A stretch of 64,000 nucleotides of DNA, taken from the NCBI RefSeq assembly GCF_000296465.1, contig NZ_JH815203.1:905189-969188 (forward strand), read 5' to 3'. The DNA comes from Barnesiella intestinihominis YIT 11860 (GTDB lineage: Bacteria; Bacteroidota; Bacteroidia; Bacteroidales; Barnesiellaceae). The stretch's first letter is position 1; each line of letters starts with the position of its first letter. Shown here one piece after another: positions 1 to 64,000 of the stretch. A program made the position numbers and the translations under genes. The notes beneath the pieces are model-generated. The model worked only from the letters and a program-made list of their open reading frames with translations. It searched no databases and was not told the DNA's origin.

Positions 1-272
1 CCGTTATGAATTCGTATCAGGGTATCGCTCTCGAAATCGGCTCCCGCATATTCCAAAGAACCCCGACGTGCCGTAACATGACTGCTCATGGCCGCTGTCC
101 CCGATGTACTGCCGAAGGTCTGACACGCAGGGATAACGACCGTTGTCTGTGGTGTGAGGTATTTACTGCCGGTTCTCTTGCCGTCGGCGGTGTAATAATT
201 CACGATAGCCGACCCGTTGCGGAACTGCACGGTATCGGGCTGGTTCAGCAAATTGTATCGTATGCTCTTCAT
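1..272 (-). CDS. Partial second Rhs core fragment (orphan Rhs-CT start), runs off window
   Basis: The minus-strand frame is open from a methionine at 272 (another lies at 308) to the window edge. It encodes the end of an Rhs core: its bases 1-264 match 3752-4015 inside the large Rhs gene with only about five substitutions, three of which are silent; the other two fall in one codon and change Gly to Cys. Left of position 265 in transcription order the homology stops abruptly and the sequence becomes AT-rich unrelated DNA. This is the usual form of a displaced Rhs C-terminal module: a short stretch of core homology followed by an alternative toxin tip, which here would lie outside the window. 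It has no signal peptide and no full repeat domain, so it is probably silent until recombined into the full-length gene. It could also be a simple remnant of a duplication. Confidence 0.6.
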   Translation of the reverse strand, partial: MKSIRYNLLNQPDTVQFRNGSAIVNYYTADGKRTGSKYLTPQTTVVIPACQTFGSTSGTAAMSSHVTARRGSLEYAGADFESDTLIRIHN

Positions 273-304
273 TGGTATGTGGGCTAATCTCTTGGATAGG
301 TAGG

Positions 305-817
305 TCATTTTCCAGTTAAAACAATATTCGATGGTTTGAAAAAATATCTTTCTTCAAGCTGCGTCTTTAAAAATTGAGTGAGTTCACTCTCCTTCATAAG
401 GACAATCCTTTCGGAATAAAAATTTGATTCCGGATCTGTTTTGACAATAAAATATGAAAATGTCTCACCGGGTGCAATTTTTTTAATAAACGAATATCCT
501 GTATTGACGGGTAGTTCGTCTAATATGCAATCACCCATCAGATGTAGATAACTGAAATCGCCATGTGCCTGTAAAAAGAATTCGCGCATCAACAGAAGGT
601 TCGATTTATTCTTTATCGGCTCCAATGACACCCAAGTTATATACTCTTCGTTTGAATGATTTTTCATTCGATACTCATCTACAATCTCATGCTGATTGGT
701 GAATCCATTGACATATCTCAACGATACGGTATCAATCTCTATTGGACTCTGTGCATTTAAATTCATAGCACAAAACATGAAAAACGAGAAAAATATATAG
801 ACCATTGTTTTCATCAC
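305..817 (-). CDS. Exported hypothetical protein in Rhs immunity region
   Basis: 170 residues with a clear Sec signal peptide (residues 1-22, hydrophobic core after MMKT, cleavage near LNAQ). The mature part has no family I recognise; it is rich in beta-forming and acidic residues. It lies between the full Rhs gene and the orphan Rhs core fragment, in the same orientation, in AT-rich DNA unlike the neighbouring core. That position fits an immunity protein or an accessory gene left behind by an earlier toxin tip, but nothing in the sequence proves this. The start is the first ATG and begins the signal peptide. Confidence 0.6.
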   Translation of the reverse strand: MMKTMVYIFFSFFMFCAMNLNAQSPIEIDTVSLRYVNGFTNQHEIVDEYRMKNHSNEEYITWVSLEPIKNKSNLLLMREFFLQAHGDFSYLHLMGDCILDELPVNTGYSFIKKIAPGETFSYFIVKTDPESNFYSERIVLMKESELTQFLKTQLEERYFFKPSNIVLTGK

Positions 818-884
818 TCTTGCATATTTTTAACATTTCCCTAAATTATTTGCTTTTTGAGTTGGTGTATTTCCGGCTGCGGAA

Positions 885-906
885 AATACCCCCCGAAGGG
901 AGGTAT
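885..906 (-). terminator. Possible hairpin terminator after the 187-residue protein
   Basis: A GC-rich stem with a TTC loop on the minus strand (positions 887-905) begins about 45 bases after the stop of the gene at 950-1513. It is followed on that strand by a short TATTTTCC run. The stem has one mismatch and the T-run is weak, so this is tentative. Confidence 0.35.
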
Positions 907-949
907 CGAGACGCTGCACGACTACTGCCACAGGTTACCATTGCCTAAT

Positions 950-1513
950 TTAATAAACCATGCCGTGTTTCCCCACTACCGGTTCTCGTTCAAATGTAGT
1001 ATCGTTTAACTCTTCAAGCCCATCTAACATAGGCTCCCATACTATTCTATAATAGTCTATGCTTTTTCTCAGTAAATACAACAACCGATTGTTGGTATAG
1101 CTTCTCCCCCTAAACCAAAAGTGATCATACTCACCCATACATATTTTTTCTTCTGAGCCGTCCTTGTAACGTAAGGTATAGGATGCTCGAGTATCAGGAG
1201 GATAAGGGTTAGCATTGGGGGTTAGTTTTTTCAACTCGTCATGAACTTCCCGCAACAGCTTCGGATCGATCAATAGAGTGTCGACTATGCCCATTGAGTC
1301 CGGATATTCTATCAGACCGCTATCGGTAATATCGATGAATGGTCCGATCATTCTTTTTCTCAGACAGTCGCAATCTATATCTACTGGACTGTTAAATGAA
1401 TAGTTATAATATAGCACATATATCGATTCGATTGAATTTTCATTATCTTCACTCTTCCCCAAAAAGGGTAAAAGCAAAAACAGAATCGGGAATATTAAAA
1501 TCGACTTTTTCAT
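950..1513 (-). CDS. Exported hypothetical protein in Rhs immunity region
   Basis: 187 residues with a signal peptide (MKKSILIFPILFLLLPF then charged sequence from about residue 20). The mature region contains a Cys-Asp-Cys triplet near residue 48 and a C-terminal segment rich in aromatic and acidic residues. I do not recognise the family. It sits 437 bases downstream of a short membrane protein and is the fourth small gene after the Rhs toxin. The most economical reading is an immunity or accessory gene for a former Rhs tip exchanged by recombination, inferred from position only. Confidence 0.6.
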   Translation of the reverse strand: MKKSILIFPILFLLLPFLGKSEDNENSIESIYVLYYNYSFNSPVDIDCDCLRKRMIGPFIDITDSGLIEYPDSMGIVDTLLIDPKLLREVHDELKKLTPNANPYPPDTRASYTLRYKDGSEEKICMGEYDHFWFRGRSYTNNRLLYLLRKSIDYYRIVWEPMLDGLEELNDTTFEREPVVGKHGMVY

Positions 1514-1642
1514 AATGGATTATTTTAAGGATATAAATATTTTATTTCTTTGTTTGATATTGAGATTTCTTTATACAATAGATTGATAAAATTAATCCGT
1601 ATATAGCATAAAAAAGAAGAACTTTAGCATATAATATCAACT

Positions 1643-1840
1643 CTAAAAAAAAAAGTCTTTTTGACAAATAGGAATTAAATTATTACTGCCGTTAGGTAAG
1701 TAATCTTCAAAATAATACTTTATATTAATTTCCTGATTGATAATAAATAAAACACTATAAACAATTACTATCAAAGAAAATAGTATAAATATGTACTGTA
1801 ATATCTTATTTAATTTTTTATTATTCATAAGTGTTACCAA
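1643..1840 (-). CDS. Small single-pass membrane protein, hypothetical
   Basis: 65 residues with one hydrophobic segment (about residues 15-33) and a short polar tail ending in three phenylalanines. The ORF opens with MVTLMNNKK, so the start may be the second methionine. It is very AT-rich and lies among other small membrane or exported genes after the Rhs toxin. Inner-membrane immunity proteins of this size are known for membrane-acting toxins, but there is no sequence match to support that here. Confidence 0.4.
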   Translation of the reverse strand: MVTLMNNKKLNKILQYIFILFSLIVIVYSVLFIINQEINIKYYFEDYLPNGSNNLIPICQKDFFF

Positions 1841-1905
1841 GAGCCTCCTGCACCGTTTGACAAATTAAAAAGATTTCTTAATATATAACTGGGAAAAGAC
1901 AATAA

Positions 1906-2169
1906 TTAAAAAACAATTAACCAAAATAGCAATGTCGTTTTCAGAAAAGTTTTCAATCCAATTTTATTTTTAATTACAAGTATTGGCGTATAATTCCCAA
2001 TTACTGCCAGCAAAGCATTTATCAATAATACCCAATTCGGATACATAAATAAAAACAACCTATTTGTAAGATTGTAAGCATAAAGCAAATATAGTGATTG
2101 AATTAGCAACAATACATTTATACATATTACTACTAATCCCATTATTCTATCCATTTTAAAAGTTGCCAT
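1906..2169 (-). CDS. Small three-helix membrane protein, hypothetical
   Basis: 87 residues, nearly all hydrophobic, with three likely transmembrane helices (about residues 10-31, 40-62 and 68-86). It is the second gene downstream of the Rhs gene on the same strand, 95 bases after the 153-residue exported protein. I recognise no family. A role as an immunity protein is possible from position; a leftover of another element is equally possible. Confidence 0.45.
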   Translation of the reverse strand: MATFKMDRIMGLVVICINVLLLIQSLYLLYAYNLTNRLFLFMYPNWVLLINALLAVIGNYTPILVIKNKIGLKTFLKTTLLFWLIVF

Positions 2170-2264
2170 AAATTACCAATTTGAAGTTACTTTCATATAT
2201 TCGTTTTCATTATTGTATATTTGAAAAGATACATTATTACTAATGCTATTCATAGGCAGTATTT

Positions 2265-2726
2265 TTATTGTATTTTTATGTCGTTGAAAAAATGTTCATA
2301 AGATTTCAATTTTGTTTCTCCTACATGCTCATAGACAATGGCAATACCATATTTGAAATAATTATCTTCTCTAAAATATTTTTTTCCATTATCTGTCATA
2401 TAGTACCCTCTTATACTACGAACATCTTTACCTAGTACAAATTCACTACATATTATTTTATCCGACAAATCTGTCAAAGGTAAATTTATCATACTTCCAC
2501 AATGTATTATTATTGCAGCAGAATCTAAAACGCAATTTATTATTTTGAAATAACCCTCTTCATAATTGACAACATTAATTTTGTGGATTGCTGGATACTC
2601 GATAATCAGATTCTTGTTATGGCACAATATCGTATCTGTTTTTGTTTGTATTTGACCAAAAGCAATATTTGTCAAACAAAAGAACAATACCATTAATAAT
2701 ACTTCACGGGTTCTTCTTTTCTTCAT
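2265..2726 (-). CDS. Exported protein overlapping the Rhs toxin end; candidate immunity protein
   Basis: 153 residues with a signal peptide (MKKRRT, then a hydrophobic stretch to about residue 24, cleavage near AFGQ). The start codon lies inside the last codons of the Rhs gene (23-base overlap), so the two are probably co-translated, as is typical for a toxin and its cognate immunity protein. The mature protein is beta-rich and has no recognised domain. A periplasmic immunity protein would fit a toxin whose tip carries a zinc-peptidase-like motif and could act in the envelope. The pairing is inferred from the overlap and shared low GC. Confidence 0.6.
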   Translation of the reverse strand: MKKRRTREVLLMVLFFCLTNIAFGQIQTKTDTILCHNKNLIIEYPAIHKINVVNYEEGYFKIINCVLDSAAIIIHCGSMINLPLTDLSDKIICSEFVLGKDVRSIRGYYMTDNGKKYFREDNYFKYGIAIVYEHVGETKLKSYEHFFNDIKIQ

Positions 2727-5700
2727 AATTATTTTCTGCTTGTTTTACAACTGTTTTTATTTGATTTTCCAAAATAAGATTTGTAGGAACTTTTGTAATT
2801 TCAAAAATATTCATATGTAATTCCTCATCCCAGATCACACGAACTTCTGGTTTATACGTATGGCTTGCTTTTACTACGTTGCGATAAACTTCGTAAAAAT
2901 AGGCATGCCCAAAAGCTTCGTGTGCGGTAGTCATTACTTGCTGTTTCTCATTCAAATTTTTTCCAACAAGAACATATACTTTATTGTCAGGCGAAGGATT
3001 CGACTCTGTATTCGGCATTTCAGTTGTACCTCTATAAAAATTTCCTCCTGTTGAGGAATTATCGTAGTAAGCAAAACCTGCGTGATCTTTGTCCTTAACT
3101 TGAAAACTATATACTACCTCACTATTCGCTAATGCTTTCAAGGCAGTCATATTTTCGGAGAAACTTTTCGATTTGTTCAATCTTCTTATATCAAGTACTC
3201 CACTTTTGTCAAATCTTAAAAACTTTACCTCTTGCTTTGTTAGTGTATTACTGATGTTTTTTTGAGAAAGTTTATCCGCTTCTACCTTCCTTCCGTCCGG
3301 GTCTACATATTTCACCGGATTGTTATTACAATAGGCATAAGGCGAGATGGAATAATATTTCTCGCAGAGAGGATCCATAGTGGTGAATCGGCAGAGAGCC
3401 GGATAATACATACGGGCATCGAAGTCGTAACTGTCATAGCCGTGCAGCTCTATAAACTCCTTTCCTCCGTATTTGTACGGCTGTTCTTCGGGCTGGTAAT
3501 GGGCTTCATAAGGAAGACCGAAAGGATAGTATTGCATACGTTGGTAGGTGACGGTTTTTTGAAGTTCGATATACTGCATGTCGCCTCTGTCGAACCAATC
3601 GAAGGGGACGGTAGCAAGGTGGCGGGGTGGTTTGTCGATTTCTATAAATTTCAAATTTTTAAGCGCACTGCCGTAGACGGTGCGGATATTCCCTTGATAA
3701 TCCCGCACGAAGTACCGGAAATCTTGTTCCGAACAATCCAAATAGCCGTCGCCGTTATGAATTCGTATCAGGGTATCGCTCTCGAAATCGGCTCCCGCAT
3801 ATTCCAAAGAACCCCGACGTGCCGTAACATGACTGCTCATGGCCGCAGTCCCCGATGTACTGCCGAAGGTCTGCCCCGCAGGGATAACGACCGTTGTCAG
3901 TGGTGTGAGGTATTTACTGCCGGTTCTCTTGCCGTCGGCGGTGTAATAATTCACGATAGCCGACCCGTTGCGGAACTGCACGGTGTCGGGCTGGTTCAGC
4001 AAATTGTATCGTATGGCGACAATATCCCGGTCGAGGTCGGCCGTCATATTTCCGTTGGGGTCGTAAAAATAATCGAGTCCATTATAGTTATAATCCCGAT
4101 ATTCTTTCATGTCGTATCGCCCCTGTTCTCCCATCATATCGGTAATCTCTACTACCCTATTCCCTTCATAAGACCAGTTCATCTCGTCTATCATTCCGCC
4201 CCTTCCCCCATTGCGATACAAATTTACCATATTACCATGCTTGTCATATTCATACTCGACATGATAGCGGCCGCTAGAAAAATCACTGCCCGTCACCGAA
4301 TAGGCCGAAGCCAGCCGGTCGTGGGCATCATAAGTGAAGCGATAGCCGTTCACAATCGTGTCGGTATCGGTGCGATATGTCCAATTCATCGCCGATATAT
4401 TTCCGTTGTAACGAACTTTCCCATAGTTTCCCATAAGGCTTTCGTAATACAAATTCTGCACGAAATCGACATCTTCTATCCGAGTGATCCAACCCTGCAA
4501 ATTATACCGATATTTAGCATGCGTCAGTCCTCCGTCGATACTTTTGCCGGATATCCGTCCCAACTCGTCGTATTCATATCTCCAATCGGTAGACAAAGAG
4601 TCGTTAACCGTATAATCGGTGCGGGTGAGGCGTCCCGAGCGGTCATAAGTATTTTCTACGGACTCCGATACCGATAAACGCCCCCGGGAATCCAAATGTT
4701 CCGTGTATGATTCAAGAATATTTCCCGAAAGGTCGCATTGAGCATAAGTCATTTCATAATCGCCCGATACATGCCGAGTGCGTGTCTGTACGGGATTTCC
4801 ATATTCATCGTAATAATAAACGGTAATCGCATATTTGCTCCTGTCCGTCAAGTCGAACACCTGCGTCCCGGTCAGCAAACCTTTGGCCGAGGAATAAGCC
4901 GCACCATATCCCTCCTTACTCCGATAGGCAAGCTGCGAGGCTGCCGTCCCCTCGATGTACAAAAAAGAATAGTCGTCGTAATAATTGACCGTGAGCAACC
5001 GGTAATCATTGGCGGCAGGCAGCAGAATCCTGAGGGTATAACCCATACCCGGCCACGCAGTATAACTATCGGCACGTTCCTCGACAAACCTCCTTTCCCT
5101 GCAATACCGATACAAGTCCGGTGGACTCTGCAACGGATCCGTCTCATAAGTATACAGCACTCGGGAGAGGGCATCATATTTGGTTATGGTCCAGAGGCTT
5201 CCGATCTGTTGATTGCCGTCCTGACTCATGACCAATCGATTAGCCCTATCGTAAATCATCTGTATCGATTTACAACCGGGCAAACGCTTCCCTATGCAGT
5301 TCCCCCGGTCGTCGTATTTATAGAGATAGGCATACTGTTGCAAAAGAGTGTGGCTGTCGGGATAATTGCCGGTATTATACATTCCGTCCACAGCCATCGG
5401 GGGCAGTACATAGCACAGCCTGCCGTGGTCGTCATAAATGTAGTAAGTGTCATAACCGTTTCCCTGACGGGTCATAACCACCCGACCCGATTTATCGGTG
5501 AAACTCTCTTGCCAAATTCCGTCCTCGTCGGTTTCGCGAGTAACATAAAGAGCACCCGGCGTATACCGCCCCACTCGTTGTACCCCATCGGACGAAATGC
5601 GGAAAAGAACGACCTCTCCTGCCGTATTGCACCGATATGCAACAGTCTTCGGGTGAGCGTTCCAAACAGCTCCGGGATTTTTCACACCGACTGTCCGGCT

Positions 5701-6159
5701 CAACGGTGAGTTTTCGTACAAAGTCTCCCGATAGAGATATGTGTCTCCATAATAACTTTGAGCCGTCTGCCCGTATGTAGAAGGATTCACATAACAGCCG
5801 TTGTTCCCCGATACGGGTGTGGGAAGCCCTTGACGATATTCTCTCCCGGCCTCGTCGTAACCGACTGTGGACAGCAGGTCGGCGCCCGTTGCCGTGAAAC
5901 CCACTCGGGCAGTCTGTTCGGGACGACCCAGCCCGTCATAATAGACCACGGTCGCAAGCGCCTGCGAAGCCCCTTCGGCAGTTATCCGGCCGTCCTCTAT
6001 ATTCGCCGACGTACTACCGCCGGGAAGAACGACCTCCACGATATAATTTTTTTCAGACGACAAACTCAAAGGAATATCGACGGCAACCGACACTATCGCC
6101 GACATGGGCGACAAAAAGAGTATAGACAAACTCATTGAAAAGCGGAGGGGTCTTTTCAT
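2704..6159 (-). CDS. DUF6443/Rhs-repeat polymorphic toxin with zincin-like C-terminal tip
   Basis: 1151 residues. Residues 1-26 are a signal peptide. A DUF6443-type region follows (about 35-170, with the YYDGLGRP signature), then a long YD-repeat shell (about 200-830; many YDxxGR and YxYDxxGN units). The Rhs-associated core runs to about residue 985 and ends in NNPVKYVDPDGR. The last roughly 165 residues are a different, AT-rich, lysine/asparagine-rich tip containing HEAFGH at residues 1080-1085, an HExxGH zinc-peptidase-like motif with Glu at 1090. Rhs shells encapsulate and release C-terminal toxins; Bacteroidales versions are commonly exported. The sharp drop in GC at about 3290 marks the exchange point of the tip. 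The toxic activity is inferred; the tip could also be a non-catalytic zincin fold. Confidence 0.85.
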   Translation of the reverse strand: MKRPLRFSMSLSILFLSPMSAIVSVAVDIPLSLSSEKNYIVEVVLPGGSTSANIEDGRITAEGASQALATVVYYDGLGRPEQTARVGFTATGADLLSTVGYDEAGREYRQGLPTPVSGNNGCYVNPSTYGQTAQSYYGDTYLYRETLYENSPLSRTVGVKNPGAVWNAHPKTVAYRCNTAGEVVLFRISSDGVQRVGRYTPGALYVTRETDEDGIWQESFTDKSGRVVMTRQGNGYDTYYIYDDHGRLCYVLPPMAVDGMYNTGNYPDSHTLLQQYAYLYKYDDRGNCIGKRLPGCKSIQMIYDRANRLVMSQDGNQQIGSLWTITKYDALSRVLYTYETDPLQSPPDLYRYCRERRFVEERADSYTAWPGMGYTLRILLPAANDYRLLTVNYYDDYSFLYIEGTAASQLAYRSKEGYGAAYSSAKGLLTGTQVFDLTDRSKYAITVYYYDEYGNPVQTRTRHVSGDYEMTYAQCDLSGNILESYTEHLDSRGRLSVSESVENTYDRSGRLTRTDYTVNDSLSTDWRYEYDELGRISGKSIDGGLTHAKYRYNLQGWITRIEDVDFVQNLYYESLMGNYGKVRYNGNISAMNWTYRTDTDTIVNGYRFTYDAHDRLASAYSVTGSDFSSGRYHVEYEYDKHGNMVNLYRNGGRGGMIDEMNWSYEGNRVVEITDMMGEQGRYDMKEYRDYNYNGLDYFYDPNGNMTADLDRDIVAIRYNLLNQPDTVQFRNGSAIVNYYTADGKRTGSKYLTPLTTVVIPAGQTFGSTSGTAAMSSHVTARRGSLEYAGADFESDTLIRIHNGDGYLDCSEQDFRYFVRDYQGNIRTVYGSALKNLKFIEIDKPPRHLATVPFDWFDRGDMQYIELQKTVTYQRMQYYPFGLPYEAHYQPEEQPYKYGGKEFIELHGYDSYDFDARMYYPALCRFTTMDPLCEKYYSISPYAYCNNNPVKYVDPDGRKVEADKLSQKNISNTLTKQEVKFLRFDKSGVLDIRRLNKSKSFSENMTALKALANSEVVYSFQVKDKDHAGFAYYDNSSTGGNFYRGTTEMPNTESNPSPDNKVYVLVGKNLNEKQQVMTTAHEAFGHAYFYEVYRNVVKASHTYKPEVRVIWDEELHMNIFEITKVPTNLILENQIKTVVKQAENNYEEKKNP

Positions 6160-6366
6160 AGTATCGTGATTTTGTGTCTCTCCGTAAATTTATGCTTTTT
6201 TTTTACATTTCCCCAAATATTTCACGCTTTTTTTTCATGCCTCGGCTCCAAACGACTGTTTTAACCCTCTTCAAACAAAATTCGGGAATTATTTTCGAGG
6301 AAAGCCCCATGAAACACATTCCCCCTATGCATAGCATGAAAGCCGGCTCTTCCCATTATCCGGGAA

Positions 6367-7134
6367 TCACCCTTCTCCGAACAATCGCACAGCATTGGCC
6401 GTGGTAGCCTCCTCCACCTCGGCAGTCGTAATATCCAGAATTTCGGCTATTCGCTTCGCCATATAAGGCAAATACGAAGGTTCGTTCCGTTTGCCTCGAT
6501 AAGGCACGGGAGCCAAATACGGGGCATCGGTTTCGAGCAATATACGCCCGATGCCCACTTCTCGTACCATATCTTCAAGATGAGCGTTCTTGAAAGTAAC
6601 GATGCCGTTTATCCCGAAATAATAGTCACCGGTTCCCCTCAGCAGACGCACCTGTTCGGCCGACCCCGTGAAACTGTGGAACACCCCTCGGAATGCCGGC
6701 ACTCTGCCCGACTGCAACAGAGCCAATATTTCGTCGAATGCCTCCCGGCAATGAATAATCACCGGCAAACCCGACTCTGCCGCCCACCCCGTTTGCATCA
6801 CAAAAGCCTCTTTCTGCTCCTCGGCATAGGTCTTGTCCCAATACAAATCGAGCCCTATCTCGCCCACGGCGCAATACTCCCCGGAGAAAAGCAGCTCTCT
6901 CACCTGTCCAAGCCGCTCCCGATAATCGTCCTCCACCGACGTGGGGTGTAGCCCCATAGCCATACGGCAATAACCGGGAAACAAATCGTTCGTGGCATGC
7001 ATGGCTTGCACCGTGTCGAAATCGACATTGGGCAATATCACTCGTTCGACTCCCGCTTCACGGGCGCGGCGCACCACCTCGACACGGTCTTCGTCAAACT
7101 CTTCCAGATAAATATGCGTGTGAGTATCAATCAT
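6367..7134 (-). CDS. tatD: TatD family metal-dependent hydrolase
   Basis: About 255 residues starting MIDTHTHIY, which supplies the first metal-binding HxH. Other family marks are GEIGLD (the metal-ligand Glu), IHCREA, HSFTG and LLETDAPYLAP near the C-terminus. TatD proteins are Mg-dependent 3'-5' exonucleases/deoxyribonucleases of the amidohydrolase superfamily, acting in the cytoplasm. A longer frame begins at a GTG at 7155, but the ATG at 7134 gives the standard N-terminus and overlaps the upstream gene by only eight bases. It is the last gene of a three-gene minus-strand operon. Confidence 0.9.
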   Translation of the reverse strand: MIDTHTHIYLEEFDEDRVEVVRRAREAGVERVILPNVDFDTVQAMHATNDLFPGYCRMAMGLHPTSVEDDYRERLGQVRELLFSGEYCAVGEIGLDLYWDKTYAEEQKEAFVMQTGWAAESGLPVIIHCREAFDEILALLQSGRVPAFRGVFHSFTGSAEQVRLLRGTGDYYFGINGIVTFKNAHLEDMVREVGIGRILLETDAPYLAPVPYRGKRNEPSYLPYMAKRIAEILDITTAEVEEATTANAVRLFGEG

Positions 7135-7831
7135 CTTCGGGTCGTTTTTCTCCACTGCGGTAATAATATACTACGCCGTAAGCCCGGCAACGGTTCAAAC
7201 GGATTTCGGCAGGAAGATCGGCGTAATACGTTTCCACCTGATTCCACAAATCCAAGATAATCCGGTCCGCCTCCTCGCGCAAGGCATCCAATCCCGACTG
7301 GGAACGAGTCGTATTCAGTTTATAATTCTGTTGTTCCCGATAGGCTTCCTTGAAAATATCGTAATGCACGGTCACTTTCGCGATCGTAGGGTTATAAATA
7401 GGTGCGCCTCCGTGCGACACCCGTTCGCGTTCCCCCTCGATGAGACGTTCTCCCCAAACGAGAATGTGCTTCTCGCCGGTCAGCTCGGGCACGGCAAAAT
7501 CTTCGGGGTCGAGCCCGTAAAACAATTTGTGTTCCTTACGCACCTCGTTACGCAACACTGCCAAATTAAGCACCTGTATGAAATGCGAGATGTACAACCG
7601 GGCCGTCTTCAAATGCGACTGATATTGTCGGTTGGCCTCGGCCTGAGCCGTATAGCAATACTGGAACTGCCCGACGGCACTTTTGAAGCGTCTCAAAAGT
7701 GCGCGGGCCTCGTTCAGCGTTTTATACGAAGCCGCCTGCTTGTCCACATCGCACTCGTGCTCCATCGCCACCGCTTTTTCGAGAGCGGTAAGGCGGGCTT
7801 TGTCTGTATTCGGTAACCGGCGGTAAGGCAT
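7127..7831 (-). CDS. Conserved hypothetical protein between polyprenyl synthase and tatD
   Basis: 234 residues, soluble, helical, without a signal peptide or membrane segment. I do not recognise a domain with known function. The first half is rich in Ala, Arg and Gln and likely forms long helices; the second half holds an HILVWGERLIEGE segment. It starts 15 bases after the polyprenyl synthase gene and overlaps the tatD start, so the three are one transcription unit. Confidence 0.75.
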   Translation of the reverse strand: MPYRRLPNTDKARLTALEKAVAMEHECDVDKQAASYKTLNEARALLRRFKSAVGQFQYCYTAQAEANRQYQSHLKTARLYISHFIQVLNLAVLRNEVRKEHKLFYGLDPEDFAVPELTGEKHILVWGERLIEGERERVSHGGAPIYNPTIAKVTVHYDIFKEAYREQQNYKLNTTRSQSGLDALREEADRIILDLWNQVETYYADLPAEIRLNRCRAYGVVYYYRSGEKRPEDD

Positions 7832-7846
7832 TGTTTCTGAAAAATT

Positions 7847-8821
7847 TTAGTGATCTCGTTTTATCAATGAATTCGCCAAATCGTATAAAGGCTGCTTCGC
7901 CGCTTCGTCCACTCCGATTTGCCGCAAAGCCTCTATCGCCCGACGACTGTATTCGTCGACCTGCCGCAGACACAAATCGCCCGCACCGACACGGTCGTAC
8001 AACGCCGTCACAGCAGCTATCTTCTCGGAAGGATCGTATTCGGCCGCGCCCAACCAGCGGGACAACTCCTCGGCATCTTTCCCTTCGACCCGTTGCCGGG
8101 CATTGATGAGCATATACGTTTTCTTGTTATTCAGAATATCGCCTCCTATCTTTTTCCCGAAACGGGCAGGGTCGCCATACACGTCCAACCAATCGTCCTG
8201 CAACTGGAACGCCAGTCCCAAAGACTCGCCGAAACGGTAGACACAATCCGCATCCGTCTCGCTCGCTCCGCCTATAATCGCCCCTATCTTCAACGCTCCT
8301 CCCAACAGCACGGCTGTTTTCAAGCGAATCATCTCGATATATTCCGCTTCGGTCACATCGTCCCGACGCTCGAATTCCATATCGTATTGCTGACCCTCGC
8401 AAATTTCAAGAGCCGTTTTCAGGAACAACTCGACGACAGCCCCCGTGTGCGGAGCTTCCGTGCGGGCGATATAACGGAAAGCGATGATCTCCATGGCATC
8501 GCCCGAAAGTATGGCCGTATTCTCGTCCCACACCTTATGCACCGTAGGTTTACCACGGCGCACGTCGGCTTTGTCCATCACATCGTCATGCAACAGCGTA
8601 AAGTTGTGAAACACTTCCAACCCCACCGCCGCATTCAATGCCCGACGATAATCGCCCGCAAACATCTCGCAGGCAAGCAGCGTCAACAACGGCCTCACGC
8701 GCTTACCGCCTAACGACAACTCATAACGCACGGGAGCATACAATCCATCGGGTTCGGCGGCATATTCTATCTTCGAAAGTTCAGCTTCTATCGCATCGAA
8801 ATATCTTTGCAGTTTTTCCAT
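7847..8821 (-). CDS. Trans-isoprenyl (polyprenyl) diphosphate synthase
   Basis: 324 residues. It makes a linear isoprenyl diphosphate by head-to-tail condensation of isopentenyl diphosphate, in this phylum typically the side chain of menaquinone. Both aspartate-rich motifs are intact: DDVMD at 79-83 (after LLH) and DDWLD at 209-213 (after FQLQ). GGKRVRP at 38-44 binds the diphosphate. Its length is typical of medium- to long-chain synthases; the product chain length cannot be read with certainty. It is the first gene of the minus-strand operon with the hypothetical gene and tatD, and is divergent from porQ. Confidence 0.9.
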   Translation of the reverse strand: MEKLQRYFDAIEAELSKIEYAAEPDGLYAPVRYELSLGGKRVRPLLTLLACEMFAGDYRRALNAAVGLEVFHNFTLLHDDVMDKADVRRGKPTVHKVWDENTAILSGDAMEIIAFRYIARTEAPHTGAVVELFLKTALEICEGQQYDMEFERRDDVTEAEYIEMIRLKTAVLLGGALKIGAIIGGASETDADCVYRFGESLGLAFQLQDDWLDVYGDPARFGKKIGGDILNNKKTYMLINARQRVEGKDAEELSRWLGAAEYDPSEKIAAVTALYDRVGAGDLCLRQVDEYSRRAIEALRQIGVDEAAKQPLYDLANSLIKRDH

Positions 8822-9046
8822 AAACTACTTGAAAATTTTTATGTTTTACATAGAACAGAGTTCAAAATTAACGATTTCCATCGAGCCGAGCAAACATAAC
8901 TCACAATATAATACGAATAAAGTTCCGATACAAACTCGTTCCGCCACATACTTTATTGCCCTTTTTCCCGTTAATAAATCATCGGGAACCATTCTGCCGA
9001 AAGCAAAATTCAATCACGCGACCTTCTGCCGACCGGGAATTTTGGC

Positions 9047-9054
9047 TATCTTTG
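9047..9054 (+). promoter_or_regulatory. Bacteroidales -7 element upstream of porQ
   Basis: TATCTTTG, an exact match to the TAnnTTTG consensus, 16 bases before the porQ start codon. No good -33 TTTG is visible at the expected distance. Confidence 0.5.
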
Positions 9055-9070
9055 AAACCCGAAAACAATT

Positions 9071-10102
9071 ATGACACATACGTTTCGATATATAACGGTT
9101 CTTCTGGCGACTGTCACTACATGCTTCGCCGGGAGGGGACAAGAGGGGAAAAGCTCGTTCGACTTTCTCAATATCCCCACCTCTACCCACGCCTATACGT
9201 TGGGAGGAACCAATATATCCGTCATCGACGAAGATATAAACCTCGTCAATCAAAACCCGGCTCTGATGGGACCCGAATCGGATTTGCAACTCGGGCTGAA
9301 CTACATGAAATACGTCGGGGGAATCAATCTGGCAGGAGCCACTTTCGGAAAGGCGGCCGGAGAACGGGGAGCATGGGCGGCCGGCATACAATACTACGGG
9401 TACGGCAAAATGAAAAGTGCCGACGAAACCGGCGTGATCACCGGTGAATTTTCACCCAAAGACATCGTCTTCAACGGTATCTATGCCCACGACATCACCA
9501 CGACCTTGCGGGGCGGAGTCAATGCCAAAGTCATCTACTCCTCCTACGAACAATACACCTCTTGGGCGCTTGCCGTCGATCTCGGCCTCAACTATTACAA
9601 CGCCGACAACGACCTCTCGCTCTCGCTGGTAGCACGCAATCTGGGTGGACAAATCAAACGTTACAACGACACTTTCGAACGCATGCCGTTCGATTTGCAG
9701 ATAGGCTATACGCAAAGCCTCGAACATGCGCCCATACGGGTGTCGGTCACCGCTCGTAACCTCACAAGGTGGAAACTTCCCTATCCCACCATCGAAAGCA
9801 GCTCTTACACCGGGAGCGACGAAATCGTCGAAAAAAGCGGATTCGTGGACAACCTTTTCCGCCACCTCATTTTCGGCGTGGAGTTCCTTCCCACCGACCG
9901 CATTTACATAGGAGTGGGGTACAACTACAAAACCCGCACCGACATGCGCACCGCTCACCGTAACTTTCTCTCCGGATTCAGCATAGGCGGCGGAATCAAA
10001 GTCCGCATGTTCGGCATAGGTGTCGCCCTCGCACAACAACACACGGGAGCGACCACGCTCATGGTCAACCTCTCGACCAATCTTTTCGAATTCAAAAAAT
10101 AA
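9071..10102 (+). CDS. porQ: Type IX secretion system protein PorQ
   Basis: 343 residues with a signal peptide (about 1-23, ending before GRGQEGK). The rest is an outer-membrane beta-barrel of the PorV/PorQ type, with the family N-terminal region (SSFDFLNIPTSTHAYTLGG), the NQNPALMGPE segment and alternating aromatic strands to the C-terminal Phe-Lys-Lys. PorQ is an outer-membrane component of the T9SS attachment machinery. It is followed without a gap by cmk and then ispH, a gene order I know from other Bacteroidales. Its presence supports T9SS cargo assignment for the proteins at 49118-52536. Confidence 0.88.
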   Translation: MTHTFRYITVLLATVTTCFAGRGQEGKSSFDFLNIPTSTHAYTLGGTNISVIDEDINLVNQNPALMGPESDLQLGLNYMKYVGGINLAGATFGKAAGERGAWAAGIQYYGYGKMKSADETGVITGEFSPKDIVFNGIYAHDITTTLRGGVNAKVIYSSYEQYTSWALAVDLGLNYYNADNDLSLSLVARNLGGQIKRYNDTFERMPFDLQIGYTQSLEHAPIRVSVTARNLTRWKLPYPTIESSSYTGSDEIVEKSGFVDNLFRHLIFGVEFLPTDRIYIGVGYNYKTRTDMRTAHRNFLSGFSIGGGIKVRMFGIGVALAQQHTGATTLMVNLSTNLFEFKK

Positions 10103-10816
10103 ATGCTTATGAATAAACCTGAACCTCGGATAATCATCGCTGTCGACGGCTTCTCGTCGTGTGGGAAAAGTACGATGGCGAAAGCTCTTGCCCGGAACAT
10201 AGGCTACATTTATATCGACAGTGGCGCAATGTACCGCGCCGTCACCCTCTACTGCCTCGACCACGGTCTCATCGACGGCGACACGGTCGATACCGATACG
10301 CTGAGGTCCCTCATGGACGACATTCAAATCGATTTCCGCCCCGATTCCGAAACGGGTATGACACACACATTTCTAAACGGAATCGACGTAGAGCGTGAAA
10401 TTCGCTCCATGCGAGTATCCGATAAGGTAAGCCCCGTTAGTGTCATACCTTTCGTGCGCACGGCTATGGTTGCCGCACAGCAAAAAATGGGCGAACGGAA
10501 AGGTATCGTCATGGACGGGCGCGATATAGGCACGACCGTATTCCCCCATGCTGAACTGAAAATATTCGTCACGGCCTCAGCGGAGACTCGGGCACAACGA
10601 CGTGTCGACGAACTGAGGGCGAAAGGTGTCGATGTCGATTTCGACGAAGTGGTCGCCAACATCAACAAACGCGACCACATTGACCAGACCCGTAAAGAAA
10701 GCCCTTTGCGCAAAGCCGACGATGCCATAGAGCTCGACAATTCCCACATGACAATCGCCGAGCAGGACGCATGGCTCATGACCCGGTACAGAGAAACCGT
10801 CGATAAACTTCGATAA
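10103..10816 (+). CDS. cmk: Cytidylate kinase
   Basis: 237 residues. It phosphorylates CMP/dCMP with ATP in the cytoplasm. The P-loop is GFSSCGKST near residue 19; [24 protein letters not shown] and the lid segment with [10 protein letters not shown] are typical of the family. The ATG at 10103 directly abuts the porQ stop; a second ATG two codons later (10109) gives a more usual N-terminus. It is co-transcribed with porQ and ispH. Confidence 0.92.
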
Positions 10817-10846
10817 TCACCCGCAAAGGTAGAAAGGAGACAGGTT

Positions 10847-11734
10847 ATGGCACGCATAGAAATAGACGAACATTCGGGTTTCTGCTTCGGTGTAGTCACG
10901 GCTATCCGCAAAGCCGAAGAAGAACTCGACCGCACCGGACGACTCTACTGCCTCGGCGACATCGTACACAACAGCAACGAGGTGGAACGACTCAAAGCCA
11001 AAGGGCTCATCACCATAGACCACGAGCAACTCAAACAGTTGCACGACGTGAAAGTATTGCTGCGAGCCCACGGCGAACCTCCCGAAACCTACCGAATCGC
11101 CGCCGAGAACAACATCGAAATCATCGATGCCACCTGCCCCGTCGTGTTGCAACTGCAACGTAAAATCAAAACCGCATACGATTCCAACCCTCCCGGCGAG
11201 GCGCAAATCGTTATCTACGGCAAAACCGGACACGCCGAAGTCAACGGACTGGTGGGACAGACCCACGGCAAAGCCGTCGTCATCGAGGGGGACAAAGACC
11301 TCGACAAGATAGACCTCCGCAAAAAACTGTTGCTCTATTCCCAGACAACCAAGTCGGTAGAAGGCTTCCGCCACATCGTCGACGAGATAAAACAGCTGAA
11401 ACCCGATGGACAATTCGAATCGTTCGACACCATCTGTCGGCAAGTCGCCAACCGCATTCCCAATATCAGGGAGTTTGCCCGCCGACACGACCTTATCCTG
11501 TTCGTTTGCGGGAAAAAGAGTTCCAACGGACGGGTGCTTTTCGGAGAATGCCTGCAAGTCAATCCCCAATCCCGACTCGTTTCCGACATCAGCGAAATAG
11601 ACCCCACTTGGCTCGAAGGAAAAGAGAGCATAGGTATCTGCGGAGCTACCTCCACCCCCCGCTGGCTCATGACCGAAGTCCAAGAATACATAACCCGGTT
11701 ATTGGAAACGACCGGCTCTACCGCCACCCGATGA
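10847..11734 (+). CDS. ispH: 4-hydroxy-3-methylbut-2-enyl diphosphate reductase
   Basis: 295 residues. Last enzyme of the MEP pathway, converting HMBPP to IPP and DMAPP with an iron-sulfur cluster. The three cluster cysteines are present at 13 (GFCFGV), 97 (DATCPVV) and 197 (DTICRQV). The family motifs IVHN and RAHGEPP are also intact. IPP and DMAPP from this enzyme feed the polyprenyl synthase encoded divergently at 7847-8821. It lies 30 bases after cmk. Confidence 0.95.
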   Translation: MARIEIDEHSGFCFGVVTAIRKAEEELDRTGRLYCLGDIVHNSNEVERLKAKGLITIDHEQLKQLHDVKVLLRAHGEPPETYRIAAENNIEIIDATCPVVLQLQRKIKTAYDSNPPGEAQIVIYGKTGHAEVNGLVGQTHGKAVVIEGDKDLDKIDLRKKLLLYSQTTKSVEGFRHIVDEIKQLKPDGQFESFDTICRQVANRIPNIREFARRHDLILFVCGKKSSNGRVLFGECLQVNPQSRLVSDISEIDPTWLEGKESIGICGATSTPRWLMTEVQEYITRLLETTGSTATR

Positions 11735-11830
11735 CCGACCGTATTTCTGTGAATACCCAAAAGCAAGCATAATCCGGCTCAGCCCGGATAAGTTTACTCC
11801 GATACTTTATACAAAAATAGATTCTACCCC

Positions 11831-11871
11831 TGCCTTTCATTTTGGTAAATAGTTTATCAAAATGAAAGGCA
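11831..11871 (+). terminator. Long perfect hairpin after ispH, probable terminator
   Basis: Arms 11831-11844 and 11858-11871 are perfectly complementary (14 bp). The stem extends inward through one G-U and four A-U pairs to a three-base loop. It lies 97 bases after the ispH stop and is followed by TTTGCG. It overlaps the 5' extension of the trehalose gene frame, which supports the internal start chosen there. Confidence 0.55.
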
Positions 11872-11963
11872 TTTGCGCTCCGAAAAAACCGACTATCGCC
11901 ATAATAATCAACAATTTAATCATATCCCCACAAAAATGGTCTGCCATTTGTCGTGCAAGAGAT

Positions 11964-14216
11964 ATGAAACTCTACATCATATCAAACAGACTGCCGGTCA
12001 AGGTAAGCGAAAAAAACGGAACGTTTTCATTCACCCGAAGCGAAGGCGGACTGGCAACGGGGCTCGATTCTCTTCAAACTGCTTACGAAAAGCATTGGAT
12101 CGGGTGGCCGGGAATTTGTGTGGATAATGATAGCGACAAACAAGCGATCGGGGAAAAATTGGAAGAACTAAACTTTCACCCCGTATTCCTGTCCGACACC
12201 CAGATAAAAAATTATTACGAAGGTTACAGCAACAGTACCATCTGGCCGCTGTGCCACTATTTCTTTGCCTATACATTGTACAAGGACACTTTCTGGCAAG
12301 CCTACCGAGAAGTAAACAAGCGATTCTGTGAAACCATCTGCCGGCTGATAAGCCCCGAAGATAAAGTGTGGGTACAGGATTATCAACTGATGTTATTGCC
12401 CGGTATGCTTCGAGAAGCCGTTCCCGACTTGTGCATAGGCTATTTTCATCACATACCTTTCCCGTCCTATGAACTCTTCCGCATATTGCCCGAACGAGCC
12501 GAGATTCTCAAAGGTCTGTTAGGAGCCGATTTCATAGCTTTTCACACTCACGACTACATGCGGCACTTTATCAGTGCGGTAGAACGCGTGCTGCGCATGA
12601 ATTTCAAATTGGACGAAATACAGTTAGGCAATCGGGTCGTACGAATAGATGCCCTTCCTATGGGGATTAATTACGACCTGTACCACAATGCTTCTACACA
12701 ACCGGAAGTCCGTCAAGCGGTCGACCGCACGAGAAAACTGTTCGGAGATCACAAGTTGATTCTCTCCGTGGACCGCCTCGATTACAGTAAAGGAATCCTG
12801 CACAGGCTGCGAGGCTTCGCCGCCTTCCTCGAACATCACCCCGAATATCATGGCAAGGTCGCTTTGGCTATGATCATAGTCCCCTCGCGCGACCACGTAG
12901 GCAGTTACGCCCAATTAAAGACCAAAATAGACGAAGAAATAGGCTCCATCAACGGGGCGTATTCTACGATGGATTGGACTCCGGTATATTATTTCTATCA
13001 CGGATTTTCTTTCGAGGAACTGACAGCCATGTACCACATGGCCGACATAGCGCTTGTGACCCCCCTCCGGGACGGAATGAACTTGGTAGCCAAAGAATAT
13101 GTAGCCGCCAAAAGCGAAAATCCCGGTGTATTGATTCTCAGCGAAATGGCAGGAGCAGCCGTCGAATTGACCGACGCTCTGTTAATCAATCCCAATGACA
13201 CGGGACAAATCGAACGGGCAATTTGTCAAGCATTGGAAATGCCCGTAGAGGAACAGTTGCGACGGCTGCAAAACATGCAGAAAATCATCTCGACCCAAAC
13301 CGTCGACAAATGGGCTGCCGACTTTACCGACGAGTGGAACGATATTTGCCGCAAGAACATCTCCTTCCGCAAAAAACAGATTACAGCAAACGCGATAGGC
13401 ACTATCAAACAAGAGTACAATAGAGCGAAAAAACGGCTCATTCTTTTGGACTACGACGGAACATTGGCGGCTCTCAAACCCCGCCCCGAAGATGCCGAGC
13501 CGACACCCGAACTCATAGAAACGCTACAAAAACTTTGTGAAGACTCCGACAACCACATCGTTATCAATAGCGGGCGCGATCATTTCACATTGGAAAAATG
13601 GCTGGGGAACCTTCCGGTCTCGATAGCTGCGGAGCACGGAGCATTCTATCGGGAAAACGGGCTATGGCACAAAAACATCAACAAACCGGTATGGAGCGCA
13701 GGTTTGTTATCTATCCTCAAACTATTCGTAGCGAAAACACCCCGTTCGCGTCTGGAAGTCAAAGAAACCGCCATCGCATGGCACTATCGGGAAAGCGATG
13801 CTTGGCTGGGAACTTTGCGAGCCCAACAATTAGCCAACGAACTTGTTTCTATCTGTATACAACAGAAATTGCAAATCATTCAGGGAGACAAAGTGATCGA
13901 AATAAAATCGCCCGATTACAACAAAGGCTCGGAAGTTTCCCGCCAACTCAAAAAAGAATATTACGATTTTATTCTGGCTATCGGCGACGACACCACCGAC
14001 GAAGATATGTTCAAGGCCCTGCCCAAAAATGCGGCAACCATAAAAGTGGGTTACGTCTCCGAAACCGCCAGATACAACTTGCCATCGCAGGAACAAGTCC
14101 TCCCCTTGTTGCAAACATTGGTAAATATTTCGGGCGAGTCATCGACCAACGATAAAGTCCGAAAAGGATTGAACTCCGCATTACATTTCTTTAAAGAACT
14201 ACTAAACTTAAAATAA
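11964..14216 (+). CDS. Fused trehalose-6-phosphate synthase / trehalose-6-phosphatase
   Basis: 750 residues from MKLYIISNRLPV. The first 470 or so form a GT20 glycosyltransferase (SNRLPV, EGGLATGL, HWIGWPG, VWVQDYQL, HIPFPS, SVDRLDYSKGI, LVTPLRDGMNLVAKEYVA) joining UDP-glucose to glucose-6-phosphate. The rest is a HAD phosphatase with DYDGT at 496-500 (nucleophile Asp496) and GDDTTDEDMF at 674-683. Together they make trehalose in two steps in one polypeptide. The frame is open 34 codons further upstream, but that extension runs through a hairpin and lacks family similarity. It is followed after five bases by a GH15 gene. Confidence 0.93.
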   Translation: MKLYIISNRLPVKVSEKNGTFSFTRSEGGLATGLDSLQTAYEKHWIGWPGICVDNDSDKQAIGEKLEELNFHPVFLSDTQIKNYYEGYSNSTIWPLCHYFFAYTLYKDTFWQAYREVNKRFCETICRLISPEDKVWVQDYQLMLLPGMLREAVPDLCIGYFHHIPFPSYELFRILPERAEILKGLLGADFIAFHTHDYMRHFISAVERVLRMNFKLDEIQLGNRVVRIDALPMGINYDLYHNASTQPEVRQAVDRTRKLFGDHKLILSVDRLDYSKGILHRLRGFAAFLEHHPEYHGKVALAMIIVPSRDHVGSYAQLKTKIDEEIGSINGAYSTMDWTPVYYFYHGFSFEELTAMYHMADIALVTPLRDGMNLVAKEYVAAKSENPGVLILSEMAGAAVELTDALLINPNDTGQIERAICQALEMPVEEQLRRLQNMQKIISTQTVDKWAADFTDEWNDICRKNISFRKKQITANAIGTIKQEYNRAKKRLILLDYDGTLAALKPRPEDAEPTPELIETLQKLCEDSDNHIVINSGRDHFTLEKWLGNLPVSIAAEHGAFYRENGLWHKNINKPVWSAGLLSILKLFVAKTPRSRLEVKETAIAWHYRESDAWLGTLRAQQLANELVSICIQQKLQIIQGDKVIEIKSPDYNKGSEVSRQLKKEYYDFILAIGDDTTDEDMFKALPKNAATIKVGYVSETARYNLPSQEQVLPLLQTLVNISGESSTNDKVRKGLNSALHFFKELLNLK

Positions 14217-14221
14217 AACCG

Positions 14222-16012
14222 ATGAATAACCTCAACTATGGTGTAATTGGAAACTGCCGGACGGCAGCGCTCATATCGGAAAAAGGGAATATCGAATGGT
14301 TGTGTTTCCCCGACTTCGATTCGCCCTCTATCTTCGCGGCACTGCTCGATAGGGACAAAGGCGGTTGTTTCGGATTCGAAGTGTCGAACGAATACCGCAT
14401 CTCGCAATCTTATGTACCTCATACCAATATACTATCCACCCATTTCTCTTCCGACGAAGGAGAATTTGTCGTGCTCGACTTCATGCCGTGCTACCGTTCC
14501 TATGAAAAAGAGCACTATCTGCCCGCAGAAATATATCGTTATATCCGTTGGATAAAAGGGACACCCCGGTTTAAAGTAAATTACAATCCGGCTCCCGATT
14601 ATGCGCGGGGAAAAGTCATACACAACATTACCGACGAATACATCGAAACTTATTGTTCGTCCGAGAACAAAGACCGACAATACCTATACTCTTCCCTGTC
14701 TTTACAAGATATCGAACAAAAAAAGGAAATCACGCTCCAACAAGATGAATTTTTCCTGCTGTCATACAACGAAAAGGTAATTCCGATAGACATCGAACGG
14801 GAAAAGCTCGAATATTGCCGCACACTGGTCTATTGGCTCAACTGGACGAACCGGACTAAAAAATACTCGCTCTACAACGACGTTATAGAACGAAGTCTAT
14901 TAGTATTGAAGTTAATGTCTTATTACAACGGAGCCGTATTGGCGGCACTCACTACGAGCCTGCCCGAAACCGTCGGCGACGTCCGCAACTGGGACTATCG
15001 TTTTTGTTGGTTGAGAGATGCATCCATGTCCATCGAGACCCTCTTCCAAATCGGGCATGCAGGAGCGGCTCGCAGATTTATGAAATTCATTCAATCCACC
15101 TTCGTCGCCAAGCACGAGTCTTTTCAAATCATGTATGGCATTCGCGGAGAAAGGCAATTAAAAGAAATCATTCTGGACCACCTCGACGGATATAAAAACT
15201 CCAAACCGGTGAGAATAGGAAACGATGCCTATCACCAAAGGCAAAACGACTCGTTCGGTTATCTCATGGACTTGATCTACCAATACTATCGACTCATGCC
15301 GGGGACGTTAGACGAGATAGAAGACATGTGGGAAATGGTGAAGAGTATTCTCGCCACAGTCGAAGAGGAATGGAGAGAACCAGACAAAGGAATCTGGGAA
15401 ATCAGGGGGGAAAGCCAGCATTTCGTCTCTTCGAAAGTAATGTGCTGGGTCGCTTTGGATCGGGGAACGAAAATCGCCAATATGCTAAAAAAATACAAAT
15501 ATATCGAACGCTGGCAGAAAGAAGCCGACAAGATAAAAACCGATGTGATGACTCACGGCTGGAAAGAAAAAATCCACAGTTTTTCCCAGACCTACGAAAA
15601 CACGGCCTTAGATTCCTCCCTGCTCCTCATGGAACCTTACGGCTTCATCGAAGCGAACGACATTCGTTATCACCAAACAGTGAAAGCCATAAAAAAAGCG
15701 TTGTTACACAAAGGCTTGATGTACCGGTACAACAGCAAAGACGACTTCGGACTGCCCTCCTCGGCATTCACGATATGCACCTTTTGGCTCGTGAGGGCTC
15801 TTTTCGTCATAGGAGAAAAAGAAGAGGCCCGCTGTCTGTTCGACGAAATACTGAAATGCTCCAATCACTTAGGTCTGTTCAGCGAAGATTTGGACTTCGA
15901 CACCAAAGAACAATTAGGGAATTTCCCCCAAGCCTATTCCCATCTGGCTCTGGTAAACACGGCCATTCTATTTGCAGAAGAAGACAAGAAATTATCGTTC
16001 ATTCGACCCTAA
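14222..16012 (+). CDS. Glycoside hydrolase family 15 protein (glucoamylase/trehalase type)
   Basis: 596 residues. The N-terminal beta-domain starts with YGVIGNCRTAALI and IEWLCFPDFDSPSIFA. The (alpha/alpha)6 barrel carries NWDYRFCWLRD at 256-266, the hallmark of prokaryotic GH15 enzymes, and WEIRGESQHFV further on. Members cleave terminal alpha-glucosidic bonds of malto-oligosaccharides or, in some bacteria, trehalose. There is no signal peptide, so it acts in the cytoplasm. Five bases separate it from the trehalose synthase gene, suggesting a cytoplasmic trehalose or glycogen-derived glucose cycle. Substrate cannot be decided from sequence alone. Confidence 0.88.
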   Translation: MNNLNYGVIGNCRTAALISEKGNIEWLCFPDFDSPSIFAALLDRDKGGCFGFEVSNEYRISQSYVPHTNILSTHFSSDEGEFVVLDFMPCYRSYEKEHYLPAEIYRYIRWIKGTPRFKVNYNPAPDYARGKVIHNITDEYIETYCSSENKDRQYLYSSLSLQDIEQKKEITLQQDEFFLLSYNEKVIPIDIEREKLEYCRTLVYWLNWTNRTKKYSLYNDVIERSLLVLKLMSYYNGAVLAALTTSLPETVGDVRNWDYRFCWLRDASMSIETLFQIGHAGAARRFMKFIQSTFVAKHESFQIMYGIRGERQLKEIILDHLDGYKNSKPVRIGNDAYHQRQNDSFGYLMDLIYQYYRLMPGTLDEIEDMWEMVKSILATVEEEWREPDKGIWEIRGESQHFVSSKVMCWVALDRGTKIANMLKKYKYIERWQKEADKIKTDVMTHGWKEKIHSFSQTYENTALDSSLLLMEPYGFIEANDIRYHQTVKAIKKALLHKGLMYRYNSKDDFGLPSSAFTICTFWLVRALFVIGEKEEARCLFDEILKCSNHLGLFSEDLDFDTKEQLGNFPQAYSHLALVNTAILFAEEDKKLSFIRP

Positions 16013-16176
16013 AAAACAGAAAAGAGGCGGTATTACGAAAACATTTCTTCACAATATCGTCATCTCTACTGTACCGGTATTTGACTTTTAATTTCTATAT
16101 TTGCCCAAAAAGCAAAAATAGGAGAAGGTGCAGCATAAAATTAGCGCAAGCTCTTTTTTCTACATTCACCTTTCAC

Positions 16177-16184
16177 TATCTTTG
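16177..16184 (+). promoter_or_regulatory. -7 promoter element of pfkA
   Basis: TATCTTTG 24 bases before the pfkA start, matching TAnnTTTG. A T-rich stretch lies at the -33 position but is not an exact TTTG. Confidence 0.5.
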
Positions 16185-16207
16185 CTACCAATTAAACAAT
16201 ATAGGTT

Positions 16208-17188
16208 ATGTCGCAAATTAAATGTGTAGGTATTTTAACTTCCGGTGGCGATGCTCCCGGAATGAATGCGGCCATTCGCGCGGTAACTCGTGCAGCCATC
16301 TACAACGGATTCGAGGTAAAAGGTATTTATCGAGGTTATAAAGGTTTGATTACGGGAGAAATAACCCCTTTCAAAACGCAAAATGTAAGTAACATCATAC
16401 AGTTGGGAGGTACGATATTGAAGACAGCCCGCTGTCAGGAATTCAAAACGCCCGAAGGACGAAAAGTCGCTTACGACACACTCGTCAAAGAAGGCATAGA
16501 TGCCCTTGTCGTAATCGGAGGAGACGGAACATTGACCGGTGCGCGCATTTTCGCCACCGAATACAACTATCCCATCGTAGGATTGCCGGGAACGATAGAC
16601 AACGATCTCTATGGAACCGACACCACGATCGGATACGATACGGCACTGAACACCATTATGGATGCCGTCGATAAAATACGCGATACCGCAACGTCCCACG
16701 AAAGACTTTTCTTTATCGAAGTCATGGGTCGCGATGCCGGATTCCTCGCTTTGAACGGAGCCATCGCTACGGGAGCCGAAGCAGCTATTATTCCGGAGAT
16801 TTCGACCGAAGTGGACCAACTCGAAGAACTCATCAAGAACGGATTCCGCAAATCGAAAAACAGCAGTATCGTGTTGGTAGCCGAAAGCCCCATCACCGGT
16901 GGAGCCATGCACTTGGCAGAACGGGTACAGAAAGAGTACCCGCAATACGATGTCCGCGTAACTATTCTGGGACACATTCAACGGGGAGGTTCACCCACGG
17001 CGCACGACCGCATTCTGGCCAGCCGCATGGGTTCGGCCGCCATCGATGCCCTGCTCGAAGATCAACGTAATGTCATGATCGGTATCCGCAACAACGAAAT
17101 AGAATATATTCCTTTCAATAAAGCTATCAAAAACGACAAACCCATAGATCGCGAATTGCTCAACACGTTGAGAAAACTCTCGATCTAA
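16208..17188 (+). CDS. pfkA: ATP-dependent 6-phosphofructokinase
   Basis: 326 residues, the normal length of a bacterial PfkA. It phosphorylates fructose-6-phosphate in glycolysis. Visible motifs are [14 protein letters not shown] at the N-terminus, GGDGT at 104-108 (the Gly-Asp-Gly triad fits ATP rather than pyrophosphate use), GTIDND, then VEVMGR-like (IEVMGRDAG) and GHIQRGG. It is preceded by its own promoter element and followed by a strong terminator, so it is probably monocistronic. Its position after the trehalose and GH15 genes gives a short sugar-metabolism block. Confidence 0.95.
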
Positions 17189-17216
17189 TCACGGGGAACA
17201 AAAAATTTCATTGCAC

Positions 17217-17257
17217 GGGGCTGCCTGATTTTATTCCATCAAGCAGCCCCGGTTTTA
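17217..17257 (+). terminator. Rho-independent terminator after pfkA
   Basis: Twelve-base arms 17217-17228 and 17239-17250 (GGGGCTGC paired with GCAGCCCC, one mismatch) with a 10-base loop, followed by GGTTTTA. Confidence 0.8.
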
Positions 17258-17368
17258 TTGGGAAAAGACCGACCTACACCCTCACCCGGTCCGATGGGTC
17301 GAGCAACTTGTAAAGCAAGAAAAATTCTGGCTTGGTAGAAATTCAGAAGTGATTTTTATGCAGCTAAC

Positions 17369-17992
17369 TCCTCTCTCCCCCTGTGTTCCTACAAGGAATA
17401 TAGGGGGAGTGCCCGTAGGGCGAGGGGGTTAAAACGACAGTAGAGCCAAAATATTGAATCTCACCCTCCTCCCCTGTGTTTTGCAACGCAAAATATAGGG
17501 GAGGTGTCCGAAGGACGGAGGGGTTAAAAAAGAAAGTTGAATAAAACCGAAAAAAGGACTGGTTAATTCCGCCTTTATCGGGCGGCGAAGACGCAAGGAA
17601 GACGGAGGAAAAAGGGCGAGGACTGTTTGTGCGAAGCGAGTTCCGCAGACCCCGACGACGACCGAGGCGACGAGCCGAAAAGCCCGATAACTGCGGCGGC
17701 GCTTCTTGGTTCGTTCTTCTCGCTGCTGAGAAGAATGAACAACGATCTTTCAACCCCTCTCCTCAGAAACTACCGTTCCTTCGGTCTCTCCCCTATATTC
17801 TGCGTTGCAAAACACAGGGGAGAAGTATAAAATCTATCTCTCCACCCTAAAAGGAGAATACCCCTTAACCCCCTCACCTATATCCTGCGGCATTGTAGGG
17901 TATTCACACACTCCCTCCTACCGTGTCCCGTAGCCTTACGGGGTGTCGCAAAGCGATAGGGGGAGGTGGCACGAAGTGCCGGAGGGGTTAGA
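17369..17992. repeat. Cluster of mosaic hairpin repeats between pfkA and rel
   Basis: At least four units of the window's GC-rich hairpin family. Two inverted-orientation units lie at 17369-17432 and 17463-17527. A third variant at 17749-17826 has stem-loop CCGTTCCTTCGG, and a fourth at 17871-17992 is again reversed, ending with a GGCAC-TTC-GTGCC type hairpin. Each unit has a small stem-loop next to an AACCCCTC edge and a larger CCTCCCCT/AGGGGAGG-bounded hairpin. The whole gap 17258-18090 holds no credible gene. Confidence 0.75.
17575..17745. repeat. GC-rich dispersed Bacteroidales intergenic repeat
   Basis: A GC-rich block inside the repeat cluster, unlike its flanks. In one forward frame it would read SEFRRPRRRPRRR and GGASWFVLLAAEKN, short strings I remember as recurring spurious hypothetical proteins in Bacteroidales genomes. 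All frames are short or overlapping and no start is convincing. I treat it as a non-coding dispersed repeat. Recall of the family is from memory and could be wrong. Confidence 0.45.
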
Positions 17993-18089
17993 AAATACCG
18001 GTAGGGAGAAAGTTAGAATGTTTTTCTGAAAAGAAAATCGACAGGTTCGCCACACCGATTCGGCAATTCGCCTCAATTCTCAAATAAAA

Positions 18090-18121
18090 TTTGCATTTGC
18101 TCCCGACTTGTTTTATCTTTG
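18090..18121 (+). promoter_or_regulatory. Promoter of rel (-33 TTTG, -7 TATCTTTG)
   Basis: TTTG at 18090-18093 and TATCTTTG at 18114-18121 with a 20-base spacer, a good match to the Bacteroidales vegetative promoter. The start codon is at 18142. Confidence 0.65.
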
Positions 18122-18141
18122 TTTTTCTTAGATTTCGAACT

Positions 18142-20385
18142 ATGGAAACGTCCGATCAACAATACACCAACGAAGAGCAACTTATCGAAGATAAATTTCA
18201 AGAACTGCTCAACGGATATCTCAACTCCAACCACCGGAAGAAAGTCGAGATTATCGAGCGTGCGTTCAAATTTGCCAAAGAAGCCCACAAGGGAATACGC
18301 CGACGATCGGGCGAACCCTACATACTGCACCCTATCGCCGTAGCTCGTATCGTCAGTCAGGAAATAGGTTTGGGCTCTACATCGATATGCTCCGCCCTGT
18401 TGCACGACGTTGTAGAAGACACCGAATATACCGTCGAGGACATCGAGAACCACTTCGGGAAAAAGATAGCATCCATCGTCGACGGGCTCACCAAAATATC
18501 GGGCGGTATTTTCGGCGACCAAGCATCGGCTCAGGCCGAGAATTTTCGGCGGCTGTTGCTCACCATGTCCGAAGACATTCGGGTAATCCTCATCAAAATG
18601 GCCGACCGCCTGCACAACATGCGCACGCTCGGTTCCATGCTCCCCAGCAAACAATATAAAATCGCTGGCGAGACACTCTATATATATGCCCCGTTGGCCC
18701 ACCGTTTAGGACTGTTCGCCATAAAGACCGAGTTGGAAGATCTCGCTTTCAAATACGAACACCCCGAGGCTTACAACCAAATCAAGCAGAAAATCGCCGA
18801 GACCGAAGAATCGCGCCAGCAAATTTACAACAACTTCTCCAAGCCGATTGTCGCGAAGCTCAAAGAAATGGGACTCGAATTCGAGATGAAAGCCCGGGTA
18901 AAATCCATCTATTCCATTTGGAACAAAATGGAATCGAAACACATACCTTTCGAGGAAGTCTACGACCTCTATGCGGTTCGTATCATTTTCAAATGCCCCA
19001 ACGAGGCCGACGAGAAAAAAGAGTGCTGGGCCATTTACTCGGTCATCACCGACATCTACAAACTGCACCCCGAACGCACCCGCGACTGGGTGAGCCGCCC
19101 CAAAGCCAATGGATACAAAGCTCTGCATCTCACGGTCATGGGTCCCGACGGCAATTGGATAGAAGTACAAATACGAAGCGAAAAAATGGACGAGATCGCC
19201 GAACGGGGATTCGCCGCCCATTGGAAATACAAAGTGGGAAACTCCGACGAAGAGTCGGAACTCGACATCTGGCTGAAAACCATCAAAGACATTCTCGAAC
19301 ACCCCGAGCCCAACGCCATCGATTTTCTCGACACGATAAAGCTCAACCTGTTCAGTACCGAGATATTTGTCTTTACGCCCAAAGGCGAGCTCATCACATT
19401 GCCCAAAGACGCCACGGCGCTCGATTTGGCTTTCACCCTGCACTCCGACCTCGGCTTCCATTGTATCGCCGCCAAAGTAAATCACCGGCTAGTACCGCTG
19501 AACCAAAAACTGCATAGCGGCGACCAAGTGGAAATACTCACCTCCAAATCGCAAACGCCCAAAGAGGAATGGCTCAACTTCATCACCACGGCCAAAGCCC
19601 GAAGCAGACTGACGGCGTCGTTGCGGAAAGACCGGCGAAAAATCATAGCGAAAGGAGAGAAAATACTGAAAGACTTTTTCGAAAGCAATCACATCGAATA
19701 CAACAACGATGTAGTAACCAAAATATTAAGCAACCTCGGCATACGACATCGGGACGATCTGTTCTACAAAATAGGAAATGACGAGATTACCCCCAACGAA
19801 AATATCAAAAAAATCATCAAGGAAAAAAGTCAAAATCCTTTCATGCGGTATCTGAAACTTTCGTTCGGCAGCAACAACGGGAAAAACGAACAGCCCAAAC
19901 CCGTCACTCCTCAGCAACTTACGATAGACCGCAAACAGACCTACATTCTGCGAGACGAGAACGGAGTGAAAAACTATAAAGTAGCGGATTGCTGTTGCCC
20001 GATACCCGGTGACGACGTCTTGGGATATGTGGAAGACGACGAAACCGTAGTCGTGCACAAAAGGGAATGTCCCGTAGCCATGCGACTGAAATCGAGCTTC
20101 GGCCCACGGTTGGTGTCCACGCAATGGGAAGCCAGCGAATCGCTTTCCTTTCCCGCCAAGATAGAGATACAAGGTATCGACCGGATAGGGATTCTCAACG
20201 AAATCACCCGGGTGATTTCCAATGAATTGATTATCGACATGAGAGGACTCACCATAAAAGCCAACGAAGGCGTATTCACCGGGACGGTCAACATCATGGT
20301 GCACGACACCCGCGTCGTAGAATCGCTTTGTAATAAATTACGTAAAATAAAGGGCGTACAGAAGGTCGCACGCTGTAAAGAATAA
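18142..20385 (+). CDS. rel: Bifunctional (p)ppGpp synthetase/hydrolase Rel
   Basis: 748 residues from METSDQQ. The frame is open 17 codons upstream, but those lie within the promoter. Domains in order: HD hydrolase (His88-Asp89 in LLHDVVEDT), RelA/SpoT synthetase (YDLYAVRIIF from 274, then KPKANGYKALHLTV-type substrate loop), TGS (about 400-460), a Cys-rich helical/zinc-finger region (ADCCCPIPGD) and a C-terminal ACT domain (about 670-748). It makes and degrades the stringent-response alarmone and should be the main such enzyme here. The HD motif is intact, so hydrolysis is expected. An HD phosphodiesterase gene follows 11 bases later. Confidence 0.95.
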   Translation: METSDQQYTNEEQLIEDKFQELLNGYLNSNHRKKVEIIERAFKFAKEAHKGIRRRSGEPYILHPIAVARIVSQEIGLGSTSICSALLHDVVEDTEYTVEDIENHFGKKIASIVDGLTKISGGIFGDQASAQAENFRRLLLTMSEDIRVILIKMADRLHNMRTLGSMLPSKQYKIAGETLYIYAPLAHRLGLFAIKTELEDLAFKYEHPEAYNQIKQKIAETEESRQQIYNNFSKPIVAKLKEMGLEFEMKARVKSIYSIWNKMESKHIPFEEVYDLYAVRIIFKCPNEADEKKECWAIYSVITDIYKLHPERTRDWVSRPKANGYKALHLTVMGPDGNWIEVQIRSEKMDEIAERGFAAHWKYKVGNSDEESELDIWLKTIKDILEHPEPNAIDFLDTIKLNLFSTEIFVFTPKGELITLPKDATALDLAFTLHSDLGFHCIAAKVNHRLVPLNQKLHSGDQVEILTSKSQTPKEEWLNFITTAKARSRLTASLRKDRRKIIAKGEKILKDFFESNHIEYNNDVVTKILSNLGIRHRDDLFYKIGNDEITPNENIKKIIKEKSQNPFMRYLKLSFGSNNGKNEQPKPVTPQQLTIDRKQTYILRDENGVKNYKVADCCCPIPGDDVLGYVEDDETVVVHKRECPVAMRLKSSFGPRLVSTQWEASESLSFPAKIEIQGIDRIGILNEITRVISNELIIDMRGLTIKANEGVFTGTVNIMVHDTRVVESLCNKLRKIKGVQKVARCKE

Positions 20386-20396
20386 CCCGTAGAATC

Positions 20397-22532
20397 ATGG
20401 ATAAAAACCGTATACAAAAATTCCTGTCCAGCACACGTGTCCTGCAATTTGTCTTTTTCGTGGCAGCAGTGACATTGGTTACCTATTTCTTCCCGAGAGA
20501 AGGAAAATTTCGTTACACCTTTCAGGAAGGGAAACCGTGGAAGTACGGATTGCTCACCGCTCCGTTCGACTTTCCCGTTTATAAAGACGAAGCCGTCATT
20601 CAACAAGAACGCGACAGCATCATGCTCGACTTCCAACCGGTCTTCTCACACAACGAATCGATAGAGAAAAAGTCCGTCGACGACTTCGAAAAAGCATTGA
20701 GTAACTATACGGAAATGTCTATCCCGCCGACTCTCCGCAAGAACTTGGTCCAAGCTCTGCGAGAAGCCTATCGGAAAGGAATCGTCTCTTCCGAAGCATA
20801 CACCCAACTGCAATCCGGAAAATTCAAGGAAATACGAATCCTCGAAAACAATGTCGCGCGCGAAATACCGGTATCCGAACTGCAATCCGCACGGGAAGCC
20901 TACGAGAACATGCTCAATAAATTCCCCGACTCCTACTCGCATCACATCTTACAAACCTGTAACCTGAACGATTTTCTAAACACGAATATCGCATTCGATA
21001 GTATTACGACCGACCGGCTCAAAGACAATCTGTTACAACGAATCGCTCTCTCCGACGGTATTGTTCAAGCCGGAGAACGTATTGTCGACCGGGGCGAAAT
21101 CATCACGCCGCAAACCTATCGCATTCTCAAATCGCTCGAAACCGTCACCTTGAAAAAAAGCGTCGGCAATGACCACCGTGGTTACACCATACTGGGACAA
21201 ATCATCGTATTCACCTGTCTCTTTTCTTTTTTCTATCTGTTCTTGGCACTGTTCCGTCCGCAGACTTTCAACGAGATGCGTACCCTCGGCTTTATGATGA
21301 TGCTCATCGTGGGCATCTCCCTGATAGCTTTTTTCCTTTCTGAATTTCGGTTACAAGGCATATATTTGGTTCCGTTCGCCATTATTCCCATTATCGTGGT
21401 CACCTTCTTCGACTCGCGCACCGCACTCTATGTACACCTCATTACGGTACTTATCTGTGCTTTTACGGCGCCGTTCGCACTCGAATTCATCTTCTTGCAG
21501 CTTATCGTAGGCATGACCGCCATCGACAGCCTCAGCGACCTTTCTCGCCGCTCCCAGCTCATGCGCTGCGCCCTGCTCGTCTTCCTCGCCTACTGCTTTG
21601 CCTACGTGGGATATACACTCCTTTCCGAAGGCGACCTCTCGAAACTGAATTACAATATGTTCATCTATTTCGGAGTCAATTGTGTATTTCTGCTGTTCGC
21701 CTATCTCCTTATCTATATATTCGAAAAGGCCTTCGGGTTCATCTCCACAGTCACGCTGGTCGAATTGTCCGATGTGAACAATCCCATATTGAGACAGTTA
21801 TCCGAAGAGTGCCCCGGAACCTTCCAACACTCCCTGCAAATCTCCAACTTAGCGGCCGAGGCGGCCAATAAAATAGGAGCGAAGGCTCAATTGGTTCGTA
21901 CCGGAGCCCTTTATCACGATATCGGGAAACTCAAAAATCCGGCATTCTTCACCGAGAATCAATCGGGATTCAATCCGCACACACCGCTCTCCTTCGAACA
22001 AAGCGCACAAATCGTCATCTCCCATGTGAACGACGGACTTAAAATGGCCGATAAACTACGATTGCCCCAAGCTATCAAAGACTTTATCTCCACGCACCAC
22101 GGACACGGGAAAGCAAAATTCTTTTACAACTCCTTCTGTAACAAATACCCCGACCAACCCGTAGACGAATCGAAATTCACCTACCCCGGTCCCAACCCGT
22201 TCACGAAGGAAACGGGAATACTCATGATGGCCGATGCCGTCGAAGCCGCTTCGAGAAGCCTCAAAGAATACACCAACGAAAGTATCTCGCAACTCGTCAA
22301 CCGCATCATCGACTCGCAAGTCGCCGACGGTCTCCTGCGCGATACCCCCCTCAGCTTCCGCGATGTGGAGACGATCAAAGCTACCTTTATCGAGAAACTC
22401 AAAACCATCTATCACACCCGCATTAGTTATCCCGAACTGAATAAAAACGGGAAAAACGAGGAGGAAAAAACAGACAAGGAAACAACAAAAGCAGACAACA
22501 ATGCTCCCTCTCCAACTGAAATAAAGAAATAA
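20397..22532 (+). CDS. 7TM HD-domain phosphohydrolase, PgpH-like
   Basis: 711 residues. One N-terminal membrane helix (about 14-33), a large extracytoplasmic region (7TMR-HDED type, to about 265), a bundle of about seven helices (270-455) and a cytoplasmic HD domain with HD at 507-508 (GALYHDIGKL), HGHGKA and ADAVEAASR. Proteins of this architecture hydrolyse cyclic di-AMP in Gram-positive bacteria (PgpH); the same substrate is likely but not proven in Bacteroidales. It is co-transcribed with rel, which joins two nucleotide-second-messenger enzymes. The last 35 residues are Lys/Glu-rich and disordered. Confidence 0.85.
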   Translation: MDKNRIQKFLSSTRVLQFVFFVAAVTLVTYFFPREGKFRYTFQEGKPWKYGLLTAPFDFPVYKDEAVIQQERDSIMLDFQPVFSHNESIEKKSVDDFEKALSNYTEMSIPPTLRKNLVQALREAYRKGIVSSEAYTQLQSGKFKEIRILENNVAREIPVSELQSAREAYENMLNKFPDSYSHHILQTCNLNDFLNTNIAFDSITTDRLKDNLLQRIALSDGIVQAGERIVDRGEIITPQTYRILKSLETVTLKKSVGNDHRGYTILGQIIVFTCLFSFFYLFLALFRPQTFNEMRTLGFMMMLIVGISLIAFFLSEFRLQGIYLVPFAIIPIIVVTFFDSRTALYVHLITVLICAFTAPFALEFIFLQLIVGMTAIDSLSDLSRRSQLMRCALLVFLAYCFAYVGYTLLSEGDLSKLNYNMFIYFGVNCVFLLFAYLLIYIFEKAFGFISTVTLVELSDVNNPILRQLSEECPGTFQHSLQISNLAAEAANKIGAKAQLVRTGALYHDIGKLKNPAFFTENQSGFNPHTPLSFEQSAQIVISHVNDGLKMADKLRLPQAIKDFISTHHGHGKAKFFYNSFCNKYPDQPVDESKFTYPGPNPFTKETGILMMADAVEAASRSLKEYTNESISQLVNRIIDSQVADGLLRDTPLSFRDVETIKATFIEKLKTIYHTRISYPELNKNGKNEEEKTDKETTKADNNAPSPTEIKK

Positions 22533-22631
22533 TCGATAAAAATTCTATTCCTCTTTAACAGGCTGTCAAAATATCATTCTCGTTAGACGAACTTATGAAA
22601 ATAAGCAAATGATAGGAACAACATATAATCC

Positions 22632-23378
22632 ATGAAACAATACGAAGCAGTCATTGAAACATTAGATAAATTAGGTGGTGTAGCCACATTGGGAGACTTA
22701 AACTCAGAAGTTTTTAAAATCCAAGAATGTGAATGGAAAACAAAAACTCCATTCGCATCAATCAGACGCATAGTTCAACAAACTAAGGGTATTTATAAAA
22801 TCAAACCCGGATTATATGGCCTTGAAAAATACCGAAAACAAAACGAAGAAAGAGGAATTATTCCTGAAACAGAAAAGAACAAAGACTCCGAAATACAAAG
22901 ATCGTTCAATCACGCTTACTATCAAGGGCTACTGGTGATAATAGGTAATTTGCGTAATCTGAAAACGTTTATTCCAAATCAAGACAAAAATAAAAAATTT
23001 TACGATGGGAAAACGCTTCAAGAACTCTCTACACTCAAAAAATTACCCAATTACTCCTACCCCGCATTAATAAATCGAAGTGCGATGATTGATACCATTT
23101 GGTTCAATGAACGCAATATGCCTCATTCGTTCTTTGAAATAGAACACTCGACAGATATCCAAAACTCGCTCTTAAAATTTAATGATTTGCAAGATTTTTA
23201 CGTCAGAATGGCCATAGTGGCAGATGCCAAACGAAAATCTGAATTTGAAACCAAACTTTCATATCATGCATTCGACGAGTTACGGTTAAACAAGCGCGTC
23301 TCTTTTTTAAGTTATGAAGCTCTTGTTAAACAATATGAAATGGAAATAGAGAAACAATCTCTTGATTTTATACTATAA
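22632..23378 (+). CDS. HTH plus PD-(D/E)XK-like nuclease, accessory to restriction system
   Basis: 248 residues. Residues 1-67 look like a winged helix of the HARE-HTH type (conserved W-K-T-K-T-P and a closing G-x-Y-G-L). Residues 140-190 carry IDTIWF (Asp154), then FFEIEHST (Glu169, Glu171, His172), a pattern resembling the active site of PD-(D/E)XK nucleases. It is AT-rich relative to flanking housekeeping genes and faces the restriction enzyme gene tail to tail, 20 bases apart. It may be a second nuclease or a control component of the R-M locus. Fold and role are inferred from short motifs only. Confidence 0.55.
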   Translation: MKQYEAVIETLDKLGGVATLGDLNSEVFKIQECEWKTKTPFASIRRIVQQTKGIYKIKPGLYGLEKYRKQNEERGIIPETEKNKDSEIQRSFNHAYYQGLLVIIGNLRNLKTFIPNQDKNKKFYDGKTLQELSTLKKLPNYSYPALINRSAMIDTIWFNERNMPHSFFEIEHSTDIQNSLLKFNDLQDFYVRMAIVADAKRKSEFETKLSYHAFDELRLNKRVSFLSYEALVKQYEMEIEKQSLDFIL

Positions 23379-23398
23379 CATTAGCCATACCATAGAAA

Positions 23399-24130
23399 TC
23401 ACAAAGCCATTATCGTGTGATACACCTTTTCGATAAAAAGCTCGTAATCGTTAAATATCACACCATTCCCGAAATCATTATAGTCATGTTCTGTTAATGA
23501 CAAAGAAGGGTTCAACCTCCTATAATAATCCATATACTCCCTGCTGGTAGACAAAGAGTCGTTATCAGGAATATGCACGACATAAATCAAAGTTTTGTTA
23601 GGTGTATGGAAATAGATACTAGCATCATCTTGAGAAAGAGTAACATATTTTTCGGCATTATGAGCTGTAAAAGTCTCCCACCGGCTCAATTCTCCAGATC
23701 GTTGATAATACGGTAGTTTATCAAGTATGATGAATATTTGAAAATACGGACAATTCCCACATCGTATATTGGCAGTTTCACCCAACATGTTCTCAAAATA
23801 ATTGTTCGAGTTTTGCGAGTAATTCTGCATAACGAATTTAACCGCCAAACCGGCTACGGCACGCTCCCCTTTCTTCACTGTAATATCCACAGCCTTATTG
23901 ACATAACGTCCCCTTATCTTCGTCTCTTTACCAATTCCATACCCCTGCGAAAAAACGGTATAATCCCGGCCTAACTTTTCTGCCAAATCTCGTGCTATTG
24001 CACCGTGTAACGGTTTAAGTTTTGCCGTGCTCCGAGATGTACCCTTTTCGATAAACTCTTTGAACGAATTAGTAAGCACTCTCAAAAAGTCCGAGTTGCC
24101 CAGTGGATAAGTTATCTCTTCCCTTTCCAT
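23399..24130 (-). CDS. Putative type II restriction endonuclease
   Basis: 243 residues, no signal peptide. A possible nuclease core is VDITVKK (Asp82) followed by AGLAVKF (Lys98), the spacing expected for PD-(D/E)XK, although the usual acidic residue before the lysine is Ala96. NYSQNSNNYFENMLGET (103-119) and the Cys pair near 124-127 resemble parts of restriction enzymes associated with gamma-type adenine methylases. The gene begins inside the end of the methyltransferase gene (62-base overlap) and is translated after it, the order expected when the modification enzyme must come first. Confidence 0.6.
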   Translation of the reverse strand: MEREEITYPLGNSDFLRVLTNSFKEFIEKGTSRSTAKLKPLHGAIARDLAEKLGRDYTVFSQGYGIGKETKIRGRYVNKAVDITVKKGERAVAGLAVKFVMQNYSQNSNNYFENMLGETANIRCGNCPYFQIFIILDKLPYYQRSGELSRWETFTAHNAEKYVTLSQDDASIYFHTPNKTLIYVVHIPDNDSLSTSREYMDYYRRLNPSLSLTEHDYNDFGNGVIFNDYELFIEKVYHTIMAL

Positions 24131-25553
24131 ATTCCAATTGTATCTTATAATTTATATATAGTTCCAAGTCTTTCGAATTGAAGGTATAATATCCACCGCT
24201 TTTATAATTTTTGAGTAGCGAAACGTAACGAATAAATTCCTCGTTTCTAATAATCCTATCGAGCATATCGAATGTAACCCCCTTATCAGGCAATATATAC
24301 AAACCGCTATACAGACCACACCCCGGCGGAACCTCCGTCAATTTAATACTCTCAACTCCTTTGATACAAGTGTTAACGGCATACTTCAAAATACAAACAT
24401 CTTTCAACGCCTGTGTACGCCCATACAAAAACCAATCGGGTGTCTCACTTCTTTTTCTTCCTTTCAGAAGCTTTTCCGCATGATCCTCTAAATACCGACA
24501 TACACTCTCGCTCTCCGACAAAAGTTCATACGCGAGAGGAGACCCTTTTTCATCATAAGGAAAAAAAGCCCTCGACCATTTTCCTGTCGAGGCCTTCAAT
24601 ACCGGAATCGTATACTCCATAAAAGGCAATTCGCCGATAAACACATCGTCGAATAACGTAGCGAATCCATTTTTCACCCGTACATATGAATCCGAAGCAG
24701 ACAGCCTTATCCGCTTCAACAGTTCCAACTCCTTCTTACCAGAAAGATAAAACTTGCGATTTATTTGTATCTCGTCGTATGACAGCGTGTCTATGTGCCG
24801 TATTTTACCCACCCGTTCGTCATAGACATTATAATCTATCCGATCATTATCTTCGACTTTTTCAAACCGGGAAATCAACGTATAGGTAGTAGCCTTGAAA
24901 GGTTGAAAATGTCCCATATCCACTACTCCTGTCAAATACTTTCTCAAAACAATTTCACGACGCATATTCTCACCTGCCAAGCTATTCAGCCACGAACTCG
25001 GCGTAATATAACACAATCGTCCACCTGCCGACAACATACGAAGACCTAATTCGAAAAACACCAGAAACAAATCCGTCATTCCCCCATTGGCAAAAGTAAA
25101 CTGTTTGACATCTGTATAATCGGTTTCTAAATTATGAACTCTCACATACGGGGGATTACCCACCACAAAATCCATTGCCCCGTCATAAATTTTGATTTTC
25201 AAAGCATTACCTTCGATAATATCCCAATCCACATCGGTTACACCGAACTTCAAAGCAACAAGATTCAAATTTTCTATGCACCGTTCATAAGTCCCGGCAT
25301 CGATTTCTATCCCATGTATATATGTCTGCAATTCGTCTTTAAGGAGAGCGATATCATCATTCCCTGCACGAAAAGCCCGGCAATAACGGCCGACAATTTC
25401 GCAAAGAAATGCCCCCTCGCCACAACTGTTATCGATGATGTGCTTTCCCAATATGCGGGGAGATTCCACATAACCGCAAAAATCCAATATATCGGCGACC
25501 AAATAATCGGGGGTAAATACTTGCCCGCTATGTTTTATCCGTAAACTTCCCAT
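24069..25553 (-). CDS. DNA N6-adenine methyltransferase (type II, TaqI-like)
   Basis: 494 residues from ATG 25553 (a TTG nine bases upstream is less likely). Motif X region HSGQVFTP, SAM-binding motif I DNSCGEGAF at 41-49 and catalytic motif IV NPPY at 133-136 define a gamma-class N6-adenine methylase. The C-terminal half (about 250-494) is a TaqI-like target-recognition region. It methylates host DNA to protect it from the overlapping restriction gene product. Its -7 promoter element lies only seven bases before the ATG. The gene borders an orphan terminase on the other side. Confidence 0.88.
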   Translation of the reverse strand: MGSLRIKHSGQVFTPDYLVADILDFCGYVESPRILGKHIIDNSCGEGAFLCEIVGRYCRAFRAGNDDIALLKDELQTYIHGIEIDAGTYERCIENLNLVALKFGVTDVDWDIIEGNALKIKIYDGAMDFVVGNPPYVRVHNLETDYTDVKQFTFANGGMTDLFLVFFELGLRMLSAGGRLCYITPSSWLNSLAGENMRREIVLRKYLTGVVDMGHFQPFKATTYTLISRFEKVEDNDRIDYNVYDERVGKIRHIDTLSYDEIQINRKFYLSGKKELELLKRIRLSASDSYVRVKNGFATLFDDVFIGELPFMEYTIPVLKASTGKWSRAFFPYDEKGSPLAYELLSESESVCRYLEDHAEKLLKGRKRSETPDWFLYGRTQALKDVCILKYAVNTCIKGVESIKLTEVPPGCGLYSGLYILPDKGVTFDMLDRIIRNEEFIRYVSLLKNYKSGGYYTFNSKDLELYINYKIQLEYGKGRDNLSTGQLGLFESAY

Positions 25554-25559
25554 GAATTG

Positions 25560-25567
25560 CAAAGATA
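25560..25567 (-). promoter_or_regulatory. -7 element for the methyltransferase, giving a very short leader
   Basis: TATCTTTG on the minus strand, ending seven bases before the ATG at 25553. If used, transcription would start at or next to the start codon, so the mRNA would be leaderless or almost so. No -33 TTTG at the expected spacing. Confidence 0.4.
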
Positions 25568-25637
25568 ATATATTTTCCTTTTTTCCTGCCCATCACCTTC
25601 CAAAACATCGTTTCGTATCACCCTGCCATAAAACGGG

Positions 25638-27713
25638 GTGGAAGCGGCATTTCTTTTGCAGAAAATTGCAGAAGAAATGGGGATTGTATTTCATCACGAA
25701 GAGATTACGGTCGAAGAGAACCGACAGAGAAACGAATACCTGCGACGGTACTATAACCCCGAGACGGGAGAGGGTAACGATACAGGCGACCGCTGGATAT
25801 TGCGGCTGCCCGATGCTCCCATACCGGTTCAATATATTCCGAAGGCTTTGTTCGAGAACGAAATAATGGCGCAAAGACTCGTCGAATGCGGGAGTCTGGC
25901 GGTGTATGCCGAACGATACGGTCACGACAAAATAATCGCTACCGACGAAGCAGGAAGAAACCCGAAACTCGCCGACGGCGGGGATGCCACAGAAGAACTA
26001 TGGAGGGAGTGGATACGGGTGCGAATTCGGTACGATTTCGAATTTTGGGCATTCAGCTTTGTCCGTATCAAAGATAAATTGGGAGCCGAAGACATTCCAT
26101 TCCGTCTGAACAGACCGCAACGGCGCATATTGGGGATGCTCGAAGATATGCGCACGGCGGGAAAACCCATTCGCCTCATCTTGCTCAAAGCCCGGCAATG
26201 GGGCGGTTCCACTCTCGTACAAATCTATATGGCATGGATTCAGCTGGTGCACTGCCGCAACTGGAACAGCGTGATTTGCGCCCATCTCAAAGAATCGGCC
26301 GCCAACATCAAGGGCATGTACAGCAAACTGCTCGCCAACTATCCCGACTGGCTGCTCGACGGGGAGAAACCGAAGTTCAAACCGTTCGAGCGCATGGCGA
26401 ACACATCGGTCATCGCCGGGCGGGAGTGCAGGGTAACCATAGGCTCGGCCGAGAGTCAGGAATCGGTGCGGGGTATCGACGCGGCGATGGCTCACCTCTC
26501 GGAGGTGGCTTTCTGGCGGAACAGCCGCATGAAATCGCCCGAACAGGTGATGCGCTCGATATGCGGGTCGATCATGCTGCTACCCTGTTCGATGGTGGTT
26601 ATGGAAAGCACGGCGAACGGGACGGGGTCTTATTTTCACCAAGAGTGCGAACGAGCCAAACGGGGAGAGAGCGACAAACAGTTCGCTTTCGTCCCGTGGT
26701 TCGAAATAGAGATGTACACCCTGCCGATCGACGACTACGACTCGTTCATCGGCAGCCTCACCGACTACGAACGCATGCTATGGCACAGGGGAGCCACGCT
26801 CGAAGCAATCGCTTGGTATCGGCAGAAACGGAAAGAGTATGCCCGGCATGCCGACATGATGGCCGAATATCCCAGCGATGATATAGAGGCATTCTGCTAC
26901 TCGGGCGAACGAGTGTTCGATCCCACGTTGGTGGAAAAGTTGCGTCGCTGCTGTTGTCCGCCGCGGTTCGAAGGCGACATTCACGGCAAAGAATCCACCG
27001 GGAAACAAGCCTTGCAAGAAATCGAATTGGAGACCCGACCCGAAGGGCCTCTGAAAATATGGGAATATCCCGCCAAAGAATGCGAAATGCGGGATCGCTA
27101 TCTGGCAGTAGTCGATATAGGCGGACGCTCCGACACCTCGGACTATTCGGTCATAGCCGTGTTCGACCGTTATTGGATGCTCGATGGCGGCCCCGCCGAA
27201 GTCGTGGCGCAATGGCGGGGACACATAGACCACGACTTGCTCGCATGGAAATCGGCTCAAATCGCCGCATACTATCAGAACGCTCTGCTGGTGATCGAGA
27301 GCAACACGCTCGAAACCGAGCACGACGATAGCGAACACTCGGCCTATATCCTCGACACGCTCTCCCGATATTACAACAACCTGTATGCCCGACAGTCCCC
27401 TCCCGACAGCATAGGACAGAAACCGCCCTCCCGTTGGGGATTCCACATGAATCGAGCCACCAAAGCACTGGTTATCGATGCCCAAAAGAACGCCCTTCGG
27501 GAAGGGAGCTATATCGAGCACGACACACAAGCCTGCTACGAACACGATGTATATGAACGCAAGCCCAACGGCAGCTACGGCGCTATGGAGGGTCATCACG
27601 ACGACATACTCATCACCCGTTGTATCGGGAACTATATATGCAGTCGGGAATTGCCGTCCGCTTCATCGAAAGGTCATCGGAGCGAAAGGATCGTTAACGA
27701 GTCGTCTATATAA
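25638..27713 (+). CDS. Orphan phage terminase large subunit-like protein
   Basis: 691 residues from GTG 25638; an ATG at 25677 is an alternative start. The ATPase part has a Walker-A-like loop LLKARQWGGST at 182-192 and a Walker-B region MAHLSEVAFW with Glu289. The nuclease part has VVDIGGRSDTSD (Asp493), an ESNTLE segment and HHDD near 653. These match terminases that cut and package phage DNA. No portal, capsid, small terminase or integrase gene accompanies it. GC is close to the host average. It is either a well preserved prophage relic or a domesticated gene of the adjacent R-M island. Confidence 0.75.
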   Translation: MEAAFLLQKIAEEMGIVFHHEEITVEENRQRNEYLRRYYNPETGEGNDTGDRWILRLPDAPIPVQYIPKALFENEIMAQRLVECGSLAVYAERYGHDKIIATDEAGRNPKLADGGDATEELWREWIRVRIRYDFEFWAFSFVRIKDKLGAEDIPFRLNRPQRRILGMLEDMRTAGKPIRLILLKARQWGGSTLVQIYMAWIQLVHCRNWNSVICAHLKESAANIKGMYSKLLANYPDWLLDGEKPKFKPFERMANTSVIAGRECRVTIGSAESQESVRGIDAAMAHLSEVAFWRNSRMKSPEQVMRSICGSIMLLPCSMVVMESTANGTGSYFHQECERAKRGESDKQFAFVPWFEIEMYTLPIDDYDSFIGSLTDYERMLWHRGATLEAIAWYRQKRKEYARHADMMAEYPSDDIEAFCYSGERVFDPTLVEKLRRCCCPPRFEGDIHGKESTGKQALQEIELETRPEGPLKIWEYPAKECEMRDRYLAVVDIGGRSDTSDYSVIAVFDRYWMLDGGPAEVVAQWRGHIDHDLLAWKSAQIAAYYQNALLVIESNTLETEHDDSEHSAYILDTLSRYYNNLYARQSPPDSIGQKPPSRWGFHMNRATKALVIDAQKNALREGSYIEHDTQACYEHDVYERKPNGSYGAMEGHHDDILITRCIGNYICSRELPSASSKGHRSERIVNESSI

Positions 27714-27749
27714 AAAACGTTTTCCGTTACCCAAACGCACCTTGTCGCA

Positions 27750-28130
27750 ACGAACCCCTCCGTCACTACGTGCCACCTCCCCTATATTTTGCTATGCAAA
27801 ACACAGAGGAGGAGGTTAATACTTTCCGACATATTGTGTTTGTCCTTCTTCCCTGCCGTGTACCGTAGCATTACGGGGTGTTGCGTTAGCCATGTAGAGA
27901 AGGTGGTACGTAGTGATAGAAGGGTTGAAAAACACCATCTTATCAGTCTGTTTATATCAGATATTTAACCCCCTCGCCCTACGGGCACTCCCCCTATCTC
28001 ATCTGCCATGAGCAGAGGGAGAGGAGACCTGAATCTGTCACCTCCACGGCCGGTATTTTCTAACCCCTCCGGCACTTCGTGCCACCTCCCCTATCTCGGC
28101 TCATCGCCGAGCAGAGGAGGAGGTGAAAGC
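27750..28130. repeat. Mosaic hairpin repeats downstream of terminase
   Basis: Three linked forward units. Unit A at about 27754-27820 (stem GTCAC/GTGCC with a mismatch) is joined by the conserved linker to unit B at about 27845-27930 (CCGTAGCATTACGG). A CCCC-type unit follows with stem GCCC-TAC-GGGC at 27976-27986, then another unit A with GGCAC-TTC-GTGCC at 28071-28083 and a second hairpin CTCGGC-TCATC-GCCGAG. The same order with the same linkers recurs at 44.9-45.3 kb. No gene is seen here. Confidence 0.75.
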
Positions 28131-28514
28131 ATCTTCCTTTACAAAGGTTAGGGAAAACGGCACTACTTGCCATACTCTGCAATACTGAGAGATATCCCTC
28201 AGTACAAAAGACGGTAGACCATACATTTTGTTTACCTCTATCGAGTTTTGCCAAACAGCCATAGAAAAATTTTGATTTGGCAGATAGATATTATTTAGAA
28301 TTGATATAAATAAATTTTACTATTTATTTTCATTCCAAACTAACATATTTCCATAATATCACAAATAATAAAAAACTTTTTGAAATAATAAAAACACATA
28401 CTACATAAAATAATTTTTATTTTTGTTTAAAATCATATCAATCATTCAATTTAAAATAATTAGTTTTGCACATCGAAAACAGAATAAAGGACGTTCGACA
28501 GGTTTATACATTCG
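28131..28514 (+). promoter_or_regulatory. AT-rich upstream region of the TonB receptor cluster
   Basis: About 250 bases of strongly AT-rich DNA before the receptor gene. TAGTTTTG at 28461-28468 matches TAnnTTTG and would give a 40-base leader. A perfect seven-base inverted repeat TTATTTA/TAAATAA (28291-28297 and 28307-28313) is a possible operator, but its distance from the promoter is large and AT-rich repeats arise easily by chance. Confidence 0.35.
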
Positions 28515-31304
28515 GTGAAAACGAGAATAAAGCTCATAGGATTTATCTTACTACTTGGCTTGAATTTTCAAGGCATGGGACAGCATCGTTCTCATGGAGA
28601 ACCTCTACGGAAGGGACGCATCAGTCTGAAATTGACCGTACGCGATTCCCACAATCGTAACGCCGTAGAGTATGCCACTCTTTTATTGAAAAAGGGTAAA
28701 AATCGGCAATTCTCAGGTATCACCGACGAAAAAGGTTCTCACACCTTCTTATCCATTCCGAAAGGAGACTATGAACTGACCGTCACTTCCTTAGGTTACA
28801 AATCCCGGACAATCGACCTGCATGCTCGCAGAGATACGACTTTGACAATCTTACTCTTGTCGAACGATATCGCCATGCAAGACGTGGTGGTGACAGCCTA
28901 CGAATCGCGAGGAGCAACCAGTGCATCGCGTATCGACCGAAAAGCGATGGAGCATCTGCAACCGTCGAGCTTTACCGATTTGGTAGAACTGTTGCCGGGA
29001 AACGTCTCGAAGGATCCCTCTATGGGCTCGGCCAACCTGATAAAACTACGCGAAGCCGGTGGGACAGGGCCGAGCGACTACGACGTGACCTCGTTCGGGA
29101 CTTCGTTCGTTATCGACGGTGTCCCCCTCAACAACGATGCCAATATGCAGTATATCTCCAACAGTTGGGAAACGGGACGTAATACGACCGGCAAAGGGAT
29201 AGACATGCGTTCCATCTCCACCGACGACATCGCCAAAGTAGAAATCGTGAGGGGAATCCCTTCGGTAGAATACGGCGACCTCACCAGCGGACTGGTCAAC
29301 ATAGAACGGAAAAAGGGAGGGAACGATCTCGAAGCCCGTTTCAAAGCCGACATGCAAAGCCAACTGTTTTATGTGGGGAAAGGGATAGAACTGACGGATA
29401 AACAATTTACGCTCAATACGGGTATCGACTACCTCGATTCGAAAATAGACCCTCGCAACAACCGAGAAAACTTCAAACGGGTGACCGGCTCGATACGGGC
29501 CGAAAAACGATGGACGAACGATCATTGGCGATGGACTTTCAACTCCAATCTGAATTACCGGGGGACTTTCGAAAATGACAAAAACGATCCCGACCTCACT
29601 CCGTCGGGGGCAATAGACTCTTACGAATCGTCGAACAACGCCCTCTCCCTCGCCGGAACCCTATCGCTCAACAATCGCAAAAAGGGATTTTTCCGATCGC
29701 TTTCCTTGACGGCATCGGCCAGCGGTTCGTGGGACAATATCCACCAAGAAAAAACCGTCGTGCCCAGCAAATTGTCGGTCGTGCCCACGGCCACGCAACC
29801 GGGCGTACACGACGCCGAGATTCTGCCTTCGACCTATCTCGCATCGCTCGACGTGAACGGCAACCCGTTCAACGCATTCGTCAAAGCGATCGCCACATTC
29901 AACTACAATTACCGCAACTGGTTCAATATCATCAAGGTCGGAGGAGACTGGCGCATGAATAAAAACTACGGCGAAGGACAACTCTACGACATGAGGCGTC
30001 CCATCAGCATCGATATGACCACCCGTCCCCGACCGTTCAACGACATACCGGCCGAGCACAATCTCGCCTTTTTCATCGAGGAAGCCTCGAAGTTGCGATT
30101 GGGAAAACACCGCATCGACATTACCGCCGGCCTACGCAGCGCATCGCTGTCAAATCTCGATAACCGTTACGTCCTCGACGGAAAAATCTATCTCGACCCT
30201 CGTGTAAACGCAAAATGGGCATTGCCGCGTATCGGCGAGAGAAAGCCGTTGAGCATAGAACTATCGGGCGGAGTAGGCTGGCACACCAAAATGCCCGACA
30301 TTTCGAAACTTTATCCCGACCTTTTTTACTACGACCTTATACAGCTCAATTTCTTTTCGAACGAAAATCCGGCAGTCAATCGCATGAACGTCCGCACATT
30401 TGTCGACGACCTGACCAACTACAACCTGAAAGCCGCCCGAAACATGAAATGGGAAGTGCGCGCCGATTTTTCGATAGACGACCACCGGTTATTGGTAACC
30501 TACTTCCGGGAAAAAATGACTTCGGGATTCCGGCAGGGAAAATCCTACACCCGGTATATTTATAACCGATACAGTACCGAGGGGCTGGACCCATCGACGA
30601 TGACAGGGCCGCCCGACCTCGCCGACCTGACGTTTACCCCCGACACGATACTGAAAGTACAAAGCGTCCACACCAACGGAAGCCGAATTTTGAAAGAGGG
30701 CGTGGAATTTCAATACTCCTCGAAACGATTTCCGATAATCCGCACGAGACTGACGGTAAACGGAGCGTGGTTCCGCACGACCTATAACAACAGCCAGCCG
30801 GTGTACAAACGTCCCTCTGTCGTTATCGACGGTCGACAAATCAGATACATAGGACTTTACAACGAGGACGACGGTTATATTCGAGAAAGTTTCAATACCA
30901 ACTTTACATTCGACACCGATATACCGCGGCTCAAACTGGGATTCTCCACATCTATTCAGTGTATGTGGTTCACATCGAGCCAAAGCATGTGGGAAAGCGG
31001 GGTTCCCATCGCCTACGTCAATATGGAGGGCGAACTCCTTCCCTACACCGATGCCGAACGAAACGACATGATATTGCAACACTTGGTGGAACCGCACTAT
31101 GAAAACAACTTCAAAAAACGTACGATTCCCATCGATGCCAATATAAATATCAAGGTCACGAAGAAAATATGCCGGGATAAAATCGCACTGGCCTTATACG
31201 TCAATCGGTTGGTAAGCTATCACCCCGATTACACGTTGTTCGGGAACACAATCCGCCGGACTTCCAACCCCTACTTCGGCATGGAAATCAATTTCAGATT
31301 ATAG
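28515..31304 (+). CDS. TonB-dependent outer-membrane receptor with carboxypeptidase-like domain
   Basis: 929 residues from a GTG that begins a signal peptide (residues 1-22). Residues about 35-115 form a carboxypeptidase-regulatory-like beta domain (ITDEKGSHTFLSIPKGDYELTVTSLGY), followed by a plug (about 125-245, with VVVTAYESRGATSASRI and VEIVRGIPSVEYGDLTSG) and a 22-strand barrel ending in FRL. It imports a substrate across the outer membrane using TonB energy. There is no SusD partner, so a glycan substrate is less likely than a metal, siderophore, heme or peptide. It heads a long same-strand cluster. Confidence 0.9.
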   Translation: MKTRIKLIGFILLLGLNFQGMGQHRSHGEPLRKGRISLKLTVRDSHNRNAVEYATLLLKKGKNRQFSGITDEKGSHTFLSIPKGDYELTVTSLGYKSRTIDLHARRDTTLTILLLSNDIAMQDVVVTAYESRGATSASRIDRKAMEHLQPSSFTDLVELLPGNVSKDPSMGSANLIKLREAGGTGPSDYDVTSFGTSFVIDGVPLNNDANMQYISNSWETGRNTTGKGIDMRSISTDDIAKVEIVRGIPSVEYGDLTSGLVNIERKKGGNDLEARFKADMQSQLFYVGKGIELTDKQFTLNTGIDYLDSKIDPRNNRENFKRVTGSIRAEKRWTNDHWRWTFNSNLNYRGTFENDKNDPDLTPSGAIDSYESSNNALSLAGTLSLNNRKKGFFRSLSLTASASGSWDNIHQEKTVVPSKLSVVPTATQPGVHDAEILPSTYLASLDVNGNPFNAFVKAIATFNYNYRNWFNIIKVGGDWRMNKNYGEGQLYDMRRPISIDMTTRPRPFNDIPAEHNLAFFIEEASKLRLGKHRIDITAGLRSASLSNLDNRYVLDGKIYLDPRVNAKWALPRIGERKPLSIELSGGVGWHTKMPDISKLYPDLFYYDLIQLNFFSNENPAVNRMNVRTFVDDLTNYNLKAARNMKWEVRADFSIDDHRLLVTYFREKMTSGFRQGKSYTRYIYNRYSTEGLDPSTMTGPPDLADLTFTPDTILKVQSVHTNGSRILKEGVEFQYSSKRFPIIRTRLTVNGAWFRTTYNNSQPVYKRPSVVIDGRQIRYIGLYNEDDGYIRESFNTNFTFDTDIPRLKLGFSTSIQCMWFTSSQSMWESGVPIAYVNMEGELLPYTDAERNDMILQHLVEPHYENNFKKRTIPIDANINIKVTKKICRDKIALALYVNRLVSYHPDYTLFGNTIRRTSNPYFGMEINFRL

Positions 31305-31386
31305 AACCAATTAAAAATCAAGTCATTAAAGAGAGAACAGATTTACAAACGAATTTAATATACAATAAACATTCAATAAAACCATT

Positions 31387-32589
31387 ATGAAACTGAAAAG
31401 ATTTTTTTCATTCCTGTTGTTCGCCACTGTAATCACGGCGTTCACCGCTTGCGACGAAGACGAAGACACTTCCGTTCCCGTCGACGTAACCCTCAACTTT
31501 ACGGCTCCGTCGGACACGATCACCTCGTTCACATGGGCCGAAGGCAAGGCCACTTTCACAGACCTCAACCGTGGGAAAGAATACGAGCTCGACCTGTCCC
31601 AAAGTTCCGTCATCACACTTTCTTCGGGACTTTATAACATCACGGTCGAAGGAGCCATAGCCAGTACTTCGGGCGAAATCCTCTGCAATGTACGCAGCAC
31701 GAAAGACAACGTACAAATCTCTGCCCCATCGACTTCGATCGCTTTGGAGCTATCGATCTACACCCCGAGCAACTCCCTTATTCTCAAAGAGATTTATGTA
31801 ACGGGGACAGCCAATGATAAAGGGACTTCCAGTCTCTATGACAAATACTTCGTCATCTACAACAACAGCAGCGAAACCGTCTATGCCGACGGAGTGGCCT
31901 TGCTCGAAAGCACTTTCGGGACGACCGAGAAATACCAATACAACGACAACCCGCAACCGATGACGACCACGTTTACCGCAGCCGCCATCTATGTCATTCC
32001 GGGTAACGGTACGGAACACCCTCTCGCTCCGGGCGAACAACTCGTTCTCGCAGATCAAGGCTACGATTTCACACAGACCAAAGCCGATGCCATCGATTTG
32101 TCGATCGCCGATTTCGAATGGTATGACGAAACCGAAAAAGGCATGGACCCGGATATAGCCGAAGTTCCCAATCTCGACAAATGGTATAGCTACTCGGCTA
32201 CCATCTGGATGCCCAACAACCAAGCAAACCGCGCTTACGCTATCGCCCGCATGGGAGTGTCGAAAGACGAATTCCTCGCCAACTATTACAAAGAATATCA
32301 TTATACGGCCACGAACGGTAAAGAGATGACCAAAAAGGGTTATGACGTACCGGTAGCATGGGTTCTCGATGCCGTCAATCTGGGAAATACCGGCTTCGAA
32401 AGAATCGCTACCCCCGCAGTGCTCGACCGCAGTTATGCTACTACCGGAATCGCCGGGACAGACAAAACCCGTTTCGGACGGTCATTTATCCGCAAAGTAG
32501 CTTCTTCCACAGGCAGCTATACGGTTTACCAAGATACCGACGACTCGGCCAACGATTTCACCTTTACGACTCCATCGTTGAAGAAATAA
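31387..32589 (+). CDS. DUF4876 lipoprotein
   Basis: 400 residues. Lipoprotein signal MKLKRFFSFLLFATVITAFTAC with the lipidated Cys at 22, followed by acidic DEDED, which in Bacteroidota can act as a surface-export signal. The remainder is beta-rich, with an early fibronectin-like part (to about 120) and a lamin-tail-like domain (KEIYVTGT, YDKYFVIYNNSSETVYADG). I assign it to DUF4876, a family I know from neighbours of TonB receptors in Bacteroidales. It lies 82 bases after the receptor and may be a surface-exposed binding partner, taking the place of SusD. Function is not established. Confidence 0.8.
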   Translation: MKLKRFFSFLLFATVITAFTACDEDEDTSVPVDVTLNFTAPSDTITSFTWAEGKATFTDLNRGKEYELDLSQSSVITLSSGLYNITVEGAIASTSGEILCNVRSTKDNVQISAPSTSIALELSIYTPSNSLILKEIYVTGTANDKGTSSLYDKYFVIYNNSSETVYADGVALLESTFGTTEKYQYNDNPQPMTTTFTAAAIYVIPGNGTEHPLAPGEQLVLADQGYDFTQTKADAIDLSIADFEWYDETEKGMDPDIAEVPNLDKWYSYSATIWMPNNQANRAYAIARMGVSKDEFLANYYKEYHYTATNGKEMTKKGYDVPVAWVLDAVNLGNTGFERIATPAVLDRSYATTGIAGTDKTRFGRSFIRKVASSTGSYTVYQDTDDSANDFTFTTPSLKK

Positions 32590-32610
32590 TCTTAACAGAC
32601 ATCGGTCGTC

Positions 32611-34137
32611 ATGAAAATACGTTTCTGTTCTTTTCTAACCATAGCACTCTTTCTGCTCCCTGCTTTGCAGGGGGCGGAAAGAGACTCTTTGTCTTTGCTT
32701 CGCACGATTGCCGAGTATGAAGCCTTGTCTGCGAAATGGATAGAAACGGTTTATACCAACCCAGCCACCCGATATTACCAGCATTGTACTTCTCTGACCC
32801 GTATCTCCTTAAACGGGGTTTACGGAAAAGAAGACGAAGCTGCCCTCTTGCAAGCCGGCGACGGTTATCTGAAAGGAGCAGCCGACGTATCGTCGTGGAT
32901 AAAGCTGAGCGATCGCACCCGCCTATGGGGTAACGCCCGCTATACAACCGGAAAAGAAACCGGTGTCGTATGGAACGAAACAGCAGACTTCGAACTGCTC
33001 TACCCCTACGTCATGGCCGATTCCATCGGGGGAGACCTTTCCCTGCAAGAATATGCCTTCACGGGAGGATATTCGGGTCGAGCCGGAAAATTCACATGGG
33101 GTATCGAAGGGAGCTACCGTGCCGCACTGGAATATCGTAACCGGGATCCTCGTCCGAAGAACATCGTCTCGGACCTCGATTTTGCCGGCGGAGGTTCCGT
33201 GCGATTGGATAAATATGTCGTGGGAATATCGGTCATGGCACAAATATACAGCCAAGACAACACGCTCGACTTTTATGCCCCGCTGGGTAGCGCCTATATC
33301 TATACGATGACCGGGCTGGGAACGACCTCGGTACGATTCGGGAAAGGCGACGTCACCGATACGAACTACAAGGGCTACGGTTACGGAGCCGGCATTCAAC
33401 TGCTTCCCACACAAGGAAGGAAGGGCATATACGCCGCAGCGAACTACCGCAAATATAGCGTGACCCAACATCTCGACGGGTACAACAACCTGCCTTTAAC
33501 CGTACTCGACCGCACTCTGCTCGATATGACCGCCGGATATTCGACAAAGCAGGACATGCACACAGTCGGGATTCAAGTAAAAGGAGTACTCTATAACCGT
33601 AAAGGGACAGAGAACACCTTCGGCAGTGCCGCCGGCAATAATTACGACCAAATAGGCAGCACGACCCCGTACACCTCCGACCAAATGAAAATACAAGGTG
33701 AATTGCTGTACGGCATAAAGGCCGGGAAAAATTTTAAAGGGTACATTCGCCCCTATTACCTGTGGTTTCACACCGACATTCGTCAAAAAGAGAAAGAGCA
33801 TAGGCTAAAAATCAACAGCAGCGAATATGGACTGAAAATAGATGCAAGCGGCATATTCGAAAAATCTCTACTATCTTTATCGGGAAACATAGGAATTCGA
33901 ACCGGCGGCAATGGGGAATTGTCCATACCGAACGTACAGAAAGACTGCGTGCGTGAAATGCTGGAACATAATTTCGTCCTGTTGAAGACCCGACGAACAA
34001 ACTACGGAATAGAATTGAAATGGAGCCGAATATTCTCGGGCTGGGCTTTATCGGTCGCCGCCGACTGGCAGCAGAGCCATTACGAAAAGCACGGCACGGC
34101 CAACTATGCCGGAGTAAATATAGGATTTAATTTCTGA
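32611..34137 (+). CDS. DUF6850 outer-membrane beta-barrel protein
   Basis: 508 residues with a signal peptide (1-21, ending near LQGAERD). The rest shows regular alternating strands with aromatic girdles (for example YAAANYRKYSVTQHL, GELLYGIKAGKNF) and ends in Phe-Asn-Phe, the terminal Phe expected of an outer-membrane barrel. It fits the DUF6850 family. It begins 21 bases after the DUF4876 gene. Probable role: a second outer-membrane pore or assembly factor of the same transport system, from context only. Confidence 0.75.
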   Translation: MKIRFCSFLTIALFLLPALQGAERDSLSLLRTIAEYEALSAKWIETVYTNPATRYYQHCTSLTRISLNGVYGKEDEAALLQAGDGYLKGAADVSSWIKLSDRTRLWGNARYTTGKETGVVWNETADFELLYPYVMADSIGGDLSLQEYAFTGGYSGRAGKFTWGIEGSYRAALEYRNRDPRPKNIVSDLDFAGGGSVRLDKYVVGISVMAQIYSQDNTLDFYAPLGSAYIYTMTGLGTTSVRFGKGDVTDTNYKGYGYGAGIQLLPTQGRKGIYAAANYRKYSVTQHLDGYNNLPLTVLDRTLLDMTAGYSTKQDMHTVGIQVKGVLYNRKGTENTFGSAAGNNYDQIGSTTPYTSDQMKIQGELLYGIKAGKNFKGYIRPYYLWFHTDIRQKEKEHRLKINSSEYGLKIDASGIFEKSLLSLSGNIGIRTGGNGELSIPNVQKDCVREMLEHNFVLLKTRRTNYGIELKWSRIFSGWALSVAADWQQSHYEKHGTANYAGVNIGFNF

Positions 34138-34168
34138 CCGAAAAGAACAAACACATATAGCTTTTTAT

Positions 34169-35053
34169 ATGGAAACAATCATCAAATGCTCGAACCTCAC
34201 CCATTACTACGGGTCGAGAAAAATATACGAAGACCTCAACTTCGAAGTCCCCAAAGGGAGGATTTTGGGGTTGCTGGGGAAAAACGGTACAGGGAAAACG
34301 ACCACGATCAATATTTTAATGGGTTACTTGAAACCCCGCTCGGGCGAATGCCGTATCTTCGGAGAAGACATACAGCGAATGCAGCCGGTGACCCGCGAGC
34401 GTATCGCCCTGCTCATCGAGAACCATGTGCAATACACGTTCATGAATATCGAACAGATAGAGCGATTTTACTCGGCTTTTTATCCGAAATGGAACAAAGA
34501 AGCCTATTATGAACTCATGCGCAAACTGAAAGTCGCGCCGAAACAAAAAATCTCCCGCATGTCATGCGGACAAAGGTCGCAGGTGGCTCTGGGTCTCATT
34601 CTCGCCCAAAACGCCGATTTGCTGGTACTCGACGATTTCTCGATAGGACTCGACCCCGGCTACCGCCGACTCTTCACAGAGTATCTGCGCGAATACGCCA
34701 AAGCCGAAGAAAAGACCATCTTCCTTACCTCGCACATCATACAGGACATGGAACGGCTGGTCGACGACTGTATCATCATGGATTACGGCCGCATATTGAT
34801 TCAGAAGCCTGTAAAGGAATTGCTCGACACCTTCACACGCTATACCTTCAAAACATCGTCGCCCGACAAGCTCCCCCACGACCCGTCGTTATACAGCACG
34901 GCGGCCATACGGGATTCTGCCGAGACCTACTCGTTCGAAAACGAAGAACGTATCAAACAGATATTGCAAGAGCAATCGATACCCTATACCGATTTCAAAT
35001 CCGAGAAAATGAATCTGGAAGATGTTTTCATCGGATTGACCGGAAAATACTAA
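34169..35053 (+). CDS. ABC transporter ATP-binding protein with atypical motifs
   Basis: 294 residues. Walker A GKNGTGKTT at 37-45 is intact. The signature is MSCGQ (131-135) in place of LSGGQ, and Walker B LLVLDD (151-156) has Asp where the catalytic Glu normally stands; the switch His is in LTSHI. The C-terminal 70 residues resemble the regulatory tail of export-type ABC-2 ATPases. It should pair with the membrane protein encoded next (19-base gap). The Asp substitution may slow ATP hydrolysis, suggesting a regulated or mechanical rather than bulk-transport role. Confidence 0.88.
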   Translation: METIIKCSNLTHYYGSRKIYEDLNFEVPKGRILGLLGKNGTGKTTTINILMGYLKPRSGECRIFGEDIQRMQPVTRERIALLIENHVQYTFMNIEQIERFYSAFYPKWNKEAYYELMRKLKVAPKQKISRMSCGQRSQVALGLILAQNADLLVLDDFSIGLDPGYRRLFTEYLREYAKAEEKTIFLTSHIIQDMERLVDDCIIMDYGRILIQKPVKELLDTFTRYTFKTSSPDKLPHDPSLYSTAAIRDSAETYSFENEERIKQILQEQSIPYTDFKSEKMNLEDVFIGLTGKY

Positions 35054-35072
35054 TCCTTTTATCATCGGAATT

Positions 35073-35744
35073 ATGAATAAAGCTATATTTTTCAAAGAGT
35101 GGATCAAAACCCGGGGGCTGTTTTTCATCGCCCTGCTGGTATCGCTTTGTTTCGCCGGATACGTCATGATGCGCATCAACCGGGTCATCACTTTCAAGGG
35201 GGCCGACCACCTGTGGGCCATCTTGTTGAGCCGGGATACCGTGTTTATCGAGTTGCTACAATACCTGCCGCTCATCATAGGCGCACTGTTCGCTTCGTCG
35301 CAGTTTATTCCCGAAATGACGCAGAAACGGTTGAAACTGACTTTACACCTCCCTTATCCTCAACAACGCATGATTCTATTGATGTTGTTGGCGGGAGTCG
35401 CGCAAATCAGCATCGTCTTTCTGTTGCAAGCCGCTTCCTTGTGGATTTACCTGCAACAACATATCGCCTGCGAAATGGTCGCGCGCATATTGCTGACAGC
35501 GGCTCCGTGGTATATCTGCGGTTATACCGCCTACCTGCTGACGGCGTGGATATGCCTCGAACCGACGTGGAAACTGCGCATCGTCAATCTACTGATCGCC
35601 GCAGGTATCGTGCGAATCTTTTTCCTGCTCGACAAACCGGAAGCCTATAATTCGTTTCTGCCGACGCTTATTATTTTCACCATTCTGTGCGCATCGCTTT
35701 CTATCCGGTCGGTTGTCCGATTCAAAGAAGGTTGCCAAGACTAA
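35073..35744 (+). CDS. ABC-2-type membrane permease
   Basis: 223 residues with about six transmembrane helices (near 12-32, 58-78, 100-125, 140-160, 168-188 and 192-212). The N-terminus FFKEWIKTRGLFFIALL is characteristic of ABC-2 permeases partnered with cytosolic ATPases. It lies between the ATPase and DUF4857 genes, with short gaps on both sides, and is the likely inner-membrane channel partner. Confidence 0.75.
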   Translation: MNKAIFFKEWIKTRGLFFIALLVSLCFAGYVMMRINRVITFKGADHLWAILLSRDTVFIELLQYLPLIIGALFASSQFIPEMTQKRLKLTLHLPYPQQRMILLMLLAGVAQISIVFLLQAASLWIYLQQHIACEMVARILLTAAPWYICGYTAYLLTAWICLEPTWKLRIVNLLIAAGIVRIFFLLDKPEAYNSFLPTLIIFTILCASLSIRSVVRFKEGCQD

Positions 35745-35765
35745 TTTCAAAAACGGTATACTACA

Positions 35766-36989
35766 ATGAAAAAATTCAGCAAAATATTTTTCTACCTGAC
35801 GGCAGTCGTCCTATTGTCGTGGTTATTGCCGTGGCTTTTGCAATTCGCAGCCTCCAAACCGGGAAACGATCCTTTCACGTTGTACAGTTGCGTAACCAAA
35901 CGGTTCGCATACATACAATCGAGCAAGGATAACGGAGTAAAACGCTACGACGCGAACGGAACGGAATATACGGTAGCACAATTCGACTCCATATTGCCTA
36001 CCTTTTATTACAGACAGCTGTTCTCGAAAGACCGGCTGCCCGACACAATCAACGGGAAAGAGGTGACCCCGAAAATCATCGCTCACGGAAATTTCACATT
36101 CAAGCAGTCGGCCCGAGACGTGAATGTGACGAAGCCCGCATTGAACATGATTATGGAATCGATGCCGGACCGGATCGACCTCGAAAACCCCATCGAAGCT
36201 TTCCGCACGACCGATCGTATCACTTTCATCGATATGCGGGACAACACGGTCAACGAAAAAAAATCGGCTTTGTTCGACAAAGTCATGAAACAAAAAGGGT
36301 TTGAATTTCCCATGCGAACCTTGTCGGGAAACCCGACGAACCGGAAAGAGTATGACGAGGGGTATCTGATGGTAGACAACAACCACCGAGTATTCCATGT
36401 GAAACAAACCAAAGGACTGCCCTACGTGCGTGAAACGGGTGTGGCTCCCGAATTGGGTATCGAGCATGTAGCCATCACCGAATTCAGCAACCGCAAAACT
36501 CTGGGATTGTTAACGGACAAAGATAACAACCTATATGTATTGAACCGGGATTACACGTTGCACAAATTGCCGATAGACAAATACGACCCCAAGACCAACA
36601 CCCTGACCATCATGGGCGATATCTTCTACTGGACCCTAAAAATAAGCGACGAAAAGGGCGTGACCACATACGCCGTCGACGCTGACAGTTATGCTTTCGC
36701 CGACAGCCTGCGCTATGACTACCCGGAGACTGCTCTCGACAAATGGTCGAAATATATTTTCCCGTTCGAACTGTCGTTCACATCTTACGACGACCAATGG
36801 GTAAAACCGCGTGTGAGCATGGGATCGTGCTGGGTACTGATTTTGAACTTCGTTTTGGCCGCTTTGCTTTATTTTACAGCATGTAAAGGTAGCACATGTA
36901 GCCGCCGTCAAAAATTCATAACGACCGTAGCGACCATGATATTGGGCATATATCTGTTTATTCCGCTACTGGTTTGCAAACGGGCATAA
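35766..36989 (+). CDS. DUF4857 membrane-anchored protein
   Basis: 407 residues. One helix at about 8-27 anchors the N-terminus; a large periplasmic region spans about 30-350 with repeated short beta-strand motifs. Two helices close the protein (about 358-376 and 387-403). I assign DUF4857, a family found beside DUF4876 and the ABC pair. It could bridge the inner-membrane ABC pair to periplasmic parts. No enzymatic motif is visible. Confidence 0.75.
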   Translation: MKKFSKIFFYLTAVVLLSWLLPWLLQFAASKPGNDPFTLYSCVTKRFAYIQSSKDNGVKRYDANGTEYTVAQFDSILPTFYYRQLFSKDRLPDTINGKEVTPKIIAHGNFTFKQSARDVNVTKPALNMIMESMPDRIDLENPIEAFRTTDRITFIDMRDNTVNEKKSALFDKVMKQKGFEFPMRTLSGNPTNRKEYDEGYLMVDNNHRVFHVKQTKGLPYVRETGVAPELGIEHVAITEFSNRKTLGLLTDKDNNLYVLNRDYTLHKLPIDKYDPKTNTLTIMGDIFYWTLKISDEKGVTTYAVDADSYAFADSLRYDYPETALDKWSKYIFPFELSFTSYDDQWVKPRVSMGSCWVLILNFVLAALLYFTACKGSTCSRRQKFITTVATMILGIYLFIPLLVCKRA

Positions 36990-37017
36990 CCCGACGATTC
37001 GTTTATAAAATATTTGC

Positions 37018-37025
37018 TATCTTTG
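37018..37025 (+). promoter_or_regulatory. -7 element upstream of the OB-fold lipoprotein
   Basis: TATCTTTG, 50 bases before the start at 37075. It suggests that the last genes of the cluster can be transcribed separately from the receptor-ABC part. Confidence 0.5.
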
Positions 37026-37074
37026 TCATAACAAAAATAAAGAAAAGATTTACAAACATTTAAACTACAACAAT

Positions 37075-37650
37075 ATGAAAAAATCCATTTTTATCCTTGC
37101 AGCCGTCGCCTTGCTCGCTATGGTGAGCTGCAACAACAAAGCTAAGGAGAATCAGAATCAAGAAAGCGCCGCAACAGTGGCTCTGAGCGTAGACGACATT
37201 TTAGCCGAAGGGGACAGCCTCGTGGGAAAAACCGTTACCGTAGAGGGTGTGTGCACCCATATCTGTAAACACGGCGGCAAGAAACTCTTCATGATGGGAA
37301 CCGACGACACCAAAATGTTGCGTGCAGAGGCTTGCGAACTGGGCAGCTTCCCCGCTGAGGTTGTGAACAGTCTCGTATCGGTGACGGGAACTCTCGAAGA
37401 AGACCGTATCGATGAAGCTACCATACAGAGAATGGAAGAACAGGACAAAAATCAAAGCGGAGAGAAACACGGTGACGGAGAAGCCGGATGCGAAAGTGAA
37501 AAGAAAGCTGCCGGACAAGCCGACATCAATACATTCGAAGGTCGCATACAGAACTTCCGAGAACGCCTTGCCAAAGCCAAAGAAGCCGGTAAAGACTATT
37601 TCGTGATGTCGTATCACATCAACACGACCAGTTACGAAATTAAAAATTAA
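37075..37650 (+). CDS. OB-fold lipoprotein with Cys/His motif
   Basis: 191 residues. Lipobox ending at Cys20 (AMVSC). Residues 38-115 look like an OB-fold of the tRNA-anti-like type (GKTVTVEGVC, then VSVTGTLEEDRI). The fold contains CTHICKH (two Cys and two His within seven residues), a plausible metal- or heme-binding site in a periplasmic or surface lipoprotein. The C-terminal third is a charged coil with one more Cys. It is followed 16 bases later by a PepSY membrane protein, which supports a metal-handling theme. Binding is inferred. Confidence 0.75.
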   Translation: MKKSIFILAAVALLAMVSCNNKAKENQNQESAATVALSVDDILAEGDSLVGKTVTVEGVCTHICKHGGKKLFMMGTDDTKMLRAEACELGSFPAEVVNSLVSVTGTLEEDRIDEATIQRMEEQDKNQSGEKHGDGEAGCESEKKAAGQADINTFEGRIQNFRERLAKAKEAGKDYFVMSYHINTTSYEIKN

Positions 37651-37666
37651 CTCATAGAAACCGAAC

Positions 37667-38245
37667 ATGTCGAAAGAAAAACGTATATCGGGGAAATTCA
37701 GAAAATGGTGTCACATTCTGCATAGGGATCTCTCGTTCTTTTTTGCAGGAGTCATTCTCATTTATGCTTTCTCTGGCATCATGCTGAACCACAAACGCGA
37801 CTTTAACTCCGATTACAGTATCACACAGAAAGAATACCGAATCGCAGGGAATTTTCCGAAAGCGAAAGCAGACTTTTCCAAAGCGTACGTGCTCGATTTG
37901 CTCGATGACTTGGGTGAGCGTAACAACTATACCCAACATTATTTCCCGAAAGAGAACACCATGAAGGTGTTTATCAAAGGCGGCTCGTCGCTGACAGTGA
38001 ACACCGAAACGGGGGAGGCTTATTACGAATCGGTGAAAAAACGCCCTATATTGAGCAGTCTCAACCGATTGCACTACAACCCGAACCGGAACTGGACGAT
38101 CTTCTCGGACATTTTTGCCGTGTCGCTCATCGTCATCACCCTCACGGGGCTTGTCATGCTTAAAGGGCGTAAAGGCTTCTGGGGACGGGGCGGTATAGAA
38201 TTTGCCGCAGGCATACTCATTCCTCTGGCATTCATTTTACTGTAA
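37667..38245 (+). CDS. PepSY-associated inner-membrane protein
   Basis: 192 residues. An N-terminal helix (about 22-41, after RKWCHILHRDLSFFF), a periplasmic PepSY-like domain (about 50-125) and two C-terminal helices (about 143-164 and 173-191). The HRD motif before the first helix and NRLHYNPNRNWTIFSD are typical of PepSY-TM proteins, which commonly accompany iron, heme and siderophore systems and may reduce ferric iron. It is followed by a good terminator. Confidence 0.85.
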   Translation: MSKEKRISGKFRKWCHILHRDLSFFFAGVILIYAFSGIMLNHKRDFNSDYSITQKEYRIAGNFPKAKADFSKAYVLDLLDDLGERNNYTQHYFPKENTMKVFIKGGSSLTVNTETGEAYYESVKKRPILSSLNRLHYNPNRNWTIFSDIFAVSLIVITLTGLVMLKGRKGFWGRGGIEFAAGILIPLAFILL

Positions 38246-38268
38246 GACCGTTCGATTGCCATACGAAG

Positions 38269-38305
38269 ATTCCGTGAAGGACTGCCGCCTTTCACGGAAT
38301 TTTTG
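38269..38305 (+). terminator. Terminator after the PepSY gene
   Basis: Ten-base perfect arms ATTCCGTGAA (38269-38278) and TTCACGGAAT (38291-38300) followed directly by TTTTG. Confidence 0.8.
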
Positions 38306-38372
38306 TATGATAAGAATTTCTAATAATCTGAAAAATAGCACCCCGAGAAACAGATTCATGCTGTAAAGCGAG

Positions 38373-38572
38373 TATCTTTGTAGCCTATCGTGGAATAGAC
38401 CGTATCTATTTCTGCTTCCTCGCCCACAGGCCGGCCCTTTCCTATGATGAAGTATACAGCCTGTGATGTCGCAAGGTGCGGCAAGAGGGAAAAAATCGGC
38501 GATATTCGCTCTCTTGTCAGTATGATGCAGCCACGATTTTCATTTATTTCCAATTTATAAAACCATAAAGAT
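38373..38572 (+). promoter_or_regulatory. -7 element and long leader before the thioredoxin lipoprotein
   Basis: TATCTTTG at 38373-38380 is followed by about 190 bases without an ORF before the start at 38573. The leader is GC-richer in its middle (a GGCCGGCC tract near 38430) than usual for a spacer here. Either a structured 5' UTR, or a second unrecognised promoter nearer the gene. Confidence 0.35.
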
Positions 38573-39049
38573 ATGAGAATAAAACATGTAATAGGAATAG
38601 CCTTCACCTGCATGGTGTTCATCTTTTCGTGCCAAGCCCAAAGCTCCACCGAGAGTCATGCAGGAAAAAACAAGCAAGAACAGAAAATCAAGCCCCGCCA
38701 CTTGACCAAAGCGGAATTTCTCTCGAAAGTGGCGAACTATGAGAAAACGCCCGACAAGTGGGAGTACTTGGGCTCGAAGCCTTGCATTATCGATTTTTAC
38801 GCTACATGGTGCGGGCCTTGCCGAAAGTTGGCTCCGATATTGGAGGAGATTGCCGGAGAATATGCCGGGAAAATCGATGTCTATAAAATAGATGTGGATA
38901 AAGAACCTGAACTTGCCGCCGCCTTCGGTGTACAGAGTATCCCTACATTACTATTTTGTCCGATGAAGAATCAGCCGCAAATCGCTGCCGGATTCATGGA
39001 TAAAGCGACCTTACAGAAGGCTATCAAAGAGGTACTGCTCGTAAAATAA
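38573..39049 (+). CDS. Thioredoxin-fold lipoprotein
   Basis: 158 residues. Lipobox-like signal with Cys20 (IFSC), a Gln/Lys-rich linker, then a complete thioredoxin domain (about 50-158) with the active site WCGPC and cis-proline SIPT. It is anchored in the envelope and should reduce or exchange disulfides of periplasmic proteins. It is the last gene of the receptor-ABC-PepSY cluster, and its natural clients could include the Cys-rich OB-fold lipoprotein. It is followed by hairpin repeats. Confidence 0.9.
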   Translation: MRIKHVIGIAFTCMVFIFSCQAQSSTESHAGKNKQEQKIKPRHLTKAEFLSKVANYEKTPDKWEYLGSKPCIIDFYATWCGPCRKLAPILEEIAGEYAGKIDVYKIDVDKEPELAAAFGVQSIPTLLFCPMKNQPQIAAGFMDKATLQKAIKEVLLVK

Positions 39050-39119
39050 CAACTCGCCGAAAGTTAGCGATATTCAACTCACCCGGCTCTACGTAGCATC
39101 ACGCCCTGCGTTTTGTCTT

Positions 39120-39700
39120 AGTGGAGAGTTCCTCTGTTAGGGATATTTCTTTAACCCCTCCGTCACTTCGTGACACCTCCCCTATATTTTGCACTGCAAA
39201 ACACAGGGGAGGAGGGTAATACTTTCCTGTGTATCGTGTTTGTTCTTCTCCCCCTATTACTGGGCGACACCCCGTAATACTATGGGACACTGCAGGGAGG
39301 AGAGTAGAAATCTTTCAATACATCGCTCCACCGTTGTTTTAATCTTCCGGCTCTACGAGCCTTCTCGCCCAATCGCACATACGTGCGCAGAGGAGGAGGA
39401 GTGTGTGAATACCCTACAATACCGCAGGGTATAGGTGAGGGGGTTAAAAAGCATTCTCCTTTTTGGGTGGAGAGATAGATTTTACACTTCTCCCCTGTGT
39501 TTTGCAACGCAGAATATAGGGGAGAGACCGAAGAAACAATAGTTTCTGAGGAGAGGGGTTGAGGAAGATAGCATATAAGATTTTTGATTGTAGAATTTAA
39601 CCCCCTCGCCCTACGGGCACTCCCCCTATATTCCCTTACGGAAACACCCCGTAATGCCACGGGACACGGCAGGGGGAGAGGATTGAAACGTTACTTTGAG
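39120..39700. repeat. Mosaic hairpin repeats after thioredoxin gene
   Basis: Unit A with stem GTCAC-TTC-GTGAC at 39162-39174 and inner hairpin TTTTGCA-C-TGCAAAA (39187-39201) bounded by CCTCCCCT (39176-39183) and AGGGGAGG (39205-39212). It is followed by the TAATACTTTCCTGTGTATCG linker and unit B (about 39245-39305). Then come reverse units at about 39395-39450 and 39480-39560, and a forward CCCC-type unit at 39600-39680. No credible gene occurs in 39050-39989; the rest is AT-rich spacer. Confidence 0.75.
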
Positions 39701-39989
39701 TGGCCACCCATTCCGGCTCCGCATAACATCTCCCCTATCGAATTTCACTGACCTCATTCGGGACGAATAAAGTTCACAAAGTTCAGTAAAAAACACACGA
39801 GCGGTTCGGTAGGATAAAAAAGCCGAACATACAACTACCCATATCGCACAAAGAGAGAATATCAAGTGAGAAATACCGCACCTCATTGCAGTCCAACAAA
39901 AAAGTTTCATTCGTAAAGAGTTATGAATGAAACTTTTATTATATTTATAGCCAAATACAGTTAAGAGAAAACGATAGAGCATATCTTAT

Positions 39990-40589
39990 ATGAAATATTA
40001 CATTGAGCTTTTTACCTTATTGTTATTTGTCGGATGTATACCAAATAGATGCTATACAATCTATCAAATCGATAACGGTGAAGACTATCTACAAGACGGA
40101 ATGCGCCGCATTGTAGACAGGCAAGGGCGTATAGGGTATGTAAATGAAAAGGGTGCAATTATCATCAAACCTCAATTTGCTTTTGGTTTTCCTTTTAAAG
40201 ACGGACGTGCAAAGGTTACAAATAGAGGAGAAAAAAAAGTAGTACCAAATTCAAAAGGAGAATATCATTATTGGGAAAGTGATAAATGGTTCTATATAGA
40301 CAAGAGGGGAGTATCACTTCCTCAATTTAGCGTTATGGAATGGATCCCGACGCAAGTTGTAGATGATAAAGAAAATAGACAATATCGGATTGGTTTTATA
40401 GGATTGGCCAGATGGTTCTATTTACCTTATGACAACTCTAACGATTGGATAATAGTAAAGATAAAGGAGGCCATCGAAAATATTTCGATGATAGAAGTCA
40501 CACTGTTAAACACAAATACCATTATTGACGTTCAACACAGCTATAAAGAATGGCCAAACAGCCTTCTTATAAATAATCCCTCACTATAA
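39990..40589 (+). CDS. WG-repeat lipoprotein
   Basis: 199 residues. Signal with lipobox LFVGC (Cys16). Residues 30-75 hold a WG/KWG-type beta-repeat (IVDRQGRIGYVNEKGAIIIKPQF, a pattern I quote only in part: DRQGRIGYVNEKG) followed by less regular repeats. AT-rich compared with the flanking housekeeping genes and isolated between repeat blocks, which suggests acquisition or fast evolution. Function unknown; WG repeats in this phylum are usually in surface or secreted proteins. Confidence 0.65.
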   Translation: MKYYIELFTLLLFVGCIPNRCYTIYQIDNGEDYLQDGMRRIVDRQGRIGYVNEKGAIIIKPQFAFGFPFKDGRAKVTNRGEKKVVPNSKGEYHYWESDKWFYIDKRGVSLPQFSVMEWIPTQVVDDKENRQYRIGFIGLARWFYLPYDNSNDWIIVKIKEAIENISMIEVTLLNTNTIIDVQHSYKEWPNSLLINNPSL

Positions 40590-40660
40590 GAAATCACTGT
40601 AAATTTTATTCTTTTTTGTCTTATAAAAACTAAGGATAAAGAGAGGTCTTATCTTCGCTT

Positions 40661-41010
40661 CATACCCCCTCGTCCTGCACCTCCCCCTATCTTATCTGCG
40701 ATGAGCAGAGGGAGAGTATTAAAATGTCACTTTGAATGGCCTTTCTGTGCTTTCTTTTTGCTTTGTGAGTACTTTCTATTCCTTTACAGAAACATAGGGA
40801 GAGAGTGTGTGATGCTTTGATATGCCTCCTCTGCTAAGGATATTTTTAACCCCTCCGTCACTTCGTGACACCTCCCCTATATTTTGCACTGCAAAACACA
40901 GGGGAGGAGGGTAATACTTTCCTGTGTATCGTGTTTGTTCTTCTCCCCCCTATTGCTGGGCGACACCCCGTAATACTACGGGACTCGGCAGGGAGGAGGT
41001 TCAAAATACC
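40661..41010. repeat. Mosaic hairpin repeats and an 80-base duplicated linker
   Basis: A degenerate CCCC-type unit at about 40666-40715 (its first stem has lost the right arm) is followed by a block at 40727-40812 that recurs nearly identically at 43368-43448. An intact unit A follows at about 40850-40915 (GTCAC-TTC-GTGAC), then the conserved linker and unit B to about 41000. The remaining gap to 41171 shows nothing coding. Confidence 0.7.
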
Positions 41011-41171
41011 ATTCCAATAGTGTCACACCAATCCATCTCTGTTTTAAGAGAGGAGGGTGAATATCCGGCGCTACATAGATACGAGAAAGAGAAGAAAAGT
41101 ATTTTCCACCATTCGGAGATATATAGGTAAAAAATAAGCGAACGTATCAAAAACGACATAGCGAACGTTTC

Positions 41172-41684
41172 TTATTCTTCGTCTCCCCACAAACGGAGGG
41201 CAATGCGCGCACAGCCTTCGGCATCGGCAAGTGCATAGTGATGGCGGTCGAAGGGAATACCCAAATAGGCACAAACCGTGGGTAGCCGGTAATTGGCAAT
41301 GGACGTGCGGGGAATAACCCGACGCGCCTGTCGGAGGGTACAGAGAAATGTCCCGTAGGTATAATCGATGCCATACATGCGACAGGCAGCCCGAAGCACC
41401 CGTTCGTCGAAAGCCTTGTTATGGGCGACGAAAGGTAGCCCCTCGACCCACGGAACGATTTCGCTCCATACCGCGTCGAACGTGGGAGCCCCGCAGGTAT
41501 CGGCCGGATAGATGCCGTGTACTTGTTCGGAAAAACGGCGGATATAGTAATCGGGTTCGGGACAAACCAACCGATGCATGCGTTGCGTTATTTCCCCGCC
41601 ACGAACGACCACAAGCCCCACTGAACAAATACTCGTAGGCTCGTAATTGGCGGTTTCGAAATCTATGGCGACAAAATTTTTCAT
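41172..41684 (-). CDS. DnaQ-like 3'-5' exonuclease (DEDD family)
   Basis: 170 residues from MKNFVAIDFETAN. ExoI DFET, ExoII HNKAFDE and ExoIII HHYALADAEGCA give the four acidic residues and the catalytic His of the DEDDh class; the family includes DNA polymerase III epsilon. The stand-alone short form probably acts in DNA or RNA trimming. The frame extends 108 codons upstream, but that part overlaps the divergent mtnN and has no similarity. It is divergent from mtnN. Confidence 0.85.
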   Translation of the reverse strand: MKNFVAIDFETANYEPTSICSVGLVVVRGGEITQRMHRLVCPEPDYYIRRFSEQVHGIYPADTCGAPTFDAVWSEIVPWVEGLPFVAHNKAFDERVLRAACRMYGIDYTYGTFLCTLRQARRVIPRTSIANYRLPTVCAYLGIPFDRHHYALADAEGCARIALRLWGDEE

Positions 41685-41754
41685 GCGATTATTCTTCGGG
41701 TAAAGATACGGAAAAAACAAGATTATCGCATTATCGAAATTTCTTCCTGCAAAT

Positions 41755-41785
41755 TTTGTCATGCATGAGATATGCCCTACCTTTG
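41755..41785 (+). promoter_or_regulatory. Promoter of mtnN-luxS
   Basis: TTTG at 41755-41758 and TACCTTTG at 41778-41785, 19 bases apart, matching the Bacteroidales vegetative promoter. The mtnN start is at 41839. Confidence 0.65.
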
Positions 41786-41838
41786 AAGCAGGAAACGGAT
41801 TTGCCCTATTCCTACTCCCTAATTTAAGAAAAACGAAT

Positions 41839-42522
41839 ATGAAAATAGGTATTATCGTAGCCATGCAAAGCGAATTGGAATGCGTTCGCTGTTTACTCGA
41901 AAATCCTCGGGAAGAGCAGCACGGTTCGTCTCTGTTCATTATCGGCACGAATGGGAAACATGAACTGATTCTGACACAAAGCGGAATAGGGAAAGTATCG
42001 TCGGCCATACGGACTTACGAACTGATAGACCGATATGCTCCCGACTGCATACTGAACACCGGTGTCGCCGGAGGTATAGACCGATCGATGCATGTCATGG
42101 ATATAGTGGTGGGCAGCGAAATCGTTTACCACGACGTTTGGTGCGGAGAAGACTGTGCATGGGGGCAGATAGACGGACTTCCCGCCCGGTTCCACAGCGA
42201 CCCGGCATTGGTGGAAAAGGCTTTGAAAGTATCGACCGACTTGTCTCTCTATAAGGGATTGGTTTGCAGCGGCGACCGTTTTATCACCGATCCGGCGGAA
42301 CTTTCGCAAATCAAAGGGCTTTTCCCCGAGGGCATGGCCGTAGATATGGAATCGGGGTCTATCGCACAAGTATGTTACTTACGTCACATTCCTTTCCTGA
42401 GTTTCCGTATCATTAGCGATACACCGGGTGTCGACGGCCATATAGACCAGTATAACAATTTCTGGGAAAATGCGCCTCATCGTTCTTTCGAGATTTTAAC
42501 CCAACTCATCAATGTGTTGTAA
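41839..42522 (+). CDS. mtnN: 5'-methylthioadenosine/S-adenosylhomocysteine nucleosidase
   Basis: 227 residues from MKIGIIVAMQSELE, which carries the catalytic-site Glu12. Other family marks are NTGVAGGID, DMESGSIAQVC (ribose-binding Met-Glu) and RIISDTPG with the catalytic Asp. It removes adenine from SAH and MTA; the S-ribosylhomocysteine formed is the substrate of the luxS product encoded 17 bases downstream. A longer frame begins at 41761, before the promoter, and is rejected. Confidence 0.92.
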   Translation: MKIGIIVAMQSELECVRCLLENPREEQHGSSLFIIGTNGKHELILTQSGIGKVSSAIRTYELIDRYAPDCILNTGVAGGIDRSMHVMDIVVGSEIVYHDVWCGEDCAWGQIDGLPARFHSDPALVEKALKVSTDLSLYKGLVCSGDRFITDPAELSQIKGLFPEGMAVDMESGSIAQVCYLRHIPFLSFRIISDTPGVDGHIDQYNNFWENAPHRSFEILTQLINVL

Positions 42523-42539
42523 AACAAAAAACAATCGAT

Positions 42540-43028
42540 ATGAAAAAGATACCGAGCTTTACCATCGACCATATCCATTTATTACGTGGCATTTACGTTT
42601 CCCGTAAAGATTATTTGGGCGACCACGTCGTAACGACTTTCGATATTCGAATGAAAGAACCCAACCGGGAACCGGCCATCGGTTACGGTGCGTTGCACAC
42701 GATCGAACACTTAGCCGCCACATTTTTGCGTAACCACCCGGTATGGGGCGACAAAATCGTATTCTGGGGCCCAATGGGGTGCTGTACAGGAAATTATTTC
42801 CTAATGCAGGGTGACCTCGAATCGAAAGACATTGTAGAACTAATGCGGGAGACATTCCGATTTATCCGCGACTTCGACGGCGAAGTGCCGGGAGCCGCTC
42901 CGCGCGACTGCGGAAATTATCTGCTGCACGACCTGCCTATGGCTCGATGGGAGGCAGACAAATATCTGCGCGAGGTTCTCGACGTTATCGAGGAAAAGAA
43001 CTTGGTTTATCCTACTATCGAAAAATAG
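42540..43028 (+). CDS. luxS: S-ribosylhomocysteine lyase LuxS
   Basis: 162 residues, normal length. Metal ligands His53 and His57 (HTIEH, with catalytic Glu56) and Cys124, and catalytic Cys81 in GPMGC, are all present. It converts S-ribosylhomocysteine to homocysteine and the AI-2 precursor DPD. With mtnN it completes the two-step SAH detoxification route, so the operon serves methyl recycling and may also produce AI-2. It is followed by hairpin repeats, with no T-tract terminator. Confidence 0.95.
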   Translation: MKKIPSFTIDHIHLLRGIYVSRKDYLGDHVVTTFDIRMKEPNREPAIGYGALHTIEHLAATFLRNHPVWGDKIVFWGPMGCCTGNYFLMQGDLESKDIVELMRETFRFIRDFDGEVPGAAPRDCGNYLLHDLPMARWEADKYLREVLDVIEEKNLVYPTIEK

Positions 43029-43043
43029 TGGGGAGATTGTAGA

Positions 43044-43690
43044 TTTAACCCCCTCGCCCTGCGGGCACTCCCCCTATCTCATCTGCGATGAGCAGAGGGA
43101 GAGGATTAAAAGCGTTGCTTGTCACAATCCGGCGAGTTTTCTATGCAACAAGACAAAACATTCTAACCTTCTCCCCTGCCGTGTCCCGTGGTATTACGGG
43201 GAGTTGCATTAGAAATATAAGAGAGACACCGAAGATACAGTAGTTTCTTAGGAGAGGGGTTGAAAGGATTTCATAAAATTTTTGGCTGTAAAGATTAACC
43301 CCTCCGTCCTGCGGACACCTCCCCTATCTCATCTGCGATGAGCAGAGGGAGAGGATTAAAATGTCACTTTGAATGGCCTTTTTGTGCTTTCTTCTTGCTT
43401 TGTGAATACTTTCTATTCCCTTACAGAAACATAGGGAGAGAGTGTGTGATATTTTGATATGCTTCCTCTGCTATGGATATTTTTTACCCCTCCGTCCTAC
43501 GGACACCTCCTATATTTTGCTATGCAAAACACAGAGGAGGAGGTTAATACTTTTCTGTGTATTGTGTTTGTTCTTCTCCCCCGCCATGTCCCGTAGTATT
43601 ACGGGGAGTTACGTTAGTAATATAGGGGAGACACCGAAGATGCGGTAGTTTCTTCGGAGAGGAGTTGGGGATATGACAATCCTATCTGAT
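43044..43690. repeat. Mosaic hairpin repeats between luxS and flavodoxin
   Basis: Forward CCCC-type unit with stem GCCC-TGC-GGGC at about 43058-43068, then a unit-B-like stretch (CCGTGGTATTACGG), and a third unit with GTCC-TGC-GGAC and a CTCAT-CTGCG-ATGAG hairpin at about 43305-43350. The 80-base block shared with 40727-40812 follows, then a further unit A with GTCC-TAC-GGAC at 43494-43504, its linker and unit B. No gene is seen between 43029 and 43848. Confidence 0.75.
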
Positions 43691-43848
43691 TTCCTATCGG
43701 GCTGGTATTTTTATAAAAATTAGCCTCTTTTTCCTTATTATTCCACACAAATTGAGTATTGGACGACCATAAAATCCCTATAACTAGGTATTTCGAAAGC
43801 TCGCCGAAAGTCGTTACTTTACATCGTGAAAAATTAAAGAATAAAACG

Positions 43849-44349
43849 ATGAAAAAAATTGGAATATTTTATGGTTCTTCCACAGGTACTACCGAGAGTG
43901 TAGCCCATACAATCGCACAAAAGTTGGGTGTCGCCTCGAACGACGTACACGATGCTTCCAAACTGACCGGAGAAATGGTAAAGGAATACGACGTATTGGT
44001 ATTGGGTACATCGACTTGGGGCTGCGGAGAGTTGCAAGACGATTGGTACGACGCTGTGAAGGTGTTGAAAAAGGCTGGCCTGAGTTCGAAAGAGGTCGCA
44101 CTCTTCGGGTGCGGGGACTCGGAGTCGTACTGCGATACGTTCTGTGACGGAATAGGCGTACTGTATGAGGAGCTGAAAGGGACGGGCTGTAAGTTTATCG
44201 GTAATCACGTACCGACGGGCGATTACAACTTTTCCTCTTCTACGGCAGTTGTAGACGGTGAATTCGCGGGGCTTCCCCTCGACGAAATGAATGAATCGGA
44301 CAAGACCGAAGGTCGCATCGATAACTGGGTAAAAAGTTTGAAAGATTAA
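43849..44349 (+). CDS. fldA: Flavodoxin
   Basis: 166 residues from MKKIGIFYGSSTGTTE; the FMN phosphate loop is GSSTGTT and the isoalloxazine-side loops are TSTWGCGELQDDW and GCGDSESYCDTFCD. Long-chain flavodoxin length. It is a low-potential electron carrier that replaces ferredoxin, typically when iron is scarce. The frame is open 30 codons further upstream without similarity. It is followed 20 bases later by a DUF2023 gene, a pairing I know from other Bacteroidales. Confidence 0.93.
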   Translation: MKKIGIFYGSSTGTTESVAHTIAQKLGVASNDVHDASKLTGEMVKEYDVLVLGTSTWGCGELQDDWYDAVKVLKKAGLSSKEVALFGCGDSESYCDTFCDGIGVLYEELKGTGCKFIGNHVPTGDYNFSSSTAVVDGEFAGLPLDEMNESDKTEGRIDNWVKSLKD

Positions 44350-44369
44350 CCTTTTACAACCGGCATCCC

Positions 44370-44717
44370 ATGATTACGTGCAATGCCTATCCGGCCGAAT
44401 TGAAAGTGTTTCTGAACCACGTGTATGAATACAAGAAGGGTGTTCGCAACATGGTTCTTTATACGACGAACAAAAAATATGAAGAGTTTGCCGTCAGTCG
44501 ATTGAACAGCCAAAACATAGATTATTGCATTCAACCGATCGGCTGTAATAAAATCAATCTGTTTTTCGGCCGCAGGGAGTGCATCGAAGTGATTCAATCC
44601 ATGACTTCCCGACCTTTGAACGAACTGACACCAGAGGAGGATTTCATATTGGGAGCCATGCTGGGTTACGATATTTGCGGACAATGCCTCCGCTATTGCA
44701 AGCGCAAAGCCAAATAA
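44370..44717 (+). CDS. DUF2023 family protein
   Basis: 115 residues, soluble, with ICGQCLRYCKRK at the C-terminus (Cys-x-x-Cys plus a further Cys). The family has no assigned function but is usually encoded next to flavodoxin, as here, and the clustered cysteines suggest a metal site or redox partnership with it. Start at ATG 44370, 20 bases after the flavodoxin stop. A strong terminator follows. Confidence 0.85.
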   Translation: MITCNAYPAELKVFLNHVYEYKKGVRNMVLYTTNKKYEEFAVSRLNSQNIDYCIQPIGCNKINLFFGRRECIEVIQSMTSRPLNELTPEEDFILGAMLGYDICGQCLRYCKRKAK

Positions 44718-44805
44718 AATAATTATAAAATCCCCCAAAAGCCAGATCTAATTCGCGGGGAAAGAAAAATCCAAAACATTGGAGTTTGTTTTTAGTTAGT
44801 AAAGA

Positions 44806-44842
44806 AACACCGCCCCGTGAGGAGCGGTGTTCTCTGTTTTTA
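44806..44842 (+). terminator. Terminator after flavodoxin-DUF2023
   Basis: Perfect eight-base stem AACACCGC (44806-44813) / GCGGTGTT (44824-44831), then CTCTGTTTTT. Confidence 0.85.
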
Positions 44843-44924
44843 TCGAATAGGTATCTGTATCTTCCTAAAAAGGGATTCAGGTCTCAGGAGGACATCAGAG
44901 GAAATTTTCTTTTTATACACCTCC

Positions 44925-45330
44925 AACCCCTCTCCGAAGAAACTACCGTATCTTCGGTGTCTCCCCTATATTACTAACGTAACTCCCCGTAACGCTACGA
45001 GACACAGCCGGAGAGAGGTTGATATCCGCTTCTGTTTCCTTTTCTGCCAGTATTTTTTTCAACTCCCTCGCCCTACGGGCACTTCCCCCTATCTCATTTA
45101 CGACGAGCAGAGGGAGAGGAGACCTGAATCTGTCATCTCCACGGTCGGTATTTTCTAACCCCTCCGTCCTGCGGACACCTCCCCTATATTTTGCTACGCA
45201 AAACACAGAGGAGGAGGTTAATACTTTCCTGTGTATTGTGTTTGTTCTTCTCCCCTGCCGTGTCCCGCAGCATTGCGGGGTGTCACACAGCGGTATAGGG
45301 GGAGTGCCCGAAGGGCGAAGGGAGCCCCCG
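44925..45330. repeat. Mosaic hairpin repeats between DUF2023 and the aminotransferase
   Basis: A CTCTCCGAAG unit with hairpin CCGAAGA/TCTTCGG, then a unit-B half, then the same three-part series as at 27.9-28.1 kb. That series is a CCCC-type unit with GCCC-TAC-GGGC (about 45070-45080), the conserved GAGACCTGAATCTGTCA linker, unit A with GTCC-TGC-GGAC at 45166-45176, the TAATACTTTCCTGTGTATTG linker, and unit B. No gene is credible in 44718-45442. Confidence 0.75.
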
Positions 45331-45432
45331 ACAACAGTAACAGAACTGTAAACAAACTCTCCGGAAAGACTGGAATGTGGTTATCGACAAGAAATTCATC
45401 GCTAACCCTTTTATTTTTCTACTGAACCGGAT
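45326..45432. repeat. Imperfect direct repeat, copy 1 (left of aminotransferase)
   Basis: About 105 bases beginning with CAACAGTAACAGAACTGTAAA and ending with TTTTCTACTGA; recurs at 47149-47272 in the same orientation. It ends just before the aminotransferase stop codon. Confidence 0.65.
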
Positions 45433-45442
45433 TCGGCGGGTC

Positions 45443-46636
45443 TTACTTCAAACGGGCGAGGACTTCTTTCATACGGCGCATGGCTTCGGTGATATTCTCC
45501 TCGGAAGTGGCATAAGACAGACGAAGATAATCGGGAGCCCCGAAAGCATCGCCCGCCACCGTTGCGACATGACCTACTTCGAGGATATACATCGCCAAAT
45601 CGGAAGAGGTGTTTATCTTGCGTTCGCCGTCGGACTTCCCTAAATAGTGGCTGACCTCGGGGAAGAGATAGAATGCTCCCTGCGGATCGTTTACTTTTAA
45701 GCCGGGTATTTCTTTTGCCAAACGTACGACCAAATCGCGACGGTGTTGAAATGCTTGTCTCATGGTTTCTACGCAACCTTGCTCTCCGGCAAAAGCGGCA
45801 GCCGCGGCTTTCTGTGCGATAGATGATGCTCCCGATGTGTATTGTCCTTGCAATTTGTTGCAGGCTTTGGCAATCCACAACGGAGCAGCGATGAACCCGA
45901 TACGCCAACCGGTCATCGCATAGCCTTTGGAAACCCCGTTGATAATGACTATCCGCTCCCGAATAGAGGGGAATTGCGCCAGACTTTGATGGGCTCCCAC
46001 ATAATTGATGTGTTCGTATATTTCATCGGAAATGACGAATACCTGCGGGTGGCGTTCCAAAACGGAGGCCAACGCTTCCAACTCTTCACGGGAATAGACG
46101 CTGCCGGTAGGGTTGGAGGGCGAACAGAGAATGAGCAGCTTGGTCTTGGGCGTGATAGCGGCTTCGAGTTGGGCAGGCGTCATCTTGAAATCTTGTTCGA
46201 TGCCCGTCTCGATAATCACATTCTTTCCTTCGGCGAGTTTAACCATCTCTACATAACTTACCCAATACGGGGCGGGGAGGATTACTTCGTCTCCCGGATT
46301 GACAAGGGCAAGAATCGTGTTACAAATGGATTGTTTGGCTCCATTCGAAACGACAATCTGTTCAGGAGTAAAATCGAGTCCGTTTTCGTTTTTGAGCTTC
46401 GCACAAATGGCTTGCCGCAAATCCATATATCCCGGAACCGGCGAATAGTGCGAAAAATTATCGTCTATCGCTTTTTTCGCGGCATCTTTAATATGCTGGG
46501 GTGTATTAAAATCGGGTTCTCCCACACTCAGATTAATCACATCTACTCCTTGTGCTTTCAGTTCACTACTTTTTTGTGACATCGCAAGCGTTTGCGAAGG
46601 AGCAAGAGCTGCCAAACGATCGGATACTTGATTCAT
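45443..46636 (-). CDS. aspC: PLP-dependent aspartate aminotransferase (class I, subgroup Ib)
   Basis: 397 residues. Transfers amino groups between aspartate and 2-oxoglutarate in the cytoplasm. PLP-binding Lys237 lies in SKGYAMTGWRIG; NPTG (175-178), Asp204 with Tyr207 (SDEIYEH) and the C-terminal Arg in YLRLSYATS, which binds the substrate carboxylate, are all present. A -7 element CAAAGATA (TATCTTTG on the minus strand) lies at 46667-46674. The gene is flanked by a pair of direct repeats and by hairpin repeats on both sides. Confidence 0.92.
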   Translation of the reverse strand: MNQVSDRLAALAPSQTLAMSQKSSELKAQGVDVINLSVGEPDFNTPQHIKDAAKKAIDDNFSHYSPVPGYMDLRQAICAKLKNENGLDFTPEQIVVSNGAKQSICNTILALVNPGDEVILPAPYWVSYVEMVKLAEGKNVIIETGIEQDFKMTPAQLEAAITPKTKLLILCSPSNPTGSVYSREELEALASVLERHPQVFVISDEIYEHINYVGAHQSLAQFPSIRERIVIINGVSKGYAMTGWRIGFIAAPLWIAKACNKLQGQYTSGASSIAQKAAAAAFAGEQGCVETMRQAFQHRRDLVVRLAKEIPGLKVNDPQGAFYLFPEVSHYLGKSDGERKINTSSDLAMYILEVGHVATVAGDAFGAPDYLRLSYATSEENITEAMRRMKEVLARLK

Positions 46637-46666
46637 GAGAATTATTTTTTATATTGTTACACTATG

Positions 46667-46674
46667 CAAAGATA
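46667..46674 (-). promoter_or_regulatory. -7 element of the aminotransferase gene
   Basis: TATCTTTG on the minus strand, about 30 bases before the start codon. A TTGG at the -33 position (about 46694) is a near match only. Confidence 0.5.
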
Positions 46675-46839
46675 ACGCAAAGATGGACAGTAACCAATTT
46701 ATCCGGCCATACCGAATGCTGTCTATTTTGCTTCTTGCGCAAAGATACGTAAAGGAAACCAATTCGACAATAATTAACGACATTCTATCGCAAATTTCTT
46801 TCCCAGAATAATTTTTCGGAGCAAATAGCCAGAGCACCC

Positions 46840-47140
46840 ACAGGGCTAAGGGGTTAGATTTTACAATAAAAAATCCTATACGCTGTCTTTTTTTTAACCC
46901 CTCTCTTCGGCGCTTTCGCTCCTCTGTATCTCCCCTATATTTTGCATCGCAAAACACAGGGGAGAAGGTTAAATACAATCCATCTCATTCGCTAAAACAA
47001 TGTGACAGAAAGTCATTAAAATCTTTCCCATGCCGTGCCCCGCAGCATTACGGGGTCTTTCCGTGTAATATAGGGAAGAAGAACAAACACGATACACAGA
47101 AAGGTATTACCCTCCTCCCCTGCTCATCATAGATAAAATA
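46840..47140. repeat. Mosaic hairpin repeats upstream of the aminotransferase
   Basis: A decayed reverse CCCC-type unit near 46840, a unit with hairpin TCTTCGGCGC plus the CCTAT-TTTTGCATCGCAAAA hairpin at 46893-46972, and reversed unit B and linker at about 47030-47130. The gap 46637-47460 holds no gene. Confidence 0.65.
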
Positions 47141-47148
47141 GGGGGAGC

Positions 47149-47272
47149 ACCCGATAACAGTAACAGAACTGTAAATCAAACTCTCCGAAAAGACTGGAAT
47201 ATAGTTATCGACAAAGGTTTCATCGCTAAAATTCAGGTCTACCCCACGGATTTTCTACTGACCCAAAACCGG
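47149..47272. repeat. Imperfect direct repeat, copy 2 (right of aminotransferase)
   Basis: Same sequence as 45326-45432 with scattered substitutions and a short insertion; shares the AACAGTAACAGAACTGTAAA start and the TTTTCTACTGA end. Confidence 0.65.
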
Positions 47273-47460
47273 ACTTACTCAACCGAATCATAAAAAACTC
47301 CCTCTATTCGAAAATTATGAAAGCCGAACAGAGGGAGCCTAAAAAATACATTAATTCAGTAGCATGTCTCTTGGTTATTATTCTAAATAACTTGAAACAA
47401 AGAGTCTATCTTACGATCATTTCTAATAAAAAAGTAGTAGTATAAGTAGTAAAAAATCCG

Positions 47461-47997
47461 TTATGTTCCAGAAGTCACTAACGTTGCGATTGTCTTTACG
47501 ACCTCGCCCTCATAACTCATCGGAGACATAACCGGCTCGTAGTCAAACGGTATAAATTCAGAAACTTGTGCTGTCGCAAAATTATGATCCGCATCGATGA
47601 ATAAAGTCAATTTTGCCCCAGCCTTGTGGCCTACCGCCCGCTGTAACGTATCGATAGATTGAAAATTACCCGACTCTACCATTTGTTTTAACCGTGAAAC
47701 TTCGGCGCTTTCGAAAAGTAGTTCATATTTTTTCAACACTTTTCCAGTAGCCCGACAAACAGCTATCCTATTCCCCACTGCAACTCTTATCAATCCATAT
47801 ATAAGGAGTCCCGCTCCCAACATAATCAAAAAAAGTTTGAGGGAGGACTGTGTATCGGAAACAGCAGATGAACCTACAAAAGCGAGTATAGCAATTACCA
47901 GTGCAACAATACCATTTACAGAAATTTTCTTTTTCATTTCAATATAAGGATTTTCCATAAATTTAGAAGAAGCAGTTTCCTTTTCTATATTTTCCAT
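47461..47997 (-). CDS. Two-helix membrane protein, hypothetical
   Basis: 178 residues: a polar N-terminus, two adjacent transmembrane helices (about 29-47 and 53-71) and a cytoplasmic or periplasmic C-terminal domain of about 100 residues with a beta-rich end. No family recognised. Isolated gene, AT-rich upstream region with an inverted repeat (48052-48092) that may control it. Confidence 0.6.
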   Translation of the reverse strand: MENIEKETASSKFMENPYIEMKKKISVNGIVALVIAILAFVGSSAVSDTQSSLKLFLIMLGAGLLIYGLIRVAVGNRIAVCRATGKVLKKYELLFESAEVSRLKQMVESGNFQSIDTLQRAVGHKAGAKLTLFIDADHNFATAQVSEFIPFDYEPVMSPMSYEGEVVKTIATLVTSGT

Positions 47998-48051
47998 TTG
48001 ATGATAAAACTAATTGAATCGTAATAAAAATTGGTAGTTAAAATTCCATGA

Positions 48052-48092
48052 AACTATTTTGATTGCTTAAATCGACAAATCGCAAAATAGTT
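48052..48092. promoter_or_regulatory. Ten-base inverted repeat upstream of the two-helix protein
   Basis: AACTATTTTG (48052-48061) and CAAAATAGTT (48083-48092), perfectly complementary, 21 bases apart, 55 bases upstream of the start of the minus-strand gene. Could be an operator or an mRNA hairpin. The rest of 47998-48389 shows no convincing gene. Confidence 0.35.
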
Positions 48093-48389
48093 CCTAAGTG
48101 CCGAACCTCAGATAGTACAGATAGTATATGGAATCAAACCGAAAAGACGATATCTCTGCCGGATTTCAAGCCTCTGAATCTGCGAGCTATCTCTTTTCTA
48201 TCGCATTACAGCAAGACAAGAATATAAATATAACAACTCCATACAGCCAGAGAATCGTATCATCGGGATACCAGACTATTCCTATTATATGTATATGCAG
48301 GCTCTTTCTCGCCACACTCATACATGCGACAAGAAAACCGGGTGAGGCACTCGACTCCCCGTGAACAACAGCTACCCGCCGTTATTCCT

Positions 48390-48782
48390 CTAAATCAACA
48401 TTTTACAAAGGGAATATAGATAATGTCCGTCGTAGCACAACTGTGCCTTATATTTATCATAACAATCACCGACGATCTTCTCCCGAAGATCTACTAACTG
48501 ACAATATAATTGCTGCTCATATAAAAATGCGATATTTCCTCCTACTTTCCCTGTTATCGGAGAAGACGGAAAGCGTGAAACATTCACACATAGCCCTCTT
48601 TCTACCGGAATAATCGCTGTAAAATTCTGTATAGGCAGGGATTGTGCCCGAACATCGATAAGACTATAAGGATAAGAGGGGTCTTGCGGTTTCACAAACT
48701 CATTTTCGCCTCCTGCGGACAAAAAGATGGCAGAAGTAAGCCCGAATATAGTGGCAAATAGGAAAACTACTATTTTTCTCAT
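48390..48782 (-). CDS. Exported hypothetical protein
   Basis: 130 residues from MRKIVVFLFATIFG, which gives a proper signal peptide; earlier methionines at 48794 and 48827 are possible. The mature part contains five cysteines, four of them in the C-terminal half, but no family I recognise. Single gene between AT-rich spacers. Confidence 0.5.
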   Translation of the reverse strand: MRKIVVFLFATIFGLTSAIFLSAGGENEFVKPQDPSYPYSLIDVRAQSLPIQNFTAIIPVERGLCVNVSRFPSSPITGKVGGNIAFLYEQQLYCQLVDLREKIVGDCYDKYKAQLCYDGHYLYSLCKMLI

Positions 48783-49117
48783 GAAACCTTTCATGTGACA
48801 AACGTATAAAAAATCTTCGAGATTCACAAGAATCGGTTCTATGATATATATTTACATTAACGCACGTGTAATCAAATGACATGACTAAACGGGCGATCGG
48901 TATGGTCGAAAAGGAAGAAAACGGAGTTTAATACGGCTCTTTCTATTGACTTTGAGACTGCCCCCCAAATCCCAACCGAAAGGTTATCTTTTCAAAATTG
49001 AATTTCACCCCATTGCAAGAATATCCTTTTCTTGCCTCTCCAATAAATATTTTCTCCCATAACCATGCGATATATCCTCGCAAGCGGGCTTCTCGACAGA
49101 GAGCACACCGTGCAGCA

Positions 49118-51139
49118 TCATATTTTCAAGATATGCGAGCCTGTCGAAGTGGTTATACGCACAATGCGCATAGCTCCTTCGGGGATATGAACAGGCTCCA
49201 CGGGCCGATTTTTCCTCTTTAAAACAGTACCGTCGACAGCAAACACCTCTACACAAACGACTCCTTCACCGATAATAGCGATACTGCGTGTGAAGGGATT
49301 GTAAATATAGGGCACGGTGTTTTTGCTTTTCGGTAGCTCTACCCCTGCCAACAGCGACTCCATACCGGTTTTGGCATCGATGTGAGATCCGGGGGAGCCG
49401 ATGAGCTTTCGCACGTGATCGAAGTCGAGCCGAGGATTGGCTTGCAACCACAATGCCATAATGCCGGTGACTACCGGCGTCGCCATCGATGTCCCGCACA
49501 TTGCCCCCCAATAATTGGTACGCCCGGGAATCAAGGCATCGACCTCGGTATAAGCCAAGTCTTCGCGATTTACATTATAAGATGCCGCATAATTATTAAT
49601 CGCCGAAATTATGTGTGCACCCGGTGCAAGCACATCGGGCTTATCGCGTCCATCAAATGCGGGACCCATACCGGAAAGGGGATACCTCTCGCCCACAGTC
49701 CAATCGGAACTTCGTTCCGTACCTTGTAAATTGGTAAACTTGTCTCGCGACACATAAGCACCCACCGATATGGGAATTTGCCCACAAGCGGTCGCCGCCA
49801 TCGTGCTCGCGTTGGAGCCGTTATCAAGTTCTCCGTAATCGCAACATGCAATGTATTTTCCGGCAGCGCCCGTCACTGAGAGTTTCCATTTCTGCCCGTC
49901 TTTCAACGGGGCATAGAGGTTGATGCTCACACCGCGCTGCAAACCATCGGCATCTTTCATAGGGGAAAGCGTGACGAGCGAATAGTCTTTTTCGCCGGTT
50001 ATATTCTCGTGACTTACCGATTCGGAAACATCGGAGCTAATCGAAGTTTCAAAAGCGACTCCATCGCTACCTACCAACGAGAGGGTCACTTGAAATGCAG
50101 ATGTGGTCGAACACCCGATAAAGATATTTTCGCGCATGTGCGATGGCGGAGTAAACGATGTGTTAATCACCTCACCCTGCCCCGTGGCCTCGGTCACAAT
50201 CGTGGAGTTGCGATGCCCCTCGTTACCGGCCGCAATCGCCATAAGGCATTTTTTGCCGCTTTTGTCGAGCAGCTCGTCAATCATCGACGCGATAGGATCA
50301 GTCCCATCTTTGAAGCCTATGACCGTACCCATGCTGAGATTTATAGCCATCGGTTTCTTCTCTTTCTCGGCATAATCGAGCAGATAGGCAAGGGCATCTA
50401 TAATTCCGGATTCGCTCTTGTCGGTCGCCACTACCACAATGTCGGACTCCGGCGCCATACCTTTATACACATCGGCCGAGGAGGCTGCAATCGCAGCCAC
50501 ATGAGTACCATGAGTGTCTCTCGAAACATCATGAGCCGCAGAGCGAATCAGTTCCGGGGTATCGAATACCACACCGTATCCCATAGAAGAAGCGTTTCCG
50601 TTCCTACCGCTCTGATCCCATACATGAATAATGCGACTATTGCCCTCGGCATCGCGAAATGCAGGGTGCATGAAATCAAAACCCGTATCAATCACTCCTA
50701 TCAGCACGCCCTTTCCCGTGAAACTGCGAGGGAAATCGGGAAGACCTACATGAAGAGCATCCACATGAGAATATTCCCTCGCAAGATCGGTCATGGCTTT
50801 CACACTGTTTCCGGCATCAACATTCTCGACATCGGGATCTTCGGCGAAATCCACCAATGCGCTCATCGGGATTACTGCCGTAGCCAAGTTACCCGTCACC
50901 ACATTGAAAGCCACTCCATAGTCCGCAGCAAGCCTGTCGAGGTCGGCCTCGTCGCAAAGTCTCACTATGGCATGTATATTCTCATCGGAAGCTCGCAAAG
51001 CCGATGCTGTCCGATGAACACGGGTAATCGTGGAAGCGGTGAGCTTCGAAGGGTAATATATCGATTGAAACGGCTGCGCCGAAGCCATAAAGGCCAACGC
51101 AGCCGCAACCATACATGTAATTTTTTTTCGCATTATCAT
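49118..51139 (-). CDS. Secreted subtilisin-like serine protease (S8) with T9SS sorting tail
   Basis: 673 residues. Signal peptide (1-21), propeptide-like region (about 22-115), S8 catalytic domain with Asp151 (GVIDTGFDF), His210 (DTHGTHVAA), oxyanion Asn306 (AAGNEG) and Ser551 (CGTSMATPVV). A jelly-roll-like insertion lies at about 325-440. The last 70 residues (from about 605) look like a type A T9SS sorting domain (VEVFAVDGTVLKR, then RIVRITTSTGSHILKI). Likely secreted and attached to the surface through the Por system represented by porQ. It follows the GLUG protein gene by 77 bases on the same strand. Confidence 0.88.
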   Translation of the reverse strand: MIMRKKITCMVAAALAFMASAQPFQSIYYPSKLTASTITRVHRTASALRASDENIHAIVRLCDEADLDRLAADYGVAFNVVTGNLATAVIPMSALVDFAEDPDVENVDAGNSVKAMTDLAREYSHVDALHVGLPDFPRSFTGKGVLIGVIDTGFDFMHPAFRDAEGNSRIIHVWDQSGRNGNASSMGYGVVFDTPELIRSAAHDVSRDTHGTHVAAIAASSADVYKGMAPESDIVVVATDKSESGIIDALAYLLDYAEKEKKPMAINLSMGTVIGFKDGTDPIASMIDELLDKSGKKCLMAIAAGNEGHRNSTIVTEATGQGEVINTSFTPPSHMRENIFIGCSTTSAFQVTLSLVGSDGVAFETSISSDVSESVSHENITGEKDYSLVTLSPMKDADGLQRGVSINLYAPLKDGQKWKLSVTGAAGKYIACCDYGELDNGSNASTMAATACGQIPISVGAYVSRDKFTNLQGTERSSDWTVGERYPLSGMGPAFDGRDKPDVLAPGAHIISAINNYAASYNVNREDLAYTEVDALIPGRTNYWGAMCGTSMATPVVTGIMALWLQANPRLDFDHVRKLIGSPGSHIDAKTGMESLLAGVELPKSKNTVPYIYNPFTRSIAIIGEGVVCVEVFAVDGTVLKRKNRPVEPVHIPEGAMRIVRITTSTGSHILKI

Positions 51140-51169
51140 AAGTCGATAATATTATAATGCAGAGAGCGC

Positions 51170-51199
51170 AAGGGGAACCGATAGCATGCGATTCCCCTT
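51170..51199 (-). other. Intercistronic hairpin between GLUG protein and protease genes
   Basis: AAGGGGAA (51170-51177) and TTCCCCTT (51192-51199) form a perfect eight-base stem with a 14-base loop. No T-tract follows on the minus strand, so it may stabilise or partly attenuate the mRNA rather than end it. Confidence 0.4.
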
Positions 51200-51216
51200 C
51201 ACTTTCTCGTTACTTT

Positions 51217-52536
51217 TTAGAACAAAAATTTACGGGTCGTGCAATTACCACCGTCTGTAACAAGCGTGGCTATACACACTCCCTTACTGGACACCGTAAT
51301 GCAATCGCCATCGGTGACAACAGTCGTCACAATCGCTTTACCGGTAATATCGTAAACACTGAGGCGGGCTTTTTCACCTGTTGCCGATACAATCACCAAG
51401 CGGTCGCCCTCTTTAACAATCTCAATTCCAGCTGTCGCACCGACAGACTCGATACTGCCCGTTCCGTCGATTTCCCACAGAAGAGCCGGGAAGCCGTCGG
51501 CCCCTACCCCCCACGCATTAGCAGACAGATTGGCATTAAGTTTAGCAATCATATCGGCAGCTTTCATTTCTTCCTCCGTAACAGCGGTCACACCGGTCTG
51601 CTCGCTCAAAGGCTTACAGCCGGTGAGCGCTTCGACATAGTAACAATCGGAAGCCGAAGATTTTTCCAATTCTGCACAAATGGGGCTTTTACCGGGCAAG
51701 AAAGACGAACCGACTTCCGCCTCGATGGAACCGATAGCATAACAGTTGTAGACTGTGGATTGCTCGGCCCAACCAACAATACCAGCCACCCAATAGGCCG
51801 ATGGGCACGAAATTGTAGCCGAAGAATAACAGTTTTGAACTTTCGATATACTGACAGTCCCAGCAATACCACCAGCAAACGAATGCCCTACCAACCTACC
51901 GGTATTTACACAACCAGAGATTGTCACAGTCGTCTCGGCAACACCCACGATACCCCCAGCGTTCATACTGCCCCCGTTCACCAAACCCATGAAGCGGCAA
52001 TTTTCCACCTTGCCACCCGAACTATAACCGATAAAACCGCCTACATTGTCGAATTCACTACCTTCAACGGTAACACCCTGCCCGAGAGTGAGATTACAGA
52101 TGTGGGTTTCGGGATAAGAGACTGCAAAAAGTCCCACCCCACCGAGATTGACATCGGCATTATTATTTACGATTGTGAGATTATCGATGGTATGGAAATC
52201 GCCATCGAAAGTTCCACGGAATACTTTTGACTCTCTGACCAACTCGGGATTCTCTTGTGTCGTATAGTCATTATAGTTACCAATCGAAGGCATTTGCTTG
52301 CCACCCATGTCTAAATCGGCTGTCAAGCGGAAAAATTTTCCTTGATAGGTTTCACCGGCTGTCACCGTTTGCTGCAAATGCGACAGTTGCGCCTCGTTCT
52401 CTATCAAGAACGGATTTTGTTCCGAACCATCGCCCTGTGTCCAAGCAGTTGCATCACCGTTCCATGCGGCATAACTTGAAAGAGAGATGCCCATAACCAT
52501 TACAAACGATAGCTTTTTGTAGAAATTTTTCATCAT
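51217..52536 (-). CDS. Secreted GLUG-repeat protein with T9SS sorting tail
   Basis: 439 residues. Signal peptide (1-23, SSYA). Residues about 100-290 form a right-handed beta-helix of GLUG-type repeats (NVGGFIGYSSGG, NAGGIVGVAE, FAGGIAGTVS, WVAGIVGWAEQ). The last 70 residues (from LSVYDITGKAIVTTV) match the T9SS type A sorting pattern. GLUG proteins are typically surface adhesins or carbohydrate-interacting proteins. With the downstream S8 protease it forms a two-gene secreted module; the protease may process this or other exported proteins. Confidence 0.8.
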   Translation of the reverse strand: MMKNFYKKLSFVMVMGISLSSYAAWNGDATAWTQGDGSEQNPFLIENEAQLSHLQQTVTAGETYQGKFFRLTADLDMGGKQMPSIGNYNDYTTQENPELVRESKVFRGTFDGDFHTIDNLTIVNNNADVNLGGVGLFAVSYPETHICNLTLGQGVTVEGSEFDNVGGFIGYSSGGKVENCRFMGLVNGGSMNAGGIVGVAETTVTISGCVNTGRLVGHSFAGGIAGTVSISKVQNCYSSATISCPSAYWVAGIVGWAEQSTVYNCYAIGSIEAEVGSSFLPGKSPICAELEKSSASDCYYVEALTGCKPLSEQTGVTAVTEEEMKAADMIAKLNANLSANAWGVGADGFPALLWEIDGTGSIESVGATAGIEIVKEGDRLVIVSATGEKARLSVYDITGKAIVTTVVTDGDCITVSSKGVCIATLVTDGGNCTTRKFLF

Positions 52537-53087
52537 AATTTAAATTTAGTTTATGTATAATATTTGTAAAAATATAGCTCAACAAACTATTTGATTCTTA
52601 ACCAGCATTTTAGATAATATCAATTTGAATATCAATATTTTATATTCGAATTTCTAACAACTTTATCGGCCTATATCAAATTATGGAATAAAGCCAGACC
52701 GATCTTATTTTTATAAGCGAAGGCAAGTTATATAAAATAATATTAATATACAAGAAAGAAAACGAAAGTTTTATCATTATAATAATATATAAATATTGCT
52801 TTTATTTTTCAAAAGCCAATCTTAATAAATACTTTGAATAAAAATCAAAAAAGTTTTCTGTGGAATTTATTTTATCAACGACAAGCCATACGAGTTCCAT
52901 ATCCACCCACGCACAATTTCTACTTGCCCTGTATTACAAAACGACAAGACACTCCACAACAGAATATTATGGATAAAACGGCTTTACCGGAAGGGACATA
53001 CAAAAAGGTAATCGATTAATCTCGAAATGAGTGATGCCGAAGAGGTTACCGAGAGGAGGCTCTTCGGCGTATCTTTTCCGAAACGTT
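52537..53087. other. AT-rich intergenic region
   Basis: Contains the upstream region of the GLUG gene and no convincing gene. A short forward frame at 52834-53019 has no similarity, no signal peptide and no start context and is left out. None of the hairpin repeats seen elsewhere occurs here. A nine-base stem (53036-53044 with 53060-53068) lies just after the ABC exporter gene. Confidence 0.6.
53036..53068 (-). terminator. Hairpin after ABC exporter gene
   Basis: GCCGAAGAG and CTCTTCGGC pair perfectly across 15 bases, 20 bases after the stop of the exporter gene. On the minus strand no T-run follows, so termination would be weak. Confidence 0.4.
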
Positions 53088-54914
53088 TCAGAATTTCTGC
53101 ATATCGACCAAGCGTTTATAATAGCGGTCGAGTTTTATCAATTCGTCATGACGACCCCGTTCCACAATTTCGCCTTCGTGCATGACGCAAATTAAATCGG
53201 CATCTTTTATCGTGGAAAGACGGTGAGCTATTACCAGCGTAGTGCGATTACGCATAAGGTTCTCCAAAGCCTCCTGTACCAGCCGTTCTGACTCGGTATC
53301 GAGAGCCGAGGTCGCTTCGTCGAGAATAAGGATAGGAGGATTTTTCAGAATAGCACGGGCTATGCTCACACGTTGTCGCTGCCCTCCCGAAAGACGGCTT
53401 CCCCGGTCGCCAATGCAAGTATCGTATCCTTGTTCGGTCGCCATGATGAAATCGTGCGCATTGGCGATTTTTGCCGCTTCGATGACTTGCTCCATCGTCG
53501 CGTTTTCCACCCCGAAGGTTATATTGTTGTAGAAAGAATCGTTAAAGAGAATGGCTTCTTGATTGACATTTCCCATCAATCCCCGCAAATCGTGCACTCT
53601 GAAATCTTTGATATTGATTCCGTCGATGTAAATTCCCCCTTCATTCACGTCGTAAAAGCGTGGTAAAAGGTCGGCCATCGTAGATTTTCCGGAACCGGAC
53701 TGCCCTACGAGAGCGACCGTCTGTCCCTTTTTAATGGAAAGGTCGACGTGCTTCACGACATTTTCGGTACTATACCGGAAAGAGACTCCCCGATATTCTA
53801 TCCCCTCTTTCATTTCCTTCAATTCTACCGGATTCTTCGGGTCTTGTATGGGATTCACCGCCGACAGAATAAGATCGACCCTCACCATAGATGCTAACCC
53901 TTTCTGTATGGAGTAAGCGGCTTTGGACAAATCTTTCGCCGGATTGATAATGCTGTAAAAAATAACCAGATAGTAAATGAACGAAGCGGCATCGATACTG
54001 CTCGTTCCCGACAAGATGAGCGAGCCGCCATACCAAAGGACGATACAAATGGTACACGTGCCTAAAAATTCGCTCATGGGATGCGCCAACGACTGCCGGC
54101 GGTTGATTCGATTGGATATGCGATAAAAACGATTGTTATCGTCGTGAAACCATTTTATCATTTTATCCTCGGCATTGAAGGCCTTGACAATGCGCAACCC
54201 GCCCAAAGTCTCCTCTATGATAGACATCAACAACCCCCATTGATTCTGCCCTTCGAGAGAACGACGTTTCAGTTTCTTACCCACTTGTCCCATAATGTAT
54301 CCTGCCGTAGGAAGCAGAATCAAGACAAAAAGAGTAAGCTGCCAACTAATGGCGAACATGGTCGCCAGACAGACAATAATCATAATGGGATTCTTGAACA
54401 TCATATCGAGCGATGCCATTATCGAATTTTCTATCTCTCCTACATCTCCCGACATACGGGCCATGACATCGCCTTTCTTCTCACTGGTGAAAAAGCCGAT
54501 AGGCAGACTCACTACTTTTTCATACACATAATTGCGAATGTCGCGCACGATTCCCGACCGAAGCGGTATCATGAAATAGGAGCTCAAATAGGTAGCGGCT
54601 GTCTTGAAAAAGGTCATCACCATTAAAAAAACGCCCAATATCAGCAGGGCGAAACCGGCTCCTTTTTCATCGATTATGGTTGTAATGTAATAATAGAAAT
54701 TATTTATCGCCACATCTTTAATGGAACCCGACCCCCATTCCATAAAAGTATAAGAGGCCTGTTTGAGCTTGAACAATATTTCCAATATAGGAATGATAAG
54801 GGCAAACGAGAAAAGCGTCAAGACCGACGCCAAAATATTGAAAAAGATGTTGAGGGCAAGGTAATATTTATAGGGGGGCACAAATCGCCGGAGTATGGAA
54901 AAAAAATCTTTCAT
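53088..54914 (-). CDS. ABC exporter (fused permease-ATPase, MsbA-like)
   Basis: 608 residues. Six-helix transmembrane domain (about 20-345) followed by an ATPase with GQSGSGKST (Walker A, near 400), LSGGQRQR signature and LILDEATSALD (Walker B with catalytic Glu). Works as a homodimer or half of a dimer in the inner membrane, exporting a lipid or drug-like substrate; MsbA-type lipid A flippase is plausible but not assured. Two -7 elements (TATCTTTG, minus strand) lie at 54959-54966 and 54976-54983. Single-gene unit. Confidence 0.9.
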   Translation of the reverse strand: MKDFFSILRRFVPPYKYYLALNIFFNILASVLTLFSFALIIPILEILFKLKQASYTFMEWGSGSIKDVAINNFYYYITTIIDEKGAGFALLILGVFLMVMTFFKTAATYLSSYFMIPLRSGIVRDIRNYVYEKVVSLPIGFFTSEKKGDVMARMSGDVGEIENSIMASLDMMFKNPIMIIVCLATMFAISWQLTLFVLILLPTAGYIMGQVGKKLKRRSLEGQNQWGLLMSIIEETLGGLRIVKAFNAEDKMIKWFHDDNNRFYRISNRINRRQSLAHPMSEFLGTCTICIVLWYGGSLILSGTSSIDAASFIYYLVIFYSIINPAKDLSKAAYSIQKGLASMVRVDLILSAVNPIQDPKNPVELKEMKEGIEYRGVSFRYSTENVVKHVDLSIKKGQTVALVGQSGSGKSTMADLLPRFYDVNEGGIYIDGINIKDFRVHDLRGLMGNVNQEAILFNDSFYNNITFGVENATMEQVIEAAKIANAHDFIMATEQGYDTCIGDRGSRLSGGQRQRVSIARAILKNPPILILDEATSALDTESERLVQEALENLMRNRTTLVIAHRLSTIKDADLICVMHEGEIVERGRHDELIKLDRYYKRLVDMQKF

Positions 54915-54958
54915 GCTTCACATATTGAGCCCGGAAAGGACCGAGCAGTTTACGGCTG

Positions 54959-54983
54959 CAAAGATAACACAAATACAAAGATA
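54959..54983 (-). promoter_or_regulatory. Two adjacent -7 elements of the ABC exporter
   Basis: CAAAGATA occurs twice, at 54959-54966 and 54976-54983, reading TATCTTTG toward the gene. Neither has a -33 TTTG at exact spacing. Confidence 0.45.
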
Positions 54984-55059
54984 GCAGAAACAGGAGCTCA
55001 AAAAGTTTCCAACCGACCCGACAAAGAGCATTTTTCCGGGGAATAGCTATTGTACTTTT

Positions 55060-55640
55060 CTTTCGGAGACACCTCGAAAGGGGAAGAGGTTAATGCCTGT
55101 CTCTGTTTCTACTGCGGGTATTTCTTTAACCCCCTCGCCCTACGGGCACTCCCCCAATCTCATCTGTGATGAGCAGAGGGAGAGGAGTCCTGACTTCTGC
55201 CACCTCCACTGCCAGTATTTTCCAACCCCTCCGTCACTGCGTGACACCTCCCCTATATTTTGCATGGCAAAACACCCCCGTAAGGCTACGGGACACGGCA
55301 GGGAGGAGGTTTTAAATACCACACCAATGATGTCATTCCAATCCCTCGCTATTCTAAGGAAGGAGTATGAAATATCCAGCAATGCCACAATACAACAAGG
55401 AGAAAAGATTAAAATGGTAATTCCCATTTCGACACAAGGATAAATTTTACACCTCTTCCCTGTTTCTTTAACCTCACCGGCTCTACAAGTCACCTCTCCT
55501 ATCACATCTACGATGAGCAAGAGGGAGAGGAGACCTGACTCTGTCACCTCCACTGCCGGTATTTTCCAACCCCTCCGTCACTGCGTGACACCTCCCCTAT
55601 ATTTTGCACAGCAAAACACAGGGGAGGAGGATAATGTAAT
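55060..55640. repeat. Mosaic hairpin repeats, including a hybrid unit
   Basis: CCCC-type unit with GCCC-TAC-GGGC at about 55138-55148, linker, then a unit at 55223-55310 that starts as unit A (GTCAC-TGC-GTGAC at 55233-55245) but switches inside the second hairpin into the right half of unit B (CTACGGGACACGGCAGG). A decayed unit lies near 55380-55530. An intact unit A follows at 55567-55630 with the same first stem. No gene is credible in 54915-55877. Confidence 0.75.
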
Positions 55641-55877
55641 TCTTGTTTTCTCATTTCAGAAAGATGAAATATATCGTTCTTCTTTATAAGGCAATAAATC
55701 AATGCCACGGCCTTCGCCTCTATGAAAGCACTTGTTTCCGATTCTTTCGAAATAAAATCTTGCACAGGCAAAATTATTATAATATTTTTGCACGGATTGC
55801 GAAAATAGGCTTATCGTCACATCAAAAGACGGCCAAGCCGTCATTTTCGTTTATCTTATTTTTACCGATAGCGAATT

Positions 55878-56609
55878 ATGGGCGAAGCCGTGCACACTTT
55901 ATCGATTATCATTCCCGCATATAACGAGGAAAAGACTATTGCAAAACTGCTGCAACGGGTACTCGATGCCGATCTAGGGACCGGCATCGAAAGGGAGTTG
56001 ATCGTGGTGAACGACTGCTCGACCGATTCGACAGAACAAATCGTCGAAGATTTTATCGCCCGCCATGCCGACGCTCCTATCGTTTACTTGAAGCACGAAA
56101 GGAATTATGGGAAAGGCATGGCCGTCCGCACGGGCATACGAGCCGTAACGGGCGATTATATCGTCATGCAGGATGCCGACCTCGAACTCGATCCGAACGA
56201 TTTCAAGAAAATGCTTCCTTTTCTTTTATCGGGCGAATACCATGTGGTATATGGCTCCCGATTTTTAGCAGAGGAAAATTCACATACTTATTTCAGTTAT
56301 CAACTGGGCGGGAAATTTTTATCGGTAATGACCAACATTCTTTATCGTCAGCACATCACCGACGAACCCACTTGTTACAAAATGTTCACCGCCGATTTGC
56401 TGAAATCGATTCCTCTCGACTGCGAGGGATTCGAATTTTGTCCCGAAGTGACGGCAAAAGTTTCGAGACTGGGCTACAAAATCAAAGAAGTGCCCATTCG
56501 TTATTATCCCCGCTCTATCGAAGAGGGGAAAAAACTGCGTCTGAGCGACGGTTTGAAAGCGATAGGCACGCTGTTGAAATATCGTTTCTGGAAAATACCC
56601 GAATCATGA
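55878..56609 (+). CDS. Family 2 glycosyltransferase, polyprenyl-phosphate sugar transferase type
   Basis: 243 residues, no membrane helices. GT-A fold marks: LSIIIPAYNEEKTI, VVNDCSTDST, ERNYGKGMAVRTG, and MQDADLELDP carrying the DxD metal-binding motif. It resembles dolichol/undecaprenyl-phosphate mannosyl- or glucosyltransferases (Dpm1-like), which load a sugar onto a lipid carrier. Its stop overlaps the start of the next gene (ATGA), so they are translationally coupled. The product is probably used by the GT-C-like protein two genes on. Confidence 0.88.
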   Translation: MGEAVHTLSIIIPAYNEEKTIAKLLQRVLDADLGTGIERELIVVNDCSTDSTEQIVEDFIARHADAPIVYLKHERNYGKGMAVRTGIRAVTGDYIVMQDADLELDPNDFKKMLPFLLSGEYHVVYGSRFLAEENSHTYFSYQLGGKFLSVMTNILYRQHITDEPTCYKMFTADLLKSIPLDCEGFEFCPEVTAKVSRLGYKIKEVPIRYYPRSIEEGKKLRLSDGLKAIGTLLKYRFWKIPES

Positions 56610-57178
56610 AAAATAGCACCACAAGCAAAAAAAACACACCTTCCACCAAGAAGGGTACTGCAACGCCTCAAAAAGAGGGAATCTCTTTTTCATGGGTAGC
56701 AAAGAACATTTTTGCCGTTGTCATCGTCCTGTTTCTGCTAAACAAATTCGTCCTCGACGTACAACCGGGTTACAACTGGGCATACAACATGCTTCAAAAA
56801 AACTTGGAGACTATACGTCATTACTCCCGTACGACGACAGACAACCGCTTTGAAATGAAGCTGGGACTTTCTCATGTGTATCTGCGGTACGTGAAAGAGA
56901 GCACTCCCGAAAACGCCGTTATCTTGTTACCGGGAAAAGAGGCTTTTTACCCCGAAGGAGAAGAACGTATATTCTCGGGCGAACCTTATAACAAACTATG
57001 GGCTATCCGGTTCTTATATCCGCGCCGAGTCATTATCCCATCGGAGTTGGGTAAAACTCCTTGGAGCGAGAAAATCACCCATGTAGCTATCGTCAACGGT
57101 CGCGGATACGAATATCTCGACTACGAGGTTGAACAAAAAGCGCCTCATGCCGTATTGCCCATGCACCTAAAACCGTAA
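56606..57178 (+). CDS. Single-pass membrane protein in glycosyltransferase operon
   Basis: 190 residues from MKNSTTSKKN. The frame is open far upstream inside the GT2 gene, but the ATGA overlap marks the start. A basic N-terminus, one helix (about 32-49), then a periplasmic domain of about 140 residues with the motif AVILLPGKEAFYP. I recognise no family. Its place between a GT2 and a GT-C-like gene suggests an accessory of the same pathway. Confidence 0.7.
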   Translation: MKNSTTSKKNTPSTKKGTATPQKEGISFSWVAKNIFAVVIVLFLLNKFVLDVQPGYNWAYNMLQKNLETIRHYSRTTTDNRFEMKLGLSHVYLRYVKESTPENAVILLPGKEAFYPEGEERIFSGEPYNKLWAIRFLYPRRVIIPSELGKTPWSEKITHVAIVNGRGYEYLDYEVEQKAPHAVLPMHLKP

Positions 57179-57183
57179 CCATC

Positions 57184-58563
57184 ATGTTAGTAGTATCAGG
57201 AATCATATTGACTTGCCTGTCGGGTCTTTTATTAACAGGAGTCATCGGGACGCGTTTTTCGTGGACCGAACGCATAGGATTGTCTTTCCCTCTGGGTATG
57301 ACGCTGCAAACCGTCGTGATGGCTTTGCTCGACTTAATGCATATTCCCCTGACCAGTTTTTCGGTTTTATCAGCAGGAGCCGTAACATTCGCCCTATTGA
57401 TGTTTATCGTAGCCCATTACCGAGGATTCGAAAGTTTCCGTATCACCTCGGCTATGCTCGATGACTGGAAACAAGCCAACTTGGTATGGGTATTGCTCAT
57501 CATACTCATCGGTTATTGCGAATACATGAATTTCTCGAAATGCATGTTTTTCCCTCCCAGCGACCGGGACAGCCTCGCGGCATTCGACACCTTAGGTTTC
57601 GTGGCGGCACAAGACCACACGTATATGCGCATGAGCTTGTTCGATGCCGATTACAATCCCTCGATACACCGCGCCGGAGGTAGCATAGCATACGCTCCTT
57701 TCGTACAAATGAGCTATGCATACGTCTATATATTAGGAGCCGAAACATCGAAGTCGATACCGGCGTTGATGTATTTGTTCTTTGTCATTGCTTTCTACGG
57801 AATTTTGAGACGAAATACCGGGAAAACCGTCGCCGCACTGTCTACTCTGTTTATGATGATGGCTCCCGAAATGCTCGCATTCTCGTCGTTATCGACCACC
57901 AACGTCATGCAAGCCATTTTCGCAGGGCTGGGTATCGCTTATACCGCCAGTTGGCTACGCAGCCGCAACGACGACGAATTGTATGCAGGGGCGTTATTGT
58001 TGGGCTCCAATATGTGGTGTCGAAACGAGGGTATCGTATTCATCGGCGCGGCTTGTGTGATATTGCTGATCGATTGCATACGCCGCAAGAGTTACCGAAA
58101 AGGATTGTACTTTACCGGATTGTCCCTGCTCCCGGCCATTATCTGGTTTATTTACATGAAAATCGGTGGCTTATATACCGAAGGCATGGCTATTACCCGC
58201 CTGTTCTGGGACGGGGAGAAAGCGGGATTGATCGTAAACGGCTTTTGGGCTCTGTTTACCAATCCCATATATTATGGCTGGACATTCTCGGTATTCGCCA
58301 TTTTTATTCTCGGGAACAGCTGGTTCATGATTAAAAGGAAAGACAACCTCGCTTTATTGGGAATGATTGTACTGAGCATCGTATTCTACGGACTCGTCGT
58401 TTACCACGTGGACTACGTATGGGATTCCATACAAAACGTATTGGCCTATTCGGCAAAACGATTCTTTTTCTGCTTCGTACCGATGTGCTGGTATTTCGCT
58501 GCCACCACACAAATAGCCCGAAAAGGTTCGGAATACATAGAGCGATTTCTATCGCTAAAATAA
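57184..58563 (+). CDS. Polytopic membrane protein, GT-C glycosyltransferase-like
   Basis: 459 residues with about 11-12 transmembrane helices. A first large extracytoplasmic loop contains PPSDRDSLAAFD with two acidic residues, the usual position of the catalytic site in GT-C enzymes (GT39/GT83-like). Such enzymes take sugar from a polyprenyl-phosphate carrier and transfer it to lipid or protein. It starts five bases after the preceding gene. Specific family not recognised; the role follows from topology and operon. Confidence 0.65.
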   Translation: MLVVSGIILTCLSGLLLTGVIGTRFSWTERIGLSFPLGMTLQTVVMALLDLMHIPLTSFSVLSAGAVTFALLMFIVAHYRGFESFRITSAMLDDWKQANLVWVLLIILIGYCEYMNFSKCMFFPPSDRDSLAAFDTLGFVAAQDHTYMRMSLFDADYNPSIHRAGGSIAYAPFVQMSYAYVYILGAETSKSIPALMYLFFVIAFYGILRRNTGKTVAALSTLFMMMAPEMLAFSSLSTTNVMQAIFAGLGIAYTASWLRSRNDDELYAGALLLGSNMWCRNEGIVFIGAACVILLIDCIRRKSYRKGLYFTGLSLLPAIIWFIYMKIGGLYTEGMAITRLFWDGEKAGLIVNGFWALFTNPIYYGWTFSVFAIFILGNSWFMIKRKDNLALLGMIVLSIVFYGLVVYHVDYVWDSIQNVLAYSAKRFFFCFVPMCWYFAATTQIARKGSEYIERFLSLK

Positions 58564-58575
58564 GACACGGATTTA

Positions 58576-58769
58576 AGAAGCTGTTTTAAATTTATTGAGA
58601 ATAATATTATCATTGCAAGCAGGTATGTTCCGGCCATATTGAGCCCCTGTCTCGCATCTTGAATCCCTTGATTTTTGTCAATAGCCCGCTATTGACTGCA
58701 TATCTCGGACTCCAATCTGCTTCAAACATAGGTCTCAATCTGTCTCGGAATAAATTTAAAACATCTTCT
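58576..58769. mobile_element. MITE-like element or IS remnant with 21-bp terminal inverted repeats
   Basis: AGAAGCTGTTTTAAATTTATT begins at 58576 and its inverted copy (20 of 21 bases identical) ends at 58769, a 194-base element. The inside has no intact ORF; read on the minus strand it gives a short peptide starting MFEADWSPRYAV that looks like a decayed transposase start, but I cannot name the family. It lies between the glycosyltransferase operon and the outer-membrane protein gene. Confidence 0.55.
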
Positions 58770-58872
58770 AAATATTAGCCTAAAAAATGTAAAAAAGCGA
58801 GTGGGCATTTAAACTTTGGCGGGGTGTCAAGGTCTTATAAACGTTGTGATCAATAGATTGATTTTTTTTAAG

Positions 58873-61680
58873 ATGAATAAGAGAGGTTTTATTGCCCTAT
58901 TTCTGTGTATTTTTTTATCGTCCATCGCGCAGAGCGTAGCGGCACAATTTACAATTTCGGGTATCGTTAAAGACAAAAACGACAATCTGCCATTACCACA
59001 GGTGAGTATCCGGTTGTTATCGGCGAAAGACAGCACATTCGTTACTGGGATTTCCAGCAAAGACAACGGAACATTTTCTCTGAAAGTCCCGAAAGCGGGG
59101 AGTTATATTGCCGCATTTTCGTTCTTGGGATATAGAACCGCATACGAACCCGTGCAGCTATCGAAAGGGCAGCCCCGAAGAAATTTGGGAGATGTTCTAT
59201 TGGGTAGCAACGATGTATTGTTGCAGGAAGCCGTAGTGGTGGGTAAAGCTCCCGAAGTGGTAGTTAAAGAAGACACTGTGGAGTTTAATGCCGACTCTTA
59301 TAAAACACAGCCCAATTCTGTCGTCGAGGATTTGTTGAAAAAACTGCCGGGCGTCGAGGTGGATAGCGAGGGAAAAATAACCCATGCGGGAAAGGAAATT
59401 ACCAAAATATTAGTGGACGGTAAAGAGTTCTTCTCGGACGACCCCAAAGTGGCTACCAAAAACCTGCCCGTGGACATCATCGAAAAGCTGCAAGTCGTAG
59501 ACCGAAAATCGGACCTAGCCCGCTTGACCGGAGTCGATGACGGGGAGGAGGAAACTGTTATCAACCTGACTATAAAAGAGGGTATGAAACACGGTTGGTT
59601 CGGTAATGTAACAGGCGGATACGGTCTGGACGGACGATATGAGGCCGGGGCTATGCTCAACCATTTCTTCGGTGACAACCAAGTGACTATCCTTGCAGGT
59701 TCGAACAACACGAACAATATGGGATTCACCGATATGGGCGGAAGCCGGTTTCGCCGATTCGGGGGCATGAACGGTATCAACACCAGTCACAATGTAGGGG
59801 TAAACTTCAATGTCGGTAAGGGAGATGCGTTCCGAGTCGGCGGAGATGTCAGTTACAACAACAGTAATCGAGACGTTTTGCAACGCACCGAACGGCAAAA
59901 CATGTTCGAAGACAGTACCTCGTATTACAGCGGGTATAACAAAATGAAAGACAACGGGCAAAACATCAGAGGAAATTTCAGACTACATTGGGAAATAGAC
60001 TCTCTGAATACACTCGAATTCCGTCCGAGATTTTCCGTGGCTCTTTCCAAATCGGACAGCTATGATTCGGCTCTTACTACTGCCGGCGACATAGCCCGCA
60101 GTAAAGTAAATTTCAGCGAAAGCGACAACCACAATAAGGGTACAGGGTATGATTTATCGGGCGAATTGATTTATAATCATAAATTCCGTAACCGTCCGGG
60201 ACGCTCGTTCAGTATACAAGCGCAATATAGTTATAGCGACACAAAAGAGGACGGGTGGACCAAAGCCCTCTATAAATATTACATGCTCGACAAAGACAGT
60301 ACGCTCGACCAAATGGACGACAATCACACGTGGAGCAATGGCTACGGTGCACGGTTTACTTGGACAGAACCGTTGGGCGACGTGAAGAAAGGACGTTTCC
60401 TAACATTTTCCTATCGGTTTCAAGCCAGTTTCAATAATGCCGACAAATATACTTATGACATCTTGAACGATCCTTTCGCCATACCTTACGACACGGTGCG
60501 AAACGATGAGCTGAGCAACAGTTTCCGTAACGATTACTATTCACACCGAGCACAAATCGGATTCAAGCAAGTGACGGCCAATTATACCTACGATATCGGG
60601 GTGGCTGCCGTCCCTTCGAGTTCTCAATCTATCGACTTGATAAACAGCGACCGTAATATATCCAAGCGCACGGTATTCAACGTAGCACCCTATCTGCGTT
60701 ACCGCTACAAAATGGGAAAACAACGCTCCTTGCGTATCGACTACCGGGGCTACTCGTCCCAACCGTCGATGAACCAGTTGCAACCGGTCGAAGACCGTTC
60801 GGATCCCTTGCGTATCGTCGTGGGTAATCCCGAACTGAAACCGGCTTTTCAAAACTGGTTCCGCGCCCGTTTCAACGACTATGACGAGAAGACCCAGAGA
60901 GCTATCATGGCTATGGTCAACGGAGGATTCACGACCAACAGCATCATCTCGGAGACTACGTATGATTCCCAAACCGGAGGACAACGGACAACCTATCGCA
61001 ACGTAAACGGGGTATGGAATGCCGCCGGAATGTTTATGTATAGCACCCCTTTTCGAAACAAGCACTGGCAATTAAACAGTTTCAGCAGAGTCAGTTACAG
61101 TAACAGCGTAGGTTATAATAACGGTGTCCGTAACGATGCCGGTTCGTTCAATGCCGTAGAAAATTTAGGATTGGCATTCCGATCGGATTATTTCGATGCC
61201 GAACTTCGGGGAAACTATCGTTATGCTTTGGCAACCAACAGTATGCAAAGTCGGAACGATCAAAGCACCCATAATTACGGAGGCACATTCAATGTAAACG
61301 GCTATCTGCCGTGGTCGATAACATTAGGAACCGATATAACTTACAGCGGATCTGCCGGATATTCTGCCGGATACAATACAGAGAGCTGGTTGTGGAACGC
61401 ACAGGCTTCTTATCAATTCCTGAAAGGGAAAAACGCCACCATCGCTTTGAAGGTGTACGACATCTTGGGACAAAGGAACAGCATACGACGAACCGTCACG
61501 GGTAACTATATCCAAGATGTGGAATATAACACACTCGATACTTATGGATTGATAACCTTCACCTATCGATTCAATACATTCGGCGATAAGAAACCCGATA
61601 TGGATCGTTTCGACCGAGGGCCTCGCGGATATGGACCACCGCCGGGACACCCGGGTCGTCCGGGAGGGAGACGTTGGTAA
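58873..61680 (+). CDS. Outer-membrane beta-barrel receptor-like protein
   Basis: 935 residues from MNKRGFIALF; a longer frame from 58816 adds 19 residues with no signal character. Signal peptide (1-24), carboxypeptidase-regulatory-like domain (about 26-110; GTFSLKVPKAGSYIAAFSFLGY), plug-like domain (about 120-225; VEDLLKKLPGVEVD) and a large OMP beta-barrel. It ends with a 20-residue Gly/Pro/Arg tail (GYGPPPGHPGRPGG) rather than a terminal aromatic strand. It belongs to the TonB-receptor-related barrel family of Bacteroidota without a clear substrate; not linked to a SusD gene. Confidence 0.85.
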   Translation: MNKRGFIALFLCIFLSSIAQSVAAQFTISGIVKDKNDNLPLPQVSIRLLSAKDSTFVTGISSKDNGTFSLKVPKAGSYIAAFSFLGYRTAYEPVQLSKGQPRRNLGDVLLGSNDVLLQEAVVVGKAPEVVVKEDTVEFNADSYKTQPNSVVEDLLKKLPGVEVDSEGKITHAGKEITKILVDGKEFFSDDPKVATKNLPVDIIEKLQVVDRKSDLARLTGVDDGEEETVINLTIKEGMKHGWFGNVTGGYGLDGRYEAGAMLNHFFGDNQVTILAGSNNTNNMGFTDMGGSRFRRFGGMNGINTSHNVGVNFNVGKGDAFRVGGDVSYNNSNRDVLQRTERQNMFEDSTSYYSGYNKMKDNGQNIRGNFRLHWEIDSLNTLEFRPRFSVALSKSDSYDSALTTAGDIARSKVNFSESDNHNKGTGYDLSGELIYNHKFRNRPGRSFSIQAQYSYSDTKEDGWTKALYKYYMLDKDSTLDQMDDNHTWSNGYGARFTWTEPLGDVKKGRFLTFSYRFQASFNNADKYTYDILNDPFAIPYDTVRNDELSNSFRNDYYSHRAQIGFKQVTANYTYDIGVAAVPSSSQSIDLINSDRNISKRTVFNVAPYLRYRYKMGKQRSLRIDYRGYSSQPSMNQLQPVEDRSDPLRIVVGNPELKPAFQNWFRARFNDYDEKTQRAIMAMVNGGFTTNSIISETTYDSQTGGQRTTYRNVNGVWNAAGMFMYSTPFRNKHWQLNSFSRVSYSNSVGYNNGVRNDAGSFNAVENLGLAFRSDYFDAELRGNYRYALATNSMQSRNDQSTHNYGGTFNVNGYLPWSITLGTDITYSGSAGYSAGYNTESWLWNAQASYQFLKGKNATIALKVYDILGQRNSIRRTVTGNYIQDVEYNTLDTYGLITFTYRFNTFGDKKPDMDRFDRGPRGYGPPPGHPGRPGGRRW

Positions 61681-61799
61681 AACGGCTCAGTAGAAAATCG
61701 GTGAGGATAAACATGAATTTTAACGATGAAATCTTTGTTGATAGCCATGTTCAGGTCTCTTAGGAGACGGGGTAAAAAAGATAGAAATCTTTGATCGTA

Positions 61800-62050
61800 G
61801 AATTTAACCCCCTCGTCCTGCGGGCACTCCCCCTATCTCATCTACAATGAGCAGGGGAAGAGTGTCGATACCTTGATGTGTTTTCTCTGTTGTGGATATT
61901 TATTTAACCCCTCCGTCCTGCGGACACCTCTCCTATATTTTGCTGTGCAAAACACAGAGGAGGAGGGTAATACTTTCCTATATATCGTGTTTGTTCTTCT
62001 CTCCTGCCGTGTCCCGTAGTATTACGGGACACGGCAGGGAGGAGGGTATA
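61800..62050. repeat. Mosaic hairpin repeats with a 16-bp perfect palindrome
   Basis: CCCC-type unit with GTCC-TGC-GGGC at about 61815-61825, linker, unit A with GTCC-TGC-GGAC at 61915-61925, linker, and a unit B whose arms 62003-62018 and 62023-62038 are perfectly complementary over 16 bases around a GTAT loop. It lies between two convergent genes (the barrel protein and the DUF2027-Smr protein) and may act as a bidirectional transcription barrier. Confidence 0.75.
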
Positions 62051-62107
62051 TGTGAAAGTAATTTTTTCATATATACTTCTTACAAAATCAATTACACAAC
62101 CGATTGC

Positions 62108-63169
62108 CTAATGTACAGTAACCATAGTCGCTCCGAAACCATATTCCCGGAACGAGGCATCCTGACAAGAGCAGTTCTTGTACTTGTCGCGAATCTCTTT
62201 CAAGAGAGCATTGCGTAATACGCCTTCACCCTTGCCGTGAATGAAAACGATTTTACGCCCCTTTGCATGGCGATATTGATCGAGGGTCTCCCTGACTTTC
62301 CCCAACTGGTAGTCGAGTATTTCGGAACTGGTAAGCCCCGCTGTCGTATCAAGAAGTGCGGAGGCGTGGAGGTCTACCTCCACAATAACCGTTTTTTCGG
62401 CATGTTTGACAACCGGTTTACGAAGGGGCATATCGGTACTCTTTTTCATCTTCATGGCTCTTTCGAGGTCAGAAGCATCGAACACCACAGGACGCACGGG
62501 CATATCGTTCTTCACGATATCGAGCGTCCACGAAGGCTCATCGAAATAGAGACTCTCGCGGAACGTGTGCAACTTGTAAAATTTGGTAGTATCCAAACGA
62601 TACTCCACAGCGACAGGACTTTTCAACGAGAAATGCTTATCCTTTTTGAAAGCGATGTATTGAATACAGATACGTTCGAGCGAATTGACATCTTCCTGTC
62701 CGAACTCTTCGAGCATAACTTGTATATTCGGCTCTACCATACCGGCATAACGGGTACGCCACCCCTCATCGTCCCGGCTGAGGTACGAGAAATAGAGATA
62801 GTAATTACTGTCATTTACCAAATAACAGGAAAAGCGGGTCGTATTGAGATGTTTGCTTTCGTCGGGGATATAGGCAAGAGCTATATTCAACTTTTCTCCT
62901 TCGGGTCGTTCCTCCACAGCGAACAAATCTTCATCGTCTTCCTCGGGAGCATATGCCTTTTCTACCGAAGGAACCGTCACGACTTTCGAGGCTGGAACAG
63001 AAGCGGCTTTTTTCACAGGTTCCGCCGGTTCCACAACGACGCACTCCCGTGCCAGTACGGGAGTCTCAAACCCGTCCTCATCGACATAAGCTATATCTTT
63101 CGCTATTCTTACCACGACTCCGCCCCCAACAGCATTGAGGTAACGGACTCTATCGCCAACTTTTACCAT
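62108..63169 (-). CDS. DUF2027 protein with C-terminal Smr domain
   Basis: 353 residues. N-terminal DUF2027 (starts MVKVGDRVRYLNAVGGGVV, an SH3-like beta-barrel, then a beta-sandwich to about 230). The C-terminus is an Smr (MutS2-related) nuclease-like domain (about 270-353) with DLHASALLD and HGKGEGVLRNALLKEI. Smr domains cut branched or structured nucleic acids; in this family the target is unknown. Cytoplasmic, divergent from queA. Confidence 0.88.
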   Translation of the reverse strand: MVKVGDRVRYLNAVGGGVVVRIAKDIAYVDEDGFETPVLARECVVVEPAEPVKKAASVPASKVVTVPSVEKAYAPEEDDEDLFAVEERPEGEKLNIALAYIPDESKHLNTTRFSCYLVNDSNYYLYFSYLSRDDEGWRTRYAGMVEPNIQVMLEEFGQEDVNSLERICIQYIAFKKDKHFSLKSPVAVEYRLDTTKFYKLHTFRESLYFDEPSWTLDIVKNDMPVRPVVFDASDLERAMKMKKSTDMPLRKPVVKHAEKTVIVEVDLHASALLDTTAGLTSSEILDYQLGKVRETLDQYRHAKGRKIVFIHGKGEGVLRNALLKEIRDKYKNCSCQDASFREYGFGATMVTVH

Positions 63170-63255
63170 AATTTCATCATTTTAATATCGACCGCACCGT
63201 TGTACCGACATGCGATTTCGCTGTGGCAAACCGTGCTATATTCGGCAAAGTTGCT

Positions 63256-63263
63256 TATTTTTG
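63256..63263 (+). promoter_or_regulatory. -7 element of queA
   Basis: TATTTTTG, matching TAnnTTTG, 20 bases before the queA start at 63284. Confidence 0.5.
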
Positions 63264-63283
63264 CACGATATTCAAAACAGATT

Positions 63284-64000
63284 ATGCAAAAAACTCAGAA
63301 TATTCGTATCGAAGATTTCAATTATCCGCTACCCGACGAACGTATCGCTAAATTTCCTCTGTCCAAGCGAGACGACTCGAAATTGCTGGTTTACCGAAAA
63401 GGAGAAATCGAGGAACACCGATTTCACGAACTACCGAAGGTATTGCCGGCGGATAGTCTGCTGGTATTCAACAATACCCGGGTGATACAAGCCCGCTTGC
63501 ATTTCAGAAAAGAGACGGGTGCGCTCATCGAGGTGTTCTGCCTCGAACCACTCGAACCGCACGAATATTCCCTCTCGTTCCAATCGACCGGCTCGTGCTC
63601 GTGGCTGTGCCTCGTGGGAAACCTGAAAAAATGGAAAAACGGCGTGCTGACCCAATCGGTGAACATCGATGGTAAAACCGTAAACTTCCGTGCCGAACGA
63701 GGATTGCCGCACGGTAATGCGCACGAGGTGCATTTTTCGTGGGACGACTCCGATGTAACCTTCGCCACACTGCTCGACCATGCGGGAGAATTGCCCATTC
63801 CCCCCTATCTGAACCGGGAAACGGAAGAGAGCGACAAAACGACCTACCAAACCGTTTATTCGAAAATAGAGGGTTCGGTGGCCGCACCGACCGCCGGACT
63901 ACATTTTACTCCGGAAGTACTGAACAAACTGAAAGAAAAGAACATACCCACTCTCGAACTGACTTTACACGTGGGAGCCGGTACATTCAAACCGGTAAAA
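63284..64000 (+). CDS. queA: S-adenosylmethionine:tRNA ribosyltransferase-isomerase QueA (3' end outside window)
   Basis: 239 codons are in the window and the frame runs off the right edge. It begins MQKTQNIRIEDFNYPLP followed by DERIAKFPLSKRDDSKLLVY. Further family marks are FNNTRVIQARL, and GELPIPPYL and APTAGLHFT downstream. It makes epoxyqueuosine from preQ1 in tRNA wobble positions, using SAM as ribosyl donor. Full-length family members are about 350-410 residues, so about a third is missing here. Confidence 0.93.
   Translation, partial: MQKTQNIRIEDFNYPLPDERIAKFPLSKRDDSKLLVYRKGEIEEHRFHELPKVLPADSLLVFNNTRVIQARLHFRKETGALIEVFCLEPLEPHEYSLSFQSTGSCSWLCLVGNLKKWKNGVLTQSVNIDGKTVNFRAERGLPHGNAHEVHFSWDDSDVTFATLLDHAGELPIPPYLNRETEESDKTTYQTVYSKIEGSVAAPTAGLHFTPEVLNKLKEKNIPTLELTLHVGAGTFKPVK

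Follow-up and report, generated by a model that had tools for sequence, protein, structure and literature searches.

BoxC, PIT and triplex repeats have been known in Escherichia coli since the 1990s. In E. coli and other proteobacteria, the BoxC/PIT/TMECO repeats combine a C-rich arm, a G-rich arm and a third tract that mirrors an arm, are intergenic and scattered in many genomes, and have been connected with rearranged loci (PMC4666352). According to this 2015 survey, mobility activities were never found in the gene context of triplex repeats, and its main text makes no mention of DUF559, ycjD or an endonuclease. Interspersed intergenic palindromes, mosaic clusters and inverted doublets are likewise features of the REP, BIME and REPIN sequences with RAYT (PMC3733652; PMC6006769). 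Among the latter, the subclass 2.6 RAYTs of Bacteroidetes are reportedly flanked by 'atypical secondary structures' (PMC6006769). As published, the definition of CGTC-tagged REPs comprises a CGTC tag, a stem of 8-9 bp that opens with A/T pairs, a 4-5 nt loop and a CCA tail. The palindromic elements of Rickettsia are repeats that insert in frame into conserved genes (PMC2229807). Finally, a Caulobacter DUF559 protein was reported to be Vsr-like and connected with DNA damage (PMC12907096).

The repeats considered here lie in a 64-kb stretch of the genome of Barnesiella intestinihominis YIT 11860 (the window). They share features with several of these systems and belong to a hairpin class that travels with DUF559 endonuclease genes, an association overlooked in a preliminary description of this DNA.

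Hairpin units in the window and in the genus

A covariance model, R1, was built from 16 window copies. In the window, R1 gave 27 matches that spanned model positions 1-66 at E <= 0.001, including all 16 source copies, and weaker matches besides (Table 1). All 27 units lie outside genes, as chosen from the list of open reading frames. They occupy nine gaps, eight of which are among the nine largest, and the mosaic of unit types previously described for the larger gaps was upheld. An Rfam search of the window returned no match at the gathering threshold.

The search of the genome and its relatives with such a model, which the preliminary description had proposed, yielded at least 150 copies in the whole genome, and as high-copy intergenic palindromes the units resemble REP sequences. 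Four of nine Barnesiella genomes contained R1 copies (at least 150, 138, 31 and 1), a patchy distribution within the genus. The core of the H1 motif described below was also found in distant phyla.

Table 1. Units of the repeat family located in the window with model R1.
Unit	Position	Strand	R1 match
CCCC-type unit	17368..17432	-	70.3 bits
A-type unit	17461..17527	-	84.6 bits
Divergent unit, longer H1	17750..17830	+	41 bits
A-type edge (GGCAC stem), composite H2	17904..17991	-	38.1 bits
A-type unit	27751..27819	+	76.7 bits
Weak inverted partner of 27751	27840..27928	-	12.8 bits, E 0.14
CCCC-type unit	27965..28028	+	78.4 bits
A-type unit, CTCGGC/GCCGAG inner hairpin	28060..28127	+	72.1 bits
A-type unit	39151..39219	+	83.3 bits
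Degenerate unit	39338..39403	+	21 bits
Divergent unit, longer H1	39482..39562	-	40.8 bits
CCCC-type unit, composite H2	39597..39685	+	62.9 bits
CCCC-type unit, degraded H1	40661..40721	+	46.4 bits
A-type unit	40846..40914	+	83.3 bits
CCCC-type unit directly downstream of luxS	43045..43108	+	80.8 bits
Weak inverted partner of 43045	43163..43263	-	15.5 bits, E 0.026
A edge joined to CTCAT inner hairpin	43295..43358	+	76.1 bits
A-type unit	43483..43547	+	72.8 bits
Weak inverted partner of 43483	43568..43652	-	15 bits, E 0.036
CCCC-type unit	45059..45123	+	67.2 bits
A-type unit	45155..45221	+	85.1 bits
Inverted partner of 45155, GCCC/GGGC-like edge	45242..45324	-	29.5 bits
Divergent unit	46894..46972	+	49.5 bits
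Degenerate unit	47107..47175	-	23.9 bits
CCCC-type unit	55126..55189	+	72 bits
A-type unit, composite H2	55222..55313	+	51.2 bits
Degenerate unit	55468..55534	+	39 bits
A-type unit	55566..55634	+	78.8 bits
CCCC-type unit	61804..61867	+	69.7 bits
A-type unit	61904..61970	+	84.2 bits

Three parts make up each end: a C-rich tract, the short hairpin H1, and a second hairpin, H2, with one C-rich and one G-rich arm. H1 has a stem of 4-5 bp whose first pair is G-C and a 3-nt loop; across the 16 aligned copies its foot reads either CCTCC or CCCTC. A regular-expression search of the window retrieved 16 distinct H1 stems, 13 on the plus strand and 3 on the minus strand, with a three-base loop readable in each. 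The stems recorded earlier were all found in place: GTCAC/GTGAC at 39162, GTCC/GGAC at 45166, 43494 and 61915, GCCC/GGGC at 27976 and GGCAC/GTGCC at 28071; the stem at 43494 is additional to the 16 retrieved. Inner hairpins that vary and yet pair (TTTTGC/GCAAAA, CTCAT/ATGAG and CTCGGC/GCCGAG) were confirmed as well. The loop had been said to be always three bases long; this is true of A and CCCC units only, since H1 is longer or otherwise built in other units of the wider family, such as those around 17865 and 44925.

The C-rich edge tract also mirrors the inner stem (an H2 arm), a feature that had been overlooked. This mirror repeat was perfect over 7 nt in 61 of the 73 copies that could be parsed among 76 distinct copies, and the maximum in 5,000 shuffles was 47. 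The window-type unit thus possesses the third tract, mirroring the purine/pyrimidine arm, by which BoxC, PIT and TM repeats are recognized. Unlike BoxC/TMECO (PMC4666352), the unit occurs in Bacteroidota and several other phyla, and it has the hairpin H1 (11-13 nt) as its second loop together with a longer first loop. On account of these loops it falls outside the published TM search, in which loops were 1-6 nt, and strict TMECO membership (these loops plus the consensus) was rejected.

Paired changes in the stems are genuine and exceed chance. Among 15 distinct window copies, 17 double-changed cells were counted versus 6.8 ± 2.2 in shuffles; for 76 distinct copies the count was 68 versus 22.4 ± 3.6, which none of 500 shuffles reached. 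Neither the count of doubly changed pairs (3 vs 2.5 for 15 copies, 4 vs 3.1 for 76) nor that of pair types (7 vs 7.1 and 10 vs 9.9) clearly surpassed shuffles; the signal thus arises from a small set of pairs that changed in many copies. Pair 13-46 failed to form in 19 of 75 sequences, and 40 of 74 lacked pair 55-121. Across phyla, one stem pair shows all four Watson-Crick types. The selection for structure proposed earlier is therefore supported both within the genus and across phyla.

Comparison with REP sequences and Y1 transposases

The preliminary description had likened the repeats to REP/BIME systems. The likeness stands as far as interspersed mosaic repeats are concerned; membership among REP/TnpA_REP systems does not. 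Unlike REP sequences with RAYT, the window unit has no GTAG foot and no adjoining Y1 gene in the loci tested (PMC3733652; PMC6006769). The RAYT-type REP was rejected as an assignment since neither GTAG nor GTGG forms the 5' foot, and the CGTC-tagged REP was rejected on account of the short G-C-initiated H1 stem, its 3-nt loop and a CCCC type without CGTC.

The sole Y1 transposase gene detected in the genome is located in an operon without such hairpins, and among 40 genomes that bear the motif or belong to the genus, 26 gave no Y1 match. A Y1 (HUH) gene flanked by these hairpins, which had been suggested as a check, was found neither in the genome nor among 60 Y1 loci, none of which had an R1 match at E <= 0.01. 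Of these loci, the 30 from motif-bearing genomes gave one chance-level match (E 3.1) and the 30 from 198 Bacteroidota genomes gave none up to E 10.

Association with DUF559 genes

Neighbouring genes were clustered, with no prior guess, at 120 loci fetched by the H1 motif. A DUF559-bearing open reading frame overlapped the motif or lay within 336 nt of it at nine loci, from eight assemblies and several phyla. R1 matches (E <= 0.01) were present beside the gene in 14 of 59 DUF559 loci versus 0 of 60 Y1 loci, the remaining link with DUF559 resting on a looser rule for hairpins with a C-rich arm. By that rule, a hairpin within 250 nt was found in 25 of 30 DUF559 loci, on both sides in 19, versus 0 of 30 Y1 loci from the same 198 Bacteroidota genomes (Fisher p 5e-12). 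The leuS insertion is among the five DUF559 loci with no hairpin, and placement failed for two of these. In motif carriers, such a hairpin occurred somewhere in a stretch of about 3 kb in 26 of 30 DUF559 loci versus 2 of 30 loci of the first Y1 set. The tract has no fixed orientation relative to DUF559 (25 inward, 32 outward, 44 not assignable), and among genomes lacking the exact BoxC-like pattern searched for, DUF559 was common (92/178). Other neighbour clusters at the H1-motif loci included one that was ABC transporter-like and several that combine different reading frames of a single locus, resembling translated repeats.

The DUF559 domain was assigned by Pfam, and its profile matches PDB 3hrl (E 8.9e-30). 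The signature DFYC...ELDG..H is invariant in an alignment of six proteins and is predicted to be the catalytic signature of a Vsr-like PD-(D/E)XK enzyme, a fold different from that of RAYT. Members of this fold are also found among the homing endonucleases. Calling DUF559 Vsr-like agrees with PMC12907096; the association with hairpin ends and the many gene-less copies are not known to have been described for such enzymes.

Within the genus, a strong DUF559 match was found only in genome G005. Here, an A-type unit ends 111 nt before the DUF559 gene and a CCCC-type unit starts 56 nt after it; a 190-nt block is present on both sides of the gene with 98% identity, and gene-less tandem copies of 213 nt also occur. 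Of 13 stretches retrieved, five, from G005 and G007, entered the R1 search and one was used for the G005 locus. The other three R1-bearing members, G000, G007 and G003 (one copy), gave no strong DUF559 match, and no DUF559 gene was detected in the window's genome, which contains R1 copies. As in MITEs, the gene-less copies share their ends with an enzyme-encoding element, as seen in G005 and the 14 R1-positive DUF559 loci, the ends of the autonomous form being only approximately defined.

DUF559 was also found inside host genes. In 2 of 18 metH genes, a hairpin-DUF559-hairpin cassette is inserted in frame; at this place the remaining 16 show only a plain linker. By the hairpin rule used above, the site is hairpin-free in these 16 uninterrupted relatives, so hairpins and DUF559 entered metH together. 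In-frame insertions of the gene were found in leuS and methylase genes as well, and Pfam confirmation of the host gene covered five loci; purL and hsdR, recognized by eye, are presumably further hosts. The palindromic elements of Rickettsia (PMC2229807) resemble these cassettes in their in-frame insertion into conserved genes; unlike them, the copies inserted in frame here bring along an entire nuclease domain.

Origin of the repeats

The repeats are probably non-autonomous (MITE/REPIN-like) copies, together with broken ends, of small mobile elements that encode DUF559. The autonomous form would be a DUF559 gene near or between like ends. A triplex-type fold of the ends is possible because the tract mirrors the H2 arm: one strand would fold to a hairpin that the mirror tract covers as third strand, a putative intrastrand triplex with H1 as loop. 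DUF559 may recognize or cut this folded end and so mobilize the repeats, and copies could then arise through replication or the repair of breaks. In this view the window's genome, with copies present and no detectable DUF559 gene, would either be a relic or depend on DUF559 supplied in trans.

An unlikely alternative is that the repeats came first, as fragile sites or insertion targets, and that DUF559 genes land in or beside them, the nuclease not being their maker. The mixed orientation of hairpins around DUF559, the position of the G005 gene within a local tandem array and the reported link between rearranged loci and BoxC triplex repeats (PMC4666352) would fit such targets, but the hairpin-free site in the 16 uninterrupted metH genes and the hairpins on both sides of 19 of the 30 DUF559 loci would not. 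It is more doubtful still that DUF559 is a Vsr-like structure-repair nuclease acting on folded or triplex DNA, selection rather than mobility keeping gene and repeat together. The conserved PD-(D/E)XK-like signature, the match to 3hrl and the DNA-damage link of the Caulobacter protein (PMC12907096) speak for repair; repair, however, would work in trans and make flanking copies unnecessary, and in-frame insertion in metH, leuS and methylase genes better fits a selfish element.

Stem covariation and intergenic location are also what would be expected of conserved RNA or regulatory elements, such as 3'-end stabilizers or partial terminators, multiplied by recombination and kept for a host function. 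This reading is very improbable given the patchy distribution in the genus, the same core in distant phyla and the lack of Rfam matches in the window, and an RNA hairpin needs no mirror symmetry. Mobilization of a REP/BIME system by a Y1 (HUH) RAYT, as first suspected, would account for imperfect palindromes in mosaic intergenic clusters, but it has been largely refuted by the hairpin-free Y1 operon, the genomes without a Y1 match and the unflanked Y1 loci, and is now barely credible.

A possible wider class and its relation to ycjD

The DUF559 element has been little studied. DUF559 proteins may define a class of bacterial mobile elements, unnamed in the literature searched, that combine a PD-(D/E)XK nuclease with triplex-capable hairpin ends and can insert in frame in essential genes. 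Its gene-less derivatives would include BoxC/PIT of E. coli as well as the repeats with H1 found in Bacteroidota, in Clostridia and in candidate phyla, a proposal that could go either way. If DUF559 elements are the source of the repeats, they would probably explain how widespread 'orphan' bacterial repeats move, a large domain of unknown function would gain a role, and REP-like systems would extend past HUH enzymes, with DUF559 elements as the counterpart of REP/RAYT with a different enzyme fold. The presence of a nuclease family beside such repeats in several phyla, and in frame in metH, makes their spread directly testable.

Sites before insertion were sought in both genera. Across eight Barnesiella genomes, the intergenic sequence of the luxS region was too diverged between species, and neither a target-site duplication nor a clean empty site was found. 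In E. coli, copies at yjdP-phnP, zntA-tusA and ypfG-tkt are polymorphic, but the alternative alleles hold other sequence; at sapF-fabI, no clean empty site was found because the ycjD-less genomes examined carry efflux genes there. The DUF559 gene of E. coli, ycjD, has a hairpin 166 nt downstream that fits the published TMECO pattern and is of BoxC type.

Structure and copy number of the repeat

The approximate sequence of the repeat unit is TTAACCCC(TCC or CTC)-H1-A-C(CT or TC)CCCCTAT-H2-CAGAGGGGAGGAGG..TTAA. H1 is a short hairpin with a 3-base loop on a stem of 4–5 bp, and H2 is a C-rich/G-rich stem whose tip bears a second small hairpin. R1, a covariance model built from 16 copies in the window, gave 27 full-length matches there at E ≤ 0.001, including the 16 model-building copies; all 27 lie outside genes, as picked from the ORF list. 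A genome-wide search with such a model had been suggested in the preliminary description, and in the 3.44-Mb genome of B. intestinihominis YIT 11860 (G000; the window is contig C1:905189–969188) it extended the hairpin family to at least 150 matches. R1 also finds weak inverted partners beside some forward units of the window, giving doublets of approximately 170–220 nt (see table). A tandem array of the doublet, with R1 matches alternating in orientation at a period of 250 nt, occupies C1:797418–798130. By eye, window positions 17550–17740, between repeat units, look richer in G+C than their surroundings.

Coordinates of doublets, the Barnesiella nuclease locus and in-frame hosts of DUF559
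Feature	Sequence	Position	Orientation	Identification
Doublet	window	27751/27840	+ unit/inverted partner	R1
Doublet	window	43045/43163	+ unit/inverted partner	R1
Doublet	window	43483/43568	+ unit/inverted partner	R1
Doublet	window	45155/45242	+ unit/inverted partner	R1
A-type unit	G005 contig C5	2957–3025	reverse	R1
DUF559 domain, between A-type and CCCC-type units	G005 contig C5	3136–3456		
CCCC-type unit	G005 contig C5	3512–3575	forward	R1
In-frame host, Eco57I/type ISP protein	L226			Pfam
In-frame host, N6/N4 methylase	L227			Pfam
In-frame host, leucyl-tRNA synthetase	L228			Pfam
In-frame host, methionine synthase	L248			Pfam
In-frame host, methionine synthase	L225 (33-genome set)			Pfam

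Paired substitutions and occurrence across phyla

Among 76 distinct copies from the genus, in an alignment fitted to the model and hence biased in favour of pairing, 92.2% of cells are paired and 68 are changed on both sides, versus 22.4 ± 3.6 after shuffling (0 of 500 shuffles reach 68) and at most 12 when partners are slid. This excess upholds the compensatory stem changes proposed earlier from the window sequence alone. Changed pairs (4 versus 3.1 shuffled) and pair types (10 versus 9.9) show no clear excess in these copies, and two positions pair poorly, 13–46 being unpaired in 19 of 75 copies and 55–121 in 40 of 74. The 15 distinct window copies give a matching picture.

An alignment-independent, exact scan for the H1 motif, CCCCTCCGTC-N3-7-GACACCTCCCCT, with each species represented by a single genome, found at least 120 stretches containing 144 matches. 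Carriers among the 80 stretches listed with titles include Bacteroidota, Clostridia, Synergistaceae, Anaerolineae, candidate phyla, Sphingomonas and others. The next stem pair in the 98 matches with a 7-base core is A-T in 44, G-C in 34, C-G in 12, T-A in 5 and another combination in 3; it is Watson–Crick in 27 of the 30 distinct cores, which none of 10,000 shuffles reached. A slightly shorter form of the motif occurs in 5 of 198 Bacteroidota genomes (G000, 49 matches; G219, 26; G070, 14; G231, 6; G089, 2) and its reversed control in none.

Mirror symmetry and relation to known repeats

The unit's C-rich edge and its H2 arm form a mirror repeat, CCCCTCC going with CCTCCCC and CCCCCTC with CTCCCCC. 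A perfect 7-nt mirror is present in 61 of the 73 copies that could be parsed among the 76 (45 of the first kind and 16 of the second), versus no direct matches and a shuffled mean of 36.6 (maximum 47 in 5,000). Given this symmetry, the A type is set apart from the CCCC type by simultaneous changes in three strands. The intrastrand triplex repeats BoxC, PIT and TMECO have the same layout (PMC4666352). The survey reported there limited loops to 1–6 nt, and units with H1 as second loop therefore fell outside its search. It reports TMECO from 262 proteobacterial genomes, with 23 copies in MG1655, and states that transposase or integrase remnants were never found near it. Judged by sequence, the Barnesiella repeat is a new, H1-bearing variant among repeats of the BoxC/PIT kind.

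A nuclease gene beside the repeat

Stop-to-stop ORFs of at least 70 amino acids in 120 motif loci were clustered with no family chosen beforehand. One protein family recurs in nine of these loci (eight assemblies) from very different organisms, its ORF overlapping the H1 motif or lying within 336 nt of it. Pfam scans of two members identify the family as DUF559 (E 1e-33 and 2e-28), a Vsr-like PD-(D/E)XK endonuclease domain; its match to PDB 3hrl, 'Endonuclease-Like Protein', has E 8.9e-30, and six aligned members share the invariant signature R..LR, E..LW, RRQ, DFYC and ELDG..H. A link between DUF559 and such repeats was not found in the literature searched, which comprised mostly titles and abstracts, most subscription papers lying outside the search.

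Within the genus, R1 copies are patchy: next to those of YIT 11860 there are 138 in G005, 31 in G007, 1 in G003 and 0 in five genomes. A search of 33 genomes (nine genus members and 24 other motif carriers, G040 and G005 being the same genome) matched DUF559 in 18. The nine genus members yield one strong match, in G005, and a weak partial one in G003; YIT 11860 gave none in this search. The G005 nuclease gene is flanked by two of the unit types of the preliminary description. The gene also lies between two copies of a block of approximately 190 nt that are 98% identical; the block continues as gene-less tandem copies of 213 nt each.

The association was compared with Y1, the HUH transposase of REP/RAYT systems. 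A hairpin rule, requiring an arm of 6 nt or more made up solely of C and T, was written after inspection of four DUF559 loci of the 33-genome set. It was satisfied anywhere in approximately 3 kb by 26 of 30 DUF559 loci from that set, with one place counted twice and two weak partial matches lacking the hairpin. Of 30 Y1 loci, taken from 40 genomes that partly overlap with this set, 2 satisfied it. In 198 Bacteroidota genomes, DUF559 is found in 108 and Y1 in 145 (E ≤ 0.001). There, a rule hairpin lies within 250 nt of 25 of the 30 best-scoring, non-random DUF559 loci (19 on both sides; two of the five failing loci could not be placed), versus 0 of 30 Y1 loci (Fisher p 5e-12), and the earlier suggestion of a Y1 transposase flanked by the same hairpins finds no support in this set. 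Beyond 500 nt there are 15 hairpins at DUF559 loci and 6 at Y1 loci.

R1, which derives from window copies only, matches 14 of 59 DUF559 loci (60 minus a duplicate) at E ≤ 0.01, including a Barnesiella locus (L210), and adjoins the gene in L204, L214, L220, L199, L245, L198 and others; in 60 Y1 loci its single match has E 3.1. At DUF559 flanks, 74 of 114 arms have a mirror match of at least 6 of 7, versus 40 direct and 36 with shuffled arms. A BoxC-like pattern, CCTCACCCC-NN-CCCTCTCC, occurs in 20 of the 198 genomes (reversed control, 0), and DUF559 is matched in 16 of these 20 versus 92 of the 178 others (Fisher p 0.018).

The only Y1_Tnp match of YIT 11860 (L002:2165–2674) is flanked, by eye, by lipoprotein-like and TonB-receptor-like genes, with no hairpins seen at the locus; it may be a domesticated copy.

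The Escherichia coli case

Chromosome-sized E. coli records turned up when plasmid records were searched for DUF559; their match is ycjD, which lies between sapF and fabI. Among 5,426 complete genomes, 3,364 carry the ycjD block, and a hairpin fitting the published TMECO pattern follows ycjD at 166 nt. This hairpin also occurs at zntA-tusA, ypfG-tkt and yjdP-phnP, where it is polymorphic, with an inverted doublet and shortened forms among the alleles. The sapF-fabI interval (L335, L337 and L338 versus L336) exists in two versions, one containing ycjD and a BoxC-type hairpin, the other an efflux gene set after sapF; the second is present in all three ycjD-less genomes inspected. A hairpin lies within 250 nt of the DUF559 match in seven of eight named stretches (six organisms); the cyanobacterial stretch, L331, has none within that distance.

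Cassettes in host genes and a possible mechanism

In 11 of the 30 Bacteroidota loci, the frame holding DUF559 runs for 600 amino acids or more between stops; hosts were confirmed by Pfam in four of the 11 (L226, L227, L228 and L248) and in L225 of the 33-genome set (see table). The leuS copy is flanked by C-rich and G-rich stretches that are imperfect, and it does not satisfy the hairpin rule. The metH comparison covered 18 genes of a single family (19 genomes searched, one per genus). Sixteen carry a short linker ahead of the B12 domain, and in two the linker is replaced by hairpin-DUF559-hairpin with the frame kept. Since none of the 16 plain linkers contains a rule hairpin, the hairpins and the DUF559 gene arrived as one at this site. 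The linkers are too variable for a target duplication to be read.

These elements probably move through the nuclease itself: DUF559 would act on the folded end of the unit, new copies would arise via cut-and-repair or in the course of replication, and copies without the gene would be served in trans or left behind as relics. The main rival reading, in which the repeats are fragile targets for DUF559 elements, is rather unlikely; the mixed orientation of hairpins around DUF559 and the missing empty sites leave it some weight.

In two Sphingomonas loci (L201 and L332), DUF559 is found at one and the same position, with a GatB/YqeY gene on one side and dnaG on the other (neighbours of L201 by eye), a pattern that suggests vertical inheritance in these cases. 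An H1-like unit lies approximately 200 nt upstream of the DUF559 match in MT835749, a scaffold of a faecal phage. Two matches in a candidate division SR1 genome (L212 and L223) contain several in-frame TGA codons, in keeping with the genetic code of that division. In the window, positions 1–264 and 3752–4015 are direct copies of 264 nt each, 98% identical.
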